IMG/VR virus record: IMGVR_UViG_3300003332_000015
Location: 1-64,000 of that record
DNA length: 64,000 bases
DNA from: a virus
Direction: 5' to 3' (one strand)
Part shown: positions 1 through 64,000 of the stretch, piece by piece
Layout: every line of letters begins with the position of its first letter
Position numbering within the stretch: the first letter of the stretch is position 1
The notes under the pieces: model-generated
Databases searched by the model: none
Seen by the model: only the letters and a program-made list of their open reading frames with translations
Told to the model about the DNA's origin: nothing
Translations under genes and position numbers: made by a program

Positions 1-281
1 TCAAGTTTTACAGGATCCCCAGGTGCGTATCTCCCATCAGCAAAACTAATCCAAGACCATAATATCCATGTACCAGCTTGATCGAAATCATTTACATCTA
101 CTACATCATAATAGATATGACCAAACTGATCATTGTCAGAAGTCGCAGACCACTCACCTAAAGTACCGTCAGGTTTTTTATATTTAATTTTTCTTTCTAA
201 AACACCTGTTATGTCTACATTACAAATAAGTGTAATTCTAAACGATGTTTGCTGTACATATACTTTATCTCTATCACCCAT
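1..281 (-). CDS. BppU/Ig-like baseplate or fibre protein, N-terminal part
   Basis: This gene runs off the low edge of the window; 93 codons are visible from an ATG at 281 (MGDRDKVYVQQTSFRITLI). The visible part reads as a beta-rich domain with phrases such as KYKKPDGTLGEW and AGTWILWSWI, the pattern of BppU-like N-terminal domains in phage baseplate or fibre proteins. It follows the small gene at 291-446 by 9 bases and ends the fibre cluster visible here. A purine-rich stretch (TTAGGAAAG) lies upstream of the start. The fold assignment rests on pattern only. Confidence 0.6.
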   Translation of the reverse strand, partial: MGDRDKVYVQQTSFRITLICNVDITGVLERKIKYKKPDGTLGEWSATSDNDQFGHIYYDVVDVNDFDQAGTWILWSWISFADGRYAPGDPVKL

Positions 282-290
282 AATTCTTTC

Positions 291-446
291 CTAATCTATT
301 ACTGATTGTAATTTTTGTTCTTGTGTAATACTACTTAATAGTTGATCCTCTAAATGAATACTAGATAACAAAAGACCAGTAAGATTAATACTGGAATTTT
401 GTGTAGTTTGTAAATAAATATTACTATCTAATATTAGAGTATCCAT
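291..446 (-). CDS. Small repeat-containing protein, 51 aa
   Basis: A short ORF (MDTLILDSNIYLQTT...) with a GGAG about 10 bases before its ATG. It packs tightly between the 452-979 gene and the BppU-like gene. The C-terminal half contains a ten-residue periodicity: SINLTGLLLS, SIHLEDQLLS, SITQEQKLQS. That resembles, at half the period, the 20-residue repeats of the protein at 1077-2363. The function is unknown; a small fibre accessory protein is a guess from position. Confidence 0.6.
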   Translation of the reverse strand: MDTLILDSNIYLQTTQNSSINLTGLLLSSIHLEDQLLSSITQEQKLQSVID

Positions 447-451
447 TAACT

Positions 452-979
452 TTATACTCCATTAAATGTATGGTTTACAAAAACCTTTAATGTGTCATTA
501 CTTGTCTTAGTAAAAGCAGCAGCAAATATCCAGTGACATAGGGCAGAAGTAGGTGCAGTTAAACTGTCTACTATCGCTCCTTCAACTATGTCTACTATAT
601 TACCTTCTGCTAGTGCATAACTTGATCTCCAAGAAACAATGTCAATACCTGCTCCAGTATTATCTGAGTCAGGGTCATCTGTCTTAGGATAAGTTGCATC
701 TGTTGTATGTCTTCCTGCTCCGTTTTCTGTCGTAACATCGTCATCTGTTTTAGTTGCTGGAGTTGAACTAGTTCCAAGTCTCATACCTACATAGGCTGTT
801 GAGGGTGTTTCACCTGCTCCACTTTGAGCATAGTATTTATCACCGTCATTAGTAACAAGATTTTTTCCATAGACTATTTTATGTGGGAATATACCTCTAT
901 TAAGTATTGCTACTATATTATTTTTCTTGATATTAAATGCCCAAAATTGAATAATTTTTTCAATGATGTTTGTAACCAT
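452..979 (-). CDS. Tail-fibre-cluster structural protein, 175 aa
   Basis: The start ATG at 979 has a strong ribosome binding site (AAAGGAG, 7 bases upstream) and a late-promoter motif at 1001-1013. The N-terminus (MVTNIIEKIIQFWAF) precedes a region resembling phage fibre/appendage proteins: YYAQSGAGETPSTAYVGMRL and later GAGRHTTDATYPKTDDPD, with VDIVEGAIVDSL near the C-terminus. The end (DTLKVFVNHTFNGV) looks like a beta-strand. Location among fibre genes suggests a virion adhesin component. No enzymatic motif is seen. Confidence 0.75.
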   Translation of the reverse strand: MVTNIIEKIIQFWAFNIKKNNIVAILNRGIFPHKIVYGKNLVTNDGDKYYAQSGAGETPSTAYVGMRLGTSSTPATKTDDDVTTENGAGRHTTDATYPKTDDPDSDNTGAGIDIVSWRSSYALAEGNIVDIVEGAIVDSLTAPTSALCHWIFAAAFTKTSNDTLKVFVNHTFNGV

Positions 980-1077
980 TTAGATTCTCCTTTCTCTGTT
1001 ATTATATTAGTAATGCCTTCTTTTTTATTATGAAGAACTGCTGTCACTTTTTCACCTGTTCTTACTTTCTCAACCAT
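913..1077 (-). CDS. Possible small overlapping ORF, 54 aa
   Basis: An ATG at 1077 overlaps the stop of the 20-repeat gene (TAATG) and opens a 54-codon frame (MVEKVRTGEKVTAVL...). It passes through the late-promoter motif at 1001-1013 and runs 67 bases into the 452-979 gene. Translational coupling favours it; the long overlap and the embedded promoter argue against it. Confidence 0.3.
   Translation of the reverse strand: MVEKVRTGEKVTAVLHNKKEGITNIITEKGESKWLQTSLKKLFNFGHLISRKII
1001..1013 (-). promoter_or_regulatory. Late-promoter motif
   Basis: Minus-strand TTACTAATATAAT, 22 bases before the start of the 452-979 gene. It is an exact match to the motif shared by about 25 late genes here. Confidence 0.65.
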
Positions 1078-2363
1078 TATATATCACTCCTGAATATCTT
1101 TGAAATTGTTACATAAGATTTAAGTATTACATTTTCAAAAAACTTAGTTGCATCAAGAACAAACCGAACGCTAAGTCCTGCAACAACTTGTACAGTATCA
1201 CTAACCCATTGAATAATTGTTCTTGTAAAGAAATTATTATCATCTATAAATAGATTATTATTTATCATTCTATTTAGTATTCTGTTTCTTTGAGTGGTCT
1301 CAATGACTTCTACTATATTAGTAACAATACGAGTCATCACACGAGAACGGATTATAAATTCATTTATCCAAATAGAATCAATATGTATACGTATTAAAAC
1401 CCTTTGATAAAAACTAGTTGATATAATATTAATATTACTATTTATATATTTAAGTAAACTCTTTATATAGTAAGGTAGTGTTAAAATTTGAACAACAGAA
1501 TTTTTGATACGTCTCATAAACCTAGGTCGACTTACTACCTCAACAATCTGTACAAATGAATTTTGTAGTCGAGACATAACTCTTGACTTGAGTATACTCT
1601 CACTTATATTAATAGTAGTCGTTACTAATCTTTTTATAGTACGAAATCTTAATATTGTTTTCGAAATTTGAACAGTCATGTTTGCTATTTGTAATATAAA
1701 ACTTTGAAAGAAATTATTACTTGATATTTGTACAGTAGTATCTATAAGACGTGATATTCTTCTTGGTCTAAATATACTTTCATATATTGTTATTACTGAA
1801 TTCTGTATTCTTTTAATAACTCTTGGTCTTAATGTATCAGTTGATAGATAAACATACGCATCTACAATTCTGTTAAGTATTCTAGGACGTAAAACTTGTT
1901 CGTTTATATTCACAGCAGAATTATAAATTTGTAGGATGTAAGAGACAAAGTCACTGTTGGTTATAACAGACACCACATCTGATATTGAATGTGTTAGAAG
2001 ACGTGTATGATATGCTGTAGAAGAGATTTGGACTATGGTACTAGTTATACGAGACATTAAACGGAGTCTTAATATATTACTTGATATTTGAATAACTGTA
2101 TTTGATAGACGAGCAATACCACGAAACATTAGTAGACCACTAGAAATTTGTAACATCGATGTTACAAGACGAATAATTAATTTATTATAGTTATTTTCTT
2201 CTAAAATTTGTGCAGTATTTGAGATAGTTCTTTTGATCTCTAAAAGACGATTTGATATATCGTCTATCTCAAGAGTACTATTTATAATTTTTATATATGC
2301 TTCTAAAACTATTTTAGTTTTTAAAAATAATATTCCAGCATTATCATCAACAAACAGAAGCAT
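1077..2363 (-). CDS. Solenoid protein of twenty 20-residue repeats, 428 aa
   Basis: The start chosen is the ATG at 2363 (MLLFVDDNAG), 3 bases after the previous stop and preceded by AGAGGTG; a longer frame opens at 2411 but overlaps the upstream gene. From residue 24 the protein divides into exactly twenty consecutive 20-residue units, leaving only 23 leading and 5 trailing residues. Examples are ARLSNTVIQISSNILRLRLM and SRITSTIVQISSTAYHTRLL. Typical unit: [S/K/N]-R-[I/L] at 1-3, V-Q-I-S around 8-11, R-x-R at 16-18, and I/L/M at 20. This period suits a beta-solenoid with one coil per unit. It is rich in Arg, Ile and Ser. No known family is recognised; position suggests a fibre or adhesin. Confidence 0.8.
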   Translation of the reverse strand: MLLFVDDNAGILFLKTKIVLEAYIKIINSTLEIDDISNRLLEIKRTISNTAQILEENNYNKLIIRLVTSMLQISSGLLMFRGIARLSNTVIQISSNILRLRLMSRITSTIVQISSTAYHTRLLTHSISDVVSVITNSDFVSYILQIYNSAVNINEQVLRPRILNRIVDAYVYLSTDTLRPRVIKRIQNSVITIYESIFRPRRISRLIDTTVQISSNNFFQSFILQIANMTVQISKTILRFRTIKRLVTTTINISESILKSRVMSRLQNSFVQIVEVVSRPRFMRRIKNSVVQILTLPYYIKSLLKYINSNINIISTSFYQRVLIRIHIDSIWINEFIIRSRVMTRIVTNIVEVIETTQRNRILNRMINNNLFIDDNNFFTRTIIQWVSDTVQVVAGLSVRFVLDATKFFENVILKSYVTISKIFRSDI

Positions 2364-2365
2364 TA

Positions 2366-4366
2366 TTACACCTCTACTCTTCCACCACCAGTAAGGTCGA
2401 ATTGTTTCCATACAGTAGTTTCATCATCTTCATAGATAGTAATTATCTCACCAGACTTGGTAACTCTGTTTCCTAATAATGTTAGTATTTCAACTGCTTC
2501 ATTAGATGTCCATACTGTATTAGAAATAGTTTGAGCTCCAGGGAATACTCCTGATGTTAATACTGTACATCCTACTCCTGAATTATCTATTATAGCATTA
2601 TCAGGTATTCCTGCAATTCCAATTTCACCTGCTGTATTTGTAGAGTCTAATTCTATGTGACCACTACTAAAAGCAATAGTAGCTAATTTATCTGCATGAT
2701 TACAATTTTGTATTTTAATTGCTCCTGATAATTTTCTAATATTTAATTTAACATTGTTGTTAGAAGCACCCATGTCTATAGCATAATGAACATGAGAAGT
2801 TATAAATAAAGTAGACATAGATGCCATTGATACAATTGAATCCTCTGCACATACAACATCACCACCTATTCCACTTTCTTTGTATACTCCATTCAGTCCA
2901 GTTAGACCAGGAAGTAACATTACTTCTCTTGCTGTAATACTTCCAACTTGTAATCCTGTTAAACCAACTTTTATAAACTCAGATTTGTTAACATTCTGAC
3001 CATTAAAATCAATAGTTGGTAAACCAATACCTTCTATTGTAAAATTCTTTAGTGTTCTTTCTAGTTTTACATCAGATAAAAACATTAGTTTATACCAACC
3101 GACTCTCTCAGCAAAGTCAACCGCATCTGATATACTATTAAAAGGAGTACTACTCTTTCCATTACCATTTTCTAGTGATTCTGTATCTATATAAATCCAT
3201 TTTTCAGTATAGGAAATATCATTATAATATACTACAGAAGTTTCATTAACTAAAGTTACTCCTGTATTCCATGTAGTTGTTCCAGCAGGTAATAGATAAC
3301 CAGTAACACTGTCAATAACTTTTCCAACACCTCTACAAACTATAGTTCCATTTATTACTGTAGCAGCTTCTAATTTTACTTGACCACTGTTTAAATCAAC
3401 AGAAACTGAATCTGTTCCGGTTTTATTTGTTAATAGAACTCCACCATCATAAGCTCTTAAAGCAAGACTATTTCCACTTCCACCCATATTAATTTCAGGA
3501 GTTGATTGACCAGGTATTCCTGAGTAACAACCATGAATATGAGCTACTGCATTCCCACCTAAAGTGATAGGCCCATTAATCATACTGTGATTTATTTGTC
3601 CATTAAAATAAGCTAATTCATTTATAATACAATTATGAATTTCTGATCCACCATCTAAAACACCTGAAATTGTTAAAGTTTTAAATATTGCTTTTTGAGT
3701 AAGTGCTGAAGTAAGTATATGTAAAGAGGTACTAGTAGCTGAAGCACCGAATACTGTCATTCCTTCTATATTATTTGTACTGTCTAAAGTTGTATTTGAT
3801 AATAAGCCTACTTGAGCAAAACCTTTTTCAGTACAAATAGTAATAGCATCTTCCCAATTGTTAACAGGATATTCTCTTGTACCAGCTGGGTATTCTACTC
3901 CTGAGTTCCCAGAATCAATATCTAACCAAACAGCATCCTGATAAGCTGTATATTGTAATTCCTGTAACTGTTGAACAGTTGAATCTACTAGAGAACTTAC
4001 TGTATTAATAATCATTACACTATAAGTTCCAATCGTAGAAGTAAAAGGTGAAGTACCATCTTCTGAATAAACATTTCCATTTAATCTAAAAACATGATCA
4101 GCTTCATAAGGACGAATTTTCCAATCAGAGGCTAAGAAGAAAGTTGAACCAAGAGCTTTAGAACCAGGTAGAGCATCCCCACCTACAGGACGTACAGGAA
4201 ATACTCTACGTCTGAAGTTTTGATTAGCTAACCAATCTACTTTACCATCACTATATATATGTTCTTTAAAGTCAATATCAATAACCCAGTCCCCATCAAT
4301 TAAGACAGGAGCTGAAGTTATATTAATTATTTTATTAACTTCATCAAAGGTTACTTTCTCACCCAT
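2366..4366 (-). CDS. Tail fibre/spike protein with beta-helix regions, 666 aa
   Basis: The N-terminal ~100 residues (DGDWVIDIDFKEHIYSDGKV, then FPVRPVGGDAL) look like a virion-attachment domain. Two stretches then begin in parallel fashion: WLDIDSGN...YPVNNWEDAITIC near residue 160 and WIYIDTES...PFNSISDAVDF near residue 405. Each is followed by beta-helix-like sequence, suggesting an internal duplication of a pectate-lyase-like fold. The C-terminus (NRVTKSGEIITIYEDDET then WKQFDLTGGGRVEV) resembles ends of phage tail proteins. The start follows AAGGAAAATAATCA closely and lies 3 bases after the 4370-4837 gene. Confidence 0.75.
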   Translation of the reverse strand: MGEKVTFDEVNKIINITSAPVLIDGDWVIDIDFKEHIYSDGKVDWLANQNFRRRVFPVRPVGGDALPGSKALGSTFFLASDWKIRPYEADHVFRLNGNVYSEDGTSPFTSTIGTYSVMIINTVSSLVDSTVQQLQELQYTAYQDAVWLDIDSGNSGVEYPAGTREYPVNNWEDAITICTEKGFAQVGLLSNTTLDSTNNIEGMTVFGASATSTSLHILTSALTQKAIFKTLTISGVLDGGSEIHNCIINELAYFNGQINHSMINGPITLGGNAVAHIHGCYSGIPGQSTPEINMGGSGNSLALRAYDGGVLLTNKTGTDSVSVDLNSGQVKLEAATVINGTIVCRGVGKVIDSVTGYLLPAGTTTWNTGVTLVNETSVVYYNDISYTEKWIYIDTESLENGNGKSSTPFNSISDAVDFAERVGWYKLMFLSDVKLERTLKNFTIEGIGLPTIDFNGQNVNKSEFIKVGLTGLQVGSITAREVMLLPGLTGLNGVYKESGIGGDVVCAEDSIVSMASMSTLFITSHVHYAIDMGASNNNVKLNIRKLSGAIKIQNCNHADKLATIAFSSGHIELDSTNTAGEIGIAGIPDNAIIDNSGVGCTVLTSGVFPGAQTISNTVWTSNEAVEILTLLGNRVTKSGEIITIYEDDETTVWKQFDLTGGGRVEV

Positions 4367-4369
4367 TGA

Positions 4370-4837
4370 TTATTTTCCTTTCTTACTCTTCTGTTTTGCT
4401 TGTAATTTTATTTCTTTATCAACTGCTTTTTTAACTCTCATGTCAGGATATTTTATTTTTCCATCAGGTTGTATTTGAGGAAATTTTGCTTGAATAATAC
4501 GTTGCCATTCTTCCTCTTCACTAAACATTCTATTGATAATTAATTCAGGGTCATGTAAAGCAACATCCCATGTAATTGAAAAGTTTTTCCAACCATCAAA
4601 TCCATCTTGATCTTCATATTTCTTTTTAAAACCTTTTGGAATGTTATCTGGTAATTGAGTAAATGAACCATCACTTCTTTCGATAACACTACCTCTAAAT
4701 TTATATAATAGATATCTTACATCTCTTCTTTTTACTCTTGCTCGTAAACTATTTGGATTGATTTGTTTTAATGCTTCCTCTCCAGTCATCTCATGCATTG
4801 CAATATCATCTATCTGTTTATCTATTTCACTTTCCAT
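4370..4837 (-). CDS. Hypothetical late protein, 155 aa
   Basis: A soluble, charged protein (MESEIDKQIDDIAMHEMTGE) with a Lys-rich tail (KQKSKKGK). Its own late-promoter motif lies at 4851-4863 and it is followed directly by the beta-helix fibre gene. Small charged proteins next to fibre genes can be fibre assembly factors, but no family motif is visible, so that role is only a positional guess. Confidence 0.65.
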   Translation of the reverse strand: MESEIDKQIDDIAMHEMTGEEALKQINPNSLRARVKRRDVRYLLYKFRGSVIERSDGSFTQLPDNIPKGFKKKYEDQDGFDGWKNFSITWDVALHDPELIINRMFSEEEEWQRIIQAKFPQIQPDGKIKYPDMRVKKAVDKEIKLQAKQKSKKGK

Positions 4838-4850
4838 TAAGTACTCCTAT

Positions 4851-4863
4851 AATATATTAGTAA
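4851..4863 (-). promoter_or_regulatory. Late-promoter motif (one mismatch)
   Basis: Minus-strand TTACTAATATATT, about 14 bases before the ATG of the 4370-4837 gene, with AGGAG between them. Confidence 0.55.
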
Positions 4864-4891
4864 TAAAAAAACCCTACTATAAAATTATGAT

Positions 4892-5854
4892 TTATATTGG
4901 TTCAAATCTGTAACCTAAAGATATAAATGTTTTCCCTATATCTTCTTGTTTAAATAGATAAGGGTATTTACTGGTATGAATAAGTTTAATACAATAGTTT
5001 TCTTTAAACCAATTACTCATACAATAACCTGTTTTTTGTTTTGCTCCATGTAATGAAGGGAACTTACCAAAAGGAGTTATATAATACCCTTTGAACCAAG
5101 GATTGTTTTCTCCTGTTGAAGCTTCTTTTAATTTCTGTTTAGTTTTCTCTGATCTTACTCTTTTATAATTCCAGTGATCTTTTCCTTTAGGGCTAATATA
5201 ATCTTTAGTAACTCTTTTAGGTATTATTCTTTCTGCTTTTTCAAATGAAAAACCTAATTGACTCATAGTCTTGCCTATATCTTTTTCATTAAAAAGATTT
5301 TTATTTTGTTGATATCTTCTCTTTGATAATATAAGTGTATTACAGTCTTTACACCATTTAGTTAATATAGACCCCGATACTTTTGATTGTTGATTAGACG
5401 AATTAAATTTACCCCAAGGAGTTATAAAATAACCTTTAAATCTATAATTGTGAACTCCTGTTGCTTGTTTAGACATTAGATCTTTTGTTTCTTGTGTATT
5501 TTTAAATCCTAAATGATATTTATTACCTTTAAGTATATGTGATATTTTTTGTTTACTTTCTGCATAGAATCTTGAGTTAATTTTATAATCTCTATTATTA
5601 TTTAAATTATTTAATTGATTGTTCATTGCCCAAAAAGCATGTGCTAATTCTTTATTACCTTTATAAATTTTTGATAACATATGATGTGCTATGTAGTGTT
5701 CTCTAAAAGTTAAAAATATTCTATTTTCTTTTTCATGTCCTCCATCTAATGATAATGGAAATATATGATGTTCCTCATATCTAGATGTATCTTTATGTCG
5801 ATTCTGTAATTGTACTTTATTTATTAAATGTTTATATCTTCTTTTAAAATTCAT
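4892..5854 (-). CDS. HNH homing endonuclease with duplicated C-terminal module
   Basis: A free-standing homing endonuclease. The HNH core is at the N-terminus: EEHHIFPLSLDGG, then ENRIFLTFREHYIAHHML. Two copies of a target-recognition-like module follow, one opening with YFITPWGKF and ending IGKTMSQLGFSFE, the other opening with YYITPFGKF and ending IGKTFISLGYRFE. Enzymes of this class nick or cut DNA at unoccupied allelic sites and spread by repair. The start codon follows a hairpin with a promoter motif in its loop and the ribosome binding site in its 3' arm (5859-5891), an arrangement that would block translation of read-through RNA. Confidence 0.9.
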   Translation of the reverse strand: MNFKRRYKHLINKVQLQNRHKDTSRYEEHHIFPLSLDGGHEKENRIFLTFREHYIAHHMLSKIYKGNKELAHAFWAMNNQLNNLNNNRDYKINSRFYAESKQKISHILKGNKYHLGFKNTQETKDLMSKQATGVHNYRFKGYFITPWGKFNSSNQQSKVSGSILTKWCKDCNTLILSKRRYQQNKNLFNEKDIGKTMSQLGFSFEKAERIIPKRVTKDYISPKGKDHWNYKRVRSEKTKQKLKEASTGENNPWFKGYYITPFGKFPSLHGAKQKTGYCMSNWFKENYCIKLIHTSKYPYLFKQEDIGKTFISLGYRFEPI

Positions 5855-5858
5855 AAAA

Positions 5859-5891
5859 AACCCTCACTATATTATATTAGTAGTGAGGGTT
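5859..5891 (-). terminator. Terminator-like hairpin enclosing a late promoter
   Basis: An 11-bp perfect stem (5859-5869 with 5881-5891) is followed on the minus strand by TTTTTT, so it can terminate transcripts of the 5916-7838 gene. Its 11-base loop holds the core of the late-promoter motif. The descending arm contains GAGGG, the likely ribosome binding site of the endonuclease that starts at 5854. Confidence 0.75.
5871..5882 (-). promoter_or_regulatory. Late-promoter motif in hairpin loop
   Basis: Minus-strand TACTAATATAAT. RNA starting just after it would lack the 5' arm of the hairpin, leaving the ribosome binding site of the 4892-5854 gene free. Confidence 0.6.
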
Positions 5892-5915
5892 GAAATAATT
5901 ACTTAATCGTTACTG

Positions 5916-7838
5916 TTAGGCGGGATTTGAAAAATTCCTCTCATCATTCCCATTAATACTTATGTTCTGCCCAGTAGCTGCAGTTACAGTATGAGTTGAT
6001 TCTGCCCACTCACTTGTATCTAATGCTAATGCAATAACGTGAATAGCTGCATCACTACCTGCTGATCGTCCACCCTGATTATTGTTTGTATAATCAAAGT
6101 CCCATGCAACTGTAATACTACCGTCACCTTGTACTACACCAGGAAAAGTTGGAGCTGCTGTACCAATAATATCTGTCATTGGATTTCCATCATTGTCATT
6201 AACAATAATTGCACCTAAACTTCCAAAAGGATTTTCATCTACTTGAACTGTTGCTGTTTCATCTGTAAGAGTAACATTAACATCTTGTATAGTAACATTC
6301 ATTGTGTTAGCACCAACAGTATTAACTAAGTATTCACCATCATTTGCTGGAGTTGTCCAACCTGATAATACTAAATAGTCACCTGCTTCAATATGGTCTA
6401 AGTCTGTAGATGCCCAAGTTAAATCAGCTGTTTGACCTGCCGAACTTGCAAAAGTATAAGACCCTGATGTTCTTGTTATGTACTCAAAATATACATCAAA
6501 TACTGTTTCGGAATCAGGATTTTCATCTGCTAAACTTTTTGAAAAATTAAAGTTACCAGCTGCTACAAAAGGAAACGGTACTTCTACTGAAGTTACAGGA
6601 ACAAATACCGAGTCCAATCCACCACCGTCTACTGATATAGGATAATGCTGAATATTGTTTGTTGAGTTAGTATCAAACCCTCTAAGTAATACACCTGGTT
6701 TTGGTTTTAAGTTATCACCTACAAACTCTCCAAGAAGTTCTGCAACTTCTCCATTAACTGTTCCAAATCCTTGTTGATTGACTGAAGGAGTATCATCAGC
6801 ATTTATGTCACCAACTTGTCTTAGTTGATATTGCATGTATGCGTATGACTCAACATTAGTTCCTGTATTACAAGTTACTACTCTATTAAAAGCATACCAT
6901 TCAGTACCAATTTGTTCTTCACCATCATAAGATTCCCAAGTATTTCCAGTATCGTCTGCTGTTCCAGTTCCTGCTGAATCACCTGTTGTTGCTGAACAAA
7001 ACCACCAAGTACCATTAGAAGATCCATTAGATTGTCTAATAGAATCTAGTACTACATCACCAACAATATAAGTTTGTCCTGATGCCCAAGTTGTAAACTT
7101 AGTACCTAAAAGATAATTGACTTTCATACTATCATAAATAGTACCACCACCACCTATGATTGCATCTGATACACCAACGGAACCAGAATAATTTGTTAAC
7201 TGTAAATCATCTCCATTTGCTAATGGGAATGAGTAAGCCTGAAAGTTAAGTGATGAAAGACCCTGTTCAATTAACAGAGCATATTCAGCTGATAATTTTC
7301 CTTCTACTCTTAAGAATGATTTTTGATATGTGTTATTAGTTGTAATATCAATATTTTCGTTTACTTCACCTGCTTTATCGTATGAAGTTGTTGCTGCTAC
7401 AAAACCTGTTACTTGAGTATAGTAAGCATAATCGGGTGTAGCTTGAGCATCAAACATTTCTCCAAGTGAAACCATACAAGACCAGTTATCAGAAGTTAAT
7501 GCTTCTTGAAAACCTGCATCTCTCATTACATCTCTTGTTTGCTGATCTAAAAAAGCCCATCCATTAGTCACAATAAATGATCCCTCAAAAATCATCTTAA
7601 TAGGGAACTTATATTTTCTTAATGTTGTACTTGCTAACCAAGCTATTTTTAATGCTGAGTATAAAGCTCTACCTGTTGCCCCAGATGTTTTACCTGGTGC
7701 TAAGTCATCTAAATCAGATGTTGATACATTAGCAGCTATTGTTTTAGCTCCTGTCTCAATATAAAATTCAGCAGTAGTAGCTCCCTCTGTTCCATTAACA
7801 TAAAATGCTATGTTATCGGGATCTATTATTTTAGCCAT
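5916..7838 (-). CDS. Large virion/tail structural protein, 640 aa
   Basis: The start ATG at 7838 has AAGGAGA upstream and a late-promoter motif at 7873. The N-terminal ~130 residues (MAKIIDPDNIAFYVNGTEG) are followed by long beta-rich, Thr/Gly/Asp-rich segments and an Ig-like stretch near residues 470-540 (DHIEAGDYLVLSGW, DGEYLVNTVGANTMNV). The C-terminus returns to beta-strand character (SITVAWDFDY, HVIALALDTSEW). The composition and location fit a fibre, whisker or other appendage protein. No catalytic motif is seen. Confidence 0.75.
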   Translation of the reverse strand: MAKIIDPDNIAFYVNGTEGATTAEFYIETGAKTIAANVSTSDLDDLAPGKTSGATGRALYSALKIAWLASTTLRKYKFPIKMIFEGSFIVTNGWAFLDQQTRDVMRDAGFQEALTSDNWSCMVSLGEMFDAQATPDYAYYTQVTGFVAATTSYDKAGEVNENIDITTNNTYQKSFLRVEGKLSAEYALLIEQGLSSLNFQAYSFPLANGDDLQLTNYSGSVGVSDAIIGGGGTIYDSMKVNYLLGTKFTTWASGQTYIVGDVVLDSIRQSNGSSNGTWWFCSATTGDSAGTGTADDTGNTWESYDGEEQIGTEWYAFNRVVTCNTGTNVESYAYMQYQLRQVGDINADDTPSVNQQGFGTVNGEVAELLGEFVGDNLKPKPGVLLRGFDTNSTNNIQHYPISVDGGGLDSVFVPVTSVEVPFPFVAAGNFNFSKSLADENPDSETVFDVYFEYITRTSGSYTFASSAGQTADLTWASTDLDHIEAGDYLVLSGWTTPANDGEYLVNTVGANTMNVTIQDVNVTLTDETATVQVDENPFGSLGAIIVNDNDGNPMTDIIGTAAPTFPGVVQGDGSITVAWDFDYTNNNQGGRSAGSDAAIHVIALALDTSEWAESTHTVTAATGQNISINGNDERNFSNPA

Positions 7839-7872
7839 CTATTTCTATCTCCTTAATTTAATTCTACTTTAT

Positions 7873-7885
7873 GTTATATTAGTAA
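7873..7885 (-). promoter_or_regulatory. Late-promoter motif
   Basis: Minus-strand TTACTAATATAAC, about 35 bases before the 5916-7838 start; one mismatch at the last position. Confidence 0.6.
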
Positions 7886-7904
7886 TCAAATAAACATATT
7901 TTAA

Positions 7905-9515
7905 TTATGCGGGATTATAAAAATTTAAGTCATCTAACATGCTAAACTTAATTGTGCTATCTGAACTTGGTAATACTAAATCATAAATATCTGATAAATT
8001 AGGGTCATAATCTAAATCCATTAATAATATATCTACTGTATCTGTTCCACCATGTGCATATATTACTTCGCCACTAACTCCGACTATACTATTTTGTAAT
8101 TCTGTTCTATCACTACTCTTTACTATAGTAACTTGAGCTCCTTCAATTAAATCAGTTAATGTTAATGTAAAACTTGCCACTACTGAAGTGGTTGCTGAAG
8201 TTCCATTTCTATAAGAAGGAACATCTCCACCTAATACATTTATAGTTACTGCCCCACCACTATTATTATATATTACGGCATCAGTACTATCTGTTATACC
8301 ATATCCACTATATGTAAAATTATTAAAGTTATAAGTACCAGGTGCTGTTATATAAATTGCATGACCTGTTCCATCTGAAATAAATACAAGTCCATCCATA
8401 TTAGTTGTTCCATCAGCATCAATAAGTAATGAACCATCAGCATTTGTTGTATTTGATATTGTATTAAATTTGAATTCTACATCACCAGGGTCTATTTGTC
8501 CACATACATCAAATATATTATTTGTTACAATATGACTTGCGGCATAACTATCATTACCAAAAAGTATTCCATTTTTTAATGATTTAAACAAATTATTTGT
8601 TAAGGTTAATGTATCTATCCCTGTACTACTAAAATCTAAAGTAACACCTGGTCCTGCTGATATAATACTACTACCATCTAAAATAAAGTGTGTTTCTTCT
8701 CCTACTGTTGGATTTCCTAATACATTGATTTTATATATACTATCACTTACAAAAGCATCTTCAAAAATAAGTGTTATTCCACTATCACTAAACCAACTAT
8801 CTCCTACTCCAGTTTGCCCAAATGTTAATACACTTTGACACCCATAAGTATTTGTTGCTAACTCTCTAATAATACCAAAAGCTTTTTGATCTGCTGTACT
8901 ACTATCTTCTAATGCAACTTCAAGAAATGTTCCTCTTGCTCCTGTTAATCCACCAGTAATTGTTAACCCTTGATTACCATATCTAATTATATCTGTGAAA
9001 CAATTTTCTACACCACCTACCGCTTTTACTAATGTTTTATATACTGCACCAATCTGTGTTATTGCTTCTAATGATAATGAAGCTAATGTACCGGCTCTTT
9101 CTGTATAATGTTCATCTACATTATCAAATAAAAATAATTGAGATGTATCTATCATTAAGCACTGCCAGTTTACACCAGCATTGTTATATCTAAATACTGC
9201 TTTATCACTTCCTGCTAAATGAAAACCTACCCTATTTGTACCATCGCCAAGTAATAATTGTGAACCACCTAAAACCTTTGTATCCATAATACCTTGAGGT
9301 AAAACCCATACAAAAATCTGCGTTCCTGTTGATACATTTATTGAAGTAGTTGTAAAATAAGAATCTTCTGTTGATGTACTTACTACAATACCTAAAGAAG
9401 CTGTTGATTCAATCGGATCCGGTGCTTCCGTATAAGCTGTTGGTGCTGCTCCATCCCATGTTTCAGCATCTGCTTGATCCCATATAGTTCTTCCATCTGT
9501 TACTATTACTGACAT
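7905..9515 (-). CDS. Fibre/adhesin with beta-helix character, 536 aa
   Basis: The N-terminal third resembles a lectin-like jelly roll (QIFVWVLPQGI, RVGFHLAGSDKAVFRYNN). The middle has short repeating beta-strand phrases rich in Asn, Thr and Gly (LTLTNNLFKSLKNGILFGND, IVTNNIFDVCGQI), typical of right-handed beta-helices. The C-terminus reads like a small beta-sandwich (SFTLTLTDLIEGAQVTIV). The start overlaps the end of the 9506-9913 gene by ten bases, with AGGATG as the probable ribosome binding site. A virion adhesin is the best inference. Confidence 0.75.
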   Translation of the reverse strand: MSVIVTDGRTIWDQADAETWDGAAPTAYTEAPDPIESTASLGIVVSTSTEDSYFTTTSINVSTGTQIFVWVLPQGIMDTKVLGGSQLLLGDGTNRVGFHLAGSDKAVFRYNNAGVNWQCLMIDTSQLFLFDNVDEHYTERAGTLASLSLEAITQIGAVYKTLVKAVGGVENCFTDIIRYGNQGLTITGGLTGARGTFLEVALEDSSTADQKAFGIIRELATNTYGCQSVLTFGQTGVGDSWFSDSGITLIFEDAFVSDSIYKINVLGNPTVGEETHFILDGSSIISAGPGVTLDFSSTGIDTLTLTNNLFKSLKNGILFGNDSYAASHIVTNNIFDVCGQIDPGDVEFKFNTISNTTNADGSLLIDADGTTNMDGLVFISDGTGHAIYITAPGTYNFNNFTYSGYGITDSTDAVIYNNSGGAVTINVLGGDVPSYRNGTSATTSVVASFTLTLTDLIEGAQVTIVKSSDRTELQNSIVGVSGEVIYAHGGTDTVDILLMDLDYDPNLSDIYDLVLPSSDSTIKFSMLDDLNFYNPA

Positions 9516-9913
9516 TTTTTCATCCTATCATATAGAATAATATTCATAGCTTGGTGAGGCCATATCATTCCTTTATTTAAAGGTGTTTCTATTCTTAATG
9601 ATCTATATTCACTTTTAAAACTTTGATAAGGAGAAGTACTTGCCCGACCACAAATATATAAAACATTCTCAGGATGCTCAAAACTTTCTAATGTTTCATC
9701 TCCTCTTTCATCAACTAGAATAACTGTTAAATCAGAATTAGCATCTATTACTTCTTGAATATTATTAAATTCAGTTACTTCTTTTTTTATTCCTGTTATT
9801 GGAGTCATTATAAATTCATCAACACCAAATTCCCTTAAAGGGAATTCCCATAGATCATGTTCTAATATTGGTGTGTTCCAACCTAATTCCCAAACACCTG
9901 CTACTTTAACCAT
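9506..9913 (-). CDS. Small protein with weak SPOUT methyltransferase-like features, 135 aa
   Basis: The sequence has an alternating strand/helix pattern with phrases resembling the SPOUT (TrmH/SpoU) RNA methyltransferase layout: LTVILVDERGDE, then VLYICGRASTSP where the cofactor loop would be, and a C-terminal MIWPHQAMNIILYDR comparable to the conserved final loop and helix. Residues are not conserved enough for a firm call. It sits between two virion genes and overlaps the next by ten bases, so an assembly factor is equally possible. Confidence 0.55.
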   Translation of the reverse strand: MVKVAGVWELGWNTPILEHDLWEFPLREFGVDEFIMTPITGIKKEVTEFNNIQEVIDANSDLTVILVDERGDETLESFEHPENVLYICGRASTSPYQSFKSEYRSLRIETPLNKGMIWPHQAMNIILYDRMKKCQ

Positions 9914-9916
9914 TAC

Positions 9917-10372
9917 TTATCCTATTACACTTAAAGTATCTTCTTTTAAAGTATTATACCAATCCCTATATAGTTCAGGGTTGATACCCATCAATGCTAG
10001 TATGTCATGTAATGCAAATATCATAACAGACATTTCAGCTGGTTCTAAATATTTTAATAACCTAAGCATATTTCCTAGTTCACCGTCTTGAGCTGTTAAC
10101 GCATTTTCAAATTCAGGGGCTATTGGAAGAACTGCTTTGTATAAAATGAAACGAAGTATTCCTGCTAGGTCTTTATCTATGTTGAAAGTTTTAAACATTT
10201 TATTAATAGGTGAAGCTCCCGCTTCTCTTGCCTCTAATGATATATATTGAGAAATTGCTAATTGAACTTTCCCTTCACCATAGTCATCCCAAATGAAATC
10301 AGGCATACTATCTATTTTATGGTATGTTGCAGTTACTGCTGAATCAAGTGTTATATCTTTTGTTATTCCCAT
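9917..10372 (-). CDS. Hypothetical structural-cluster protein, 151 aa
   Basis: The ATG at 10372 (MGITKDITLDSAV) is preferred over an upstream ATG at 10444 because GGAGAGG lies 8 bases before it. The opening, followed by ATYHKIDSM, resembles small phage proteins that start with an ITK-x-I-x-L strand and occur beside fibre genes. Helical stretches near the C-terminus (EPAEMSVMIFALHDILALM) suggest a compact fold. A fibre accessory role is inferred from position only. Confidence 0.65.
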   Translation of the reverse strand: MGITKDITLDSAVTATYHKIDSMPDFIWDDYGEGKVQLAISQYISLEAREAGASPINKMFKTFNIDKDLAGILRFILYKAVLPIAPEFENALTAQDGELGNMLRLLKYLEPAEMSVMIFALHDILALMGINPELYRDWYNTLKEDTLSVIG

Positions 10373-10444
10373 TATTTTTTCCTCTCCGTTTGTCCATTCA
10401 CCATTTACGGTGTTGTTATAAATATCTTTCATTATGTTCTTCAT

Positions 10445-13426
10445 CTAAAAATTGAACTTTAGTACTACTTTATATGACCATCCTGAAGTTGGGATAGCTA
10501 TTACCCCACCTGCATCAGATATATAATCCGCACTTGTCTCATATATCTGTAGATAACAACTGTTCAAATCTCCATCTATTCCATTTAGCCTTTGCCCATA
10601 CATTGTTGAAGATAAAAAATCTAAATTAGTAACATTATAAATCTTATCTGGAACAGTATCATCTCTTACAAATATCTGTCCTATATACTTATCAAACTCT
10701 ACACCCATATCATGATTTATAGTTATACTTGCTCCTGCTGTCCATGTCGAAGTACTACTCCAGTCTATAACAATAGTACCTTTAAAACTCTTAACTTCCC
10801 AATCTCCACCATAAGGAATCAATTCTAAAGTTGACGTTCCGACCATTACAAGAGTAGATAATTCCTGATCTTCAAGATATATTTTTTGTGCTCCTGTTGG
10901 TGTAACAGTAACTTTTCCTGCACCACTTCCACGTCTTTTGATTATATATTCTGTCAACTGAGTGCTTGCATCCGGCAGAGTAAAAGTATAATCGGTTGCA
11001 TCTGATATATCATAGACTTTACGGAAAGAGGTATCTGCATATGTGGCTACAAGGTTTGGTTTTGTTATTACTACTTTGTAATACCAATCATCCCCTTGAA
11101 GTATAGACGGAGTACCAGAAGAATTTACGTAATAAATACCATAACTTGCTGTTTTAATAACTATCGTATCATCATCAATATTTAAAGGAGTCCACCCGTA
11201 AGTCCTTCCAGCTGTTGAGGAAGTTGAAGCCATATCTTTTATCTCAAATGAGTCACTATCGTTACCTGTTTCTGAAACAAAAACCCTTACACTTAAAGAA
11301 GGTAATGCCCCTGACAACCCATGACTAATATTACTGTTTTGTGTCGGATCATCACCTAGATCAACATCAACCCAGTCCCCTACTCCCGATCCACCTAATT
11401 CATTTAATAACCACCCTGTATCATACCGTAAAGCACTAATAGGCTGTCCTGCTGTAGTTATGTGTTCTGCTTTTATATAACCGAAAGATATGAATGTTTT
11501 AGGTCGAGTCTCGTTTGATGTTCTGGCATCGGGTGAATTAGCAGAATCAAATCCCATATCAGTTCCGCCTGAACCAGAAGCTGCTCCAACTGAATTAGTT
11601 CTACTACTTCCTTTTACAAATACACCAGTAGCAATACCGCCTGGACGGAAGGTAGAATAATCAGAACCCATTAGATTAGCAGTACCAGTCAGCCGTTGAC
11701 CTGCATCATCTAAAGCAATGCCTTCCTGAGTAATTTTAAAAGTTCCTACTGCATCTGTTAGGTCAATTGGACTTGTATCTGCAATAGCATCTGCTTCTGT
11801 TGCATGGAGTGAAATATCTGGAGTTGTGCCGAAGTTAATAAAATAAGTTGTATCTACTACAAGACCTGTAGGTAATGCTCCAGATATTAATTTAAGCCGA
11901 ACCGGGACACCATCTGCATCAGTTCCTAATACCCCACGTGTCATATGCAGAGCGTTATAATCGTCAGTAATTAAAGTAATAAGTTCAGTAGAATCATCAA
12001 CATCATCTGTACTATTTATAACTGCTGTGTCTTGAGTACCCCCTCTTTCATAATATCCAGGGATTGGAGTAGCATAAAATAAAGTTCCAGAAGCTGAAAG
12101 ATCTGCTCCACCTGCTTCGACATGCATATCATTATAAACATGTCCTATCTCTGAAAAGAGATTAAAATAATTAGCCTGAGAAAAAGAATCATGTGTAAAT
12201 GGTAAATAACCTTGACCTGATCTATCTTTATATTTAGGAAAAGATATTAAAGCAGAAATAGGTACTCCACCATCTTGATTAATAGTTAGTTCTGGTAGTT
12301 GAACAAAAGCATCAATAGTTGTTGTGTCTACACAAGTACCAACATGTACTTTATACTCAGTTATATTTAAAGACCCTAAAGGAATCATTAAACCATCATA
12401 TCCTAAATATCTTTCAACTCCTGCTGTTAAGCCAGTAAACTCTTCTATTAAACCTAATTTTCCAACTGTAATTAAAGTATCTGGTCCTGCTGTTTCTAAA
12501 GCAAAACCTGCTACAATACTTTTTTCAAAGTCTCTATTATCAGCTAAATATAATTTACCATCTGATGAAAAATAAACTAGTTCACCAGCATCAATACTCT
12601 CTCCAGTAGTTGCTTCAATACTTGAGCCTCCAGCTGCTGCAGTACTAGCCCCACCTGACACACCATCAAAATCAAATTGTTCTATTTGATCACCCCTAAT
12701 AACTGTTTCTAAAGCTCCTCTTGTTATTTTAGATAAAGCATGCCCTCTTGATGGAAAGTCCGGTTGAATAGGGGATACTGCATCGGTTCCTTCTAATACT
12801 TGTAAAACTCCAAAGTCATCTATATAAACTATATCTATTCTTCCATCAACTGTATCTGGTATAACTGATGTATTTCCTCCAGTAAAAGTAAAAGGATTAT
12901 TTAAAACAAGAACATCCCCTGCAGAAACAAATACTACATTTGAAGGAAGTTCAAGTGGTATTGTTTTTAAGTTATCTTTTTTATCATCTAAAGTTGGTAC
13001 TAAGGAAATTGTTCTTCTTGTATAATCAAAAGTTGTTTGTAAAACATTACCTGAATCATAAGCACATCTACCAATAATAACATCATCTGATAGTATACTA
13101 CCATAAGCAACAGCTATAATATCTGCATAGTTGTTTGAAACATTATCCCATACAAACCTTGCTACTATATAAGGAGTAGAAACCGAAACAGTTATATCAA
13201 CTACAAGTTCAGTTTCTAATCGAATACTAATTTCATTTGTATTATCTTCTATAAACGAAACAAGAGGAGATAGTTGAACTGTTGTTGCATTTACATAAGA
13301 AAGGAAACCACCTTCATAGATTCCTCTTTGAATTAATTTGTAATTGAGTTTGTTAAAAACTTCTGATCTTCCAGGTTCTTTATAATTAAAACTTATTGTT
13401 TGAGTTCCGTAATCTGTTACACCCAT
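10445..13426 (-). CDS. Long tail fibre/baseplate fibre protein, 993 aa
   Basis: The first ~150 residues (MGVTDYGTQTISFNYKEPG, then FNKLNYKLIQRGIYEGG) closely match the N-terminus of the 14576-17971 protein, so the two fibres probably dock to the same virion site. Further along are fibre-type segments (ALPTGLVVDTTYFINFG; HVYNDMHVEAGG) and a beta-rich C-terminus (ITINHDMGVEFDKYIGQIFV). A promoter motif at 13458-13470 and AAGGTAAG precede the start. It probably forms a trimeric fibre contacting the host; the distal receptor domain is not recognisable. Confidence 0.85.
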   Translation of the reverse strand: MGVTDYGTQTISFNYKEPGRSEVFNKLNYKLIQRGIYEGGFLSYVNATTVQLSPLVSFIEDNTNEISIRLETELVVDITVSVSTPYIVARFVWDNVSNNYADIIAVAYGSILSDDVIIGRCAYDSGNVLQTTFDYTRRTISLVPTLDDKKDNLKTIPLELPSNVVFVSAGDVLVLNNPFTFTGGNTSVIPDTVDGRIDIVYIDDFGVLQVLEGTDAVSPIQPDFPSRGHALSKITRGALETVIRGDQIEQFDFDGVSGGASTAAAGGSSIEATTGESIDAGELVYFSSDGKLYLADNRDFEKSIVAGFALETAGPDTLITVGKLGLIEEFTGLTAGVERYLGYDGLMIPLGSLNITEYKVHVGTCVDTTTIDAFVQLPELTINQDGGVPISALISFPKYKDRSGQGYLPFTHDSFSQANYFNLFSEIGHVYNDMHVEAGGADLSASGTLFYATPIPGYYERGGTQDTAVINSTDDVDDSTELITLITDDYNALHMTRGVLGTDADGVPVRLKLISGALPTGLVVDTTYFINFGTTPDISLHATEADAIADTSPIDLTDAVGTFKITQEGIALDDAGQRLTGTANLMGSDYSTFRPGGIATGVFVKGSSRTNSVGAASGSGGTDMGFDSANSPDARTSNETRPKTFISFGYIKAEHITTAGQPISALRYDTGWLLNELGGSGVGDWVDVDLGDDPTQNSNISHGLSGALPSLSVRVFVSETGNDSDSFEIKDMASTSSTAGRTYGWTPLNIDDDTIVIKTASYGIYYVNSSGTPSILQGDDWYYKVVITKPNLVATYADTSFRKVYDISDATDYTFTLPDASTQLTEYIIKRRGSGAGKVTVTPTGAQKIYLEDQELSTLVMVGTSTLELIPYGGDWEVKSFKGTIVIDWSSTSTWTAGASITINHDMGVEFDKYIGQIFVRDDTVPDKIYNVTNLDFLSSTMYGQRLNGIDGDLNSCYLQIYETSADYISDAGGVIAIPTSGWSYKVVLKFNF

Positions 13427-13457
13427 ATTATTTTCTTACCTTCTATATCTTGTTGTT

Positions 13458-13470
13458 ATTATATTAGTAA
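13458..13470 (-). promoter_or_regulatory. Late-promoter motif
   Basis: Minus-strand TTACTAATATAAT, exact match, about 31 bases before the 10445-13426 fibre start. Confidence 0.65.
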
Positions 13471-13549
13471 TAAAAATTGTATTTAAAAAAGAGTAAAAAT
13501 TTATTATTGTATAAGTGTAGAACCAAAAACAAAATGAAGGAGTTTAAAA

Positions 13550-13939
13550 ATGAATTGGTTAATATTATTGTTTGCATTGGAAATGGGTTATGCACCCATA
13601 TATAGTAGTTTGAATGTTCTTCCTGAGTCAATAAATCACAGTATAACTGAGAATATAGGTTATGTTATTTTTGAAGCAGAAGTTGTTGTATGGGATACTT
13701 TGTTTGTTGGTGGAGCTACTAAAACATATGTGCAAGGTAAAGATAATGATGTAACAAATTATTATCCATTTGAAAGTGATTACCTATTTAATGCTGGATT
13801 AAGATTTGGACAAATTGAATTAGGGTATAGGCACCTTTGTTTACACCCATCACGTCCTTATGAGATATACTATGAGTCACAGCAGAGCACTGATGCAGGG
13901 TATAATGAGTTTTATATTAGAATGGATCATAAATTATAA
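13550..13939 (+). CDS. Predicted exported protein, only plus-strand gene, 129 aa
   Basis: This is the only supported gene on the plus strand, wedged between two fibre genes. AAGGAG lies 8 bases before the ATG. A short hydrophobic N-terminus (MNWLILLFALEMGYAPIYS) may be a signal peptide. The rest alternates aromatic and polar residues (LFNAGLRFGQIELGYRHL; GYNEFYIRMDHKL), as in outer-membrane beta-barrels. A possible -10 (TATAAG) lies near 13514-13519. Opposite orientation and isolation fit an accessory (moron-type) gene. No enzymatic residues are evident. Confidence 0.7.
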   Translation: MNWLILLFALEMGYAPIYSSLNVLPESINHSITENIGYVIFEAEVVVWDTLFVGGATKTYVQGKDNDVTNYYPFESDYLFNAGLRFGQIELGYRHLCLHPSRPYEIYYESQQSTDAGYNEFYIRMDHKL

Positions 13940-14338
13940 AGGAGATAATAAGCCCCAATTTCCCAACTCATTAACATAGTTTCCAGTAAAAGATAAGGCT
14001 ACTCCTGCACTGACGGTGAACTACAATAATGTATCAAAACTGACTTTGAACCCCTACGCAATTACATTGCCGGTTTTTGGAAATAATAAAGATGCGTAAA
14101 CATCAGTAATATTAATAAATATTAATATATGTGGCTTATTAATATAGTTCACATCATCACTTCTGAAGATCATATTAGAAATCCAGTTTGCTGTTTTCAC
14201 AGAAAGCCCGTTTGTATATTTTATAATTTATCTACTCCTTCACATCAATGCTAGAAAATCTCCAAGCACTATTTATAAGACTATCTCTTAATTAACCACG
14301 CACTACCAAAAGTAATATTTCATTATTTACCTAACCTC
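13940..14338. other. Gene-poor 400-base gap with decayed coding traces
   Basis: No convincing gene is present. On the minus strand, short protein-like pieces appear in different frames, broken by stops: RDSLINSAWRFSSIDVKE around 14231-14287 and a 48-codon stretch at 14054-14200 reading VKTANWISNMIFRSDD near its start. This looks like an old gene decayed by frameshifts. A ribosome-binding-site-like AAAGGAG follows the plus-strand stop at 13939 but leads to no ORF. Confidence 0.4.
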
Positions 14339-14554
14339 TTATTTAATTTTATATTCGGGTAATATATGTTGATTAGACAAAGAATAAAACTGATAACCAT
14401 ATAATGTTGCTATACCTATACCAATTACCACTAATATAGTCTGTTCAACTTCATTTAATTCATAACTAATATTTGTATAATCAGTTGGAATATCTGAGGT
14501 TGTAACGCACGAACATATACTTACTAATAGCATTATTATAACTACTATTTTCAT
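14339..14554 (-). CDS. Small lipoprotein, 71 aa
   Basis: An N-terminal signal (MKIVVIIMLLVSICSC) ends in a lipobox-like VSIC/ISCS context, followed by a short polar segment and a second hydrophobic helix (TILVVIGIGIATLYGYQF). AGGAG lies 8 bases upstream of the ATG, 22 bases after the propeller-fibre stop. The periplasmic part is too short for a spanin. It might be a superinfection or envelope-modifying factor, but nothing specific shows that. Confidence 0.6.
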   Translation of the reverse strand: MKIVVIIMLLVSICSCVTTSDIPTDYTNISYELNEVEQTILVVIGIGIATLYGYQFYSLSNQHILPEYKIK

Positions 14555-14575
14555 AATTACTCTCCTATTACATTT

Positions 14576-17500
14576 CTATCTTAAACTACTATTAAAATCC
14601 ATATTATTATCATTGGATATTAACCACTGTTTATTAGACGTACTTCTGTAATTGTAAACATCCATAAACGGTGTTGTATTATGTCCCATACCTAAATATA
14701 AACCATCAGATGAAAACGCAACACCGTTTATAGAACCAGTAGGAAGTGACACTAAATCAGGCATTTCTATAAAGACACCTTTATCAATCCTATACATGAG
14801 AAAATAAGGGGTTGCGGCCATTCCTATTATTAGTCTACTACCATCATCTGAAAATTTCAGATGGTAAATAGTACTCGATGGAGTATTATTGATAAGTATA
14901 CGTTCAAAAGCGTCATCTATGTATTTATATAACCATAAATATGTAGATGTCGCAGAACCTAAAGCTAAATAATTATCAGTTTTAGAAAACGCAATACCAC
15001 TAACAGATAAACTAGGTAATGTATCAAATGGACTAACAAGTGCTGTAAAAGTATCACCACTTCGTTTGTACACAATTACGTAGGGGTCCGATGACGTACC
15101 TACTGCTAAATACTTATTACCTAACGAAAACGATATAGACTCACCTTGGCCTACAGGCAACGTAGATGGATTAGGTAGCTTTATATATGTATCTCCGTTT
15201 CGTTTATAAATAGATACAGAGGGGCTAGTATCATGAGCTATCGCTAAATATACACCATCTGAAGAGAATTCAATCTCATTACTGTTACCAGTAGGAGGTG
15301 TATCTGGGGCATCAACAGTCAATCGTATAAATGTATCCCCAATCCGTTTATAAATATATAAAAAAGGTTCAGCTGACATTCCTACAACTAAATGTTCTCC
15401 ATCTGGTGAAAAGCGTGAAGACCATGCAGTTCCAATAGGTATTGTATCAGGTGCATCTGTCACTAATAGAGTAAGAGTACTGCCACTTCTTTTATAAATG
15501 CTTAAATAAGGTGATGACGTATTAGGAACTGCAAAGTATATGCTATCAGGCGAAAACGAAACCCTTCTCCCATTTCCAGTAGGTAAAGTAGAAGGATCAG
15601 CGAGTCTAGTTAAAGGGGCATCTACTATACCACTACCTTTATATGTTAATTCAATGTGATCACCTTTATGTAAGTGTAATGCACCTATCACCCCTTTAGT
15701 TGTAACAAACTTGTCTTTATAAGTAATACTATGTTCTACATCACTTTGAGTAATAGTAGAGATACTTGATGCTAAAATATCAATCACATCTCCTTCAACC
15801 GGATTTGTAGGTAATTGTAATTCCACATTATCTGTAATTAGATATCGATAGCCTGATTCTAAAGTAATGTCTGAACTAATCACTTCTCTTGATACAATCG
15901 CTGATTGTGGGTTAGCTAAATGCCTCTCTAAGATTGCACCATCCTGTATCCCTTGTCCTGTTCTTACATCATTAGTTAGCTGTTGTATTGCACTGCTTAT
16001 TGGAGTATTTATATCAATTGTACGTGGTATAAATGCATCTGGTATTGCTTCGAAGATCATAGACTGTTGTTGGAAGTATTGTTCTGCATCGTCACTGCTT
16101 GTAATAGTTGGTTTTACTCCGTCCCATGAGTATATACGGAGGTATTCAAAATCTGAATTGGCTTGATTTGTTCCTATATTACTATTTCCAATATGCAACA
16201 AAGGAAAAGTGGACGTTTTTACATCAGGATTCGATTGATCCCACAAAGTATATTCATGAATTGTTCCATCTTCTTCTATAATTATAAAATCTGAACTGTC
16301 TTGTTCACTTAAAACTAGATTTGCTAGAACTATAAATCTTAATTTTTGATTTAAGTTTATATAAGATGTTCCATCGTCAAATCTATTACCTACCAAATAA
16401 GATACTATTCCTCCATCTTGCCACGTTAAATAAAATCTATCAGTTGATCCTGCATTATAATTTAATTGGAATTTATGTGTTTCATCTAATTTCCAGAAAA
16501 ATAAAGCATGATAAATACTTGTATCATAAGCAAACTTAGGTTCTACAATCATATCAATAGCAAACTTATCCGGCATAGTAAAAGCTTCATCTATCACATC
16601 TGCTGAGTGTGTGCCGTCTACGAAGGGGAAGAGGGTTGTTCCTTCTGTTATTTGTATATTCTTCCAATATGTACCTACTCCGGCAGTTGCATCTATATAA
16701 TTAGCATAAGGATAAGCTGAAATAGAATCCCCAATATTTTCAACATCACAAATTACCCATAATTCAATAGTATTATCATCTAACCACTTATAAGTTATAT
16801 CAGTTAAAGCTACTATAAAATTAGATACAACATGAGTATCCCAATTTACACGAACACCACTATTATGCGCCGTATCAGAGTTCCAAATTTGTAACTGTGT
16901 GTCATTAGCAGTTCCACGTCTTGCTGTACCATGTACCACACATTTTTGTTGTGTGGAAATATAAGATGCCGAAACTAATCCATCATAGGTTGACCCTGCG
17001 GTCGTAATAAAATACCATGATGCTCCTCCCAATATTTTTTTAATTACAGTTACATTGTCTTTAGTTTTATCCCAATTCCCAGTAGTCAAATCAGTAGGAT
17101 CAGTAACAAGGTTTGTGTATTCTTCTCCAATGAACTTAGGTATTATTGTATTGTCTATTGCAGGACGTTTTGCATTAACGACTTCTACTTCAATGAAGTC
17201 ATTTATAATAAGATTATTATTACTTATTTGTACTATATCGGCACCTGTTATATAAGTTTTAGAAGCTCCTCTTTGTATTTCACATAATACAAATTTTGAA
17301 CCGTAACTTGGTGTTTCAGGACTTGCTGAGTCAACTCCTTCAAGTACACCAAAATTTCCATCTGACTTTAAATAAATTATATCATTTCTTCCTAAAGTTG
17401 TATCAGAAATAATAGCTGAGTTTCCTGAACTTACTACAATACTTTCCAGTCCTGTATTGATTGTTCCACCTTGAATTAAAACAGTATTTGTATATGGCTC

Positions 17501-17971
17501 TTGTGGTAATACTTTGAATTCAGAATTTTTAATAATATCTTCAGTAATAAGTACTGTACTTTTTCTACTATAATCAAAAAATGTTTCAAGAGTTGTAACA
17601 TCGTAAACAGTTCTACCAAAAATTAAATCGTCTACATCTAAACTTGCATAGTCAACCATTAAAATATCAGCATAATTATTTTCAGTATTACTCCAATCAA
17701 ATCGTAGTATACAATAAGTAGCACTTGATGCAACTAAAAGCTCTATTATACTTGCAGTTTTAATTCTTACACTAACACCAGTTGTTGAATCTTCAACATA
17801 TACTATAAAAGGAGCTAAACTAATATGAGTAGGGTCAACATAAGTTAATCCTCCTCCTTCATATATTCCTTTTTGAGTTATTTTATAATTTAATTTATTA
17901 AAGTTTTCAGATTTACCTGGTTCTTTAAAATCGAACGAGATAGTCTGAGTTCCATAGTCAGTAACACCCAT
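14576..17971 (-). CDS. Tail fibre with lectin-like domain and seven-bladed beta-propeller, 1131 aa
   Basis: The N-terminus (MGVTDYGTQTISFDFKEPGK) is paralogous to the 10445-13426 fibre. The middle carries a concanavalin/LamG-like domain (KFQLNYNAGSTDRFYLTWQ). The last ~330 residues hold seven repeats of about 45 residues, each built as VSFSPDSIYFAV then SIYKRSGSTLTLL or a close variant (FSPDGEHLVVGM; FSSDGVYLAIAH; FSLGNKYLAVGT; FSKTDNYLALGS; FSDDGSRLIIGM; FSSDGLYLGMGH). Seven blades make a closed WD40/YVTN-like propeller, a plausible receptor-binding tip. Between lies a short helical region (SAIQQLTNDVRTGQGIQ). A degenerate late-promoter motif precedes the gene. Confidence 0.85.
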   Translation of the reverse strand: MGVTDYGTQTISFDFKEPGKSENFNKLNYKITQKGIYEGGGLTYVDPTHISLAPFIVYVEDSTTGVSVRIKTASIIELLVASSATYCILRFDWSNTENNYADILMVDYASLDVDDLIFGRTVYDVTTLETFFDYSRKSTVLITEDIIKNSEFKVLPQEPYTNTVLIQGGTINTGLESIVVSSGNSAIISDTTLGRNDIIYLKSDGNFGVLEGVDSASPETPSYGSKFVLCEIQRGASKTYITGADIVQISNNNLIINDFIEVEVVNAKRPAIDNTIIPKFIGEEYTNLVTDPTDLTTGNWDKTKDNVTVIKKILGGASWYFITTAGSTYDGLVSASYISTQQKCVVHGTARRGTANDTQLQIWNSDTAHNSGVRVNWDTHVVSNFIVALTDITYKWLDDNTIELWVICDVENIGDSISAYPYANYIDATAGVGTYWKNIQITEGTTLFPFVDGTHSADVIDEAFTMPDKFAIDMIVEPKFAYDTSIYHALFFWKLDETHKFQLNYNAGSTDRFYLTWQDGGIVSYLVGNRFDDGTSYINLNQKLRFIVLANLVLSEQDSSDFIIIEEDGTIHEYTLWDQSNPDVKTSTFPLLHIGNSNIGTNQANSDFEYLRIYSWDGVKPTITSSDDAEQYFQQQSMIFEAIPDAFIPRTIDINTPISSAIQQLTNDVRTGQGIQDGAILERHLANPQSAIVSREVISSDITLESGYRYLITDNVELQLPTNPVEGDVIDILASSISTITQSDVEHSITYKDKFVTTKGVIGALHLHKGDHIELTYKGSGIVDAPLTRLADPSTLPTGNGRRVSFSPDSIYFAVPNTSSPYLSIYKRSGSTLTLLVTDAPDTIPIGTAWSSRFSPDGEHLVVGMSAEPFLYIYKRIGDTFIRLTVDAPDTPPTGNSNEIEFSSDGVYLAIAHDTSPSVSIYKRNGDTYIKLPNPSTLPVGQGESISFSLGNKYLAVGTSSDPYVIVYKRSGDTFTALVSPFDTLPSLSVSGIAFSKTDNYLALGSATSTYLWLYKYIDDAFERILINNTPSSTIYHLKFSDDGSRLIIGMAATPYFLMYRIDKGVFIEMPDLVSLPTGSINGVAFSSDGLYLGMGHNTTPFMDVYNYRSTSNKQWLISNDNNMDFNSSLR

Positions 17972-17988
17972 ATTTTATTTATCCTCTT

Positions 17989-18000
17989 ACTATATTAGTG
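17989..18000 (-). promoter_or_regulatory. Degenerate late-promoter motif
   Basis: Minus-strand CACTAATATAGT, followed by AAGAGG and the start of the propeller fibre at 17971. Confidence 0.45.
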
Positions 18001-18007
18001 TATTTTA

Positions 18008-20389
18008 TTATTGCTCAACAAAAAATTGAAATCCTGTATGATTTATTACAGAGTCATATTCAGCTTTTGGTATGTTTGCATATAATAATACTTTACCTTC
18101 ATCATTAAGTATACCAACTTCTGTTATTTCTAAATTATTTAATAATTTATATTCAACAGTAACATCAAAATCTAATGTTGGGGTTGATTCATTCTTATAA
18201 TCATACACCAAATAAATTTCAGCAGGATCAACTTCTGTTGGATTAACAAAAGTTACATTTACTTCACCAGTAGCATATACTATTGTTCCTGAAGTAATTG
18301 TAGGAGCATGAATAAAGTTACCTGCACCATCATCAGTTATACTATATGATGTACCACTAACTATATAATGAAGTGTTGCTGAAGAAGGTACAATATTTGT
18401 AAAATCAGTTGAATGTGATATTAAAGATGTGCTTCCTGTATAAATTAATTCTTTATTAATTGAGTGTACTCTAAAAGTTATTAGTTCAAATATACCTGTT
18501 TCAAAATCAATAGTTCCAGTAGCCGCATCTCCCCATATTTGTCCTTTCTCATTTGCTTTAGCAGTATAATAATTAGGAAAAGAATAATATGAAAACTCTA
18601 AATACCCTGGTGATAAATTAGGAAACTCTAATGTTTCGTTTATAGTAATAGTTACATCATCACCTACAAAAACTGTTTCATCATTAATAGTATTTGCTGG
18701 TATAGTACCAACAGCCACATTATAATTACCATCTGTTGATAATTGATTATCAGAAATTTCTTTTCTATATATTTCATTAGATAAATAGTTTAATGTACCT
18801 AACTTTCTACTAAATAATTCTAGTCTATCAGCGGCTAATAATACTTTTGAATAAATTCTAAATTCATCTATTTTACCAACGAAGAAATTACTTGCATCAG
18901 CTGAACCAATATATAAATCATCAGTTGTTGTAAAAGTTCCTATACCAGATACATCAACACTGTCTTGTTCAACTGAATCTACAAAAAGCTTCAATGTAGC
19001 ACCTTGAGTAAAAGAAACGGATAACATGAACTCACCAGCTTCGAACGTTGCTAGTGCCATTGTATAACTTGCTGTAGCTGAACCTGATCCACCTGTTACA
19101 GTTACATCGATAGAAGTATTTGATGTATTATAAAAAACATTTATATACCCATTAATATAAGCCATTGAAGGATCTGTAACAATTTGAGTTCCTGGTGTTA
19201 TCCAAAAATTCCATTCACGATCATCATCATCAAGTGTCATACCTGCTACTAGTGCCTCAGTATCTGTTCCATTCCAACCAATAGTTTTACCTGATACTCC
19301 ATCTTCAATAGTAAAAGTTCCTAACATATTTGCTTCAAAATTTCCATAGTTATCATTAAAAGTAGTAGTGTTTATATCCTCAAAGGATACATGAAAATCA
19401 ACATCAGTCATTAATGCTTGATTGTCTATATTGAAAAAACTTTTTGTTCCTGTACCAACTACAATATATTTAAATAGACTGCTTAATATTGTTATTAAAG
19501 GAGGATCTTCTATAGGAGTTGCATTGTCAATAAATCTATAATTATCTGTTACTGAAGCATATGTTTTTAATAAAGGAATTGTATATTGTTCAGCAACTGT
19601 TCCTTGTGCTATATTTTCTGCAACACTATACTGATTAGCAAATCCTTGATTACCCATTGGTAATGATAAGTTGATTCCTATATGTGGTATGTTAGTAACT
19701 TTTCTACCGTACTCAACTCCCGCTGATAAGTAAGCTAAATAGTCAGCAGTTATTAAAACATCTTCAAGGGCTCCGTTTTGTAGTAGGTTACCTATTTGAT
19801 ATTCAATAGCTAAATGTTGAGTTGGTTTAATAACTATGTCTTGATCTAAATACCAAACTTTATCTGAATCTAAATATAAAAGAGGGTCAGCATCTAATGC
19901 CGCTGAAAAGTCTTGATATTCATTATAGTGTAATATTGAAGTAAGTCCTGTAAAAGGAGTTGCAATATCATGAGTTGATAAATTTAGAAAAGTTGCTGTA
20001 TGATCAATAGCTCTTGCAAGTGTTAATGAGTCTTGAAATAAAATATATGTTTCACCATCTTTAGGAACTAATTTAAATAGATAATTGTAAAAAGTATATG
20101 TTGCTTTACTCTTAATCTTAAAAACAATTGAATCAACTTCTTGTCTTATATAATCTATATCTTCTTTAAGAATTAAGTTTGGTGAATACCCAAGAGATTT
20201 AGATAAATCAATTAACTCATTTATATCTGTATACTGATCAGTTTGAAATAATCTTTTTTTAAGTTCTATTTGAACTTTAACTAATTCTAATTCATCTGAT
20301 ACAGCATCTAAAAAATCTTCCCATAGTGGTTGGTTCTTAACCATATTAGGTGTGAAATTTTTAAGATCTATTGTAGCTGTTGTTGCCAT
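18008..20389 (-). CDS. Baseplate wedge protein (gp7 / tail protein I-like) with LamG domain, 793 aa
   Basis: The N-terminus is helical (MATTATIDLKNFTPNMV; LWEDFLDAVSDELELV), as in baseplate wedge proteins that follow gp6. Residues ~330-520 form a LamG/concanavalin-like domain (FHVSFEDINTTTFNDNYG; GKIDEFRIYSKVLLAADRLE). Near residue 690 comes a small beta domain with DDGAGNFIHA and IVYATGEVNVTF, similar to segments in the gp6-like and capsid proteins of this phage. Gene order (gp25, gp6, then this gene, then fibres) supports a wedge component linking to fibres. Confidence 0.75.
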   Translation of the reverse strand: MATTATIDLKNFTPNMVKNQPLWEDFLDAVSDELELVKVQIELKKRLFQTDQYTDINELIDLSKSLGYSPNLILKEDIDYIRQEVDSIVFKIKSKATYTFYNYLFKLVPKDGETYILFQDSLTLARAIDHTATFLNLSTHDIATPFTGLTSILHYNEYQDFSAALDADPLLYLDSDKVWYLDQDIVIKPTQHLAIEYQIGNLLQNGALEDVLITADYLAYLSAGVEYGRKVTNIPHIGINLSLPMGNQGFANQYSVAENIAQGTVAEQYTIPLLKTYASVTDNYRFIDNATPIEDPPLITILSSLFKYIVVGTGTKSFFNIDNQALMTDVDFHVSFEDINTTTFNDNYGNFEANMLGTFTIEDGVSGKTIGWNGTDTEALVAGMTLDDDDREWNFWITPGTQIVTDPSMAYINGYINVFYNTSNTSIDVTVTGGSGSATASYTMALATFEAGEFMLSVSFTQGATLKLFVDSVEQDSVDVSGIGTFTTTDDLYIGSADASNFFVGKIDEFRIYSKVLLAADRLELFSRKLGTLNYLSNEIYRKEISDNQLSTDGNYNVAVGTIPANTINDETVFVGDDVTITINETLEFPNLSPGYLEFSYYSFPNYYTAKANEKGQIWGDAATGTIDFETGIFELITFRVHSINKELIYTGSTSLISHSTDFTNIVPSSATLHYIVSGTSYSITDDGAGNFIHAPTITSGTIVYATGEVNVTFVNPTEVDPAEIYLVYDYKNESTPTLDFDVTVEYKLLNNLEITEVGILNDEGKVLLYANIPKAEYDSVINHTGFQFFVEQ

Positions 20390-20401
20390 TTATGGTTTCC
20401 T

Positions 20402-22120
20402 TTACTGTACTATATATTCAGTAGTTACATCTGTTATTTCTTCTACTCTGAATATTTGATTTCTTGTTTTTAGTTCAATATTAATTTCATCATTTTTATA
20501 ATAAGTCTTAACAGTATAATCACTAAATGTACCTGATATACCACTTACTATAACAAGAACTCCTTCGCCAGTTACATAGTTAATTGAAGAACCAGTTAGG
20601 TCATATCCTGCTTCAGCTGTAAAGCCTCCAAGACCATCGTCAACTCCAATTTTTACATATCCTAAAGCTAATTCTTGTATATAAATTGAAATAGATTCTT
20701 TTTCAATATCATAAATATCTAAATTTATATCCCCTAAGTAAGTATCACTTAAAGTTGAATAACTTATTAAATCTAAATATGAAGTATGATATTCAATACC
20801 ATCAATGGATTTAATATAACCTTTCCATTCTACTTCATACATTGGTTGTTTAAAATCCATATTGTCTAAACTATATCTTTCTGTAACTCCATCAATAATA
20901 GCTGTTTTAACTATTGATAAAATTTTTGTAGGATCTTTGATAAATGCTTGTACATGAAAAGCTAAGTAAATAAAATCTGTATCAATAAAACTTACTATAT
21001 CTGTAGGAGGTTTATCTTCTTTAATACTTGTTATTACTTCTGTTTTTTGTGTGTTATCTAGTTGTTCCCCTAAAGGAGTGAAAGCAGATACACGAACGAA
21101 ATTTTCTTCTGTTGGTATGTATGTCCATAAGTCAACATTATTATCTAAGTTATATTCGTATGCACCCCAAACAGTTGCTTTTAATATATAAGGACTTTCA
21201 GCTAATTTAACTCTATAATCTTTTTTAGCAACCGCTTTATCCCCTGCTTGAAAAGTATCAACACCATTTGTTCTGATATCTTCTAAATCTTCTTCTTCTT
21301 TTCCACCTTCAATGTTAGAAGTGTTTGTACAATAAATATCTATTTGAGCTGCATCTATATCATATATAGTTGAATCAACTGTAGTTACTATATTTATACC
21401 TAAAACATTTCCAGTTACACCTAATGTTTCAATATACTTAAAAGCAACAGAATCTCCTGACTGTAATTTAGTACCAAAAATATCATTACCAAAAGTAATA
21501 TCTATACCGTCAAAATTTAATTTATTTTTTAAAGTATAAACAGTATCAGTTGAAGCAGCTGCATTTAAGTCATCAACTTCAGTCCATAAAGCTCCATTAA
21601 CCCATACTTCATAATATACGTTTTCTATAATACTATTTGTAATTGAGATCTCTTCGTATATGTCACCATTAGCAACATAATTAAAAGTTTTTGGTTCACC
21701 TTGAACTACTGGTAAATCTATATAATCATCTGTTATTGTAATGTTCGTAGTTATTGTTGAAGTAAACTTTTTAGTACCATCTGAAAATATAGTCCATTTT
21801 GGGAAAGGAACTATTTTAACAGGAGGGGCATCAAAAGTAGGAGAAGTACTTACTCTTACATAACCAAGTCCTCCTAGTTTCCTATGAGCTGAATACTGCA
21901 TAAATTGTGATTGTGAAACTAAAGAACTTTTTTCAGTTGCTAAGTCCCATCTTGTATTACGTGTTAAGAATTCATCATAAGCTGCTAGTTCAGCTATTGC
22001 TTCTGAAACTGAATCTAATAATCTACTATTTGTACTGAAGAATAATACATCAGCCCATGAGGCTTTTGCTCTAAGCCCTGATATTAATCTACCTTTTACT
22101 GAATCAAAATCGAATTGCAT
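20402..22120 (-). CDS. 6: Baseplate wedge protein (gp6 / baseplate J-like), 572 aa
   Basis: The N-terminal ~100 residues (FDFDSVKGRLISGLRAKASW; SRLLDSVSEAIAELAAYDEF) match the layout of T4 gp6 and baseplate J-family proteins. The centre contains the segment VKKDYRVKLAESPYILKATV-like (AVAKKDYRVKLAESPYILKA), a hallmark of this family. A C-terminal beta domain has GVDDGLGGFTAE and SINYVTGEGVLVI. It starts 4 bases after the gp25-like stop. Gp6 forms the wedge ring around the central hub. Confidence 0.8.
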   Translation of the reverse strand: MQFDFDSVKGRLISGLRAKASWADVLFFSTNSRLLDSVSEAIAELAAYDEFLTRNTRWDLATEKSSLVSQSQFMQYSAHRKLGGLGYVRVSTSPTFDAPPVKIVPFPKWTIFSDGTKKFTSTITTNITITDDYIDLPVVQGEPKTFNYVANGDIYEEISITNSIIENVYYEVWVNGALWTEVDDLNAAASTDTVYTLKNKLNFDGIDITFGNDIFGTKLQSGDSVAFKYIETLGVTGNVLGINIVTTVDSTIYDIDAAQIDIYCTNTSNIEGGKEEEDLEDIRTNGVDTFQAGDKAVAKKDYRVKLAESPYILKATVWGAYEYNLDNNVDLWTYIPTEENFVRVSAFTPLGEQLDNTQKTEVITSIKEDKPPTDIVSFIDTDFIYLAFHVQAFIKDPTKILSIVKTAIIDGVTERYSLDNMDFKQPMYEVEWKGYIKSIDGIEYHTSYLDLISYSTLSDTYLGDINLDIYDIEKESISIYIQELALGYVKIGVDDGLGGFTAEAGYDLTGSSINYVTGEGVLVIVSGISGTFSDYTVKTYYKNDEINIELKTRNQIFRVEEITDVTTEYIVQ

Positions 22121-22124
22121 ATTA

Positions 22125-22519
22125 TTACACCTTTGCCTTTATCTTTTCTTCTACAACTACATGAGTTTTTAAATCTACAGAGTAAACCTCTAAATAAATA
22201 TACCAATATTTACCTTCGTAATTTGGTTCTACCTCTAGTTTTTCAATTGCTAAAAATGGTTGGTAGTCTTGGTATAGTCCATCTCTAATTGCCATTTTTA
22301 AACTGTCTGAACTTAGAGTATTCATTGGCTTTGCAAGTAAGGGAGTTAAGTAACCACCTCTATTTGGTGACCTTACTAAGTCTGCTTTAAAAGAAGCTAA
22401 CCAATGTTTCAAAGATTGATTAAGTGCTTCTTCACCCCATACTTGTTTTATAGCACCATCTTCTTGTATAGTACCTAAGTAGTCATGATAACGTATTTTT
22501 CTATTTTTTTTAATCCCAT
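22125..22519 (-). CDS. 25: Baseplate wedge protein gp25-like, start region needs a frameshift
   Basis: The family match is clear: LKHWLASFKADLVRSPNRGG then YLTPLLAKPMN corresponds to the gp25/GPW core. The TTG at 22412 gives only 95 residues. The frame is open upstream to about 22525 and encodes expected N-terminal sequence (NRKIRYHDYLGTIQED, IKQVWGEEALNQS), giving about 131 residues against 132 in T4. No ATG, GTG or TTG exists in that frame. The ATG at 22519 is one frame off, and the frames meet at a run of eight A residues, so a -1 slip or a ninth A would join them. Gp25 belongs to the wedge and initiates sheath assembly. Confidence 0.75.
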
Positions 22520-22522
22520 TAT

Positions 22523-22535
22523 ATTATATTAGTAA
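22523..22535 (-). promoter_or_regulatory. Late-promoter motif abutting gp25 start
   Basis: Exact TTACTAATATAAT on the minus strand, only 3 bases before the ATG at 22519, too close for a normal leader with a ribosome binding site. Confidence 0.6.
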
Positions 22536-22541
22536 AAAAAA

Positions 22542-22904
22542 TTACTCTCCTAAAACTTTAGTTTGTCCAGCATTTGTTATTGTTACTTTAACAGTTAGTG
22601 AACAAGCCCCTCCTCCACTTAATACACCAGGAATTAATGGGATTGTTACTTCGTCATCTACTCGTAAAGGAGTATTTCCTTCAACTCTATTTTTTAAAGA
22701 TGTTGCTGGCATATAACCAACACCAGCTGAGGTTGTTGTACAGGTACCATCACTTGCTCCTATAGGTACAGTAACTTGTGTATTATTTTTATAAATAAAC
22801 TGTCCTCCTGCTTTAACTTTTGTAGACGGCGTTTCAGTGAAAGAAGCTGACCCCGCTACATCTAAACTCAAAGTACACCCTTCTACAGCAACCTCTTTAC
22901 CCAT
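22542..22904 (-). CDS. PAAR-like spike tip candidate, 120 aa
   Basis: A small Gly/Thr/Val-rich protein (MGKEVAVEGCTLSLDVAGS; STKVKAGGQFIYKNNTQV) with short strands and turns and three Cys (in EGCTLS, DGTCTT and GGACSL). It immediately follows the spike gene (start and stop overlap), where T4 gp5.4 and other PAAR proteins are encoded. PAAR proteins cap the spike and bind a metal; the typical Pro-Ala-Ala-Arg motif is not seen, so the call rests on size, composition and position. Confidence 0.55.
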   Translation of the reverse strand: MGKEVAVEGCTLSLDVAGSASFTETPSTKVKAGGQFIYKNNTQVTVPIGASDGTCTTTSAGVGYMPATSLKNRVEGNTPLRVDDEVTIPLIPGVLSGGGACSLTVKVTITNAGQTKVLGE

Positions 22905-23491
22905 TACTGTAATACCTCAAAATTTCCACCATTTATAGTAACACTTGTTGTACCCATAGTTATATCATTTCCATTTTTATCTTTTAATTTAGTACCCGAA
23001 CTATCTATAGTTATTTTATTACCAGAAGACTCAGATAAATATACATAACCATTACTGTCTATTATGTAGTAAGTACCTGAATTATGAATAAAACCATTAT
23101 CTCCTGTTTGCCTATTATAAAAAGATATTGATCCATCATTCAATAATGTGAAATCAACATTTGGATATTCTGTATCAGTCATTTCACTTACTGTATCGAG
23201 TTTAGTTTTTATTGCATCATAGTCAAACAATCCTTCAATCATTATTCCATGTACATAATAAAAAGTACGAAATTTATCGTCTGTTAATATAAGTATTTTA
23301 CTGCCCACTGTAGGTGGATGAAAGTCATATTCTTTATCTGTCATACCTGTTGTTATAAAAGGTTTTGCCCATGGTAATAAGTCTTCACTCATGTCATTAA
23401 ATTCAGGTAAAATTTTAATTTTAATTTTACCCTTTTTATCAGGATCATTTATATCTATTACTTCAGCATAGTGTCTATTTAATTTTATCAT
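22904..23491 (-). CDS. Baseplate spike protein (gp5 OB-fold / gpV-like), 195 aa
   Basis: Residues 1-90 match the OB-fold of contractile-tail spikes: AEVIDINDPDKKGKIKIKI, LPWAKPFITTG, PPTVGSKILIL and FYYVHGIMIEG. Residues ~115-195 form a short beta-helix-like tail (GTYYIIDSNGYVYLSESSGN, TIDSSGTKLKDKNGNDITMG). It lacks the lysozyme domain of T4 gp5, so any cell-wall-cutting activity must be elsewhere. It starts 14 bases after the hub gene, and the next gene is the presumed tip. Confidence 0.85.
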   Translation of the reverse strand: MIKLNRHYAEVIDINDPDKKGKIKIKILPEFNDMSEDLLPWAKPFITTGMTDKEYDFHPPTVGSKILILTDDKFRTFYYVHGIMIEGLFDYDAIKTKLDTVSEMTDTEYPNVDFTLLNDGSISFYNRQTGDNGFIHNSGTYYIIDSNGYVYLSESSGNKITIDSSGTKLKDKNGNDITMGTTSVTINGGNFEVLQ

Positions 23492-23504
23492 ATTATTTTC
23501 CTTA

Positions 23505-24701
23505 TTATAAAAGTTTAGGAGTTAATAAATAACTAGAAGGGACTTGAATATATTTTCTTCCTAAAACTAATTTACTATAAGCTCTATTACCTTGTCCTTC
23601 CCATATATGTTCACACTCAATAATTATATATTTACCTGAAAAGTTTTTAGATAACTGTTCACCTTCCTGTTGAACAGTATATACATTAAGCTGTACAGTT
23701 TTACCAGCATGATATTTTGGATTCATTGGTTGCAGTATTAAAAAAGTATCTATAAACTGCCCTTCTCTTTGTTCATGAGTATGAAACCCTTGTGTATTTT
23801 CACTATCCTTTGTTTCATCGTGTGGCATTGGTTCATAAGAAAAATTAAAATCAGTTATATTATCTTGATACTCATTTATAATGGGAGTACTTAAATTCGA
23901 CTTAGGAGGGTAATCAATTAAAGCGTCTTTATCTTCTACTAAATCTCCAGTAGAAATATCAATTGAGAATAATTTTCTATTTTGTAATTTCCAAAAATGT
24001 TTATAATTAGTTTTCCATTTCTTTATTTGAGTAGTATAATTACTTACATCAACTTCTGTTTCTAAATTACCAGGTACTACTTTATACTCGATAGTTTCAA
24101 CTACTCCTTCATCTAACATAGATTGTAAATTTCTAAAATGAAAAATATTATCAGTTGTTACATAAGCATAAAAAGGAGTATTGTTTGCATTGACTGAAAA
24201 AGCAAATGGTAATAGTCCTTCCTGTATAAACTTTGCATCGGTAATTAAAGGTTGATACCATATATCTTCGTTACCTGTATCATTAATATCTAAAGAGTTA
24301 AATGAATACTTTCCTAATAACTTTTTAATTGCTTTTGATATACGGTCTTTGTGTGCTTCACTTCTAATACTTTGTTGGTTAAACCATTCATGATTCATAA
24401 ATAAGTCTATATTACCACTTATATATCCTGGTAATTCAGGAGAGTCCATGTAGTCATACAATACTCTATAAGTAGACTCATTTATAGTTTTTTCATCTCC
24501 AAAACTTATTTTCCATTTTGATCCAATAGTAGTTTGTAAATATTCTTGCATTAAACCAGTACCATCATGTAAAGTCATATTAGCTGTTGCATACAATTTG
24601 TTAATATTATCAATAATAGAAAAAGAATAGTCCTGTGGATCTATTTCAAGTAGTTTATTATTGATTGTTATGTTTGCTATGTGTATATCATTTAATCTCA
24701 T
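23505..24701 (-). CDS. Baseplate hub protein (gp27/gpD-like), 398 aa
   Basis: Size, position just before the OB-fold spike, and the opening RLNDIHIANITINNKLLEID fit a gp27/gpD-type hub that forms the trimeric platform between tube and spike. Features include YATANMTLHDGTGLMQEYL (first hub barrel), a central helical region (KDRISKAIKKLLGKYSF) and a C-terminal beta portion (GKYIIIECEHIWEGQGN then YSKLVLGRKYI) typical of this fold. No catalytic residues are expected. Confidence 0.75.
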   Translation of the reverse strand: MRLNDIHIANITINNKLLEIDPQDYSFSIIDNINKLYATANMTLHDGTGLMQEYLQTTIGSKWKISFGDEKTINESTYRVLYDYMDSPELPGYISGNIDLFMNHEWFNQQSIRSEAHKDRISKAIKKLLGKYSFNSLDINDTGNEDIWYQPLITDAKFIQEGLLPFAFSVNANNTPFYAYVTTDNIFHFRNLQSMLDEGVVETIEYKVVPGNLETEVDVSNYTTQIKKWKTNYKHFWKLQNRKLFSIDISTGDLVEDKDALIDYPPKSNLSTPIINEYQDNITDFNFSYEPMPHDETKDSENTQGFHTHEQREGQFIDTFLILQPMNPKYHAGKTVQLNVYTVQQEGEQLSKNFSGKYIIIECEHIWEGQGNRAYSKLVLGRKYIQVPSSYLLTPKLL

Positions 24702-24704
24702 ATA

Positions 24705-25016
24705 TTATACTCTATATTTATAATAAAAATTTTCTAAATCAGAACTACTAGGTAATGATAATTCCTCACCAGGAACTTTATTTTGTATAAGACCAATACT
24801 ATTTAACCATAGTATAAAATCATCAAATTCAGATATACCATATCTTTTATTCATCATAACATCAATTCTTAAAATGTCAGGTGTTTGCAAGGAGTATATA
24901 TCTGAACTATCAGTATGAGTAAACTTTTGGATAGGTATAGTAAATATATCTTTATAAGTTTCACCTTTATCTGTTTTAAATACTGTATCTTGTGCTAAAT
25001 CATAACGTGATCTCAT
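24705..25016 (-). CDS. Small baseplate protein (possibly gp53-like), 103 aa
   Basis: MRSRYDLAQDTVFKTDKGET is followed by a segment on placing the tail axis (TPDILRIDVMMNKRYGISEF, ILWLNSIGLIQNKV) and a conserved-looking end (LPSSSDLENFYYKYRV). Short wedge proteins of the gp53/LysM-like type have this P-D-x-L-x-I plus W-x-x-N layout. It is packed between the hub and tube-initiator candidates with 0-3 base gaps. The family match is tentative. Confidence 0.55.
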   Translation of the reverse strand: MRSRYDLAQDTVFKTDKGETYKDIFTIPIQKFTHTDSSDIYSLQTPDILRIDVMMNKRYGISEFDDFILWLNSIGLIQNKVPGEELSLPSSSDLENFYYKYRV

Positions 25017-25688
25017 TTATACTCCTCCTACTCTTGGTTGAGGTGGTCCATTAAATGTTGTTGATAAAATATTCTTTGTTGCTGTATAAACTGAAATAAC
25101 ATCTAAAGAAATTTTACCCCATATAGGATAATCGTTTTCGTCTGTCTCACTACTAAATGTTGGTTCAGCTTTTTTAACTATTGCATTACGAATATTTATT
25201 ATATTCCCTATTTCTACACCAATTATTTGTGTAGTTGCTTTATCACTTTTATCTCCAAAAGCTGCTAATACACTTGGACCAGGTGCTACTAAGTTACCAG
25301 CCTTTCCTTCACTAGGAAGTGGTAATTTAGACAATTCTATCATAGGTAAATATACCTGTTCATAAGCATCAGGATTAGTCTTATCAATGTAAAATCCTAT
25401 TGTTATAGAACTAACTGATAAAGGATCTGTTCCTGTCCATACTTGCATACCAAGTTGTTTAAACTGTCCTGAAAAACCAACTCCAGTAACATCTCTTGAT
25501 ACTGCACCAAGTACATCTATAATTTTACTATTTCCTCCACCTAAGAAAGGTTCAAAACTAGAGGATAAAGAAAGTGTTATATCCGACTCTATAATTAATT
25601 GTTGTTCCGGTAGTATTTGTGTTCCACCTACAGAAATTCTAATTTCTTTACCTTTAGGTATTTTCATTCCTTGTGTACCAAATGCCAT
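25017..25688 (-). CDS. Baseplate/tube-initiator protein candidate, 223 aa
   Basis: A beta-rich protein (IPKGKEIRISVGGTQILPEQ; SDITLSLSSSFEPFLGG) coded directly after the tape measure (stop and start overlap) and before the baseplate genes. T4 gp48 and gp54, which cap the baseplate and start tube polymerisation, occupy this place. The phrase GFSGQFKQLGMQVWTGTDPL resembles tube/baseplate junction proteins, but homology cannot be settled by eye. Confidence 0.6.
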   Translation of the reverse strand: MAFGTQGMKIPKGKEIRISVGGTQILPEQQLIIESDITLSLSSSFEPFLGGGNSKIIDVLGAVSRDVTGVGFSGQFKQLGMQVWTGTDPLSVSSITIGFYIDKTNPDAYEQVYLPMIELSKLPLPSEGKAGNLVAPGPSVLAAFGDKSDKATTQIIGVEIGNIINIRNAIVKKAEPTFSSETDENDYPIWGKISLDVISVYTATKNILSTTFNGPPQPRVGGV

Positions 25689-27415
25689 TATAATACCTCT
25701 GTTGTTAAGTTGTTCATTATACTATGTGGTGTATATCTTGATACAAAATTCTGTTGTAATACAGTACCACCACCTGCTATTGTTTCTGGTTTATTTGCAA
25801 TACTGCTTAGTATGTCTTTTATACTAGTTAATAAATTTTCACTTCTAGAATCTTTAATTGAACTAACATTACCTTGTGTTGATTTATCAATAAGTCCTAT
25901 AGGGTTCTTACTAGCAAATATTGTATCATCAGGATGAGTTTCTATTATACTTCCATCAGGTCTTAATATTGCATCATTTACAGGACGTGTTAAATAACTC
26001 AATGGATTTACAGTAGGAGTACCTAAAGCTGCATTGTACCCTGAATCTGATTTAGCTTTACTTACAAAACTTTCATCAATTTCAGGTGTTTCGTATCCTG
26101 TTATCCAACCAAACATTGATCCAAATATGTCACCAATTTTATTAAAGAAATCTTTCACAGGTTGTATAAGATCATTAACAAAACCAATAGGGTCATCTAT
26201 AAAGTCAATGAACCCTTGTTTAATATCTTGAAAGATACTTGATACTTTATCTATAATATTTTTAATTAAATTAATACCAAAACCAATAGGATCGTCTATA
26301 AAAGATTTTACTCCTTCAATTACACTACTAAATATTTGAGTTACAGTATCACCAATAGAAGTGAATATAGGAGATATCTTAGACCATAAGTTTTTAGCAA
26401 AATCAGCAACAGCCCCCATTTCAGATTTAAATTGATCCCATCCTTCTTTAAAACCTTCTGCTAACATTCCTGGTAATTCTATAAACCAGTTACCAAGTGT
26501 AAAAGCGGCTTTTTTAATTCCACCCCAAAAAACATCTTTAAACCAAATACCTAATTTGTCCATTGCCTTTGCTATTTTTTCACCACCGATAAATCCAAGT
26601 ATACCGCCAATAGCTGCCCCTAAAAGACCACCTACTAAAGTACCTATTCCTGGTGCAACAAGTGTTCCAATACCAGCACCCATTAGTGCCCATTTACCCA
26701 TTCCTTTAAAGGCATTCTTCCAACCTTTTCCAGTTCCACCAAGTACTCCACCTATAACAGCAGACAACTTAGATGTACCCCATTCACCAGCCATACTATA
26801 TGCTTTGAAACCATCAATAGCCATCCATATCAAACTACCAACGATCATTCCTATTGCTCCTGCTTTCATTAACATAGGACCAAGTTTTGCTAGTCCCGCC
26901 ATCGCTCCTCCACCTAATAACATAGGTAAAAATCCTTTTAACTTATCTAAAAATCCACCTTCTTCTTGTCCTTCTAAAAGAGTGTCAGCTATGTATACTG
27001 CTTCAGGATTAGTTTTTAACATATTAGATCTAGTTGGTTTTCTTTTCTTTTTAATACCAAACATACTACCAAGTGAAGTAAACATTGTACCCATTTGGTC
27101 AAATGGTTTAGTTATAAAACTTGTATCACCTAAAAAAGTATCTTCAACAAAAGATTTAGTTTGAGATCCAAAATCTTTAACTGATTCAGAAAATTTTTTA
27201 TTACTCTTAATAGTTTCTTTATCTTCTTTAGTTTTTGGAGTTGGTTTTGTTTTACCTTCCTCTATTTTCTTAAGAGATGTCTCTTGTTTTTTATTAGATT
27301 TTTCTGACTTCTTTAGTGTACCTGTTAGAAATTGAGTCTGTTCAAATATTTCAGTAAGCACATCAACTGCATCTTTCTCTACTTTGACTGGAGTTAAAAT
27401 TGGTATATCTGACAC
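25688..27415 (-). CDS. Tail tape measure protein, 575 aa
   Basis: It is Lys/Glu-rich and helical at the N-terminus (KKSEKSNKKQETSLKKIEEG). A long Gly/Ala-rich hydrophobic region follows at ~155-280 (LMKAGAIGMIVGSLIWMAI; IGTLVAPGIGTLVGGLLGAA), then amphipathic repeats containing FIDDPIGFGINLI and FIDDPIGFVNDLI. Tape measures fill the tube lumen, set its length and pass through the host membrane; the hydrophobic block fits that. At 575 aa the protein would imply a tail shorter than or comparable to T4's. The assembly chaperone gene lies upstream, as is canonical. Confidence 0.85.
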   Translation of the reverse strand: MSDIPILTPVKVEKDAVDVLTEIFEQTQFLTGTLKKSEKSNKKQETSLKKIEEGKTKPTPKTKEDKETIKSNKKFSESVKDFGSQTKSFVEDTFLGDTSFITKPFDQMGTMFTSLGSMFGIKKKRKPTRSNMLKTNPEAVYIADTLLEGQEEGGFLDKLKGFLPMLLGGGAMAGLAKLGPMLMKAGAIGMIVGSLIWMAIDGFKAYSMAGEWGTSKLSAVIGGVLGGTGKGWKNAFKGMGKWALMGAGIGTLVAPGIGTLVGGLLGAAIGGILGFIGGEKIAKAMDKLGIWFKDVFWGGIKKAAFTLGNWFIELPGMLAEGFKEGWDQFKSEMGAVADFAKNLWSKISPIFTSIGDTVTQIFSSVIEGVKSFIDDPIGFGINLIKNIIDKVSSIFQDIKQGFIDFIDDPIGFVNDLIQPVKDFFNKIGDIFGSMFGWITGYETPEIDESFVSKAKSDSGYNAALGTPTVNPLSYLTRPVNDAILRPDGSIIETHPDDTIFASKNPIGLIDKSTQGNVSSIKDSRSENLLTSIKDILSSIANKPETIAGGGTVLQQNFVSRYTPHSIMNNLTTEVL

Positions 27416-27441
27416 ATTTTTTTCCTTATATTACTATATAT

Positions 27442-27454
27442 ATTATATTAGTAA
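27442..27454 (-). promoter_or_regulatory. Late-promoter motif in inverted repeat
   Basis: Exact TTACTAATATAAT before the tape measure gene. A 7-bp inverted repeat (27430-27436 with 27449-27455) encloses most of it and ends three bases before the AAGGA ribosome binding site. The same bases supply the last codons and stop (TTA CTA ATA TAA) of the HNH gene at 27443. Confidence 0.6.
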
Positions 27455-28081
27455 TTTTTTGTCCTGTAATGTTTTTTTTACTTTCTCAGATATTTTTCTT
27501 TTAGTTTCTTCAGAATGTTTTTTATCTTTCATTCCTTTACTTTTACTAGGGTTCTCTTTATGAGATTTTGACATTTTTCTTTTAGTTTCAATATTATGAG
27601 TATTTCCATAATTAGCATTATTTTTTCCTTTTTGAGTTATAGACATTTTTTTTCTAGTCTCATCACTACGCTTTTGACCTCTATTAGATTCTGCTCTTTT
27701 TCTTCTAGTTTCAACAGATTGCTTTATTTTTATTTTTCTACCTTTATTTGCTTTCCCTATTTTCTTTTTAGTTTCTTCAGTGTGTTTCATTTCTTTTTTT
27801 AACTGTTCATATTGTTTAGATGTTAACTTATTTTTATATTTAGTAAATCCACACATCATATAAAAAGCTTGAGTCATTTGTTTTCCGTAAACTTTCCATA
27901 ACATTAAGTGGGCTATATAATGCTCACGTGCTGTTAAAATAATTAAGTTTTCATCTTCATCAGAACCGCCCAAACTTTTGTGTATAATATGATGATTTTC
28001 TGTGTAAACATTTTTTGGGATTGTTCTTAATTTTCTTGAAGATATAAAATTGTCGTATCTGATTTTATAAAGGTTATTCAT
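27443..28081 (-). CDS. HNH homing endonuclease with NUMOD3 repeats, 212 aa
   Basis: The N-terminal HNH domain reads TENHHIIHKSLGGSDEDEN then LIILTAREHYIAHLML. Residues ~110-205 are Lys-rich NUMOD3-type DNA-binding repeats (SVETRRKRAESNRGQKRS; SDETRKKMSITQKGKNN; NIETKRKMSKSHKEN). It is inserted between the tail chaperone and the tape measure. The leader contains a promoter motif (28129-28140), a small hairpin and AGGAG; further upstream is a structured element (28151-28207) shared with two other HNH genes. Confidence 0.9.
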   Translation of the reverse strand: MNNLYKIRYDNFISSRKLRTIPKNVYTENHHIIHKSLGGSDEDENLIILTAREHYIAHLMLWKVYGKQMTQAFYMMCGFTKYKNKLTSKQYEQLKKEMKHTEETKKKIGKANKGRKIKIKQSVETRRKRAESNRGQKRSDETRKKMSITQKGKNNANYGNTHNIETKRKMSKSHKENPSKSKGMKDKKHSEETKRKISEKVKKTLQDKKLLI

Positions 28082-28128
28082 TAGAAACTCCTATAATTTT
28101 TAACTTTTAAGAGTCGGGAAACTCTACA

Positions 28129-28140
28129 TTATATTAGTAA
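28129..28140 (-). promoter_or_regulatory. Late-promoter motif for HNH gene
   Basis: Minus-strand TTACTAATATAA, about 48 bases before the HNH start. A small hairpin (GAGT/ACTC arms, 28111-28124) would lie at the 5' end of the RNA. Confidence 0.6.
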
Positions 28141-28150
28141 AAGAAGAATT

Positions 28151-28207
28151 AAAGGTTAGATATAGGGAGTTATTCTATATCAGCAGGTTCCCGCCTGTTG
28201 TCCCTTT
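28151..28207 (-). ncRNA. Conserved three-stem RNA element upstream of HNH gene, copy 1
   Basis: Minus-strand RNA could fold into an outer stem (28151-28155 with 28203-28207), a hairpin CAGG/CCTG (28184-28187 with 28194-28197) and a second hairpin (28159-28165 with 28175-28181). The same order, with different paired bases but the shared hairpin form CARG-loop-AACYTG and a following CTAAC, occurs at 36728-36793 and 40297-40357. It may be a terminator, a regulator or part of the mobile unit. Confidence 0.45.
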
Positions 28208-28216
28208 TTATTTAAT

Positions 28217-29315
28217 TTATTTTTTATTTTTTTCCTTCATAACTTTTTTTAAATAGTTTAGTCTATTTCTAATAATATGACTAGGCATCTTCATATAGTC
28301 TTCATAAGTATCAGAAAAACTACTATAACAAAGAGTACTAATCATTTGATTAAAAATATTAAGGGTCCATGGACGGTAAGAAATCCATAAATCGAAAAAG
28401 GAAACTCCGAGTTATGTCTTCACCTGTTAAAGGTGATTTCACTTTGATTTCATGTTCTATACCAAACTTCACATTATCTTTTAAGTAAGTATTATAGTCT
28501 TTCCATACTGTTAAAGGTATTGTAGAATACTCTTCAATAGCTTCTTCAGCACTAACATCAACTTCATCAATTTGACTTATTAATTGTATCTGTTGTTGCC
28601 TAGCAAAAAACTTTAATCTTTCAATTTGATACTTTTTAAACTTTCTCATTTTAGAAGGAGATATCTTATAATCTAAAGGTTTCCCTTGTTCCATAAGAAA
28701 TTCATTATGTTTTAATTGTTGTTCTAATTCAGAGTATTCATCTTCCTCTTCAATAAACTTATCTTCAGTTAATTCTTTTGCTATTAAAGTTTGTCCTATC
28801 CTAGGTAAAATAAAACCGTATGTTCTACCATCAGACTCATCAGTAATAGTTATAGGAGTATTTAAACTAGATAACATTTTAGTTTTTATTTGAGAAGTTC
28901 TTATTGATACTACTAATTTTTCACCACCAGTAGATAGAGCATCTTGTCTTTTTTTAGATACTGTTTTAAGTTCTTCTTCTGTTGGCATATAAGGATACTC
29001 TAAGTAATCTTGCCAAAAGTTAAAATAAATGTTTAACATTATTTCTTCTATGTCTTGTTCATGTAAAGTACTAGCATCAACATCCTCATAAATCATGTTA
29101 TTTAATACTGTTAGTAATGATTCAAGAATAGTGTCCTCAGTAGACATTGCTAGATCAAGAGCATCTTGTCCTGAATAGTTTCTTACATGTATTTTAGAAG
29201 GATAACCTAGTTGACCATTAGAACTTAATTTAATAGGTAAATAACTTTTAGGTATCCCTTTACTTTTTTCTTTTTTAATTACTTTTTTTTCATCTCCAAC
29301 AAAAATATCACTCAT
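28217..29315 (-). CDS. Predicted +1 frameshift product of tail chaperone (GT-like), 365 aa
   Basis: In the +1 frame, a stretch open from just after a stop near 28405 continues past the normal stop at 28359 to 28217. It reads DLWISYRPWTLNIFNQM then ISTLCYSSFSDTYEDYMKM. The likely slip site is CTT TTT CGA at 28400-28392: tRNA-Phe on TTT can re-pair with TTC while the Arg codon CGA waits. The product would keep 307 residues and gain 58. Tail chaperones upstream of tape measures in many phages use such recoding (lambda G/GT uses -1), so position supports it. An independent 42-codon ORF from an ATG at 28345 is the alternative. Confidence 0.55.
28359..29315 (-). CDS. Tail assembly chaperone (G-like) / gp26-like, 318 aa
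   Basis: This unframeshifted protein lies between the tube genes and the tape measure. It is helical and acidic (SGQDALDLAMSTEDTILESL; STLHEQDIEEIMLNIYFNFW), with a Lys-rich N-terminus and a central EEDEYSELEQQLKHNEFLM. T4-like baseplate-hub or chaperone proteins of this type begin with the same mention of LPSxG-like linkers, but a firm family is not visible. The gene's 3' end overlaps an open +1 frame. Confidence 0.65.
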   Translation of the reverse strand: MSDIFVGDEKKVIKKEKSKGIPKSYLPIKLSSNGQLGYPSKIHVRNYSGQDALDLAMSTEDTILESLLTVLNNMIYEDVDASTLHEQDIEEIMLNIYFNFWQDYLEYPYMPTEEELKTVSKKRQDALSTGGEKLVVSIRTSQIKTKMLSSLNTPITITDESDGRTYGFILPRIGQTLIAKELTEDKFIEEEDEYSELEQQLKHNEFLMEQGKPLDYKISPSKMRKFKKYQIERLKFFARQQQIQLISQIDEVDVSAEEAIEEYSTIPLTVWKDYNTYLKDNVKFGIEHEIKVKSPLTGEDITRSFLFRFMDFLPSMDP

Positions 29316-29336
29316 TTTTATATCCTTTATTTATTT

Positions 29337-29876
29337 TTATACTATAGGTATTGGTACAGCACTACTTCTAATTATTTGATCAACTGTAAAATTGCATATT
29401 ACAGTTTTATTTTCACTTGTATCATATGTTAAATCTATATTTTCAATTCCTGTTATCATCATATTCATAAATCTATATGAATATGTACTTTCACCATTAG
29501 TAGGAATTAATATATCTGATCTCGTATATTTAAAGAAAGTTACTGTTGCTTGTTTAACATAACTTCCGCCTGTTTTAAATTTACGAGTCTTTTGATCATA
29601 AATATTACCCATCCATTTTTCCATAAATTTCATAACAGTGAAATCAGCTGTTTCATTAAACTCTATAGAAAAGTCCTCTTCAGGTTCAAATTTCATTAGT
29701 ACTTTATGACCACTATTTCTAGTTTCTGTTTCAAATTTTAAAAGAGGTATAGTAGTACTTTTAATGAGAAATCTAATACTAGGTTCATCATCAAAATAAA
29801 ATTCCCATAAATTAGGATTCCAATATTCTTTCTGTAATTCAAACAATGTTTCATTAATAGGTTTAAAAAATGCCAA
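29337..29876 (-). CDS. Tail tube paralogue (gp19-like), 179 aa, TTG start
   Basis: The layout matches tail tube proteins: NLWEFYFDDEPSIRFLIKST near residue 20, LKFETETRNSGHKVLM, and a C-terminal GIENIDLTYDTSENKTVICN. The only suitable start is TTG at 29876, 8 bases after AGGAGG. That ribosome binding site lies in the 3' arm of a hairpin (29882-29920) whose loop holds the late-promoter motif. A second tube-like gene at 30377 suggests one copy builds the tube and the other an end or baseplate-proximal ring. Confidence 0.75.
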   Translation of the reverse strand: MAFFKPINETLFELQKEYWNPNLWEFYFDDEPSIRFLIKSTTIPLLKFETETRNSGHKVLMKFEPEEDFSIEFNETADFTVMKFMEKWMGNIYDQKTRKFKTGGSYVKQATVTFFKYTRSDILIPTNGESTYSYRFMNMMITGIENIDLTYDTSENKTVICNFTVDQIIRSSAVPIPIV

Positions 29877-29881
29877 AATAA

Positions 29882-29920
29882 AACCCTCCTATTATTATAT
29901 TAGTAATAATACAGAGGGTT
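29882..29920 (-). terminator. Hairpin with promoter in loop and ribosome binding site in stem
   Basis: Two stacked stems: 29882-29888 with 29914-29920 and 29890-29897 with 29904-29911, separated by two-base internal loops. On the minus strand it follows the 29955-30365 gene and precedes TTTTATTTT. GGAGGG in the descending arm is the ribosome binding site of the tube paralogue. Confidence 0.65.
29894..29906 (-). promoter_or_regulatory. Late-promoter motif inside hairpin
   Basis: Exact minus-strand TTACTAATATAAT between the arms of the 29882-29920 hairpin; it would start RNA lacking the 5' arm. Confidence 0.65.
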
Positions 29921-29954
29921 CAAAACTTTTTATATAAACTTGTTTAAATAAACT

Positions 29955-30365
29955 TTATAACATGTTACTTGCTTTTTCTAAATACTCACATACACCCATT
30001 AAAATCTCTTCACGTATAGTATTATCAACTAGTAGATCTTCAACTCCCATATCAACTGCAAAACCTATATCTTGAGCTAAGTCATATGGAGACATAGGAC
30101 CATAAAGTGCTAAGTTAGAAATTCCTGTAGATATTGGACTAAGTTTTCTAATATCAAAATTCTCATCTAATATTTTTATCTTGTCACCTTTCTCAAGAAT
30201 GGTATTCCCAATAGGAGTGTCTTGTGTAATCTCAATAGTAAGACTATCTTCTTTCTTTTTATCTTTCTTACCAACTTTTTTCTTACACGATACACAATAC
30301 CCAGTCTGTATTAGATACTTACTACCACAGTCAGGACATTTTGCTGTTTTACTTGCTTCTCTCAT
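29955..30365 (-). CDS. Zinc-ribbon protein with GDKI capsid-tag module, 136 aa
   Basis: Residues 10-27 form a four-Cys zinc ribbon (CPDC...CVSC). After a Lys-rich linker, residues 42-68 carry the recurring module (LTIEITQDTPIGNTILEKG then DKIKILDE), ending in L-D-E, which fits the T4-type prohead protease rule. The remaining ~68 residues (SPISTGISNLALYGPM; AQDIGFAVDMGVEDLLV) are helical and would be the mature portion. It lies between two tail tube genes, an odd place for a head protein, so it looks like a separately acquired cargo gene. Function unknown. Confidence 0.7.
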   Translation of the reverse strand: MREASKTAKCPDCGSKYLIQTGYCVSCKKKVGKKDKKKEDSLTIEITQDTPIGNTILEKGDKIKILDENFDIRKLSPISTGISNLALYGPMSPYDLAQDIGFAVDMGVEDLLVDNTIREEILMGVCEYLEKASNML

Positions 30366-30376
30366 AATATTTTTCC

Positions 30377-30898
30377 TTAAATTATGTTATCATCTAATGC
30401 TAAGAAACCAAAAGTTACATTAACAATAATTGGATCACCACTACTATAATCAAAACTAATGTCTCCAACTGTCATTGGAAAACAACCTTTAAAATTCCAA
30501 CTACCAAAACCTGGTATAGGAATATTCTCTGGAGTAACTGCCCAAACTGTCATGTTTACTCTGTTGTTTGAAAGTACATTATCAGGAGCAATAACTCCTG
30601 TATAACTATTTGCTACTTTATTTTTCCAAGCTACTAACCCTTTATATACAAGCCAGTTTCTATCAACTCTTAAATCAAAACTAAATTCATTCGGTGCTTC
30701 AATCTTACCAGAAGGTTTTGTGATCTTCTGTGTTTTATGATGAACCTCATAAGTACTCGTCCCTGTTGCAGGAACAGTAAAGTTTTGAATTCTTAAAAGA
30801 GTAGAAGTAATGTCGTCTATAAATGCTATAGGTTCAATTGATACATCAAATAAATTCGATAGTGCATCATCCCCCATTTGATAAATTTTATCTACCAT
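30377..30898 (-). CDS. 19: Tail tube protein (gp19-like), 173 aa
   Basis: Downstream of the sheath, as in T4. Tube signatures: NLFDVSIEPIAFIDDI at the start, ATGTSTYEVHHKTQKITKPS, PNEFSFDLRVDRNWLVYKGL, and a C-terminal FPMTVGDISFDYSSGDPI followed by VNVTFGFLAL. Hexameric rings of this protein stack to form the inner tube through which DNA passes. A degenerate promoter motif lies at 30923-30935. Confidence 0.85.
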   Translation of the reverse strand: MVDKIYQMGDDALSNLFDVSIEPIAFIDDITSTLLRIQNFTVPATGTSTYEVHHKTQKITKPSGKIEAPNEFSFDLRVDRNWLVYKGLVAWKNKVANSYTGVIAPDNVLSNNRVNMTVWAVTPENIPIPGFGSWNFKGCFPMTVGDISFDYSSGDPIIVNVTFGFLALDDNII

Positions 30899-31839
30899 TA
30901 GTATATCTCCTTATTCTGTATATTAATATTAGTAAAAATTTCATCAAAAGGAATATTTTTATTTTGTTTTATTCTTAAAAAAGTATAATCCTTTAATTCA
31001 TTACTACTCATAATTTTATTTTGTCGTTCTTGGTCTTTCTTTTTAAGTTGACCTTTTGCTGTAAAATGGTATGACTCATCCCATTCCATAATTAATTTTA
31101 AATCATTATTAACATAATCTAAAAAATATCTATCTTTAGTACAGTACTCTTTACCTTTATTTCCGTATTGTCCATTGGTGTTTAATCTTTCATCAAAGTA
31201 ATCAAAAAATTCACAAGCGTAATGATTAAAACGTCCACCACCTTTAAGGTTAAGTTTTCGTTCCTTAGCTTTTTTTATACCCGATATTTCCTCATAAGTT
31301 TTACCTTTTTTGGCTTTACTCATTTTAAGTTTTATTTCTTGTGCTTTTTCAGAACCATACTCTTCTTCCATAGATACACCTTTTCTTTTAGTGTTTCTAC
31401 CAAAAAGAGTTTTGGAAATTTTATTACGAACCTCTAATTTTTTAGCTGAATTATTTTTACCTTTTTGTCTTTCAGACTGTTTTCTTTTAAATTCTTCTGT
31501 GTGTTTAGGGACTTTTATTAATCCTTGTTCCCTTAAACTAGTTTTATATTCTTCAGTACAAATTCTTGAACAAGTTTTATAATATCCTATTTTATAACTT
31601 TCATATACTACATTACCTTGACCACAAATTAAACATTTTTTATTTGTTTTTATATCATTAAGTATACAATAAATTCTCTCACCTATTCTTGATTCACTAG
31701 ATAAAAAATGAGTTTCTTTATAAATTTCTTTTAGTCTTTCTTCAAAATTATTTCGTAAATATTTAGGGAGACCTGCATTGATACTCCCTGTTCGAGTAAA
31801 AGTATGTTTATCTGTTAAAAGAAACTCTTTAATAGTCAC
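30898..31839 (-). CDS. PD-(D/E)XK-type homing endonuclease with zinc finger, 313 aa
   Basis: A zinc-finger-like region (C69, C72, C90, C94) precedes NUMOD3-like basic repeats (residues ~110-185). The C-terminal domain has RYFLDYVNNDLKLIMEWDES: D241, then E252-x-D254, the spacing of Vsr/PD-(D/E)XK nucleases. The 48594-49667 protein has the same architecture. It starts with GTG at 31839, overlaps the tube start at its end, and is inserted cleanly between sheath and tube genes. Confidence 0.8.
   Translation of the reverse strand: MTIKEFLLTDKHTFTRTGSINAGLPKYLRNNFEERLKEIYKETHFLSSESRIGERIYCILNDIKTNKKCLICGQGNVVYESYKIGYYKTCSRICTEEYKTSLREQGLIKVPKHTEEFKRKQSERQKGKNNSAKKLEVRNKISKTLFGRNTKRKGVSMEEEYGSEKAQEIKLKMSKAKKGKTYEEISGIKKAKERKLNLKGGGRFNHYACEFFDYFDERLNTNGQYGNKGKEYCTKDRYFLDYVNNDLKLIMEWDESYHFTAKGQLKKKDQERQNKIMSSNELKDYTFLRIKQNKNIPFDEIFTNINIQNKEIY
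30923..30935 (-). promoter_or_regulatory. Degenerate late-promoter motif
   Basis: Minus-strand TTACTAATATTAA, inside the end of the endonuclease gene and 25 bases before the tube start. Confidence 0.45.
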
Positions 31840-31842
31840 TTA

Positions 31843-33384
31843 CTATACGCCTATGACTTCACTCAAAATGGTGGTCTGTCCCACATTTACGAATTCAAGT
31901 ACTATTCTTTCTGAATAAGGTGTTACTTGTATTCCAAGTGTATAAACAAATTTTCTAGCTGCTCTAGCTGCTCCGTCATTATTGTTTAAATCACATTGGA
32001 TAATATAATCTGATAAAAGACCCGATGCTAAAATAGGATCCATTAAAGTTTCACCTTTTGAAACAGCTAGTCTTCTATGTAATTCGTCATTAAGTTTTAC
32101 TATTTGATAAGTAAGTACACCTTTTAACATGTTAGAAATAATATAATCAAAAAGTCTTGCATGAGCAATCCAACTTGTATCTGATAATGAAAGAGGTGAT
32201 TGTGCTGTTCTTTGTGATGTTATCATAACACCATAACTTGCATACTGTACAATAGGATTTATTCCAGCTTCATCTAATGATTGTAGAGTTGCCTCACTAG
32301 GATCGTATTCCATCTGTACAATACCAGCACCTAATTGTCCACCATGTTTATTTTCATCGATCCATGCTGGAGCACCACCATTAAATATATTTGTCATCTG
32401 TGCATATTTTACACCAACTCTTCCAATTAAAGAAGTCCAAAAGTATGAGTTGTTATAAGTGTCTTTTACTTTTGCATGATTCCAATAAAAAGCTAATCCT
32501 TTATTATTTATACTAAAACCATCTTTAGTTGTAATAGAAGATGCCGCATCTGAACCTGCTGGTAAAGCTAAAATATAAGAAGCATACTTTTGGTATGTAC
32601 TTCTTAATGTATCAAACAAAGCTTCTACACCAGCTATTGCTGTAGGATCCATAAATATGTCTGCTTTATATGTATTTGACTGTTGAAAAAATGCCCAACC
32701 TAATGTTAACTCAGTTATTGTAATTGTTGCACCTCTGGCTCCATCTGAAAAAGCAACTTCAGCAGTGTCGTCAGTAAAAGATGTTATTGCTGATAGTGGA
32801 TTAACTACTGCTTGAATATAATCATCACCATCTAATACATCTAATATATATATATTTTTTCCAAATCCATCTTTTGCTCCTACTACTAAAGACACATCAT
32901 ATGTTTCTATTAATACACTATCTTTATATAACTTTATAGTAAAAACCGAATTAGTATCATTATAAGATACTAATACACCTAAGTCATCTACATATGGACT
33001 AGCTGCTGCAATAACGAAATGGTCTGTTACTAATGGAAAAGTAAAATCTTCAATTGTTGAAGGATCTTCACCTGCACCAAAAACTGCTGATCCAGCATCA
33101 GATACTAAAACTCCACCTAATAATGCTGTTGCATCGTAAGGAGCTGATATCCATAAACCTGACTGTTTGTTATACTGTATTGCTTCCCATACATCAGGGT
33201 AAGCTACAGATGGTTTACCAAATAAATCAATTATTCTTTTTTCTTGACCGGCATCTACGAAGATAGGAGTAGCTCCCCCTTTCCCGGCTCTTATTGTCAT
33301 TGCACCAACAGATCCTTCTGTACCAATTACGGTAGAAGACTTGTCTATTTTGTCAACTGTTAATCTCCAACTATTTGAAGGCAT
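31843..33384 (-). CDS. 18: Tail sheath protein (gp18-like), 513 aa
   Basis: Sheath features: the N-terminal TSVIGT-like strand (KSSTVIGTEGSVGAMTIRA), VDAGQEKRIIDLFGKPSVAY and GLWISAPYDATALLGGVLV near residues 50-95, and the conserved C-terminal helical domain (HARLFDYIISNMLKGVLTYQ; LASGLLSDYIIQCDLNNND; FVYTLGIQVTPYSERIVLEF). The sheath contracts to drive the tube through the envelope. The leader has an 11-bp inverted repeat built around the promoter motif, directly next to the AAAGGAG ribosome binding site. Confidence 0.9.
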   Translation of the reverse strand: MPSNSWRLTVDKIDKSSTVIGTEGSVGAMTIRAGKGGATPIFVDAGQEKRIIDLFGKPSVAYPDVWEAIQYNKQSGLWISAPYDATALLGGVLVSDAGSAVFGAGEDPSTIEDFTFPLVTDHFVIAAASPYVDDLGVLVSYNDTNSVFTIKLYKDSVLIETYDVSLVVGAKDGFGKNIYILDVLDGDDYIQAVVNPLSAITSFTDDTAEVAFSDGARGATITITELTLGWAFFQQSNTYKADIFMDPTAIAGVEALFDTLRSTYQKYASYILALPAGSDAASSITTKDGFSINNKGLAFYWNHAKVKDTYNNSYFWTSLIGRVGVKYAQMTNIFNGGAPAWIDENKHGGQLGAGIVQMEYDPSEATLQSLDEAGINPIVQYASYGVMITSQRTAQSPLSLSDTSWIAHARLFDYIISNMLKGVLTYQIVKLNDELHRRLAVSKGETLMDPILASGLLSDYIIQCDLNNNDGAARAARKFVYTLGIQVTPYSERIVLEFVNVGQTTILSEVIGV

Positions 33385-33397
33385 TGTATATTTCTCC

Positions 33398-33437
33398 TTT
33401 ACTAATATTTTTTATATTGTGTTATTATATTAGTAAA
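33398..33437 (-). repeat. Inverted repeat around sheath promoter
   Basis: TTTACTAATAT and its exact complement (33427-33437 and 33398-33408, 11 bp) can pair in long transcripts. The 5' arm on the minus strand is the promoter motif itself and the 3' arm runs into AAAGGAG, the sheath ribosome binding site. Confidence 0.65.
33424..33436 (-). promoter_or_regulatory. Late-promoter motif for sheath
   Basis: Exact minus-strand TTACTAATATAAT, 39 bases before the sheath ATG. Confidence 0.65.
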
Positions 33438-33451
33438 CAAATTGTTAATTT

Positions 33452-34153
33452 TTAGAAGTCTAACTCAACTTCATCAGTTAAATGATTAATTACAAATTCT
33501 AAAGCTTCATCATAATTATCAGTATCAAAATTATATGCTGAAGCAAAATTAAATACTAATGTTTCTGGTATAGTGATATCTGTATTTGCTATTAAATTAA
33601 ATGTTTCTATCTCTATATCTAAAGAAGAAGAATGTATCTTATTTCTTTCTAACCAATCGTTCTCATTATATTGTGGTTCAAATGACATTCCTGTATAACT
33701 TAAATGAGCTGCATATGAAACATCTTCGACATCAACAGTTACATAAGGTGCTAAAATAGTTTTATTATTTGCATCCCATGTTACATTTGTAAAAGCATAT
33801 TTATTATCAAAAGAAGTGTGTGACCAAAAAGATACATCATAACTTAAAACCATTGGAGCAAATCTTATTTTAGTTTCTAAAGCATCAATATAAACACCAG
33901 TACTATAAGCTCCAGGATGCCATCTTGAGGCATGACCTAAGTCTATATCTTTGAGTTTAAAATTTAAAAATGGTAATTCTAAATTACCTTTGTTTTGATC
34001 ACTTCGTTTTCTAAAAGCATACTCATTAGAAGAGTATATAACACGAGTTTGGTCTCCTCCAAAAAACATATTTGCAAAATGTGTTATTAAAGTAAGATCA
34101 ACCGCATATATAGTATTTAAAAAACTAGGATCATCATAATATCTTTGTGCCAT
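33452..34153 (-). CDS. Tail completion/terminator protein candidate, 233 aa
   Basis: Encoded just before the sheath. It has mixed alpha/beta character (LNTIYAVDLTLITHFANMF; ALETKIRFAPMVLSYDVSF; LDIEIETFNLIANTDITI) and an acidic C-terminus (EFVINHLTDEVELDF). In T4-like clusters the proteins that complete the tail top (gp3, gp15) sit near the sheath; this is the basis of the call. No family motif could be confirmed. Confidence 0.6.
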   Translation of the reverse strand: MAQRYYDDPSFLNTIYAVDLTLITHFANMFFGGDQTRVIYSSNEYAFRKRSDQNKGNLELPFLNFKLKDIDLGHASRWHPGAYSTGVYIDALETKIRFAPMVLSYDVSFWSHTSFDNKYAFTNVTWDANNKTILAPYVTVDVEDVSYAAHLSYTGMSFEPQYNENDWLERNKIHSSSLDIEIETFNLIANTDITIPETLVFNFASAYNFDTDNYDEALEFVINHLTDEVELDF

Positions 34154-34171
34154 TGTTTACCTTAAAATAAT

Positions 34172-34510
34172 TTATATTCTTACCTTATCAAGAGTATAAA
34201 TAAAATGAGCTATTAATTCTTCTTTAGCTTCTTTTATCATATCATTTATATTTCTATGACCAAATTCTTTAGCATCTGCATCAGTAAAATTTTGTTTTGT
34301 CTTATATGAATACTGACCAAAAGCTAACATAATATTCTGTATATGTTCAACAACAGAAACATTGTTATCATCATACATTAAATAAATAAATTCTTCTTTA
34401 AGTTTTTTTGATTCTGTAAGAATTTTTATTTTGTCCCCAGGTTCAAGAATGTTTTCACCTATTTTAATTTCTTGTGTTATTTCAATTAAATCTTTATCAA
34501 CTTTTCTCAT
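34172..34510 (-). CDS. Small protein with N-terminal GDKI capsid-tag module, 112 aa
   Basis: Residues 8-33 carry the shared module (LIEITQEIKIGENILEPGD, then KIKILTE) directly after the start MRKVDKD. It ends in L-T-E. The remainder (residues 34-112) is helical and charged (SVVEHIQNIMLAFGQYSYK; NINDMIKEAKEELIAHFIY). If the module is cut off by the prohead protease, about 79 residues would be packaged. Degenerate promoter motif at 34523-34534 and AAGGAG precede the start. Confidence 0.7.
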   Translation of the reverse strand: MRKVDKDLIEITQEIKIGENILEPGDKIKILTESKKLKEEFIYLMYDDNNVSVVEHIQNIMLAFGQYSYKTKQNFTDADAKEFGHRNINDMIKEAKEELIAHFIYTLDKVRI

Positions 34511-34522
34511 TATAATCTCCTT

Positions 34523-34534
34523 ACTATATTAGTA
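34523..34534 (-). promoter_or_regulatory. Degenerate late-promoter motif
   Basis: Minus-strand TACTAATATAGT followed at once by AAGGAG for the 34172-34510 gene. TACTA/TAGTA can form a tiny 5-bp stem. The motif overlaps the 3' end of the 34529-35065 gene. Confidence 0.45.
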
Positions 34535-35065
34535 TTTAAATATTGTGTATCCTACACTAACAGAAAAAGTAATATCTAAATTATAATAGATACCTATATT
34601 AAACTTTTCTAATATAATAGTATTTATACCTATTCCTATTGTTGGTAAGGAGTAAATTCCATCAGGATTATTATGTTTATAAGTTAGCATAGGACTAAGA
34701 GATATAATCTCTGTTTTCATAAACTCTTTTAATTCTTTAGATAAGTCTGTAATACGTTTTTCAAGTACTTCTATATTTGGTAATAACTTGTCATCAATAC
34801 GTGTTGTAAGAGCATCTATGGTGTCTTGCTGTGTCAATGTGATGTCATACACTACATCATACTCTTCTTGTAATGTCTTATTATTGTCTAATGACTCACT
34901 TAAATTATCTTCAGCTTCCAAATATAAATTAGTCATTATGATGTAAGCATTTTTAAGATCAAAATAATCATTAGGTACACTTAATTCATACTCACCAATA
35001 TTAATAACTTCTTGTGTAAATACAAAAGAAGTTAAAAATATAAATAAAATTAAAAATTTTTTCAT
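34529..35065 (-). CDS. Exported coiled-coil protein with beta-rich C-terminus, 178 aa
   Basis: A clear signal peptide (MKKFLILFIFLTSFVFTQE) is followed by a coiled-coil (residues ~45-115: NLSESLDNNKTLQEEYDV, TRIDDKLLPNIEVLEKRI). The C-terminal 60 residues have alternating aromatic strands (GIGINTIILEKFNIGIYYNL; TFSVSVGYTIFKY), as in outer-membrane insertion. A lysis or envelope function (spanin-like) is possible together with the 35648-36001 protein, but no lipobox is present. Confidence 0.6.
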   Translation of the reverse strand: MKKFLILFIFLTSFVFTQEVINIGEYELSVPNDYFDLKNAYIIMTNLYLEAEDNLSESLDNNKTLQEEYDVVYDITLTQQDTIDALTTRIDDKLLPNIEVLEKRITDLSKELKEFMKTEIISLSPMLTYKHNNPDGIYSLPTIGIGINTIILEKFNIGIYYNLDITFSVSVGYTIFKY

Positions 35066-35655
35066 TATTGATTCTTATAACTGTCGTAAACAGAAAGACC
35101 AGTTCTTCTATATACTTCATCAGAAAAATCTTTCCATTGATCTTTGTCTTGAATATCTGTTATAAATTGTGTCCAACCCATATCAAGTAAAGCATCCCAT
35201 GCAACATCGTTATCTAATAAAACAGCTTCAAGTCTTTTAACATTACCAGCAGCTATATCAGTTATAACATAACCACTAAATCCTGAATTCCATTTAGCTT
35301 TTTCTTTTAGTATTTTAACTTTGTCACCTTTTTCTAAAATAAAACTACCAATTTTTATGTCTTCGGTAATTGTTATTAAATCTTCTTTTTTAATTTCTTT
35401 TTCAATTCTCATTATCTTTTCCTCCCACGGCATTCTTGGAAATGTATCTTTATAATCGACTACTTCATCCCACTCACAATTTCTTTTTAAAAACGATAGA
35501 ATAAGTCCTTTATTCCTATTTGCTTTTAAATCAATTACTGCTTTTCTTATTACTTTAGTATCATTACAATCAAAATTGTATACTCTTCCATTAATATTTA
35601 ATTTAAGTGAGTAATCTGTATAGACTAAAATATCTACATTAAATGGACTATCCAT
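35065..35655 (-). CDS. Protein with GDKI capsid-tag module; probable internal start at 35412
   Basis: The open frame starts at 35655 (MDSPFNVDILVYTDYSL), overlapping the previous gene, with a poor ribosome binding site. A second ATG at 35412 in the same frame has a strong GGGAGG 8 bases before it and opens MRIEKEIKKEDLITITEDI, just like the other tagged proteins; from it the module spans residues 12-37 and ends L-K-E. The C-terminal part (GYVITDIAAGNVKRLEAVLL; RRTGLSVYDSYKNQ) would be the mature protein. Either two nested products exist or an upstream domain has been fused on. Confidence 0.65.
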   Translation of the reverse strand: MDSPFNVDILVYTDYSLKLNINGRVYNFDCNDTKVIRKAVIDLKANRNKGLILSFLKRNCEWDEVVDYKDTFPRMPWEEKIMRIEKEIKKEDLITITEDIKIGSFILEKGDKVKILKEKAKWNSGFSGYVITDIAAGNVKRLEAVLLDNDVAWDALLDMGWTQFITDIQDKDQWKDFSDEVYRRTGLSVYDSYKNQ

Positions 35656-36001
35656 CTATGTTCTTCTTTAGTATATCAGCAACAGTCTTTTTTCTATTTG
35701 CCTGTTGATCTTCAATACTTTTAGTACTATCTTTTACACTGTCAACTTTTGCTTTACTTACTTTCAGTATTTTTTTATGTTCAATACTTTTTTCTTTAAT
35801 AAGTTGAACTTCCTTACTCATTGCTTGTCTAATTTCTTTAGATGTTTCTACTTCTTTCTTAGCATCTTTAATCTTTTGTTTAGCCTTCTTTACATCTTCA
35901 GAATCTAACAAAGATAGATTATTCTTAACATACATAATCCCTAAAATAGAAACTATGATAAGACTTATTACTTCAATAATTTTAATAATAGTTTTCTTCA
36001 T
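35648..36001 (-). CDS. Membrane-anchored coiled-coil protein (inner-membrane spanin-like), 117 aa
   Basis: A single N-terminal transmembrane helix (TIIKIIEVISLIIVSILGIM) is followed by a long Lys/Glu/Ser coiled-coil (KKAKQKIKDAKKEVETSK; KILKVSKAKVDSVKDSTKS). That is the layout of inner-membrane spanins, but the partner lipoprotein is not adjacent. The ATG at 36001 directly abuts the late-promoter motif, with no room for a ribosome binding site. Confidence 0.6.
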   Translation of the reverse strand: MKKTIIKIIEVISLIIVSILGIMYVKNNLSLLDSEDVKKAKQKIKDAKKEVETSKEIRQAMSKEVQLIKEKSIEHKKILKVSKAKVDSVKDSTKSIEDQQANRKKTVADILKKNIDG

Positions 36002-36014
36002 ATTATATTAGTAA
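36002..36014 (-). promoter_or_regulatory. Late-promoter motif abutting a start codon
   Basis: Exact TTACTAATATAAT immediately before the ATG of the 35648-36001 gene; it also encodes the last residues of the broken endonuclease. Confidence 0.55.
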
Positions 36015-36221
36015 CAAGATTAACTTTTTTAGGTCTACCAAATGTCCATCCATTATTTAAATAATTTTGTAAATCAGTTAGTTTAACAATCTTTCCAATA
36101 CAATCTTTATTTATATATCGTCTCCCTTTATTTACAGCAGGTTTCCTTCTCTTACTTTCTGACATATGTCTTTTACTTTCAGAACTCCGCTTTTTACCTT
36201 TAAGAGCTATAGATAACCTTT

Positions 36222-36243
36222 GTCTTGTCATAGTCTTGTCATA
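36222..36243. repeat. Exact 11-bp tandem duplication
   Basis: GTCTTGTCATA occurs twice in direct succession on the plus strand and shifts the frame of the HNH gene. The exact identity of the copies suggests a recent slippage event. Confidence 0.9.
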
Positions 36244-36727
36244 TCACTAACTATTCTTCCTTTCTGAGATTCTGATATCTTATGTTTATGTTCTTCACTC
36301 ATATGTTTATTATAGTAATGATGATTTTTACCTTTTTTAGCTTCTGATATTTTTTTACGTGTTTCAATAGTACATGGTGGTTTATCTTGACGTAACCTAG
36401 CGTGCTGTTTAGAGGTTAACTTAGGAGAATATTTTACATTTTTTGACATAAACATAAAAGCATAAGTCATTGACCCTCCATAAATCTTCCAAAGAATTAG
36501 ATGAGCAATGAAATGTTCTCTTGCTGTAAGACGAATTATATTTTCAGGTTCATCACTTCCACCTAAAGCTCTAGGTATGATATGGTGTTTTTCTGTATAA
36601 GTATCTTTTGGGATTTTTCTTAATTTTCTTGAATCGATAAATTTGTCGTATCTAATTTTATGAATAGAATTCATTGTACTAACCTTTTTAATTTTTAAGT
36701 CACTTCAATGACTGTTAATATATTATT

Positions 36728-36793
36728 AAAAGTTAGGGGAGAAGGTTAATCTCCCCAACAGGTTGAAGCCTGATGTCCCCATTTTTTACTTTT
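36728..36793 (-). ncRNA. Conserved three-stem RNA element upstream of HNH gene, copy 2
   Basis: Outer pairing 36728-36733 with 36788-36793, hairpin CAGG/CCTG (36759-36762 with 36769-36772), and hairpin GGGGAG/CTCCCC (36736-36741 with 36751-36756), followed on the minus strand by CTAAC. It begins at the end of the 36799-37392 gene. A degenerate promoter-like AT-rich stretch and another small hairpin lie between it and the HNH start. Confidence 0.45.
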
Positions 36794-36798
36794 TTTAA

Positions 36799-37392
36799 TT
36801 ATTCTGTTGACGCTACTTCTGCAGGTTCACTTGTTGCAGGTTCAGTTTCAAGCGGAAAGACTTGAATTTTATCACCAGGTTCTAAAATAAAATCTGTATC
36901 TGGTAATCTTACTTCCTGTTCAACATCAATGATGATTGCATCAGCATCAAAAGCTGCTTGAGCTGATTCTAAACCAGGATCTTTTATTTCGTCCTCTTCT
37001 TCTTTCACTTTGTCCTTGTCTTCTAACATTTTGTCTTTCTCCTCGATTGACTCATCTTTACTTAATTTTTTAGAAATAGTTGTCATTGCTTTATCCAACT
37101 CTTTCATAAATTCATTAGCTATTTTATCATCTGATGTAGCAAGACCTTTTAATAGTTGAAGTCCTTTCATCTGGGATTCATTATCACCACCAAAATTACC
37201 TTGCATATCTTTTACTATTTTTTTAGTATCTACTTTTTCTTTTATTTTTTCCATCTTTTCTCTCCATTGTGTATAACAGACAGCAACTCTTTGTTCCTGT
37301 GAATCAAACTCTTTATTTTTAGTTAATGTACTTATACATCGACTTATAAAATCTTTTTCTTTTTCAGCTTTATTAGGTTTTGGTAAAGGCAT
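36799..37392 (-). CDS. Head-core-like protein with C-terminal GDKI tag module, 197 aa
   Basis: The N-terminus MPLPKPNKAEKEKDFISRC then RVAVCYTQW is a motif seen at the start of several phage head-morphogenesis proteins. The middle is a Lys/Glu-rich coiled-coil (KKLSKDESIEEKDKMLED). Residues 153-182 carry a variant module (IIDVEQEVRLPDTDFIL then EPGDKIQVFPLE), here near the C-terminus with one extra residue before Glu. This resembles the 55199-55927 protein in order and suggests a scaffold or prohead-core relative. It closes the operon with the ADP-ribosyltransferase-like gene. Confidence 0.7.
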   Translation of the reverse strand: MPLPKPNKAEKEKDFISRCISTLTKNKEFDSQEQRVAVCYTQWREKMEKIKEKVDTKKIVKDMQGNFGGDNESQMKGLQLLKGLATSDDKIANEFMKELDKAMTTISKKLSKDESIEEKDKMLEDKDKVKEEEDEIKDPGLESAQAAFDADAIIIDVEQEVRLPDTDFILEPGDKIQVFPLETEPATSEPAEVASTE

Positions 37393-37396
37393 AATT

Positions 37397-37579
37397 TTAT
37401 CCTATTAAATTTCTTTGCATCGTATTTATAAATTGACTCATAAATTCTTTATCATTAGGTAATACATCTAAAACTGCTTGTGCAAATTGTGATCCACCGT
37501 TAGGATTCCTCATAAGAAGTTTTACCATATTTTGCATAATAATATCATCTTCTTTTAGACTTTTCTTTATTACTTTCAT
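37397..37579 (-). CDS. Small helical protein with possible targeting N-terminus, 60 aa
   Basis: The start MKVIKKSLKE fits a short N-terminal peptide ending L-K-E, like the neighbouring protein at 37579-39381. The rest is amphipathic helix (MQNMVKLLMRNPNGGSQF; DKEFMSQFINTMQRNLIG). It overlaps the upstream stop (TAATG), has AAGGAAA as ribosome binding site, and is followed by the tagged 36799-37392 gene. Packaging in the head is a guess. Confidence 0.6.
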   Translation of the reverse strand: MKVIKKSLKEDDIIMQNMVKLLMRNPNGGSQFAQAVLDVLPNDKEFMSQFINTMQRNLIG

Positions 37580-39381
37580 TACATAAATTTCCTTAATATA
37601 CCTATTAAAATTTTAATTATTGGTTTTGGTATTGGTAATGAGTCTGATCTATTTTCCATTTGATCTAACATATAAGTATAATAAGCTTTATTAGCTATAA
37701 AATACTTTGTCATTAAACCAGCTGGAGTATCTACTACAATACCACCATCTTTTTCCACTGAGTGTACTACATCACCAAATATATTTTTTATTCTTGGTAT
37801 CAGAGTTTTAACAAATAATTTAGGAGGTTGTTTAAATTCTCCTCCACTTCTTTTCTCTAACATAATAGCTAGATTCTGTGTCATTACTCCCCATATAGGA
37901 TCTCGACCTACTTCTACTTGCATTTGTGTAAATGCACCGATAATAGATTTAGGAGAACCAAAAGTTGCTACTAATTTATACATACCACTATTTTGTTTTC
38001 TAGCAGCTATTCCACCTGTTTTATCTCCAAAGAAAGTCCATGCTACTGCACGACTTTCAAACTTACCTTGATCCCAAGAAGCACCTACTGCTTTTTGGTA
38101 TGAGTCTCTGAAATTAGAATATAGAGCATCTTGCTCTTGTTTTGATAAATCATAGTATTTAAAACTTTCATTAAGTACATGAGAATATTTAATATTATAA
38201 AGTCCATCAATAATACTATCTATATAAACAGATTCATTAAGAGGAGGTTCTGTTGAAATTATAAATCTTTTAGCTGTTTTAATTTCACCTGTTTTCCATC
38301 TAGGAATAGATGTTCCCATTGTACCAATATCTTCTTTCCATTCACCACCTGACCAAATACCGTCATGCCATATTCCACCAGAAAAAATACCACCTAGAAA
38401 ATTACCGTAACTCCAATCTCCACCACTAAAATTTCCTTTGTGCCATTTACCTTTTTTCCATATACCATTTAACCAAACATCACCGTACCATTGACCTGAT
38501 ACCCAAGTACCCTTATTCCAAATAAATTCTTTATCTTCTGATATAATAATTTCAGCTTCTTCTACTTTAGCTTTCACAAACCAAGGAAAATCTTTTTGAA
38601 AATCTTTAAGACTATACCCTTCAGGGGTATCAATAGACTTTACAGTACCTTTAAAATAGTCTAATAAAATTTCAGCTTCATCTGCTCTTGACTGTACTTT
38701 ACCCATGTCCTTTGCAGGTATCCATCCACCATTAGGTAGTTTTTTACCTGTAGAAATTACACCGTCACTTCCTACTTCATAGTCAATAATTTTACCGTCA
38801 TAATCAGTTTTAGCATATTCAAAAGGAATAGCAGTATCATAAGCATATGAAACTACAACATTACCATCATGATTACCGGTAAATATAATTCCTCTTACCC
38901 CTCGAATACTACATATACCATTTTTTACATAAGAATCAACAAAATTATTATAAGCAACGTCTGCTGAGTAAGATGGTTCATCTAATGTTTTCTCTAACAT
39001 CTTTGACCAATTAAATATATTTCTAGGTAAATCAATAGTATCATGATAAATCCTATAATGATCAATTAACTGGTCATTCAATGTATATTTATCACCAAAA
39101 ACAGATTTCGAAATATTATAATCAAAAATAAGTAAATTTTTAGGGTTAATACGACACTTTAATAATGTATCACCATAGTGTGTCATATTACTTTTTAGTT
39201 GTGAAGAAAGATCATATGTTAAATAAAATCCTTTTCCATACATTGATCCATACCCAGGTTTAAATCCAGTATCAATAATTCCTAGAGCATCTCCCATACT
39301 TGTTCTATGATAAGCAAGTAAATAATTACTATGATATGTTATGGATTCTTTTAATACTGTTCCAAAATCTATTTTTCTCAT
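37579..39381 (-). CDS. ADP-ribosyltransferase-like protein with W-x-x-G repeat domain, 600 aa
   Basis: Residues ~20-60 (LLAYHRTSMGDALGIIDTGF, then PGYGSMYGKGFYLTYDLSSQ) resemble the ART/PARP core: His in the first strand, GFYLT-type Tyr strand after a glycine-rich loop. FDYNISKSVFGD and VSYAYDTAIPFEYAK follow as in phage ART-like proteins. Residues ~285-350 are repeats of W-x-x-G-x-W form (WNKGTWVSGQWYGDVWLNG; GGDWSYGNFLGGIFSGG). The C-terminal half is helical and unassigned. The start MRKIDFGTVLKE ends L-K-E, a candidate prohead-protease site, so it may be an injected enzyme. Catalytic Glu not located. Confidence 0.55.
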   Translation of the reverse strand: MRKIDFGTVLKESITYHSNYLLAYHRTSMGDALGIIDTGFKPGYGSMYGKGFYLTYDLSSQLKSNMTHYGDTLLKCRINPKNLLIFDYNISKSVFGDKYTLNDQLIDHYRIYHDTIDLPRNIFNWSKMLEKTLDEPSYSADVAYNNFVDSYVKNGICSIRGVRGIIFTGNHDGNVVVSYAYDTAIPFEYAKTDYDGKIIDYEVGSDGVISTGKKLPNGGWIPAKDMGKVQSRADEAEILLDYFKGTVKSIDTPEGYSLKDFQKDFPWFVKAKVEEAEIIISEDKEFIWNKGTWVSGQWYGDVWLNGIWKKGKWHKGNFSGGDWSYGNFLGGIFSGGIWHDGIWSGGEWKEDIGTMGTSIPRWKTGEIKTAKRFIISTEPPLNESVYIDSIIDGLYNIKYSHVLNESFKYYDLSKQEQDALYSNFRDSYQKAVGASWDQGKFESRAVAWTFFGDKTGGIAARKQNSGMYKLVATFGSPKSIIGAFTQMQVEVGRDPIWGVMTQNLAIMLEKRSGGEFKQPPKLFVKTLIPRIKNIFGDVVHSVEKDGGIVVDTPAGLMTKYFIANKAYYTYMLDQMENRSDSLPIPKPIIKILIGILRKFM

Positions 39382-39409
39382 TATTAATTAAACCTTTAAA
39401 ATTCTTGTT

Positions 39410-39422
39410 ATTATATTAGTAA
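39410..39422 (-). promoter_or_regulatory. Late-promoter motif
   Basis: Exact TTACTAATATAAT, 28 bases before the start of the ADP-ribosyltransferase-like gene. Confidence 0.65.
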
Positions 39423-39429
39423 TCAAACT

Positions 39430-40230
39430 TTACTTTTTCTTCTTTTGTTTTTGCCATTGTTTAAGAGCTGCTTGTCTTAATTTTTCTCTAGTTTCTTTAG
39501 ATACAATTTTACCTTTATTTGATTTTGATATTTTAAAACGTGTTTCCTTTGTTATAACTCTTCCTTTACTTATTTCACTTATTCTTTTCTTTTTCTTATC
39601 AGCTACATCTTTACCATATCTTTCTTCATATGAAATACCTTTTTGTGATTTACTTATTTTCTTTTTTGATTTATCAGAATGATGTTTACCTGTCATACCA
39701 GGACTAGGATTATCTTTTTTAGAATCACTTATTTTCTTTTTAGTTTCTTCTTATCGAGGTCTCCCTTTTAAAGAACTACTAACTTTTTCTTTCCACTTTT
39801 TAGCACCTTCTTTGCCCATTGTCTCGATATGTGTTTTACCTTTTTGTATTTTACTAAGATGATTTTTAACTTCTTTAGAACGTATTTTTCCTCTATTTGA
39901 ATCACCAATTTTTTTCTTATGTTCTTCGCTCATTTCTATACTTTCTTTTAATCTTTGGTATTGTTTAGATGTTAAAGTATTAATATGTCTACCGTCTTGT
40001 GATAGTAACCAAAAAGCATATGTCATTTGTTTTCCATAAGCTTTCCACAAAATTAGGTGAGCGATATAGTGTTCTCTTGCTGTTAAGATTATAAGATTTA
40101 AAGGTTCATTAGAGCCACCCAAGGATCTTGGGAGAATATGATGTTCTTCTGTATAAAAATTTTTTGATCTTTTTCTAATAGGACGTGATTGGATAAATTT
40201 GTCGTAGCGGATTTTATGAATATTCTTTAT
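39430..40230 (-). pseudogene. HNH homing endonuclease with ATA in start position and an internal stop
   Basis: The whole frame reads as a typical HNH/NUMOD3 enzyme: KNIHKIRYDKFIQSRPIR, YTEEHHILPRSLGGSNEP, LTAREHYIAHLILWKAYGK, then repeats ending KLRQAALKQWQKQKKK. Two defects are visible. The codon at the expected start (40230-40228) is ATA, correctly spaced after AGGAG, where the sibling genes have ATG. A TAA at 39753-39751 interrupts GRPR-stop-EETKKKISDSKKD in the same frame. Full-length enzyme is unlikely to be made. Confidence 0.8.
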
Positions 40231-40273
40231 GTGTGACTCCTGTAATTTTTAATGGTACTCTAATACCTTTTAC

Positions 40274-40286
40274 ATTATATTAGTAA
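40274..40286 (-). promoter_or_regulatory. Late-promoter motif for HNH pseudogene
   Basis: Exact TTACTAATATAAT; the leader that follows holds a small GGTA/TACC hairpin and AGGAG, as in the 27443-28081 gene. Confidence 0.6.
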
Positions 40287-40296
40287 GAAAAAATAA

Positions 40297-40357
40297 AAAG
40301 AGTTAGGAGGAATGGAGTCACCAATTCCTCCGAACAAGTTAGAGCTTGTTTCTCTTT
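40297..40357 (-). ncRNA. Conserved three-stem RNA element upstream of HNH gene, copy 3
   Basis: Outer stem 40297-40302 with 40352-40357 (AAAGAG/CTCTTT), hairpin ACAAG/CTTGT (40334-40338 with 40345-40349), and an 8-bp hairpin GGAGGAAT/ATTCCTCC (40306-40313 with 40324-40331), then CTAAC and a T-rich run. It begins at the stop codon of the AAA+ gene. Terminator function is possible for this copy. Confidence 0.5.
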
Positions 40358-41840
40358 ACTTAAATTGATATTCTCTTAACATTTGAAAAGCTCTTGTTTG
40401 CCAAGCTGAATCTGGTCGACCTGCTTCATGAGCTGCAAGTCTAAAAATTAGTATATAATTAAAAGATCTATAATCCATTTCTGATAATGCAGGAAGAGCT
40501 GCTGTAGCAAACTCAAAAACATCATCTCTCATACTATCGGTTATTTCAGTAATTTCGGCATACATATTATATAATGAATCTTTTATTAAAGCTAATGATT
40601 CTTCTTTAGTCCAATTTAATGTATAAGTAACACCTTTTAATCTTTGTTCTATAGCTGAATTTAAAGTTAATAAATTTGATATAAAAATAATTTTTGATTC
40701 AAAATCGAAATCTTCATCTATAACAATATCAGTTCCATAAACTTTAATTGGATTAATAACACTTATTCTTCTTACTGGTTTCATATCAAGTACTTTTTTA
40801 AGTAAGTTAACCATTGCCTCATCTTTAAAAACTGAATCATTATCATCAAAAATAACTATTTCATCTTTTCTATTCTGATAAAGAGCATTTATAAATCCAG
40901 TATAACCACCCATTTTTTGATCAACTTTTACAGGTTTAACACCTTCTTCTTTTAAGACTCTTTCTACTGTTTCAGTTTTTCCAGTACCAGGCTTCCCATG
41001 TAATAATAAACCAGGTAATACTTTTGATCCTTGTGCTAATAAACGAACATCAGCTTCAATATTCTCCATTATAATTACTGGTCCTGTTTTAAAAGAAGCT
41101 TCATAAATAGCTTGAAGAGCAGGATCTTTTAATGTAGCTGTAACAGGTGTACCAACTTGAACAGTAACACCAGGTACTGAAGCTGTATTAACTTGTATTT
41201 TACCGTTTTTAGAGAGTTCCTTTACATAATAAGTTAACTTACCAGCATTTAATGTTTTTCCTGATCTATATTTAGTTTGAAAAAATGTTGTAATAGTTAT
41301 TGCTTTACTGTGATAATCATATCTACCATCTTTAAGGTCTTGTACATCCTGTGGATTATCATCAAACCATGCCATAAGCATATCAGTTATCTTTACTGCT
41401 TCATGTAGTTTACCACTTCTATTTGTAGATTCTTCGTATCTTAAGTATTCACCAGTAATTATGTCAACTACTTGATCAATAGTTTGTACTATATTAAAAC
41501 CATTAAGATCAATATTTTGATCAGGAGTTAAACTATCTTCTTCACTATATAAATCAATAGACTGTAATACTTCACTACCTGTTATCATGAAATTAAATCT
41601 AATAGCCCCTGTTCCCATAAACCCAAAATAAGATTGGAATTTACCATAAGCATCTGTAAACATCTCAGGAATAGGAGAAATACCAATTGGTATACCTACT
41701 CTTCTTGAAATTACAGCAGCTGCTTTCTGTGCTACAAATAAAGATTTACCTTTTCTGAAAGAAGCCTCTTGTAGCATAAAGTGATCTTCTAATTCTTTTA
41801 TATCACTTTTTTCAAATACTTCGTTATTAATTAATCGCAT
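40356..41840 (-). CDS. AAA+ ATPase, 494 aa
   Basis: Walker A HGKPGTGKT at residues 281-289 and Walker B EIVIFDDND at 327-335. Sensor-1 is probably IIFISNLL, and an arginine-finger candidate lies in AIEQRLKGV. The N-terminal 250 residues are unlike common AAA+ proteins (AQKAAAVISRRVGIPIG; TTFFQTKYRSGKTLNAGKL). It sits among late genes and has a late-promoter motif, so a role in assembly or in remodelling a virion/host target is more likely than replication. Substrate unknown. A 7-bp inverted repeat encloses its promoter, next to AGGATGAGG. Confidence 0.8.
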   Translation of the reverse strand: MRLINNEVFEKSDIKELEDHFMLQEASFRKGKSLFVAQKAAAVISRRVGIPIGISPIPEMFTDAYGKFQSYFGFMGTGAIRFNFMITGSEVLQSIDLYSEEDSLTPDQNIDLNGFNIVQTIDQVVDIITGEYLRYEESTNRSGKLHEAVKITDMLMAWFDDNPQDVQDLKDGRYDYHSKAITITTFFQTKYRSGKTLNAGKLTYYVKELSKNGKIQVNTASVPGVTVQVGTPVTATLKDPALQAIYEASFKTGPVIIMENIEADVRLLAQGSKVLPGLLLHGKPGTGKTETVERVLKEEGVKPVKVDQKMGGYTGFINALYQNRKDEIVIFDDNDSVFKDEAMVNLLKKVLDMKPVRRISVINPIKVYGTDIVIDEDFDFESKIIFISNLLTLNSAIEQRLKGVTYTLNWTKEESLALIKDSLYNMYAEITEITDSMRDDVFEFATAALPALSEMDYRSFNYILIFRLAAHEAGRPDSAWQTRAFQMLREYQFK

Positions 41841-41857
41841 ATTATATACCTCATCCT

Positions 41858-41882
41858 CTAATTATATTATATTAGTAATTAG
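41858..41882 (-). repeat. Inverted repeat enclosing AAA+ gene promoter
   Basis: CTAATTA (41858-41864) and TAATTAG (41876-41882) flank an 11-base loop with the promoter core. The ribosome binding site AGGATGAGG follows directly. Confidence 0.55.
41866..41878 (-). promoter_or_regulatory. Late-promoter motif
   Basis: Exact TTACTAATATAAT, 26 bases before the AAA+ ATPase start. Confidence 0.65.
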
Positions 41883-42253
41883 TTTTTGCTTTTCTTTTTC
41901 TTTTTTATAGTTGGCTTAAAATTATCTTTACCTATCTTTTTATCTAGTAGTACATCTAACCTACTATAAAATCTCCAACATATTCCTATATAAAATATAG
42001 AAGCCATTGTAAGTAGTTCTAAAGTATTCCAAATCAAATCATAAGTAATAATTATACTTCTTTGGTATATAAAACTTAATACTAATAAACAAAAAGAAGC
42101 TAGTATATTTTTTGAGTGATCTGTTTTAACTGCTTCCCATAACTTCCCAACTATAGATACAAAACCTAATGACATAAAAGCAATAGTTGCTATTGGAAGC
42201 ATAAAGTTTAAAAATTTTAAAATTTGATCTTTAAATTCTATTAAAAATTCCAT
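41879..42253 (-). CDS. Small multi-pass membrane protein, 124 aa
   Basis: Three hydrophobic segments are visible: FMLPIATIAFMSLGFVSIVG, ILASFCLLVLSFIYQ, and LLTMASIFYIGICWRFYS. A Lys-rich tail ends the protein (KPTIKKKKKSKN). It overlaps the stop of the SprT-like gene by one base. No holin family is recognisable, though a lysis or membrane role is possible for a late membrane protein of this size. Confidence 0.65.
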   Translation of the reverse strand: MEFLIEFKDQILKFLNFMLPIATIAFMSLGFVSIVGKLWEAVKTDHSKNILASFCLLVLSFIYQRSIIITYDLIWNTLELLTMASIFYIGICWRFYSRLDVLLDKKIGKDNFKPTIKKKKKSKN

Positions 42254-42963
42254 TATAATATTGCCCCTTGTATATCTTGTTGAAGTTTTAGATATATTTC
42301 ATCTTTTAAAATAAAAAATGATCCTTTGTTTAAACTAGTATTTAAAGTTCTTGAAATAGTAAATCTTTGTAATTCTACTAAATTTGAAATACCAAATTCA
42401 ATTCTATCAATATCTCTTTTAGACGTAATAGCATGGTCTATATTTCTTCTGAAAGATTTTTTTTCATTATCTAATTTACGAAAAACACCTATTAGTAATT
42501 GACGCATATTCTTTCTATGTAAAATATAAAAATATAATGGTTGACTAAAAGATACAGATGTTTCAACATTATAATCTGTAACATCTTCTGTTCTTTTTAC
42601 ATTATATTGAGGGAACTTTTTATTTATCTCAGCTATAGTTTGTAAAAATTCACGCCCATGTCCCTCTAAAGAATTTAAAACTTGTAAAAAATAAACATGT
42701 ACCATTTCATGTATTAAAATATCTCTTAATGTTTCAACAGATACATCAAAAAAAGTTGATAATGTTAATTTAGTAATATTAATAGTCTCACTAGGTTGTC
42801 CTCTTCTATAAGTATAAGAAACTCGTCCCATTGCGTTTTTTAATTTACTCCATTTTAATGGAAAATCTAAATTTAAATCATTATTAAAAATTTCAGTGTT
42901 TAACTCTTTAAACTCTTGATAGATATCAAATTTAGTATTATTTGCTAATTCGATATATTTCAT
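42253..42963 (-). CDS. SprT-like zinc metalloprotease, 236 aa
   Basis: The SprT core is present: NITKLTLSTFFDVSVETLRD then ILIHEMVHVYF with the HExxH zinc site at H85-H89, followed by GHGREF where H102 would be the third ligand. The N-terminal LNTEIFNNDLNLDFPLKWSK matches the family's opening. SprT/Spartan proteins cut DNA-bound or DNA-crosslinked proteins. The C-terminal half has no zinc ribbon and is unique. Phage relatives are usually replication or repair associated; here it lies among late genes. Confidence 0.8.
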   Translation of the reverse strand: MKYIELANNTKFDIYQEFKELNTEIFNNDLNLDFPLKWSKLKNAMGRVSYTYRRGQPSETINITKLTLSTFFDVSVETLRDILIHEMVHVYFLQVLNSLEGHGREFLQTIAEINKKFPQYNVKRTEDVTDYNVETSVSFSQPLYFYILHRKNMRQLLIGVFRKLDNEKKSFRRNIDHAITSKRDIDRIEFGISNLVELQRFTISRTLNTSLNKGSFFILKDEIYLKLQQDIQGAIL

Positions 42964-43931
42964 TTAATAAGACCTTTATCTTTTAATTTTTTAGTTAACA
43001 TAGAAGCCATTGGATTATTCCAAAATGATATTTGACGTAAAAGTCCATAAAGATGTTTATCAAGAAAAGCATCTCCATGAATTTTATCCCACTGTTTTGG
43101 TTTAATTGTTTGAGGGTATATACTACCATCAATTTGTGTTAAATTCCATGCAAAACCTTGCCAATTAAAACTTGGACTTGTACTTGAAACTTGAATATTA
43201 CTAACTTCTAAAATATCTTTAATATCTTTTCCTGTTATTTTACTTTCACCAAATGTATCAAGCCATTGATGAAACTCTAAAATTTTAATTTGTAATTCAT
43301 ATACCTCAGCACCATTATGTGATAATGCCCAATTATCATCTGGGTTAGCTACTTGGTAGTCATGATCAAGATCATCAGGATAAGGGGTTACTGTAGTAAG
43401 AAAAGAAAATGTTACACTATCATCAGCTTCTGAAATGAAACAATCAATTAGTTTTACTTGAGTATTCTCTGAACCCATAAGTGCTGTACGATGTTTTCTA
43501 AATCCCATAGTAAAATCTGATATAGTTCCTACATCCTTTAAGTCCGCTAAAGTAACAAACTCTAATAAATTACTATTAAATTGAATAGTACTCTCAAATT
43601 TCTTAGTAAATGTTTTATCATCAATAAACTTATCACCTGCTAAATCAATTGGAATAACTAAAGAGCCTTTAACATTTCCATTAAAGTCAATAAGATCTTG
43701 TGGTGGTGTCATAACTGTATATCTTTTAGTATTATGTGTTAGTGCTGTTCCACTAAAGACCGTTGATACCATAGGGGATTTTTTAATCCTATATGTAGTT
43801 ACCATCATATCTCTGTAAGAATCATAAAAAACTAAATATATTTTATAGCTACTAATTACTGCTCTAGAAATTTTTATAGATTTCAAATTTTCTAAACCTA
43901 GTTGTTTTTTTAACTGTAGTCCTGTTGTCAC
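42960..43931 (-). CDS. Hypothetical late protein, 323 aa, GTG start
   Basis: A mixed alpha/beta soluble protein starting at GTG 43931 (MTTGLQLKKQLGLENLKSIK). Recognisable phrases include YDSYRDMMVTTYRIKK and FHQWLDTFGESKITGKDIKD. The stop of the gene overlaps the SprT-like start. The neighbourhood suggests a virion or assembly protein, but nothing in the sequence identifies it. Confidence 0.6.
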   Translation of the reverse strand: MTTGLQLKKQLGLENLKSIKISRAVISSYKIYLVFYDSYRDMMVTTYRIKKSPMVSTVFSGTALTHNTKRYTVMTPPQDLIDFNGNVKGSLVIPIDLAGDKFIDDKTFTKKFESTIQFNSNLLEFVTLADLKDVGTISDFTMGFRKHRTALMGSENTQVKLIDCFISEADDSVTFSFLTTVTPYPDDLDHDYQVANPDDNWALSHNGAEVYELQIKILEFHQWLDTFGESKITGKDIKDILEVSNIQVSSTSPSFNWQGFAWNLTQIDGSIYPQTIKPKQWDKIHGDAFLDKHLYGLLRQISFWNNPMASMLTKKLKDKGLIK

Positions 43932-43934
43932 TTT

Positions 43935-44438
43935 TTAAGCTCCCTCATACTGAGTAATAAGATCTTGTACTTCTACAGGTAAAGGCATATTATAAGGAGA
44001 ACATTGAAATTCTCTACTTGTTATATGTCTTATTGAAACAGTTGCAATTAATTCAGATACTCTTAATATAAATAAGTAAGGTGCTGAATGTACGTCATCA
44101 TAAATTTTATGAATAAGTATATCACCCTTTTCAATATTATCAGTAAATTTAGCATAACCTGATATAGGTAATATTTCATATAAAAATAAATTTTCAGTAG
44201 TAGCAGGTGCTTCAGTAACATTTTGTCTTAATCTAGTATATGGTATTTTTTCTGGTAAGTCTAAAGAAAGTGTTATTACATCATCACTAATTAAAGTTAT
44301 TGTTTCATCATCATACATATCAACATCGGTTTTTAATCTAATTACTTGTCCTTCAAAACCTGATTGTTCAATTTTATAATCTCTTAATTTACGTCTTACA
44401 CTTACTTGAGCTTTTGAAATTTTGTCTTGTATTCCCAC
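43935..44438 (-). CDS. Hypothetical late protein, 167 aa, GTG start
   Basis: Starts at GTG 44438 (MGIQDKISKAQVSVRRKLRD) after GAGG. The middle (GFEGQVIRLKTDVDMYDDET; TLSLDLPEKIPYTRLRQNV) is beta-rich, and TENLFLYEILPISGYAKF then GDILIHKIYDD suggests a small virion-associated or neck protein. A motif at 44465-44477, with TTACTA/TAGTAA pairing up to the ribosome binding site, precedes it. Confidence 0.6.
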   Translation of the reverse strand: MGIQDKISKAQVSVRRKLRDYKIEQSGFEGQVIRLKTDVDMYDDETITLISDDVITLSLDLPEKIPYTRLRQNVTEAPATTENLFLYEILPISGYAKFTDNIEKGDILIHKIYDDVHSAPYLFILRVSELIATVSIRHITSREFQCSPYNMPLPVEVQDLITQYEGA

Positions 44439-44464
44439 GAGATTTCCTCATTACTATTCTTATT

Positions 44465-44477
44465 ACTATATTAGTAA
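44465..44477 (-). promoter_or_regulatory. Late-promoter motif (one mismatch)
   Basis: Minus-strand TTACTAATATAGT. TTACTA pairs with TAGTAA (6 bp) just before GAGG of the 43935-44438 gene. Confidence 0.5.
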
Positions 44478-44500
44478 CAAGTTAATAAATTTTATGTCAT

Positions 44501-44528
44501 AAAAAAACCCTCCAGTAAAGGAGGGTTT
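44501..44528 (-). terminator. Rho-independent terminator after Hsp20 gene
   Basis: A 9-bp GC-rich stem AAACCCTCC/GGAGGGTTT (44505-44513 with 44520-44528), followed on the minus strand by seven T residues, just after the Hsp20 stop. Confidence 0.85.
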
Positions 44529-44531
44529 AAT

Positions 44532-44960
44532 TTATTTAATGTTAATCGTTTTCGATTTCATCTCTTCTTTCGCAGGTACTTCAATTAGTAACATTCCATC
44601 TTTTAATGCTACATTAATTTTATCTAATTGATAACGGCTTATCGGTACATAAAATTTTCTTCTTACTGAAGAATGTTTTATTCCTTGTTGAAGAATAGTG
44701 TATCCTTCTTTTAGTCCTTCTTTTAAAGGATCAATATTTAAAAATAAATAATCACCTTCAGATTTAAGACTAATCTCATCTTTTGAGATTCCTGCTACTG
44801 CCAATTTAATAATCATGTCTTTTGATTCGTCATTTAAAACGACATCACATGGAGGAAAATTTCCAGTATAAATTGGGGTATTTGTTGGAAACCTTACTGA
44901 ATCCAAATCTTCAAAAATTGCATTAAAAAAATCTAATGCATTGTCTAAGTTAGCTACCAT
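44532..44960 (-). CDS. Small heat shock protein Hsp20 (alpha-crystallin domain), 142 aa
   Basis: The alpha-crystallin domain spans ~35-135: IYTGNFPPCDVVLNDESKD, MIIKLAVAGISKDEISLKS, GDYLFLNI, SSVRRKFYVPISRYQLDKI, and the hallmark ALKDGMLLIEVP near the C-terminus. Holdase chaperones of this kind bind unfolding proteins without ATP, and phage copies are known in T4-like marine phages. It may assist assembly of virion proteins. A strong terminator follows. Confidence 0.9.
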   Translation of the reverse strand: MVANLDNALDFFNAIFEDLDSVRFPTNTPIYTGNFPPCDVVLNDESKDMIIKLAVAGISKDEISLKSEGDYLFLNIDPLKEGLKEGYTILQQGIKHSSVRRKFYVPISRYQLDKINVALKDGMLLIEVPAKEEMKSKTINIK

Positions 44961-45010
44961 TTTGGTACACTCCTTAATAAAATATATTTAGACCCTCATA
45001 CGAGGCGTCT

Positions 45011-45898
45011 TTATTTTCTTGTGGTTCCAAACCACCACCCATCTAAAGGTAGTTCCTGTGCATCAATTCTTTTATTAACTACACCGTTTGTTATTCCTTT
45101 TTTACCTTTATTTTTACTAGGTTTACCTAGCTTACCTAAAGATATTTTATTTCCTATTTCTTGTTTTTCTTTTTCAGTTCTATTATTCCATATTTTCTGA
45201 CTACCATTAGAAATATTTAGTCGATTTTGTTTACTACGTACAACACCTTTTGCATTTTGTTTACCTTTCATACCTTTACTTCTAAGTTTAGACAATCTAT
45301 CCCTTTCCTGTTTAGACGTGTTAATCCATTGTAATTTTGCAGCTTTACTAATTTTATTTCTTCTTATTTTTTCTACAATAGGATTAACAACCTTATTCAA
45401 CTGTGCAATAGACATTCTATTTTTTTGTTCCTCAGTACGTGGTAAATTCTTTCTATTACGTTGTGCTTTTTGTTGTACATCTTTTTCTTTAAAAGGAGAG
45501 TTAATAGAAGCCCATTTCTTTTTTCGAGTCTTCATTTCCTTTCCAAGTTCTACTCCATATATCTCCTCATAAGTTTTACTTTTTTTTAAAAAAGACAAAT
45601 ATTTTATACTTTCCTCTCTTAGTTTAGAATATTGTCTAGAAGTTAATCTATAGTTATATCTATTAAACCCTTGCATCATATAAAAAGCTTGAGCCATTTT
45701 CCCACCATAAACTTTCCAAAGAATCATATGAGCTATAAAATGTTCTCTTGCCGTTAATATAATTATATTTTCTTTTAAGTCATTTCCACCAAGAGACCTT
45801 GGAAGAATATGATGATTTTCTGTATAAGTATCTTTTGGGATTGTTCTTAGTTCCCGTGACTTAATAAATTTATTATACTTATCTTTATATATCTCCAT
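45011..45898 (-). CDS. HNH homing endonuclease with NUMOD3 repeats, 295 aa
   Basis: N-terminal HNH: TENHHILPRSLGGNDLKEN then LTAREHFIAHMILWKVYGG. NUMOD3-type basic repeats fill residues 150-270, and the end (AQELPLDGWWFGTTRK) is a NUMOD-like DNA-contact tail. This is the only intact long NUMOD3 copy among the HNH genes of the window. The start ATG at 45898 directly follows the promoter motif, and the first residues (MEIYKDKYNKFIKSRELR) align with its siblings, so the start is correct. Confidence 0.9.
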   Translation of the reverse strand: MEIYKDKYNKFIKSRELRTIPKDTYTENHHILPRSLGGNDLKENIIILTAREHFIAHMILWKVYGGKMAQAFYMMQGFNRYNYRLTSRQYSKLREESIKYLSFLKKSKTYEEIYGVELGKEMKTRKKKWASINSPFKEKDVQQKAQRNRKNLPRTEEQKNRMSIAQLNKVVNPIVEKIRRNKISKAAKLQWINTSKQERDRLSKLRSKGMKGKQNAKGVVRSKQNRLNISNGSQKIWNNRTEKEKQEIGNKISLGKLGKPSKNKGKKGITNGVVNKRIDAQELPLDGWWFGTTRK

Positions 45899-45910
45899 AT
45901 TATATTAGTA
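45899..45910 (-). promoter_or_regulatory. Late-promoter motif abutting a start codon
   Basis: Minus-strand TACTAATATAAT directly followed by ATG of the HNH gene; no space for a ribosome binding site. Confidence 0.5.
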
Positions 45911-45937
45911 TAGATATTTGGAAAAGATAGGACTAAA

Positions 45938-46483
45938 TTAATTAACAGGTTTCCTTAATGGATTTCTAATCTTAGCTCTTACCTCTGGAGGATGGTTAGC
46001 TCTATCTTCGACAGATAAAGCTCTCATCTCACTTCTCATATTATAAGACAATTGAGACAAAATATTATCCCATTTTTTCCATATATCAATTAAGTTACTA
46101 TATAACTTTAATTCTTCTTTTATAGCAAAAACTTGTGCATTCTTATTCATATATTCAGTTTTAAAACGTACTTTAGTTTCAGCTTCTAATTCATTCTTTG
46201 ATAACCATTTACTAGCTGCTAAATTATTATCATTAAACTCTCTACGTATTGAAACAAACTTTTCATTCCACCACATTTTAAAATTTTCTTCAATAGTAAA
46301 TACTTCAGCTTTCTTTCTACTATACTCAGCTGATAATGTAAACAAAATTGCACCATAATTTGCTAAACCTTCGTTTATCATCTGTGGTGTTATTACATCG
46401 TGATTTATTATCTCAGTATATTTCTTGTATTCAGTAATAATTTTATTAACATTTTGAATGTACTCTTGTAATTCTTTAGTCAT
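45938..46483 (-). CDS. Hypothetical helical protein, 181 aa
   Basis: Almost entirely helical and charged (MTKELQEYIQNVNKIITEYK; TIEENFKMWWNEKFVSIRRE; LKLYSNLIDIWKKWDNILSQ), with AGGAG before its ATG. T4 has helical assembly or neck accessory proteins of comparable size, but there is no identifying motif. Confidence 0.65.
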   Translation of the reverse strand: MTKELQEYIQNVNKIITEYKKYTEIINHDVITPQMINEGLANYGAILFTLSAEYSRKKAEVFTIEENFKMWWNEKFVSIRREFNDNNLAASKWLSKNELEAETKVRFKTEYMNKNAQVFAIKEELKLYSNLIDIWKKWDNILSQLSYNMRSEMRALSVEDRANHPPEVRAKIRNPLRKPVN

Positions 46484-46540
46484 TTAAGAAACTCCTATAT
46501 TACTATAATAATAATTTTTTAAACTTTTTTAAATGTTTTA

Positions 46541-46951
46541 TTAGTCTATACGTGTTTTTCCACTAAAGATTTTTTCATCCTCTAATTGTTCTTGAGTCTT
46601 AATAACTTTAGTAGGTTTTTTCTTTTTTTCTTTTTCTTCTTCATCATCTTTTGTTTTTTTAGTAATACTTTTGTTAATACCAAAAGAATCAGAACTTTGT
46701 ATAGATGCTTCTATAAAATCATCAGCACTTAATTCAGATGTAATAAAGTTAGAAATATTATATTCATCACTTACTCCCATCATTTTATAAACTAAATCTT
46801 TAGTATAAGCATACTCTTTTTGTGTAAAATCTTCTAAAGTAACATCTAATTCTTCAGAAACAATAGTCTTTGCTGTTTCCCAATGTTTTGTTAATTCCTC
46901 TTCTGATTTATCTGTTTCCTTCATTAATGCTGTTATATATGGGCTTATCAT
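46541..46951 (-). CDS. Hypothetical acidic/helical protein, 136 aa
   Basis: Starts MISPYITALMKETDKSEEEL, with a helical body and a low-complexity Lys/Glu/Asp stretch near residue 100 (KKTKDDEEEKEKKKKPTKV). The start overlaps the upstream gene's end and has AGAGGAG. It may be a morphogenesis protein similar to scaffold-like neighbours; this is unproven. Confidence 0.6.
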   Translation of the reverse strand: MISPYITALMKETDKSEEELTKHWETAKTIVSEELDVTLEDFTQKEYAYTKDLVYKMMGVSDEYNISNFITSELSADDFIEASIQSSDSFGINKSITKKTKDDEEEKEKKKKPTKVIKTQEQLEDEKIFSGKTRID

Positions 46952-46952
46952 C

Positions 46953-47663
46953 TTAACTTACTCCTCTACCTAATAATATTTCTAATTTTCCAACTATCTC
47001 ATGTTCATTATAAACTTGTATCATATTAAACTCTTTATAATAAGTTTCAGGATTAAGTAATTCAATATCAGTATATAACCCACTGCCTTCTAAATATAGT
47101 CTAAATTGTATAATAACTCTGTCTCCTGACAGTCTAAAATAATCATCAAATATTCTTAATTCAAACTGTATATATAAAGTATGTTCGTCTATTGGATAAT
47201 CATCAATTTCGTTAGTATTATATTTATGATCTGAAACTTCTATAGTATCAAATATGCCTACTTGTGATAAAATTTGATTATCTAAGTATTCCATTAATTC
47301 ATTAATTTTAGTTTCAGTAAAAAATATTTGTTCTTCTTTAATTATAATTTTATTACCTATTAACCAAACATTAGACCATACCCAAATAAAAGGATCTGTT
47401 CCATCTTTAGCTGTTTCAATCATATCTTTATATTTTTTATTACGTGATGTGGCTGGCTCTGATTCAGCGTCTTTTACTTTTAACTTCATTAAAAATTTAG
47501 CAAAAGTTTCTTCTGTACCTCTAAAACGAATAGGTTTTTTGTTAAGTACTTTAGTACCGTCTTTTTTTTCTATAGCTAAAATACGGAATTGAGTTGGTCC
47601 CTCTATCATAATTTTTGCTTTAATTAAAAAAGGTAATTCTTCATTAACTAATATTTTTCTCAT
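46953..47663 (-). CDS. Hypothetical late protein, 236 aa
   Basis: MRKILVNEELPFLIKAKIMI begins the protein; the leading MRKILVNE looks like the short N-terminal peptides ending in x-x-E seen in tagged head proteins, but with Val at the -3 position. The body is beta-rich (FIWVWSNVWLIGNKIIIKEE; HTLYIQFELRIFDDYFRLSG; GDRVIIQFRLYLEGSGLY). A promoter motif at 47677-47689 lies 14 bases upstream. Confidence 0.65.
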   Translation of the reverse strand: MRKILVNEELPFLIKAKIMIEGPTQFRILAIEKKDGTKVLNKKPIRFRGTEETFAKFLMKLKVKDAESEPATSRNKKYKDMIETAKDGTDPFIWVWSNVWLIGNKIIIKEEQIFFTETKINELMEYLDNQILSQVGIFDTIEVSDHKYNTNEIDDYPIDEHTLYIQFELRIFDDYFRLSGDRVIIQFRLYLEGSGLYTDIELLNPETYYKEFNMIQVYNEHEIVGKLEILLGRGVS

Positions 47664-47676
47664 TATTTGTTCCTCT

Positions 47677-47689
47677 ATTATATTAGTAA
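47677..47689 (-). promoter_or_regulatory. Late-promoter motif
   Basis: Exact TTACTAATATAAT; its TTA CTA ATA TAA also forms the last three codons and stop of the 47678-47911 gene. Confidence 0.6.
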
Positions 47690-47911
47690 CTGTAATTCTG
47701 CGAATTGTTCAACTGTAAAATCATATTTACCAAACAATACAACAGTATTACTATCTATAAATTTGAATCTATCTACAAATTCATAAAAATTTGAATCATC
47801 ACATTCAGCATACCACTCTTTATGTGTTCTATTATAATATATAGTGTAGTGATCAAAAATGAATTTTACTTCTTCTTCAAATTCTATTTCTATATCTAAA
47901 TCGTTAATCAT
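47678..47911 (-). CDS. Small acidic protein, 77 aa
   Basis: MINDLDIEIEFEEEVKFIFD, strongly acidic at the N-terminus and aromatic-rich (DHYTIYYNRTHKEWYAE). It overlaps the previous gene's end, and its stop codon lies within a promoter motif. Function unknown. Confidence 0.6.
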   Translation of the reverse strand: MINDLDIEIEFEEEVKFIFDHYTIYYNRTHKEWYAECDDSNFYEFVDRFKFIDSNTVVLFGKYDFTVEQFAELQLLI

Positions 47912-48593
47912 CTTTAAGTATACCTCTTTGAAGTAAAATATCTATTAATCTAATAGTATGCTTAGGAAAAAAAGGAATAGCCCCAGGATTAGTCTCAGGA
48001 CTAGGCATTACTCCACTATATTGTCTTCCAAATAAATGTCCATGTTTATGAAATGCCCAAACATCCCTAAAATAAAAATCAGCATTGATACCATTAACTT
48101 TTGAGTTATAGTCACCTACATCTAAGTACTTAGCTCTTTTACGATGTTTAGCAACTAACTCTCTATACAACTGTAGTCTTTCTTTATTAGTAGAACCTCT
48201 TCTATCAGCTCTCCTCTTCATTATTCTACGTGTTTTTTTATATATTTGTTTTATTTGACTTTGTGGTGGGGAATCTTCCCATTTCCTACCACTACCTAAT
48301 CTATAAACCCAAGCTGTACTATTAACAGATAAAACATCTAACTCTAATACACTGTCATATTCATGACGATATTTTCTTTGTACTCCGCCAGTATGTTTAT
48401 TATATGGATAATACTGTGGATATGATTGAGTCTCTATAATAAACTTAATTTGAGGTCTAGTTTTATCTTTAACATTTATTATTTTTTGTTCCTTTATAAT
48501 AACCTTTATTAAGACATCACGTTTCATATAATCTATTCTATTACTAAAATATTTTTGAGTTAATAACGCAACTTCTTTGATTGTGAAGGACAT
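47904..48593 (-). CDS. Hypothetical late protein, neck/completion candidate, 229 aa
   Basis: Basic protein with beta segments first (RDVLIKVIIKEQKIINVKDK; IKFIIETQSYPQYYPYNKHT) and Lys/Arg-rich helices after (IKQIYKKTRRIMKRRADRRG). The C-terminus returns to GHLFGRQYSGVMPSPE. Neck proteins of T4-like phages have a comparable size and occur between capsid and tail genes, which is the only hint. Confidence 0.6.
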   Translation of the reverse strand: MSFTIKEVALLTQKYFSNRIDYMKRDVLIKVIIKEQKIINVKDKTRPQIKFIIETQSYPQYYPYNKHTGGVQRKYRHEYDSVLELDVLSVNSTAWVYRLGSGRKWEDSPPQSQIKQIYKKTRRIMKRRADRRGSTNKERLQLYRELVAKHRKRAKYLDVGDYNSKVNGINADFYFRDVWAFHKHGHLFGRQYSGVMPSPETNPGAIPFFPKHTIRLIDILLQRGILKDD

Positions 48594-49667
48594 TTAAACT
48601 ACCTCTGTCTTTATTAAATTTATTTCTTTACAGTAAGTACTAATATCGTTTTCTCTAATACGAATAAATTTAAATTGTGGTAAAAATTGTTCAATTCTAT
48701 TTTGTCTAATAATATCTTTTTCTTTTAGTTTATCTTGTTTAAAATGTCCTTCTTCATCCCATTCGATAATTAATTTTTTATCAAAATTAATATAGTCTGG
48801 CCAATAACCTAATTCTTCAATTAAGTATTCACCATTTCCATATACAGCATATCTACCTTTAGTATTTAAAATCTTATCTAGTAATTGAAAAAATTCACAA
48901 GCTTTTTTATTGTATGCTGGAAATCCAATTTGATAGTTATTCTTAATTTCTTTAGCTCTTTGTATAGTAGCAATTCTACTTAAATATTCTTTTTGTTCTT
49001 TACTTCTTATTTTATTAGTATTTCCTTCACTAATTTTATTGGAAGTTTCCAATGCTTTTTCTTTACCATACCTATCTATATAATTTTTATTTCTGAATTC
49101 CTGCCATTCTTCATAATAAACTTTATTGTTATTCTGCATAATTTTAGCAGCTTTTTCTTTACGTTTATATAATGTATCTATACTACCTTTCCAAGTAACT
49201 CCTTTTTTAGATTGTGAAAGAGTTACTTTCATTTTTTCCGCTTTATTAACACCATATCTTTCTTCCCAAGTTTTACCTTTATATTTTTTACTTATAATAG
49301 ATTTACTTACTTTAACTTTAGACTCTTTTGAATTCTTTCTACCTTTCCCTCTAATAGAATTATGTTGTTTTTTACATGAGTTTAAAAAACAAGTTTTACT
49401 ATACCCATACTTCATTGTTTTATATTGTAGTTTATTTGTATCACAAATAGGGCAGTATAATTGAATTTCTATATCATTTAATATACAATAAATTCTTTCA
49501 AATAAAGAGGAATCGTCACTTAAAAAAGATGTATAAAAATACAAACTATTTTTAATTTCTAATCTATTATATATAAATTCTTTTAAATTACCTTTAAGTC
49601 GCCCTTTTATATCATAAGCATTATTAGTAATCCAAGTATATAATTGTTTTTTACTATAATTAATCAT
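48594..49667 (-). CDS. PD-(D/E)XK-type homing endonuclease with zinc finger, 357 aa
   Basis: Same architecture as the 30898-31839 protein: zinc-finger-like Cys (C72, C75, C93, C98), NUMOD3-like basic repeats (KESKVKVSKSIISKKYKGK; QSKKGVTWKGSIDTLYKRK), and a C-terminal nuclease core YWPDYINFDKKLIIEWDEEG with D291 and E302-x-D304. The two share the phrase RIYCILNDI and the ACEFF segment before the core. It overlaps the neighbouring genes at both ends, so the insertion is exact. Confidence 0.8.
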   Translation of the reverse strand: MINYSKKQLYTWITNNAYDIKGRLKGNLKEFIYNRLEIKNSLYFYTSFLSDDSSLFERIYCILNDIEIQLYCPICDTNKLQYKTMKYGYSKTCFLNSCKKQHNSIRGKGRKNSKESKVKVSKSIISKKYKGKTWEERYGVNKAEKMKVTLSQSKKGVTWKGSIDTLYKRKEKAAKIMQNNNKVYYEEWQEFRNKNYIDRYGKEKALETSNKISEGNTNKIRSKEQKEYLSRIATIQRAKEIKNNYQIGFPAYNKKACEFFQLLDKILNTKGRYAVYGNGEYLIEELGYWPDYINFDKKLIIEWDEEGHFKQDKLKEKDIIRQNRIEQFLPQFKFIRIRENDISTYCKEINLIKTEVV

Positions 49668-50401
49668 TATTTCCTTACTATACTAATTTTAGGATACTTA
49701 GCCCATTTTTCTGTAACTCTTTTGTAAAGTTCATCTGCTCTATCAATAAAAGCATCACCATTAACTTCATCAGGCATATTAGTATTCATTTGATTTCTTA
49801 AATCTCCAAAATATTGTAATATGTAAGATTGAGCTAATTGAATAACATCCTCTTGAAATCTATAATCTACATTAGCCCAGTCTTCACTATACTTTGCCCA
49901 TGTTACACTTATAGTTCCCATTGTATTTGTATACCCTGTTATCTTTCTATTAGGATAATCAATTATCTTTTTAAATGCTTGATAAGTAGCTTTATTAGAA
50001 CCTTGATAAGAACGTTCATCATACAGTGCTTGTGTCATACCATAATCGTTTTCTGTACCCCAAACACCAAGACTTCCTGTTCCACCACCTTGCTTAATAT
50101 TAATTTCATTTATAAGAGGATTACCACTTTTTTGTGCTGTTGAAAAAGCTGCTGTATTTAAGCTAACATTAAGTACTCCCCAAGTATCATCATCAGGAAA
50201 TGGAATATCAAAAGTAGTAGTAACTTGATAAGAAGAAAACTCTTTTAATGGAAATCTTTTAAAGTATATATCTTTAATCGCTGGTAAAATAAATAATTCC
50301 TTTATATCAGTAGATGTAACTTTAAAATCAGCCTCTGTTAAGACAGGGTAACCGATACATGTCATTATTCTTCTGTATATAGTATCTGGTAATGTTAACA
50401 T
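49667..50401 (-). CDS. Neck/head-completion protein candidate, 244 aa
   Basis: MLTLPDTIYRRIMTCIGYPV, FILPAIKDIYFKRFPLKEFS, and a Gly-rich middle (KQGGGTGSLGVWGTENDYGM). The C-terminus has helical RADELYKRVTEKWAKYPKIS. The N-terminal helical plus beta design and the location after the capsid block resemble neck proteins such as gp13/gp14, but this remains tentative. Late-promoter motif at 50424-50436. Confidence 0.6.
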   Translation of the reverse strand: MLTLPDTIYRRIMTCIGYPVLTEADFKVTSTDIKELFILPAIKDIYFKRFPLKEFSSYQVTTTFDIPFPDDDTWGVLNVSLNTAAFSTAQKSGNPLINEINIKQGGGTGSLGVWGTENDYGMTQALYDERSYQGSNKATYQAFKKIIDYPNRKITGYTNTMGTISVTWAKYSEDWANVDYRFQEDVIQLAQSYILQYFGDLRNQMNTNMPDEVNGDAFIDRADELYKRVTEKWAKYPKISIVRK

Positions 50402-50423
50402 TATTATAGTCCTTTCACTTAGT

Positions 50424-50436
50424 ATATTATATTAGT
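50424..50436 (-). promoter_or_regulatory. Late-promoter motif
   Basis: Exact TTACTAATATAAT, 22 bases before the 49667-50401 start, with AAAGGA between. Confidence 0.65.
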
Positions 50437-50438
50437 AA

Positions 50439-51197
50439 TTAAAATAACTTTCTTAGGGGTTTATAACTATGTATTCTATGATTTGCAATATTAAAATATT
50501 TTTTATTGTCATCAATTCCAATAAAATTTCTATTTAAATATTTACAAGCTACTCCAGTAGTCCCTGATCCCATTGTAAAATCTAGTACAGTATCTCCTTC
50601 ATTTGTATAAGTCTTAATTAGAAATTTCATAAGTTTTTCAGGCTTTTGAGTAGTGTGTAAATTCATACCTTTTTTTAAAGTATCTCTTGATATTTTTAAT
50701 ACTTGTGTAGGATATCTAAAACCATTATCATTATACTCATAAACTTTTTTAGTATTACTATCAACAAGTCCTCCTAATTTACCTTTAAGAACTTTATTTG
50801 TAATTTTTCCATGTTGTCTTGGTTGCATCTGTGGATTATAAGTACATTGTTTATTATAGAATATACAAACTTCTTCTACTGTTTTACCTGCTCTTCTTTT
50901 AGCTTGTAATACATTTGTTAATCTTTCTTTTTCCCAATACCAATTATACTTAAATTCTTTTAAATTTGAACAGATCAAAACACTTGTAAAAGGTTGTCCT
51001 GCTATTAAGACAATAGCTCCATCAGGTTTAACTAATTTATGTAGTCTTTTCCACATTTTATCTAAAGGGATTACTTCGTCCCAAGGGCAAGCTGTTGTAC
51101 CATAAGGAGGATCACAAATAATAGCATCAACTATAATACCTTCTTTTATTAATTTATCCATTTCTTGAAGAGCTTCACCATTTATAAGTTTAATCAC
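50439..51197 (-). CDS. DNA methyltransferase (N6-adenine/N4-cytosine class), 252 aa
   Basis: Start chosen as GTG 51197, giving MIKLINGEALQEMDKLI, the usual family opening; a longer frame reaches 51221. Catalytic motif DPPYG at residues 29-33, HTTQKP at 181-186, and the SAM-binding DFTMGSGTTG at 206-215, in beta-class order. It transfers a methyl group from SAM to DNA, probably to protect phage DNA from host restriction or mark it. No cognate restriction gene is visible. The start overlaps the upstream membrane protein's end. Confidence 0.9.
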   Translation of the reverse strand: MIKLINGEALQEMDKLIKEGIIVDAIICDPPYGTTACPWDEVIPLDKMWKRLHKLVKPDGAIVLIAGQPFTSVLICSNLKEFKYNWYWEKERLTNVLQAKRRAGKTVEEVCIFYNKQCTYNPQMQPRQHGKITNKVLKGKLGGLVDSNTKKVYEYNDNGFRYPTQVLKISRDTLKKGMNLHTTQKPEKLMKFLIKTYTNEGDTVLDFTMGSGTTGVACKYLNRNFIGIDDNKKYFNIANHRIHSYKPLRKLF

Positions 51198-51417
51198 CCT
51201 TATCCGCCAAATAGAATACAACTGACATTAGTGCAAATGAAGCACCTACTGACCTCATAAGTCCTACACTCATTCCATCTATTTTTTTAAAAATAGTTAT
51301 TGCTTCTAAGAATATAGAAATATCCCAATTTAGAAAACTAAAAAATAGACCAAAAATAGCACAATACATAAAATAATTAACTACAAATATAAAAAATACA
51401 CTTATTATTTTAAACAA
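51190..51417 (-). CDS. Small membrane protein, 75 aa, TTG start
   Basis: Two hydrophobic helices (FKIISVFFIFVVNYFMYCAI and SVGASFALMSVVFYLA) joined by a short loop. GGAG precedes the TTG at 51417. The gene overlaps the methyltransferase start by eight bases and follows another membrane protein gene by 14 bases. A membrane accessory or holin-like role is possible but not shown. Confidence 0.6.
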   Translation of the reverse strand: MFKIISVFFIFVVNYFMYCAIFGLFFSFLNWDISIFLEAITIFKKIDGMSVGLMRSVGASFALMSVVFYLADKGD

Positions 51418-51431
51418 TTAATTTATCTCCT

Positions 51432-52409
51432 TTATAAATTTACCCTTTTTCTTTTCTTATGTATTAGTGGGGGAGTAAATAAAGGTTCTGATTGCTGTGA
51501 TATATTCACGTTCTCCTCAATCGAAACATCAGTACCTAATCTTTTAGACATTGTATTAGCTATAGTTTTTTTTATTTGTTTTACTTGTTTAGACTTTTTA
51601 ACTGGTTTTCTTTTTTTAACAGGTTGTATTTTCTTTTCAATAGTGAGTAATTTTTTAGGAATAACTTTTGGTTTCGATTCAATAGCTATATTTCCTGCAA
51701 CCATTAAAAGTACAGCAAAAGGGTCAAATACGATAACAAGTAATATAATTAGTAGTCTTGCTGAATTATCATAATTAGTTTCAGCATTGTCTTCACCATA
51801 CATTAAAATTGCTATATATTTTATAGGTCCAACATTTGCTTCAAAAGAATTAATTTCATTTACTAATTGTAGTTTATCGTTTTCATAAATTTCTATTAAA
51901 TCCTCTGATTCATTTATTTCATTCTTTAATAATAATCTTTCTTCTAACTGTTCGGCTCTTTGTTCAAGTCCTTTTGTTACTACACCTAGTTCAATATATT
52001 TGTTAATAGACTCATCCAATAGTATAATAGTATTGTTAGCTTGTTCTATACGTTTAATTTCTCTTTGTATGGATAAGTCAATACGTTCTATTTTATTTTC
52101 AATTGTTATTATTGGAGTATCTTGAGCTATGTAAGCTTTCGCTAAATAACCATAAATTCCAATAGATGATATTAAAATAAGGATAGTTACAGCAAATAGT
52201 AAATAACCTTTTAAAAGTTTTGAACTTTTTTTCCAAAATTGGTATAACCATAGAGTTGATACTATCTTAGCAAACTCCATTGAGGAACCCATAATGGTAG
52301 CTCCTAAAATTGCACCTGAAAATATTGTTCTAATTCCTGCAATAGAAAAAACTGCTGATATAATTGATAGTACAACAGCTGCTATAATTGATAATATTCC
52401 TATAAACAT
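51432..52409 (-). CDS. Multi-pass membrane protein with coiled-coil loop, 325 aa
   Basis: Four hydrophobic segments: IGILSIIAAVVLSIISAVF, IFSGAILGATIMG, LLFAVTILILISSIGIYG and LLIILLVIVFDPFAVLLMVA. Between the third and fourth lies a ~110-residue coiled coil (IENKIERIDLSIQREIKRIE). A Lys-rich tail follows (KKRKPVKKSKQVKQIKKTI). FDPFAVLLMVAGN is a phrase found in similar proteins of large tailed phages. AAGGAGT precedes the start; no catalytic motif is visible. Confidence 0.75.
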   Translation of the reverse strand: MFIGILSIIAAVVLSIISAVFSIAGIRTIFSGAILGATIMGSSMEFAKIVSTLWLYQFWKKSSKLLKGYLLFAVTILILISSIGIYGYLAKAYIAQDTPIITIENKIERIDLSIQREIKRIEQANNTIILLDESINKYIELGVVTKGLEQRAEQLEERLLLKNEINESEDLIEIYENDKLQLVNEINSFEANVGPIKYIAILMYGEDNAETNYDNSARLLIILLVIVFDPFAVLLMVAGNIAIESKPKVIPKKLLTIEKKIQPVKKRKPVKKSKQVKQIKKTIANTMSKRLGTDVSIEENVNISQQSEPLFTPPLIHKKRKRVNL

Positions 52410-52465
52410 TGAGACTCCTTTATACTATAATAATATTTTAGTGTCATTTTTTTAATAAAATATCA

Positions 52466-52496
52466 TAAAAAAACCCTCCTCAAACTGAGGAAGGTT
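52466..52496 (-). terminator. Terminator after major capsid gene
   Basis: Stem 52472-52482 with 52486-52496 (10 of 11 pairs) and a run of T on the minus strand; it ends capsid transcripts just after the 52520 stop. Confidence 0.8.
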
Positions 52497-52519
52497 TATA
52501 TTAAAATACGAAATGATTT

Positions 52520-53929
52520 TTAAAGGTTATTTAATTTCATTCTTACAAGATAATTAGAATTAAGTACTTTTGAATCACCGAAGTGGAAAAGACCCTTTTC
52601 TGAATATCCTCTAGCATACTCTAAAGTTGTTGATTCATAAAGTGGAATCAATGAACCGAATAGAATAGCCATATCAGCTGATTCGTTTGGATTTCTCCAG
52701 ATACCTAACATCTCATCAGCAGGAATAATACTTGTTGGTGCCTGATATACAGGTTTTCCTAAGAAAGTACCAATTCTATAAATTCCAATTTCTGGTTGTA
52801 ATCCAGTTGCATCGAACTTATCATGTAATGTTAAGTATGAACAAGCATCTACACCAGCAACAATAACATTTACTCCACCTCTTTGAACTGCATTGTAAAT
52901 AGTTTTACCAGCAGCAGCAATAGTACGAGTAAGTGACTGTGCGTGAGCGATTTCACTATCAGCACCAGCAGCAGCAAAGTCTGCATTAAAAGTAACAAGT
53001 GCATTCTTTAAAGAATGTCTATAAGCCATTTTAACAGCAGCGAAATCTAATGATTTCTTTAACTCGTCAGCAGCTCCAGCAACAAGTGAACTTTCTACAT
53101 CTATGTCTAAAGTTGTTCCAAGTAATAACTCAGTCATCTTTGTCCATGAAACATAAAGTGGGTGTGGTTTAGCTCTTAACTGATAATCTCTTAACTGTAG
53201 TTCAACAGACTGAATTTCTCCAGTAGTTGCTTCAGAATCAAAATTGTAAGCCATTAATACTACGTCACCACCACCTATAGCGGGATTAAAAGTAATCTGT
53301 GTTACACCAGTATCATAATTAACTGATCCAGCTGAAAGTAATGTACCTACGATATTCCCAGCACCATCATCAACAGCAACTGGTTCTTCGTTTACAAAGA
53401 TTTTAACTGAAAATGGTCTAAGAGGAGCATTTGCTACTGTTAAATCATAAACTGTTTGTGCGCCAGCATCTGTCATTTCTTCTTCTTCAACTTCTGATGA
53501 GTATCTATAAGAAGGACTTTCGTGTGTTACTGTATCTATTGTAGCACCTCTTTTAGAAGCTGAGTAAACAGGACTTAAATAGTAAACGCTATCTCTAGCT
53601 GTTACCATTGGATAATCACTGAATATTTCACCTCTAACACTATTAGGATAACCTAATCTTACAATTCTTAATACATTTTCAGGTGTTGTCTGAAAAGCAT
53701 TTGAAATCTGTGTTTCTGTTAGTGCTTGTAAATGTTGTGCTTGATTCTCTAGAACAATAGCAGCACCTATAGCTTTGTTCTCATCTTTATCTCTAAGTTC
53801 TTTTAGACCTTCACCTACGCCTTTTTCTTTAGACCAAATCTCAAAGAGTTCGTTTCCTCTTTGTTTTCTTTCTGAAAGTAACTCAGCTCTTTCTTCAAGA
53901 ACTACTTTCTCTTCCATTTTTTTACGCAT
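52520..53929 (-). CDS. 23: Major capsid protein (gp23-like), 469 aa
   Basis: The start is ATG 53929 (MRKKMEEKVV), preceded by AGGAG; a longer frame to 54001 has none. T4 gp23-like landmarks: LRIVRLGYPNSVRGEIFSDY, PMVTARDSVYYLSPVYS, and LRAKPHPLYVSWTKMTELLL, ending KVLNSNYLVRMKLNNL. An inserted domain at ~168-235 has DDGAGNIVGTL and SVNYDTGVTQITF. The N-terminus is helical with ALTE ending at residue 72, close to the gp23 cut site of T4 (after 65), so maturation probably removes ~72 residues. It forms the icosahedral shell. Confidence 0.9.
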   Translation of the reverse strand: MRKKMEEKVVLEERAELLSERKQRGNELFEIWSKEKGVGEGLKELRDKDENKAIGAAIVLENQAQHLQALTETQISNAFQTTPENVLRIVRLGYPNSVRGEIFSDYPMVTARDSVYYLSPVYSASKRGATIDTVTHESPSYRYSSEVEEEEMTDAGAQTVYDLTVANAPLRPFSVKIFVNEEPVAVDDGAGNIVGTLLSAGSVNYDTGVTQITFNPAIGGGDVVLMAYNFDSEATTGEIQSVELQLRDYQLRAKPHPLYVSWTKMTELLLGTTLDIDVESSLVAGAADELKKSLDFAAVKMAYRHSLKNALVTFNADFAAAGADSEIAHAQSLTRTIAAAGKTIYNAVQRGGVNVIVAGVDACSYLTLHDKFDATGLQPEIGIYRIGTFLGKPVYQAPTSIIPADEMLGIWRNPNESADMAILFGSLIPLYESTTLEYARGYSEKGLFHFGDSKVLNSNYLVRMKLNNL

Positions 53930-54102
53930 TATTACACTCCTAAATGCTTTATAAAATTTATGTTTTTTTATAAGAGTGTGGTGAATTTCAACTTTCCACA
54001 ATTCTTTTTTTTTCTATATACTTTTTAATATCTTATTTATAAAATATTACGCTTTTTTCATTTTATTTATATTGTATTAGTAACTGTTTAAAAAAAGGTT
54101 AC
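53930..54102 (-). other. Capsid gene leader and promoter region
   Basis: A 173-base AT-rich gap upstream of the capsid start. It holds a degenerate promoter motif at 54070-54083 and two TATAAATA boxes (near 54063-54070 and 54037-54044), the T4 late-promoter core. TGTGG/CCACA could form a small hairpin near the start. The capsid gene may thus use more than one late promoter. Confidence 0.4.
54071..54083 (-). promoter_or_regulatory. Degenerate late-promoter motif upstream of capsid gene
   Basis: Minus-strand TTACTAATACAAT, about 140 bases before the capsid ATG, followed directly by TATAAATA. Confidence 0.45.
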
Positions 54103-54393
54103 TTACATCATACTTGTATCAGCAAAAATATCATATGGCTCAATATCATTAAGTATATTCTTATAAGTTTCAACTATTTGAATTAAATTTTGTTCAGTAT
54201 TATCAAAACCTCTAGGTCCTTCAAACCATTGAATTATAGATTGAGTTATATTATCAAACTCAGTATCATATACTTTTCCAGTATCTACTCTACCTGACTC
54301 AATTATTAAAGCAATTCGATCACCTGCTTCTAATACTGTTTCACCAACTGTCACTTCTTCTTTTATTTTAATTAAATTTTTGTTATTTTTCAT
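54103..54393 (-). CDS. Small protein with N-terminal GDKI capsid-tag module, 96 aa
   Basis: After MKNNKN the tag module occupies residues 7-32 (LIKIKEEVTVGETVLEAGD then RIALIIE), ending in I-I-E. The remaining 64 residues (SIIQWFEGPRGFDNTEQNL) would be the mature protein. It lies between the scaffold-like genes and the capsid gene, exactly where T4 encodes prohead-core proteins. This location is the strongest hint for the tag's role. Confidence 0.7.
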   Translation of the reverse strand: MKNNKNLIKIKEEVTVGETVLEAGDRIALIIESGRVDTGKVYDTEFDNITQSIIQWFEGPRGFDNTEQNLIQIVETYKNILNDIEPYDIFADTSMM

Positions 54394-54405
54394 TATATTT
54401 CCTTT

Positions 54406-54816
54406 TTATATAAAAGAGAGTTGTTTAGCTTTAACTGCAAAATAGAAATACATACCTGAAGATGTAAGAACAATTACATCATCATTAACTTCATCATACT
54501 GTTCAATTTGATCTATATCATTCCAAGCTATACCAACTTCAAATGATTTTGTTCCATAATAAAAATGTCCCATATTTTTAGTTTCATACCAATCAATTTT
54601 GAATGGTTTATCAAACTTAATATAAGTACCTTTACCACTTCCTATATTATATTCAGTAGCTCCAACAGTATACTTTTCTATCACAGATTTAAAAGTTTCA
54701 ATATCCATAGGTTTTAACTGTTCATTAATTAAACGTATTTTATCACCTTTTTCAAGAATAATATCACCTACTTTAACTTCACTTTTAATTTCTATTAATT
54801 CGTTTTTCTTTCTCAT
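54406..54816 (-). CDS. Small protein with N-terminal GDKI capsid-tag module, 136 aa
   Basis: The start ATG at 54816 (MRKKNELIEIKSEVKVGDI) is preferred over an upstream ATG because AAAGGA lies 7 bases before it. The module covers residues 7-32 (ILEKGDKIRLINE) and ends in I-N-E. The C-terminal ~100 residues are beta-rich with KIDWYETKNMGHFYYGTKSF and DVIVLTSSGMYFYFAVKAKQ, a compact, unassigned domain. Adjacent to the other tagged head gene at 54103. Confidence 0.7.
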   Translation of the reverse strand: MRKKNELIEIKSEVKVGDIILEKGDKIRLINEQLKPMDIETFKSVIEKYTVGATEYNIGSGKGTYIKFDKPFKIDWYETKNMGHFYYGTKSFEVGIAWNDIDQIEQYDEVNDDVIVLTSSGMYFYFAVKAKQLSFI

Positions 54817-54846
54817 TATAGTTCCTTTAAATATGAGCATACTAAA

Positions 54847-54872
54847 ACTCTTTTGTCTTAAGACAAAAGAGT
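54847..54872 (-). terminator. Perfect 13-bp hairpin, possible terminator
   Basis: ACTCTTTTGTCTT is immediately followed by its exact complement. On the minus strand it follows the 54896-55174 gene and is trailed by GAGTTTTAG, so the T run is short. It may be a weak terminator or an RNA-processing site. Confidence 0.55.
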
Positions 54873-54895
54873 AAAAGTCTACTAATATTCTTTAT

Positions 54896-55174
54896 TTACG
54901 CTGAAGCTCTATTAGCTACAATAACAATTACATCATCAACTGCGATAACATAAGTAGTGTCTTCAGTAATAGTTACTTTCCCAGCCGCTGGGAAAGTAAT
55001 TACTGCGTCTCCAGTTACATCAACACCAGCTCTTAAAATCTGTACAACAGCAGCAAGGTCGTAATCAACTTGAAAGTCAATTGTAATTGCCCCATCTGTA
55101 TCATCTTGTGCAACGGCAACATACTTGTAGCCGAATGAAACTCCGTTTGTAGGGCGAGTTTGAATTACACTCAT
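54896..55174 (-). CDS. Small beta-rich virion protein, head decoration candidate, 92 aa
   Basis: An all-beta sequence (NGVSFGYKYVAVAQDDTDGA; ITIDFQVDYDLAAVVQILRA; TYVIAVDDVIVIVANRAS) with no charged clusters. GC content is visibly higher than in neighbouring genes. Position between scaffold and capsid genes suggests a head decoration or completion protein. AAAGGAGA precedes its ATG. Confidence 0.65.
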   Translation of the reverse strand: MSVIQTRPTNGVSFGYKYVAVAQDDTDGAITIDFQVDYDLAAVVQILRAGVDVTGDAVITFPAAGKVTITEDTTYVIAVDDVIVIVANRASA

Positions 55175-55198
55175 TGTATTTCTCCTTTAAATTCTAAA

Positions 55199-55927
55199 TT
55201 ATAAATCTATAGGCTTAGTCATATCAAAAGTTGCTATAACATTTTGATTATGAATAAGTTCTACTTCATCTTGATATGAATTAAAATAAATTCTATATTT
55301 TTTATTATATGAGTCAAAAGCTTGCTCATCATAATGGCTTTCTTTAATTAGTTTTTTTTTTTCAGAAACTAATATAATTTTATCACCTTTCTCAAGTATA
55401 ATATCTGTACCTGGTATTGGTGTGTCTTCCTCAACTGTGATAATTTCTTCGTCTTTTTTAGAATCTTTATCATCTTTAGCATCGTCTTTAGCGTCTGCTT
55501 TACGATCATTATCTTTTTTCTTATCATCAGCTTTCTGTTTAGCTTTTTCTTTTTCTCTATCATCTGCTTTGTCTGTATTAGCAGCCGTTGCTTCTTTTTT
55601 CTTATCGTCTTTTTTGTCAGGATCATCATCATCTTTTTTATCAGAATCTTTTTTATCCTTATCATCTTTATCTTTATCATCTTTTTTGTCATCTTTTTTG
55701 TCATCTTTTTTGTCATCAGCTTCATCGATAACAACTTTTTTAGTATCAGAATCCTCACGAATACCCATACCGTTTAACATGTCAACAACTTCATCAAAAG
55801 CAATATTATAAATCTGTGCTACCATAGAGGAAGCATCTTTAAAATTAAGACCATCTTCTTGTACAAAATCTAAAAAAGCCTCTTTAACATCTTTATCAAA
55901 AGATTTTTCTTTAATTATTTTTCTCAT
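55199..55927 (-). CDS. Scaffold-like protein with DDKK tract and C-terminal GDKI tag module, 242 aa
   Basis: Starts MRKIIKEKSFDKDVKEAFLD. Residues ~70-160 are an Asp/Lys low-complexity tract of DDKK units, almost identical in style to the tract in the protease-scaffold protein. The tag module at residues 161-189 (IITVEEDTPIPGTDIIL then EKGDKIILVSE) follows, so here the tag is internal. The C-terminus (KESHYDEQAFDSYNKKYRI) is unassigned. Position between protease and capsid genes and the low-complexity nature fit a prohead core component. Confidence 0.7.
   Translation of the reverse strand: MRKIIKEKSFDKDVKEAFLDFVQEDGLNFKDASSMVAQIYNIAFDEVVDMLNGMGIREDSDTKKVVIDEADDKKDDKKDDKKDDKDKDDKDKKDSDKKDDDDPDKKDDKKKEATAANTDKADDREKEKAKQKADDKKKDNDRKADAKDDAKDDKDSKKDEEIITVEEDTPIPGTDIILEKGDKIILVSEKKKLIKESHYDEQAFDSYNKKYRIYFNSYQDEVELIHNQNVIATFDMTKPIDL
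55676..55725 (-). repeat. 12-bp tandem repeat encoding DDKK
   Basis: The unit TCATCTTTTTTG recurs about four times in tandem and encodes consecutive DDKK blocks. Repeats of this kind readily expand or contract. Confidence 0.75.
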
Positions 55928-55928
55928 C

Positions 55929-57497
55929 TTAGTTCCATCCCTTTCTAATTTTTAAAGGAGAAGATTTGTATTTAGAAACAATAGTTTGTTTTTCTTCTGC
56001 ACTCTCTTTAATAATTGGTTTAACCTTAATTGGAGATACATAATCTTCAACTAAATCTCTTAAATTAAGATAAGTTTTCTGTGCTTCAAATACTGTTCTA
56101 CACTTCATAATTTCTGATTTAATACTAACTATTTTTGGATTAGCTATTTTAAGGTCTTCATAGTAGTATTGAACACTATCTGATTTAAAGTTATTAGCAA
56201 CTTCTTCTACGACTTCATCTTTTTTCTTGTCATCTTTATCTTTGTCGTCTTTTTTATCAGAGTCCTTATCATCTTTTTTGTCGTCTTTTTTGTCGTCTTT
56301 TTTGTCGTCTTTTTTATCAGGATCTTTTTTATCTTCAGCTTCTTTTTGAAGTTTAAGATTTTCTTTCTTAAGAAGAATAAGTTCCTTTCTAAGTCTATCT
56401 ACTTCAGTTTCCTGAGTTTCAGCATAAACAAGTAACTCTTTATACTCTTTAGCAGAAGCCATTGTATTCTTTTCTGCTAATGCTATTTTATACATTTCAG
56501 TTATTTTCTTTTCACGAAGTTTAATATCGTCCAGCATCTCTTTTGCTTTGTCATATTTCTTTTCGATTAAGTCAATATTTTTCTGTATATCTAATTTTTC
56601 TTTTTTAGTTTCCTCATCTTTGACTTTAACTTCTTCTTTAAGAGTATCAACTTCACCAGCTTTTTCAGCTAACGAATAAATTTCTTCATTAAGTGTTTTA
56701 ATTCCTTCTGTAGCTTCTGTGATATACTCACTAGCAATATCCTCCATACCATCACAGTATTCAAGAATTTCATTATAAGCATACACTTTCTCTTTTAAAG
56801 AATCAGTTTCATTAACTGCTTTAAAAAGTTGTTTAACACCTAATCTAAGATTTTTCTCTTCTATGGTTAACTTTTTAGTTTTACTTTTTTCCATAATTGG
56901 TTCCCTATCCTTTGTCTCCTTTTTAATATTGTCAATTACAACTTCTTTAATTTCTTCTTTAGTTTTAATTGACTCCTTTGTTAAATATACTTGATAACTA
57001 GGATCAAGAACAAAGTCAAAATATCTTTCTAATTCATAAGATTCAGTAATAATGTTTTTATTTTCATCTACTTCTCCATAACCTGAAGAAGAAACACCTA
57101 AACCGATACCTCTACTTATAATTTTTTCTAATTTAATTTCAAAAGCTTCATCTACAATGTATACATCAGCATACAGTATACCTTCTTTTATATGAGGATT
57201 TTCAGCAACACCAACAATTCTGTCTACTGATCCCGAATCTTCTGGATGATCCTTAAGAGAAAAAGTTTTTTTATTTTCTTTTACTACTTTTTCACCAAGT
57301 GACTCTAAGTAAGTACGTCCATTTAAATTCTCTTCATTAAGTTTCCAAACTGGTACTTCATAAAAAGAAATGGCTTGATATGTTTTACCTTCTGCTTCTA
57401 CTATCTTTTTAGTAGGTTTACTATGTTCTGTTAAAGGTAGAACATTGTTGTTCCAGTCTTTAGCGAAATTTTCTATTAAATGGAGTTTTTCACTCAT
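55929..57497 (-). CDS. 21: Prohead protease (gp21-like) fused to a scaffold-like coiled coil, 522 aa
   Basis: Residues 1-170 match phage prohead proteases: KTFSLKDHPEDSGSVDRIV with His84, VAENPHIKEGILYADVYIVD, and IISRGIGLGVSSSGYGEV with Ser136-138, the expected His/Ser layout. Beyond residue 200 the protein is helical and charged (IEEKNLRLGVKQLFKAVNE; KAKEMLDDIKLREKKITEMY), then a DDKK tract and a basic end. An ATG at residue 202 (MEKSKTKKLTIEEKN) could yield the scaffold half alone, as lambda C/Nu3. It probably cuts the tagged proteins and capsid N-termini. Confidence 0.8.
   Translation of the reverse strand: MSEKLHLIENFAKDWNNNVLPLTEHSKPTKKIVEAEGKTYQAISFYEVPVWKLNEENLNGRTYLESLGEKVVKENKKTFSLKDHPEDSGSVDRIVGVAENPHIKEGILYADVYIVDEAFEIKLEKIISRGIGLGVSSSGYGEVDENKNIITESYELERYFDFVLDPSYQVYLTKESIKTKEEIKEVVIDNIKKETKDREPIMEKSKTKKLTIEEKNLRLGVKQLFKAVNETDSLKEKVYAYNEILEYCDGMEDIASEYITEATEGIKTLNEEIYSLAEKAGEVDTLKEEVKVKDEETKKEKLDIQKNIDLIEKKYDKAKEMLDDIKLREKKITEMYKIALAEKNTMASAKEYKELLVYAETQETEVDRLRKELILLKKENLKLQKEAEDKKDPDKKDDKKDDKKDDKKDDKDSDKKDDKDKDDKKKDEVVEEVANNFKSDSVQYYYEDLKIANPKIVSIKSEIMKCRTVFEAQKTYLNLRDLVEDYVSPIKVKPIIKESAEEKQTIVSKYKSSPLKIRKGWN
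56258..56330 (-). repeat. 12-bp tandem repeat encoding DDKK
   Basis: Units of form GTCGTCTTTTTT occur at least four times in tandem, encoding the DDKK tract of the protease-scaffold protein; the neighbouring gene has a related tract at 55676-55725. Confidence 0.75.
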
Positions 57498-57517
57498 TAG
57501 TTTACCACCTTCCTTAT

Positions 57518-57530
57518 TATTATATTAGTA
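57518..57530 (-). promoter_or_regulatory. Late-promoter motif
   Basis: Minus-strand TACTAATATAATA, 21 bases before the protease-scaffold start. TTTCCT just before it can pair with AAGGAA of the ribosome binding site. Confidence 0.6.
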
Positions 57531-57559
57531 GTAGGAAAATAAAAAAGTTTTCATTATTT

Positions 57560-59389
57560 CTAATCTACTAATTGTTTATCATTTTCTAAATCATCAACTT
57601 CTTGTTTAAACATATCTAATATAATTTTTTCTTTATAATTAATTGATCTATCGTTAGAATTATAAAAGTGTCTAGTTGTTCTTACACCTTCAGTAAAGTT
57701 TAATTCTTTTGTAGTATTAAAATATATATCCCTTATAAGGTCATCACTTATTCTTTCGACATACTTAGGAGCATCCTCTGATATAACATTTTTCTTGTCT
57801 CTCATGTAGTTATTAAAGAAACCACCTTTATCTCCAGAATCGTCATCTTTAGGTATTGCATCAACACTAGCATCTACCCATGCTTCTACATCCTCAGATG
57901 ATATAAAAGATAATTGACTAAATACTTGTTTAACTACTTCTGGTGGTAATGCTTCATCTCTACCTAAACCAATAGCAGTACCAATATTATCTAGTACATC
58001 TTTAGCAAGTCGTAAAGTATCGTTTTTAGCACTTATTCTATCTCTACTTTCTTCTACTTCTGGAAAATTCATAGATAATTCAAATGGTTCTTCATAATCA
58101 AAATCACCAGTAGCCGCAAAATGTAGTCGTACCATTTCTGTTAATGCTTTAAGTATTGTTGACTGTATTCTAAATACTGCTCTTGAAAAAGGTTTATGTT
58201 GTCTTAGTAGTGCTTGTCCACTAGTACCAAAACTTCCTTTATCAACTATTAAATAACCTTTAGGAACTCTAGTACCCATTATTAATTCATCTCTTAAATA
58301 TTCTACATCAGCAATTTGATCTAAATTTAAATTAGGGTCAATTTGTGTAAAGTTAAGTTGTCCTGATGCTGTCCATATTTCAGAATTAATAACAAATTCT
58401 TCCGATCCTGCTTGTGTATTTGCTAAATTATGATATTCTTCTCTTGCTTCATCCACTGCTTCCCATGCTGATGCAGGGTCAGTATCCCTATCTATTTCAA
58501 CTTCAAAATGTTTAATAGGAAAGTTAGAACCTCTTGCTAAAGCCATTAAATTTTTAGATGATTGTAATTGTCTAAAAGGGCCTAAAGAGTTAATCATTAA
58601 TGAACGACCAAAAGGCCAAAATTCTGATTGTTGAGTTTGTAATCTAAAGTGAGACATATACCAAGGTGGTATAATTAAATCACCGTCTAATTCAAACCCG
58701 AATAAATATGTTTTAAAGAAATCAGCTAAACTACCTGCGTCTTTTTCATTAAATTGATCTAACATTTTTTGTATTTTTTTATTTTTATTAGAATAATTTT
58801 TCATTGCTTTATTCTTATTCATCTTTTTGTTAGCTTCACTTGCTTTAAATTCAAATCTATCTTTTACTGAAAAAACATCTAAAGCAACAAAATCCTGTAT
58901 ACCTGTTCCTGCTTCAACTGGTGTAATACGAAAAGCATCACCATATAAACAAACATCCCAAGCTAAATTTCTAATTTCTTCAGCATCTATTTTAAGGCGA
59001 GTAAATAGTTCATCTATATACTTTTTAACTTTTGTATCTTTTGCATCAACTAGTATTACTGTTTCACCTTGATCAGCTTGTGGTGTTTCATCAGCAAAAA
59101 GATCGACAGTCATAGAGAAAATAGAGTTGTTATACCAAGCAAACTGTAGTGATGAGTATCTATTAAAACGATTTTTTAAGGAGTTTGAGTCTTCAAAAAC
59201 ATCTGATAACCATAGTTTATATAACTTGTCTAAATCAGGAGGTAAACTTATATTTTTAGGGGTTGTTTTTTTACCGGGATCTTTTTTAGCAGGTACAACA
59301 GTTGACTGTTGAGATACCTTACTTGTTTCCATTCCAATACCAAATAGATTTTTTAATCTATTGGTAAATGTTTTATTTGATTGTGCCAT
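57560..59389 (-). CDS. 20: Portal protein (gp20-like), 609 aa
   Basis: Portal features: the clip/stem region (YMSHFRLQTQQSEFWPFGRS then LMINSLGPFRQLQSSKNLMA), IKHFEVEIDRDTDPASAW near residue 305, LNFTQIDPNLNLDQIADVEY, and the crown part FGTSGQALLRQHKPFSRAVF. A dodecameric portal starts prohead assembly and passes DNA. The start is the ATG at 59389 with AAAGGG inside the 3' arm of a promoter-bearing hairpin. Confidence 0.9.
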   Translation of the reverse strand: MAQSNKTFTNRLKNLFGIGMETSKVSQQSTVVPAKKDPGKKTTPKNISLPPDLDKLYKLWLSDVFEDSNSLKNRFNRYSSLQFAWYNNSIFSMTVDLFADETPQADQGETVILVDAKDTKVKKYIDELFTRLKIDAEEIRNLAWDVCLYGDAFRITPVEAGTGIQDFVALDVFSVKDRFEFKASEANKKMNKNKAMKNYSNKNKKIQKMLDQFNEKDAGSLADFFKTYLFGFELDGDLIIPPWYMSHFRLQTQQSEFWPFGRSLMINSLGPFRQLQSSKNLMALARGSNFPIKHFEVEIDRDTDPASAWEAVDEAREEYHNLANTQAGSEEFVINSEIWTASGQLNFTQIDPNLNLDQIADVEYLRDELIMGTRVPKGYLIVDKGSFGTSGQALLRQHKPFSRAVFRIQSTILKALTEMVRLHFAATGDFDYEEPFELSMNFPEVEESRDRISAKNDTLRLAKDVLDNIGTAIGLGRDEALPPEVVKQVFSQLSFISSEDVEAWVDASVDAIPKDDDSGDKGGFFNNYMRDKKNVISEDAPKYVERISDDLIRDIYFNTTKELNFTEGVRTTRHFYNSNDRSINYKEKIILDMFKQEVDDLENDKQLVD

Positions 59390-59393
59390 AATT

Positions 59394-59436
59394 ACCCTTT
59401 CTTACACTTAGATATTATATTAGTACAAGAAAGGGT
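59394..59436 (-). repeat. Hairpin with promoter in loop and portal ribosome binding site in stem
   Basis: A 10-bp stem (59394-59403 with 59427-59436) encloses the promoter motif. The descending arm contains AAAGGG, 5 bases before the portal ATG. No T run follows, so it is not a typical terminator. Confidence 0.65.
59414..59425 (-). promoter_or_regulatory. Late-promoter motif for portal gene
   Basis: Minus-strand TACTAATATAAT between the arms of the 59394-59436 hairpin. Confidence 0.6.
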
Positions 59437-59443
59437 TCAAATG

Positions 59444-59656
59444 TTAGTAATATTTTTTATGTACTTTTTTAGTAAAATTGAAAGGGTTATTACGTATAAA
59501 ACCTTCTGGGATAACTACTGAAGTAGATCCTATAACTTGTATCATACTCATTTTACCACATTCAGGACACTTTAATTTTTTAGGATTACTATTAACCATT
59601 GGTATGTCAATTTCTTTTAATGTTCCATCTTCTTCACATTTATATTCATATTTCAC
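59444..59656 (-). CDS. Zinc-ribbon protein (FmdB-like), 70 aa
   Basis: The layout MKYEYKCEEDGTLKEIDIP then KLKCPECGKMSMIQVIGSTS resembles FmdB-type zinc ribbons, with one CxxC kept (CPEC) and the first pair reduced to a single Cys. It overlaps the gp47-like stop by four bases. It may bind nucleic acid or be a portal-associated late factor. Confidence 0.7.
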   Translation of the reverse strand: MKYEYKCEEDGTLKEIDIPMVNSNPKKLKCPECGKMSMIQVIGSTSVVIPEGFIRNNPFNFTKKVHKKYY

Positions 59657-60636
59657 TCTTCAACTCCTATCAGTTCTTTTAGCTTTGTTACTATGTTAGT
59701 AGGAGTTTTTTTTACTTTAAAATATTGTTTTAAATAATCTGAGATAGAATTAGTTTTTATAACTGTATCTTCTGTATCAGTTTCACTGTCAACAATAATT
59801 TTTTCTTTAAACCATTCGTGTAAAAAAACATTCTTTTTAATATATTTTTTTACAATAGTATCTTCATCAGGAGCATTGTGTACAGTTAATAAAGAATATG
59901 TACTATCAAACTTAATATCATCAGGATATGTAACAGAGTAATAATCTAAAAAGATAGGAATAGGTATTAAACCCTCTTTTTTAGTTTCAAGATTAACTAT
60001 ATTCAATGTTGGTTTAATTCCAGCTTCATCTTTACGTGTTATAGTATTAATACCTACATATTCCAAATCATCAGTAGGTATATGGTAATGTCCCATACGA
60101 ATTTTAGTATTTAACATATCTAAAGATATTTCTTCACCAAATCCATTTTTATGAAAGAAGTGACCAAAAGTATAGTCATAGTCTGTTTCACTTTTACCAA
60201 TTAAATTTATTAAATACTTTTCATAATATTCAGACATTTTTAAATTATCAAACTTACCATCAGGAATACTAGGTAAGAATAAACATTTTAAATCTTTAAT
60301 GTGTATAACCTGTGGTTCATATATAATTTCCATATTAGGTAATTCTTGTAAAGGATCAACAGCATAACAATCTTTACTTCTATTATACTCATGTAAACCA
60401 TTACCGACTAACATGTACATTTTTTTAAATTTTAACTTACTGAAAAAATTTATCGCTAAAGCATTCTCTTTTGGTGAAGGTTTTTTTCTATGGAAGAAAT
60501 CACCTACATGTACAAAATAGTTATTTTCATTATTAAAACTCTGACTAGCGAACCAATCAAAGTATTGTTCTTTTACTGATAAAAAGGGTTCCTCATCTCT
60601 TGTATGATCATCCCCTGCAATAATTAAATCTGACAT
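59653..60636 (-). CDS. 47: Recombination nuclease subunit (gp47/SbcD/Mre11-like), 327 aa
   Basis: Calcineurin-type phosphoesterase motifs are in order: GDDHTRDEEP (residues 8-17), VHVGDFFHRKKPS (44-55), a GNHE variant GNGLHE (78-83), GHFFHKNGF, and MGHYHIP. These bind two metal ions. In T4, gp47 works with the ATPase gp46 at DNA ends to start recombination-dependent replication; gp46 is not in the window. The GNHE motif carries two extra residues, an oddity worth checking. Confidence 0.85.
   Translation of the reverse strand: MSDLIIAGDDHTRDEEPFLSVKEQYFDWFASQSFNNENNYFVHVGDFFHRKKPSPKENALAINFFSKLKFKKMYMLVGNGLHEYNRSKDCYAVDPLQELPNMEIIYEPQVIHIKDLKCLFLPSIPDGKFDNLKMSEYYEKYLINLIGKSETDYDYTFGHFFHKNGFGEEISLDMLNTKIRMGHYHIPTDDLEYVGINTITRKDEAGIKPTLNIVNLETKKEGLIPIPIFLDYYSVTYPDDIKFDSTYSLLTVHNAPDEDTIVKKYIKKNVFLHEWFKEKIIVDSETDTEDTVIKTNSISDYLKQYFKVKKTPTNIVTKLKELIGVEE
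59690..59701 (-). promoter_or_regulatory. Weak late-promoter-like motif
   Basis: Minus-strand TACTAACATAGT inside the 3' end of the gp47-like gene, 34 bases before the zinc-ribbon start; two mismatches, so uncertain. Confidence 0.3.
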
Positions 60637-60646
60637 TTACTCTCCT

Positions 60647-61300
60647 TCAAGCAGTAACTTTGTAATATAACTTTTCTATTTTATCTAGTTTAAGTTTTAT
60701 AGAAGCTGCTGTATAACCTACAAACTCACCAATCTCTCTTAATTTGTAACCTTGAGATCTATATTTAACTATTTGTTTTTGAGTTTCATCTAAATACTTA
60801 TTAATAAAGTCCTCAAAATTTACAGTGTAAATATGATCATCTTCTTTTCCACTAACATTCTGTATATAGTCATGCATGAACTCAGCATGATCAACACCTT
60901 CTGACATAGTATTTTTAGCAAATACATAACTCTCATTTAAACCAATAAACTTTTTATGAGAGTCTTTACTATCTAATTCAAAATACAAAAATCTTTCTTT
61001 TTTTGTATAACGATAATTAATTTCATTTCTTATGAAATTATTAAAGTGTACATAAAAATAAAATTTGTTAGGATCTTTAATTTTATCTATTTTAATAAAG
61101 TCTAAAGCCTTTTTAAATAAAACATAAGAGTCTTGTACAAAATCTTCCAAGTCCTCATGACCAAAACCAATTCTAAATAACATAGTTTTATGTTTACCTA
61201 TTAGTGGTTGGTACTTTTCCCATAACTGACATTCAGCTAACTCAACTTCTCTTTTGTTAGTACTTTCTTTAATCTTTTGTATTAAACAGTAATCACTCAT
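60647..61300 (-). CDS. RNA polymerase sigma factor (sigma-70 family), 217 aa
   Basis: Region 2-like sequence FGHEDLEDFVQDSYVLFKKA near residues 45-65 and a region 4 helix-turn-helix KYRSQGYKLREIGEFVGYT then AASIKLKLDKIEKLY at the C-terminus. The middle (KKERFLYFELDSKDSHKKF) is unique. In T4 the late sigma factor gp55 directs host polymerase to late promoters. This protein keeps region 4, unlike gp55, and is the best candidate for reading the TTACTAATATAAT motif. It is encoded outside the late block, just before it. Confidence 0.8.
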   Translation of the reverse strand: MSDYCLIQKIKESTNKREVELAECQLWEKYQPLIGKHKTMLFRIGFGHEDLEDFVQDSYVLFKKALDFIKIDKIKDPNKFYFYVHFNNFIRNEINYRYTKKERFLYFELDSKDSHKKFIGLNESYVFAKNTMSEGVDHAEFMHDYIQNVSGKEDDHIYTVNFEDFINKYLDETQKQIVKYRSQGYKLREIGEFVGYTAASIKLKLDKIEKLYYKVTA

Positions 61301-61350
61301 TTTTTTTGTTTTACTCCTTAAAATAGATAATAATATGTAGAGGGTAAACC

Positions 61351-61791
61351 CTACACTTTTTTTGCATGTTCAGTCAACTCATCCTTGGTCATTTTCTTTA
61401 CAGAAATTGAATCTTTTCCAGTACCAGTATCTTTCTTATGTAGTGCAATAAGTTTATTACCTTCTGGTAATTTTTTCAATTCAGCTGCTACTACTGTAAC
61501 AATTTTAAGAAAATCATCATTTGACAATTTGTTAAAAATCTCAGATGCTGGAATTGTTGTTTGAGTCTTACCCTGAGTATAAACAATTTTCTTCTTTTGT
61601 TCAAGAAAATACTGTTCAGGTTTTACACCATTTTTAAATAAGTAGTTAATCAAAGTATCCATACCAAGTTTCACTTTCTCTTTAATTTCATCTAAGTGTA
61701 TAAGTGATGCATACACTTCTTCCAATGATAATACAGTAACTTCTTTTTCTATGAAATTACTAATCCGCATCATCTCCGCTTTCTTACTCAT
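61351..61791 (-). CDS. Hypothetical helical protein, 146 aa
   Basis: Helical, charged (MSKKAEMMRISNFIEKEVTV; KVKLGMDTLINYLFKNGVKP) with a Lys-rich end (SVKKMTKDELTEHAKKV). Preceded by GAGGAG and overlapping the upstream gene by four bases. No motif recognised. Confidence 0.65.
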   Translation of the reverse strand: MSKKAEMMRISNFIEKEVTVLSLEEVYASLIHLDEIKEKVKLGMDTLINYLFKNGVKPEQYFLEQKKKIVYTQGKTQTTIPASEIFNKLSNDDFLKIVTVVAAELKKLPEGNKLIALHKKDTGTGKDSISVKKMTKDELTEHAKKV

Positions 61792-62093
61792 TTAATTTTC
61801 TCCTCTAAATCTTTTATTGTTATATTAAAATGTTTATAACTTAAACTTGGTCCATTACTACAATAAGTATAACTTTTGAAAGTTTCACGTTCACCAACCT
61901 CAACATTAACAGGTGTAAACGGTATATAATTATATATCGTTTTAGTATATTTTTTTAATTTTGAAGTAAACTTTTTGGCTTCAGTTTTAGTCAAAAAACC
62001 AATACCATTTTCTTTTGAAAGAAGAACACGATATCGCTCTCCATACCAATTATCTGATATGTAAAAACTAACTGTTAAAACTATGTCTTTCAT
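61788..62093 (-). CDS. Hypothetical protein, 101 aa
   Basis: MKDIVLTVSFYISDNWYGER is followed by an alpha/beta body (IGFLTKTEAKKFTSKLKKYT). It overlaps the upstream gene's stop (ATGA) and the downstream start. Part of a tightly coupled early operon; function unknown. Confidence 0.65.
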   Translation of the reverse strand: MKDIVLTVSFYISDNWYGERYRVLLSKENGIGFLTKTEAKKFTSKLKKYTKTIYNYIPFTPVNVEVGERETFKSYTYCSNGPSLSYKHFNITIKDLEEKIK

Positions 62094-62251
62094 ATTTCCT
62101 CCTTTTTCTTTTTCAATACAATCTTACCAACTTCTTTAACTTTTCCATTTTGAATAGTTAATTTAGAATAACTTGTGCCACTGTCATTAAGTACAACAGC
62201 GACAACATTATCTTTACTTTTATTAGTTACTTTAGAAGTTTGTGCTTTCAT
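62090..62251 (-). CDS. Small basic protein, 53 aa
   Basis: A short ORF between two coupled genes: MKAQTSKVTNKSKDNVVAVV then KLTIQNGKVKEVGKIVLKKK. Its stop overlaps the next start (ATGA). Its start has a GGTG-type site and lies at the end of the previous gene (62253). The tight packing supports it as real; function unknown. Confidence 0.6.
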   Translation of the reverse strand: MKAQTSKVTNKSKDNVVAVVLNDSGTSYSKLTIQNGKVKEVGKIVLKKKKEEI

Positions 62252-62252
62252 T

Positions 62253-62468
62253 TTAATCACCACTCTCTTCAGTTTGGTATACTTGATGATCTCCTAAATC
62301 AAGTTCTTCAATAGTCCAGTTTCCAACTACTGTATTAGGGTACTTTTCTAAACATAATCCTAAAGCAACACTTTCTGTTTCAGCTTTAACAATACAACCA
62401 TATGATTGGTATGCACCATATCCAAATGTATCATAATAATTTCCTGTATAAAGTTTCATTTCATCCAT
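62253..62468 (-). CDS. Hypothetical protein, 71 aa
   Basis: The start is taken as ATG 62468 (MDEMKLYTGNYYDTFGYGAY), which overlaps the previous stop (TAATG), not the longer frame at 62483. It has an acidic C-terminus (YQTEESGD). Function unknown. Confidence 0.65.
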   Translation of the reverse strand: MDEMKLYTGNYYDTFGYGAYQSYGCIVKAETESVALGLCLEKYPNTVVGNWTIEELDLGDHQVYQTEESGD

Positions 62469-62779
62469 TACAATACCTTCCAATCTTTACCAGGTTCTTT
62501 GTACTTCATATAAGTACAACCAGCATTCCAAGTTGCCCAATCAAGTGGTTCAAAAGCATTTTCTCCATCATCCATCAAATGCTGTGTCATCCATCCACTG
62601 TAGTATAACTCATTATCGTCGTCATATAAACGAATTGGAATTATCATATCAGGAGTTTTTTCTGAGATTTTTTCAACTCCTTCCAAGTGGTCAACTGTTA
62701 TACACCAATGTGCTTTTACATAGTGTGTTCTAACTTCTTCGTTAGTTTCTAAATTATCTAAAGTTGCTTGTATGTCCAT
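62468..62779 (-). CDS. Hypothetical acidic protein, 103 aa
   Basis: MDIQATLDNLETNEEVRTHY, then an aromatic-rich C-terminal half (NELYYSGWMTQHLMDDGENA; LDWATWNAGCTYMKYKEPG). Preceded by a purine-rich site. Function unknown; a small early regulator is possible. Confidence 0.6.
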   Translation of the reverse strand: MDIQATLDNLETNEEVRTHYVKAHWCITVDHLEGVEKISEKTPDMIIPIRLYDDDNELYYSGWMTQHLMDDGENAFEPLDWATWNAGCTYMKYKEPGKDWKVL

Positions 62780-62788
62780 ATTCCCTCC

Positions 62789-63163
62789 CTATTCTATTAC
62801 TGACATCATATGAGTGAAAACAGCTTTTGTTTCACATCCAATATAATATTGTATCATTTTAAGTGTTACAGACTTACTTGTATAGTAATGTCCAGCCATC
62901 CATTTTTTCATACAGTTGAATTTTGAGAAATATGTCTGTAAAGTTGAACGATTAATATGATGTATTTCTTCTAAATAATCTGTAAGTTTATCATAATTTA
63001 TATAATCTTCAGATTTAATCCATTCTTCCTGTCTGTATACCTCTTCCATTGGTATACACTTTGTTGATTTTGATCTGATGTTTCGTTTTTTAATATTTTG
63101 TGAAATACATGATGCTGAAACATTCCATCTTTTTGCTAAACTACCTTGATTAATTACTTCCAT
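62789..63163 (-). CDS. Putative helix-turn-helix DNA-binding protein, 124 aa
   Basis: Residues ~8-30 (SLAKRWNVSASCISQNIKKR) read as a helix-turn-helix, and a second helical region (SVTLKMIQYYIGCETKAVFT) follows. Basic character supports DNA binding. It lies in the early block and could be a repressor or homing-type regulator; targets unknown. Confidence 0.6.
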   Translation of the reverse strand: MEVINQGSLAKRWNVSASCISQNIKKRNIRSKSTKCIPMEEVYRQEEWIKSEDYINYDKLTDYLEEIHHINRSTLQTYFSKFNCMKKWMAGHYYTSKSVTLKMIQYYIGCETKAVFTHMMSVIE

Positions 63164-63229
63164 TATTTTCTCCTTAAAATTAAAGTTTAAACAGGGGGTT
63201 AATTACTGACTCCTAATTTAATCTGTAAT

Positions 63230-63454
63230 TTAACAAGGAGGTAAATTACCACCATATCCACAAAAATCACACATTATTCCTTCACAATTTCTACATGTTA
63301 ACATTTGTTCGGGAAAATCTTTTATCATATGTAAGTGTTCTTCAGACTCTTCTTTATCTGATGTTCCCCAAGGATTTACAATTGTACTTGCAGTAAGTAT
63401 ATCCTTTTCTACTTCTTCTATGTACTGTTCCATTGTTACTGTATTTGTTTCCAT
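63230..63454 (-). CDS. Small zinc-binding protein, 74 aa
   Basis: The start is ATG 63454 (METNTVTMEQYIEEVEKDIL) with AAGGAG 7 bases upstream; a longer frame to 63511 is less likely. The C-terminus holds CRNCEGIMCDFCGYGG, two closely spaced CxxC pairs that probably bind one zinc ion. It lies next to the DNA polymerase gene. Function unknown. Confidence 0.65.
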   Translation of the reverse strand: METNTVTMEQYIEEVEKDILTASTIVNPWGTSDKEESEEHLHMIKDFPEQMLTCRNCEGIMCDFCGYGGNLPPC

Positions 63455-63538
63455 TCTGTTCTCCTTTATATTTAACATACTTATATTATAGTACATTACT
63501 ACAAAGAACACAAGGTTTTTTTTAAATTTTTTTAAAAA

Positions 63539-64000
63539 TTATACTTTTATTTCACTTCCAAAGCCCCAAACTTCCCCTTTCCTGTAATAATCTGAAGATT
63601 CTACATCTAATAGTAGTGGAATTCCTTTTGCTTCCGGTATTGCTTCTTCAAATATACGTTTTGCTTCTGTATATATAATGTGAGCTTCAGATCGATGTGT
63701 ATACAATACTATTGAATCATGTACATTCCCAACAACTCTACTTTTATAATTATTTGCTTTTATGAATAGAATGAGTTCAGATATAAGTTTATTCATTAAA
63801 ACAGCTTCAAAATTTTGAACAGGAGAGTTTAAAGAGATATTCTGTAAGTTTTTAAAAATACTTCTATAATCTGACTTCCCTCTGTGTAATAGTCTTGGTA
63901 AGCGACGTATTGCTCCGAATCCTGATCGAATATAACCATTGGACTCAGCAAATTCAATTGTCTCATCAATCCAAGTTTTTAAACCTGAATATGTTTCAAA
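63539..64000 (-). CDS. polA: DNA polymerase, family A, C-terminal part
   Basis: The gene enters from the high edge; 153 residues are visible, read in one frame from base 64000. FETYSGLKTWIDETIEFAES and NGYIRSGFGAIRRLPRLL match the Pol I O1-helix and fingers end, NSPVQNFEAVLMNKLISEL matches the NTPIQGSAADI region, and VVGNVHDSIVLYTH is palm motif C, with the catalytic Asp kept but Ser where VHDE has Glu. This replicative enzyme is family A, unlike family B gp43 of T4. Confidence 0.9.
   Translation of the reverse strand, partial: FETYSGLKTWIDETIEFAESNGYIRSGFGAIRRLPRLLHRGKSDYRSIFKNLQNISLNSPVQNFEAVLMNKLISELILFIKANNYKSRVVGNVHDSIVLYTHRSEAHIIYTEAKRIFEEAIPEAKGIPLLLDVESSDYYRKGEVWGFGSEIKV

Follow-up and report, generated by a model that had tools for sequence, protein, structure and literature searches.

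A 20-residue repeat family at the ends of phage tail operons, with a probable role as an adjustable stalk of tail-borne adhesins

A 428-aa protein encoded close to one end of an uncultured virus record (IMG/VR IMGVR_UViG_3300003332_000015; 146,575 bases, of which the first 64,000 nucleotides are here termed the window) is built from a 20-residue unit that it shares with a large family of proteins from other uncultured viruses. We consider it rather likely that these proteins constitute the adjustable-length stalk of a tail-borne adhesin, a virion component for host adsorption that would consist of stacked, mainly β rungs and be encoded within a gene module; we infer this role because of domain fusions, synteny, length variation, and gene position. 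The record contains PHROG matches to sheath, tube, tape measure, baseplate hub and wedge, head protease, and portal proteins, by which it belongs to a contractile-tailed, T4-like phage. The repeat gene is located toward the downstream end of the baseplate/fiber operon, on the same strand as the tail genes and with genes for a gp6-like wedge protein, hub, sheath, tube, and tape measure upstream of it. This location agrees with the initial annotation of the product as a phage structural protein.

The repeat protein is strongly basic (pI 10.7; charge of about +26 at pH 7). It starts at an ATG at position 2363 with a GAGGTG five bases 5' of it; an alternative ATG at 2411 was rejected, as the resulting ORF would overlap the upstream gene. 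The 20-residue period is strong (z of about 11), and autocorrelation with the BLOSUM62 matrix yields peaks at lags 20, 40, 60, 80, 100, and 120 (z 8.5 to 13.1), with every other lag at z ≤3.0. A 20-column unit profile locates the units without gaps, in keeping with the original description of exactly twenty units of 20 residues; that number is nominal, since units 1 and 20 are weak matches to the consensus, and 18 good units flanked by two degenerate ends is the safer description (Table 1). Nor is twenty a special count, with relatives carrying from 8 to more than 31 units. Amino acid identity in the array is 21% at lag 20 versus about 7% off-period, and synonymous codon identity between units is 0.448, precisely the random expectation of 0.448. 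The repeat is therefore old and maintained at the protein level, which bears out the earlier view that selection keeps the period in the absence of a DNA repeat, and both recent tandem duplication and a DNA-level artifact are ruled out as its source. We looked for a second copy of the repeat protein elsewhere in the same phage genome and found none.

Table 1. Coordinates of the repeat protein, its units, and the neighboring genes in the window
Feature	Position	Strand	Description
428-aa repeat protein	1077..2363	(-)	23-aa leader + 20 units x 20 aa + 5-aa end
Well-formed units 2-19 (residues 44-403)	1155..2234	(-)	Unit table and profile coverage
Variant unit 2 (every-fourth type, no R-x-R)	2175..2234	(-)	Phase table
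Variant unit 6	1935..1994	(-)	Phase table
Variant unit 10	1695..1754	(-)	Phase table
Variant unit 14	1455..1514	(-)	Phase table
Variant unit 18	1215..1274	(-)	Phase table
666-aa upstream structural protein	2366..4366	(-)	N-terminal ~139 aa common to Virus Rctr197k, S-TIP28, and ctPCi537 structural cassettes
54-aa ORF between the repeat and 175-aa genes	913..1077	(-)	
175-aa module partner	452..979	(-)	phrog_5417, E=3.1e-7
51-aa ORF with apparent, unproven ten-residue SSIxL repeats	291..446	(-)	By eye
Third module gene, cut by the end of the record	1..281	(-)	Homologs in L079 and L086

The array has a further level of order that the initial annotation missed, namely, a super-period of four units (80 aa). 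The strongest autocorrelation lag is 80, above 20, and permutation of the unit order supports a four-unit period (p = 0.001) and none of two, three, five, or six units. Every fourth unit, from unit 2 to unit 18, lacks the R-x-R motif and has aromatic or hydrophobic residues at that site; the array is thus more aptly viewed as about five four-unit blocks. Several divergent relatives (L014, L018, L020, L022, L023, L025, and L089) show, over the whole or part of their arrays, a 20, 20, 20, 22 spacing with a 22-residue fourth unit, so the every-fourth order of the window protein, in which all units have 20 residues, has a counterpart there. The special fourth unit is not universal, as L053, L079, and L090 differ. 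The expectation of regular spacing in homologs thus stands for the 20-residue rung but, in several of them, not for every fourth unit. The neighboring 51-aa ORF had been credited with a related ten-residue period; three SSIxL-like copies can be seen by eye, but the ORF did not exceed the threshold of z > 4.5 in our periodicity scan of the window ORFs. A separate ten-residue periodicity (z 5.7) was found in a 600-aa ORF at 37579-39381 that has no PHROG match.

Searches with the window repeat protein revealed no significant match in Pfam, NCBIfam, or PHROGs, and nothing was recovered by tblastn against 50,697 GenBank phages or by a homology search of viral_contigs with this protein alone. The alignment of its units is too diverse to serve as a search pattern. 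A degenerate DNA pattern with fixed repeat spacing, run against IMG/VR, retrieved one viral contig (L014), which codes for a 608-aa protein in which the same 20-residue unit is arrayed C terminally, behind an N-terminal β-helix-type head. Use of the L014 array as a query, followed by a second spacing-anchored DNA pattern, brought the set to about 50 proteins with a 20-residue period (z 6 to 31 in most) and the unit consensus xR(I/V)(I/V)(N/D)E(T/S)(V/L)x(I/V)xEx(V/I)xRxxxL, in which the frequency of the two glutamates is somewhat inflated because the search pattern demanded both. The set includes a giant member, a 3326-aa ORF with 17 profile matches to the unit on a 78-kb viral contig (L104:2150-12130).

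A family profile of 28 segments from which the window protein was left out matches the window ORF with an E value of 1.2e-52 (175.7 bits), versus a best score of 41 bits among 500 column-permuted controls that keep period and composition. The family position matrix also locks to the register originally proposed, with a phase sum of -21 versus -557 for the best of 1000 shuffles. On these comparisons, the window protein is a member of the family beyond mere periodicity, and it retains R2, the hydrophobic positions 3, 8, 10, and 20, and R16/R18, i.e., both the hydrophobic and the basic ladders. The uncultured-virus relatives (L014, L018-L027, L039-L096, and others) match it in unit, register, downstream partner, and position in the tail operon; most of them differ by their glutamates in columns 6 and 12 and many by an N-terminal head, whereas the window protein is headless and has largely lost these acidic ladders. 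The closest relative by gene neighborhood, L080, is likewise a headless repeat protein (409 aa).

Four family queries gave no match among GenBank phages, and a search among plasmids gave none either; in 297 genomes from the phylum of the L035 Desulfobacterales bin, just two matches reached E ≤ 1e-8. The sole PHROG that touches the family, on the matches obtained, is phrog_12240 (unknown function), which matches the 20- and 18-residue stalks of L018, L025, and L029 (E 2e-3 to 1e-10) but not the window protein itself. The open-access literature searched yielded no published description of the repeat family. Hence, the initial statement that no known phage family has this period holds for curated and GenBank-phage data but gives way to a large family from uncultured viruses that shares the unit. 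Stalk repeats as such are already known from phage fibers; the present unit and its partners, together with their spread across tail types, apparently lack a Pfam or NCBIfam model or a GenBank-phage match.

Structure prediction with AlphaFold2 on the window protein as a single sequence was uninformative (pLDDT 35). For the relative L053, with a nearly gapless family alignment of 29 rows that included the window protein, the best model is a regular all-β repeat with a strand in columns 1-10, a turn, a strand in columns 13-17, and a second turn; this model scores low in confidence, at a pLDDT of 56 and a pTM of 0.43, and of the five models produced, three fall below 25. A Foldseek search with this model detected non-significant similarities, mainly to β-helices, and an uncharacterized phage protein at E = 0.015; nothing among solved chains was matched by profile. 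On the basis of the model, the unit is likely to adopt β structure with one 20-residue unit per rung, and a β rod is our best guess for the array. The previously suggested β-solenoid coil per unit thus gains an all-β model from the family alignment, at a pLDDT of 56 and with no significant Foldseek match.

Two other folds bear on this assignment. An intertwined trimeric fiber, comparable to triple β-helix or triple β-spiral shafts, instead of a single-chain solenoid, is a serious contender, if not the arrangement we favor: tailspikes with β-helix heads are usually trimers, and low confidence in a monomer model would be expected for a chain that needs two partners. Against this, the monomer model stacks regularly on its own, and searches by sequence and by fold brought up no similar solved triple-stranded shaft. 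An α/β solenoid, with a short strand in columns 5-11 followed by an amphipathic helix in columns 12-4, is unlikely. The hydrophobic columns of the family (14, 17, 20, and 3-4) are spaced by three to four residues, columns 18-4 have a high helical moment, and the single-sequence model contains helices, though at a pLDDT of 35. However, the model with the family alignment has strands only, column 19 is most often glycine (28%), and the β propensity of the window protein (1.15) exceeds its α propensity (1.00); hydrophobic moments do not separate α from β in columns 13-20 and 1-4.

With respect to the acidic ladders, the window protein appears from its unit composition to be a divergent member that has largely lost them: acidic residues occupy columns 6 and 12 in 96% and 92% of family units, values partly inflated by the search pattern, compared to 17% and 44% in the window protein. 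Its arginine ladders at columns 2, 16, and 18 are retained, and its net charge per unit (+1.8) is the highest among the 37 proteins tested. This charge, with the high pI, might point to electrostatic action, such as the binding of an anionic cell-surface polymer or nucleic acid, as opposed to a passive stalk. We regard such a role as doubtful, for the net charge per unit varies across the family from -3.3 to +1.2 and is thus not a conserved family function.

The architectures of the relatives also favor a stalk. In different relatives, the head in front of the same 20-residue stalk is a right-handed β-helix, a LamG-like domain, a set of FQxNxFQ repeats, or a Gly_rich_2 domain (E = 8.8e-16), and in others the stalk is headless. 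The LamG, FQxNxFQ, and most β-helix heads were called by reading the sequence, with weak Pfam support for the β-helix head in L035 and L025 only. Among relatives whose stalks are 65-77% identical, the number of units is 8, 14, 16, 17, or 20. The same head family also carries stalks with an 18- or 15-residue period: in L029, L030, L031, L033, and L035, β-helix heads ending in DIGADEY are fused to 18- or 15-residue repeats of other sequence. The occurrence of DIGADEY-type heads on different stalks suggests wholesale stalk exchange. A point against the stalk reading is that the window protein itself is headless.

The repeat gene is part of a conserved module. In 13 other records, the gene immediately 3' of the repeat gene encodes a homolog of the 175-aa partner, and in seven more such a homolog lies upstream on the same strand; several of these records are closely related, which brings the independent cases nearer to eight. 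The window partner is 43% identical to its L014 homolog (E=5e-42) and 61% identical to that of L080, and one homolog matches the tail-fiber PHROG phrog_4176 (E=4.9e-5). In L079 and L086, the repeat gene is immediately followed by a homolog of the truncated third gene (43-45% identity), and L102, L103, and L105 encode in succession the repeat protein, a protein of the 175-aa type, and, in the third position, a protein of 114-178 aa. Relatives show a similar short gap between the repeat and 175-aa genes, occupied in L105 by a 79-aa ORF; no homolog of the 54-aa ORF sequence in the window was found. The short ORF at L105:11971-12210 has a hydrophobic N-terminal stretch followed by INETLKMNENV, a single unit-like copy of the repeat motif.

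Upstream of the module are a Baseplate_J protein in L105 and a Phage-tail_3 protein in L102; the module therefore occurs with different tail types, and both contractile and apparently non-contractile tail modules carry the repeat protein. The gp6-like protein of the window has no match in any of the records of 18 relatives, many of them fragments, a result pointing away from simple co-inheritance of module and tail. A tail-sheath search returned four short relatives, and the repeat protein had no match in any of them. Several large structural genes 5' of the repeat gene have relatives in a cassette of Virus Rctr197k, cyanophage S-TIP28, and phage ctPCi537; these three records yielded no repeat protein. 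The 666-aa protein has no detectable homology to the heads of the relatives, and homology searches of viral_contigs with it and with the neighbor at 14576-17971 gave nothing usable. A few relatives lack a recognized tail gene in the flank examined, as would fit a non-virion or head-associated protein merely adjoining tail genes, but this is very improbable given the shared strand and operon with tail genes, the position after baseplate or tail-tip genes in two tail types, the fusions to spike-type β-helix heads, and the tail-fiber PHROG matched by a homolog of the module partner.

Other genes in these operons include two HNH endonuclease-like genes within the tail operon of the window (4892-5854, judged from sequence alone, and 30898-31839, which matches phrog_12434 at E=6.7e-4), both likely to be homing endonucleases, and an 84-aa ORF that, by its sequence, resembles an acyl carrier protein and lies between the tail-tip and fiber genes of L102 (9943-10197).

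Among known systems, the pentapeptide-repeat and hexapeptide (LbH) β-helices likewise have about 18-20 residues per coil and a hydrophobic ladder. The window protein differs in having neither an A(D/N)LXX nor a hexapeptide signature in its units and no Pfam match, and identity as a pentapeptide repeat protein was rejected on these grounds; similarity to GlmU-type helices in Foldseek is not significant. Triple β-spiral and triple β-helix shafts share the proposed role, a stalk made from short repeats, but our searches revealed no match to them in sequence or fold, and the window protein is low in glycine and proline. In Synechococcus phage BUCT-ZZ01 (ON615601), protein UTS51997 (L097:2657-4480) is encoded just after gp6 in a T4-like baseplate region and has C-terminal short SD-rich repeats, a placement and organization like those in the window. 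Its N-terminal domain is a different one, with matches to virion structural and baseplate-wedge proteins of cyanophages. Its period is instead 18 residues (z 10.4), and its similarity to the repeat stalks no more than hints at homology (E=0.1). This gene may be a cultured handle on a wider stalk class.

On the basis of these observations, we propose that the repeat array forms a rod-like stalk or stand-alone fiber segment of stacked, mainly β, 20-residue rungs that supply its length and stiffness, with every fourth rung possibly a structural variant that sets a larger twist or contact. In relatives, the rod is fused C terminal to a presumed receptor-binding or anchoring head and ends in a short, often basic tail, the head supplying the receptor binding or anchoring; in the window phage, it stands alone behind the separate 666-aa structural protein. 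Rod length would be set by the number of rungs and change as units are gained or lost. The two downstream products, the 175-aa phrog_5417 protein and a small third protein, may cap or attach the rod, and the three genes would then form a transferable module that closes the tail operon. More tentatively, and as a possibility we would not count on, the unit could represent a new fiber fold of 20-residue β rungs that bears arginine/glutamate ladders and repeats superhelically every four rungs; unrelated contractile and non-contractile phages would use it as an exchangeable stalk of tunable length, which travels together with two partner genes.

Tail spikes and fibers decide which bacteria can be infected, and their stalks decide reach and flexibility. 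The family was missed by ordinary similarity search and recovered by a DNA pattern anchored on repeat spacing. It offers an anchor for annotating the adhesion modules of uncultured phages, including the two unknown partner genes, and its unit may supply a simple repeat scaffold.

Follow-up and report, generated by a model that had tools for sequence, protein, structure and literature searches.

Encapsulin shells of the HK97 fold load ferritin-like and other cargo by means of cargo-loading peptides, which are short, usually C-terminal and uncleaved. In phage T4, the capsid-targeting sequences (CTSs) of IPI, IPII, IPIII and Alt guide unrelated proteins into the core of the prohead and are cleaved off by gp21 at L/I-X-E (PMC9026906, PMC3012670). 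Head proteins of SPN3US and phiKZ carry long propeptides in front of Glu-ending motifs of a gp21-type protease, for which head targeting has been proposed, and giant-phage paralogues with identical N-termini have been reported (PMC5694885, PMC10052503). The internal head protein DarA of phage P1 loses its N-terminal part to a prohead protease (PMC12810830).

The window of 64,000 nt analyzed here (positions 1 to 64,000 of the 146,575 bases [146.6 kb] of IMG/VR record IMGVR_UViG_3300003332_000015) encodes a recurrent GDKI module that resembles the T4 CTSs in several respects. The segment is common to otherwise unrelated proteins, L/I-X-E follows next to it, and the phage encodes both a gp21-type protease and a gp23-type capsid protein. 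T4 CTSs comprise about 10–20 N-terminal residues, whereas the GDKI module, about 28 residues long and without evident likeness to them in sequence, is predicted to fold as a domain and is also found internally, C-terminally or in triplicate. An extreme N-terminal location is not the rule, as the module is internal in many copies and C-terminal in nine; this lack of the defining position, together with the larger folded domain, is the reason why we do not class the module as a member of the T4 CTSs. The propeptides of SPN3US and phiKZ are similar in preceding a Glu-ending cleavage motif of a gp21-type protease, but this motif is A/S-x-E, and no small domain is shared there over many proteins and at both ends. 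The head of P1 lies outside the gp23 family, and a repeated module is not described for DarA in the part of the account cited here (PMC12810830).

The initial annotation had recognized the module in seven proteins of the window. This observation is confirmed, since all seven ORFs are open on the minus strand at the coordinates given in Table 1 and align through one common module, and since a profile search of the whole genome returns only those seven. The residues common to the seven window modules are I, L-E, G-D and a downstream E. Against all six-frame ORFs of the genome, the HMM of the seven modules found exactly these proteins with 46–61 bits, a range that is partly circular because the same sequences trained the HMM; the next ORF reached 4.7 bits. 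Module copies in other phages provide a non-circular test (E down to 3e-14), and reversed ORFs used as a control gave nothing below E 1.8. A sixth GGNGAYAARATH match in the DNA of the genome (125915) does not represent a module. The spelling is either [IV]G-x-x-ILEKGDKI or PGTD-IILEKGDKI, and one genome often has both. The module is located near the N-terminus of three window proteins (34172, 54103, 54406), internally in three (29955, 35065, 55199) and near the C-terminus of one (36799). The endings are those originally described, namely five of the [LI]xE type (LDE, LTE, LKE, IIE, INE) plus VSE and PLE. The remainder of each protein had been called unrelated, which holds inside the window, because none of the pairs among the seven proteins match once the module is masked (BLASTP, E<0.01). 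All seven copies are located inside the structural block, and the whole-genome profile search showed no spread of the module into the early genes.

Table 1. Coordinates of the GDKI modules, the head genes and further ORFs discussed in the text.
Feature	Sequence	Position	Strand	Remark
GDKI module in protein 29955-30365, after N-terminal zinc-ribbon-like segment	window	30138..30254	-	predicted site ILDE|N
GDKI module, N-terminal in protein 34172-34510	window	34388..34504	-	predicted site ILTE|S
GDKI module, internal in protein 35065-35655	window	35278..35394	-	predicted site ILKE|K
GDKI module (PDTD variant), near C-terminus of protein 36799-37392	window	36826..36942	-	usual place without [LI]xE (VFPLE)
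GDKI module, N-terminal in protein 54103-54393, between protease and capsid genes	window	54274..54390	-	predicted site LIIE|S
GDKI module, N-terminal in protein 54406-54816	window	54697..54813	-	predicted site LINE|Q; first sequence of AlphaFold model
GDKI module (PGTD variant), internal in protein 55199-55927, after long D/K-rich linker	window	55337..55453	-	ends LVSE|K
Prohead protease, T4 gp21 type, fused to coiled-coil scaffold-like region	window	55929..57497	-	phrog_207 and AlphaFold/Foldseek
Major capsid protein, gp23 type; likely start is in-frame ATG (MRKKMEE...)	window	52520..53929	-	Pfam Gp23
LTE in capsid N-terminal region, with propeptide predicted to be cut after about residue 72	window	53714..53722	-	capsid alignment
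Ferritin/rubrerythrin-like ORFs	L050; L015; L051; L016	9156-9998; 4373-4909; 41-574; 4802-5158		Pfam
MKxRxTFVSNSSSSSF proteins	L065	2302-2712, 3219-3527, 3835-4113, 4115-4489
HNH/homing-like ORFs	window	27443-28081, 30898-31839, 36228-36674, 39751-40122, 45011-45898, 48594-49667		by eye

Derived searches retrieved more than 40 further copies from the head and tail structural gene blocks of ten other uncultured phage lineages, and the scanned loci contain 46 non-redundant complete copies in eleven lineages including that of the window. The full records of G007 and G010 yielded eight more matches, one of them already counted and two of them weak. Patterns derived from the profile led to the IMG/VR matches L014, L015 and the 147-kb G003, to L048 and L050, and to L051 and the 200-kb G010; L058 (with three near-identical relatives), L062 and L063 were added through the capsid alignment. 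A single capsid protein found no match in IMG/VR, whereas the alignment of relatives succeeded as a query, and tblastn with single modules against named phages was likewise without a match. At this sensitivity the module was not found in G011 (capsid 51% identical, 155-kb record), G012 and G014 (5.9 kb), nor in seven reference phages with related capsid proteins, and G013 gave a marginal partial match only. The module is not obligatory, given that the capsid relative G011 has the same kind of protease yet no module. A scan of 84,980 bacterial and archaeal GTDB genomes for the PGTD-type spelling returned 0 confirmed relatives. A predominance of the module in phages or bacteria without a T4-type prohead protease was not seen in the IMG/VR and GTDB searches.

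The comparison across phages bears out the early view of a mobile add-on to unrelated proteins. Four phages encode ferritin/rubrerythrin-like proteins in their structural blocks (Pfam E down to 1e-29), and two of these proteins harbor the module, before the ferritin-like domain in L050 and after it in L016; the orthologues, which are 43–59% identical, are without it in L051 and L015. By analogy, these two ferritin-like proteins are reminiscent of encapsulin loading. The homologue of window protein 46953 in G007 (L074 402-887) bears a C-terminal module, and a 60-residue domain is shared ahead of the module in five phages with different continuations after it. A zinc-ribbon segment is common to window protein 29955-30365 and L051 589-1104, and the upstream domains of window protein 36799-37392 are also present in proteins of L016, L051, L062, L075, L015 and L074. 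Judged by these alignments, the module is an interchangeable attachment on differing cargo. A sequence of the form M-P-[LI]-P-x-P...FISRC...QRxAVCYxQW precedes the module in three phages (window 36799-37392, L015 5442-5693, L074 1550-2527).

The gain and loss of the module on homologous proteins could also be expected if it were mainly a recombination product, i.e., a short piece of coding sequence that moves among structural genes and does little by itself. The many ORFs resembling HNH homing-type genes in the same block and a truncated, probably decayed copy in G003 (L016 16955-17059, a 35-residue open frame beside the tail tube gene) fit this explanation. However, L-E-x-GD is strongly conserved across phages whose capsid proteins are 51–67% identical, a coupled site follows the module, and the early genes have remained free of it, so that we regard a mere recombination product as very improbable.

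The genomic place of the copies points to the head. In the window, the protease-scaffold gene (55929-57497) and the capsid gene enclose three copies, as had been noted from the outset, and the follow-up of the profile across lineages documents that copies cluster at these genes in independent phages. Six of the eight lineages that have both genes in sequence contain copies between those for the prohead protease and the major capsid protein (three in the window, four in L050, one each in L051 and L058, two each in L063 and L064). Two copies are located just downstream of the capsid gene in G003 and one directly upstream of the protease gene in L062. Other copies are found among sheath, tube and neck genes, and four of the seven module genes of the window are placed among tail genes, 15–25 kb from the capsid gene. 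The module might accordingly be an assembly tag for another part of the virion (tail, neck or baseplate) or for a shared chaperone, a reading favored by the copies that adjoin sheath and tube genes in the window, G003 and G002. We consider it improbable in view of the six lineages with copies between protease and capsid genes, among them L063 with both of its copies there, and because the site after the module fits the rule of the head protease.

The assignment of 55929-57497 to the gp21-type proteases, which had been proposed from the sequence, is substantiated by its fold match and a conserved His/Ser pair. The product matches phrog_207 (head maturation protease) with E 3.1e-12, and the protease alignment shows invariant H84 and S136. 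With this alignment as the query of a sequence search, T4 gp21 came up only at E 0.43, which made a structure model necessary. The AlphaFold model of the N-terminal 196 aa (8 sequences, pLDDT 72, pTM 0.72) found the T4 gp21 chains of 5jbl as the only significant match in the PDB (Foldseek, E 2.9e-5). The capsid protein scores 30.1 bits against Pfam Gp23 (cut-off 24.4), and the capsid relatives of the window phage are 51–67% identical. The alignment of four capsid proteins revealed an invariant LTE about 70 residues into the protein. The T4 gp23 propeptide has 65 residues (PMC5694885), and the invariance of the LTE and its position near the end of a propeptide of this size make a preference of the protease for L-x-E plausible in this group of phages.

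The AlphaFold model of the module (44 sequences) is a compact mini-domain of four short strands with pLDDT 92–96 over residues 11–30. The confidence falls to about 61 from the conserved Glu onward, so that the predicted site is the edge between the ordered mini-domain and a flexible linker. No significant family was found in scans of the modules against Pfam, NCBIfam and PHROGs, a profile search of the PDB returned chance matches only, and Foldseek with the module model gave no significant relative. The nearest structure, a P450 beta meander, aligned with a TM of 0.6 over 26 residues; with E above 0.3 it remained below significance and was taken as shared super-secondary structure. Membership in DUF7210 (PF23843; 14.4 bits) and TrkA_C (PF02080; 13.9–15.0 bits) was rejected against a cut-off of 27 bits each. 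All three display a weak likeness, in sequence or fold, to a beta hairpin of the form G-x-x-[IL]-x-x-G-[DE]-x-[IV], and this resemblance likely reflects a common super-secondary structure.

The sequence that follows the module was evaluated in the 39 copies with at least 12 residues after it, with positions counted from the Gly of GD. In 24 copies a Glu is present at +8 and in eight it occupies +7, so that 82% of the modules have it at either slot, compared with 14% after comparable hydrophobic strands elsewhere. The motif [LI]xE occupies +7/+8 in 29 of the 39 copies, while linker shuffles gave 8.7 ± 2.5 with a maximum of 18 in 5000; as the copies share ancestry and the counts overstate their independence, these site figures are indications and not clean probabilities. 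Two lineages contribute none of the [LI]xE sites. The register of the motif moves together with the Glu when the latter shifts by one residue. All 12 copies with the Glu at +7, later-found ones included, have I or L and never V at position +5; among the 24 copies with the Glu at +8, 11 have V at this position (contrast with the +7 copies, p 0.004). The rule, once set, also held in four of five copies with downstream sequence that turned up later. This coupling disfavors a purely structural Glu, since the hydrophobic residue would not be expected to shift along with it.

The prediction of [LI]xE after the module is thus upheld well above expectation, but the stronger claim of the initial annotation, that every copy is a removable tag, is not. 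None of the nine C-terminal copies has an [LI]xE site; their lack of it is consistent with a cleavage signal but weak evidence, as several end before the site position. Three modules in series are present in an acidic, linker-rich protein of two phages (L015 2775-3323; L048 7186-7812), in which I-x-E stands behind modules 1 and 2, and the chain terminates with module 3, which has no site; this is possibly a multivalent core protein. C-terminal copies, and internal ones with about 100 preceding residues, misfit a simple removable N-terminal propeptide, and [LI]xE is a short motif. The earlier interpretation is thus supported in part, by the mobile module, its place in the genome, the gp21-type protease, the capsid LTE and the coupled [LI]xE. 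Internal and C-terminal modules are repeatedly preceded, at a distance of a few residues, by the dipeptide E-S (KKKES, RKES, VKES; L015 3057-3173 and 5601-5690, L048 7447-7563 and 7723-7809, L051 1003-1101, L050 10004-10120). It lacks the hydrophobic residue and is a possible second cleavage site.

C-terminal, internal and triple copies would be natural for a mini-domain that binds the virion or core, is retained on its proteins without cleavage, and anchors them to the shell, the scaffold or each other. The conserved Glu would then cap the last strand or pair with the Lys/Arg of GD[KR]I. The compact predicted fold is in line with a retained domain, as is the finding that most head proteins of giant phages are uncleaved (42 in SPN3US; PMC10052503). 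A structural Glu, however, needs no [LI] two residues before it, and the [LI]xE unit shifts its register as a whole. Moreover, the Glu is lost in C-terminal copies and located outside the confident part of the AlphaFold model. A retained domain therefore seems unlikely to us, though less so than the other alternatives.

The occurrence on many unrelated proteins at the side of the head genes, usually with a protease cutting signal behind it, indicates that the module is probably a loading label for the head. We favor, with some confidence, a portable prohead-targeting tag that is usually cut by the gp21-like protease, thereby combining targeting and cleavage. The independently folded module would serve as a cargo-loading domain of uncultured phages with T4-type head genes and, by attaching to the scaffold/core or the interior of the shell, would carry unrelated proteins into the prohead during its assembly. 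In most copies with following sequence, the last strand would pass into [LI]xE within a flexible linker, where the gp21-like protease of the phage could cut and free the cargo inside the maturing head, as T4 capsid-targeting sequences do; C-terminal and multiple copies would bind the same way without a cut. More tentatively, and with slightly less than even confidence, we propose a previously undescribed transposable cargo-loading domain, a folded mini-module that can be placed on almost any protein at either end, inside or serially so that it is packed into the head, that has a release site only where there is cargo to release, and that may deliver ferritin-like, zinc-ribbon and many other proteins. 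An injection of the module proteins into the host is a matter of speculation. Should the proposal hold, the head cargo of a whole group of large uncultured phages could be read from DNA alone by means of this sequence label, and the list would include many proteins of unknown kind with a possible action on the host as infection begins. Phage-based delivery of proteins would gain a compact loading tag, usable at either end, and the concept of T4 capsid targeting by a short peptide would extend to a folded domain.

Several other motifs were observed in the structural blocks. In the module-free G011, four small proteins encoded just upstream of portal and protease share the N-terminal sequence MKxRxTFVSNSSSSSF (Table 1), which might be this phage's own tag; no occurrence of VSNSSSSSF was found in the literature searched. 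A second short N-terminal motif, MRxI...E, which looked CTS-like by eye, showed no clear enrichment in structural genes. Tandem WxxGxW repeats are present in structural-block proteins of the window (37579-39381), L016 (5426-5848) and L074 (1550-2527), and the window protein has a weak PARP-like N-terminal match below the cut-off (E 0.0057). Finally, many ORFs resembling HNH/homing-type endonucleases are interspersed among the structural genes of the window.
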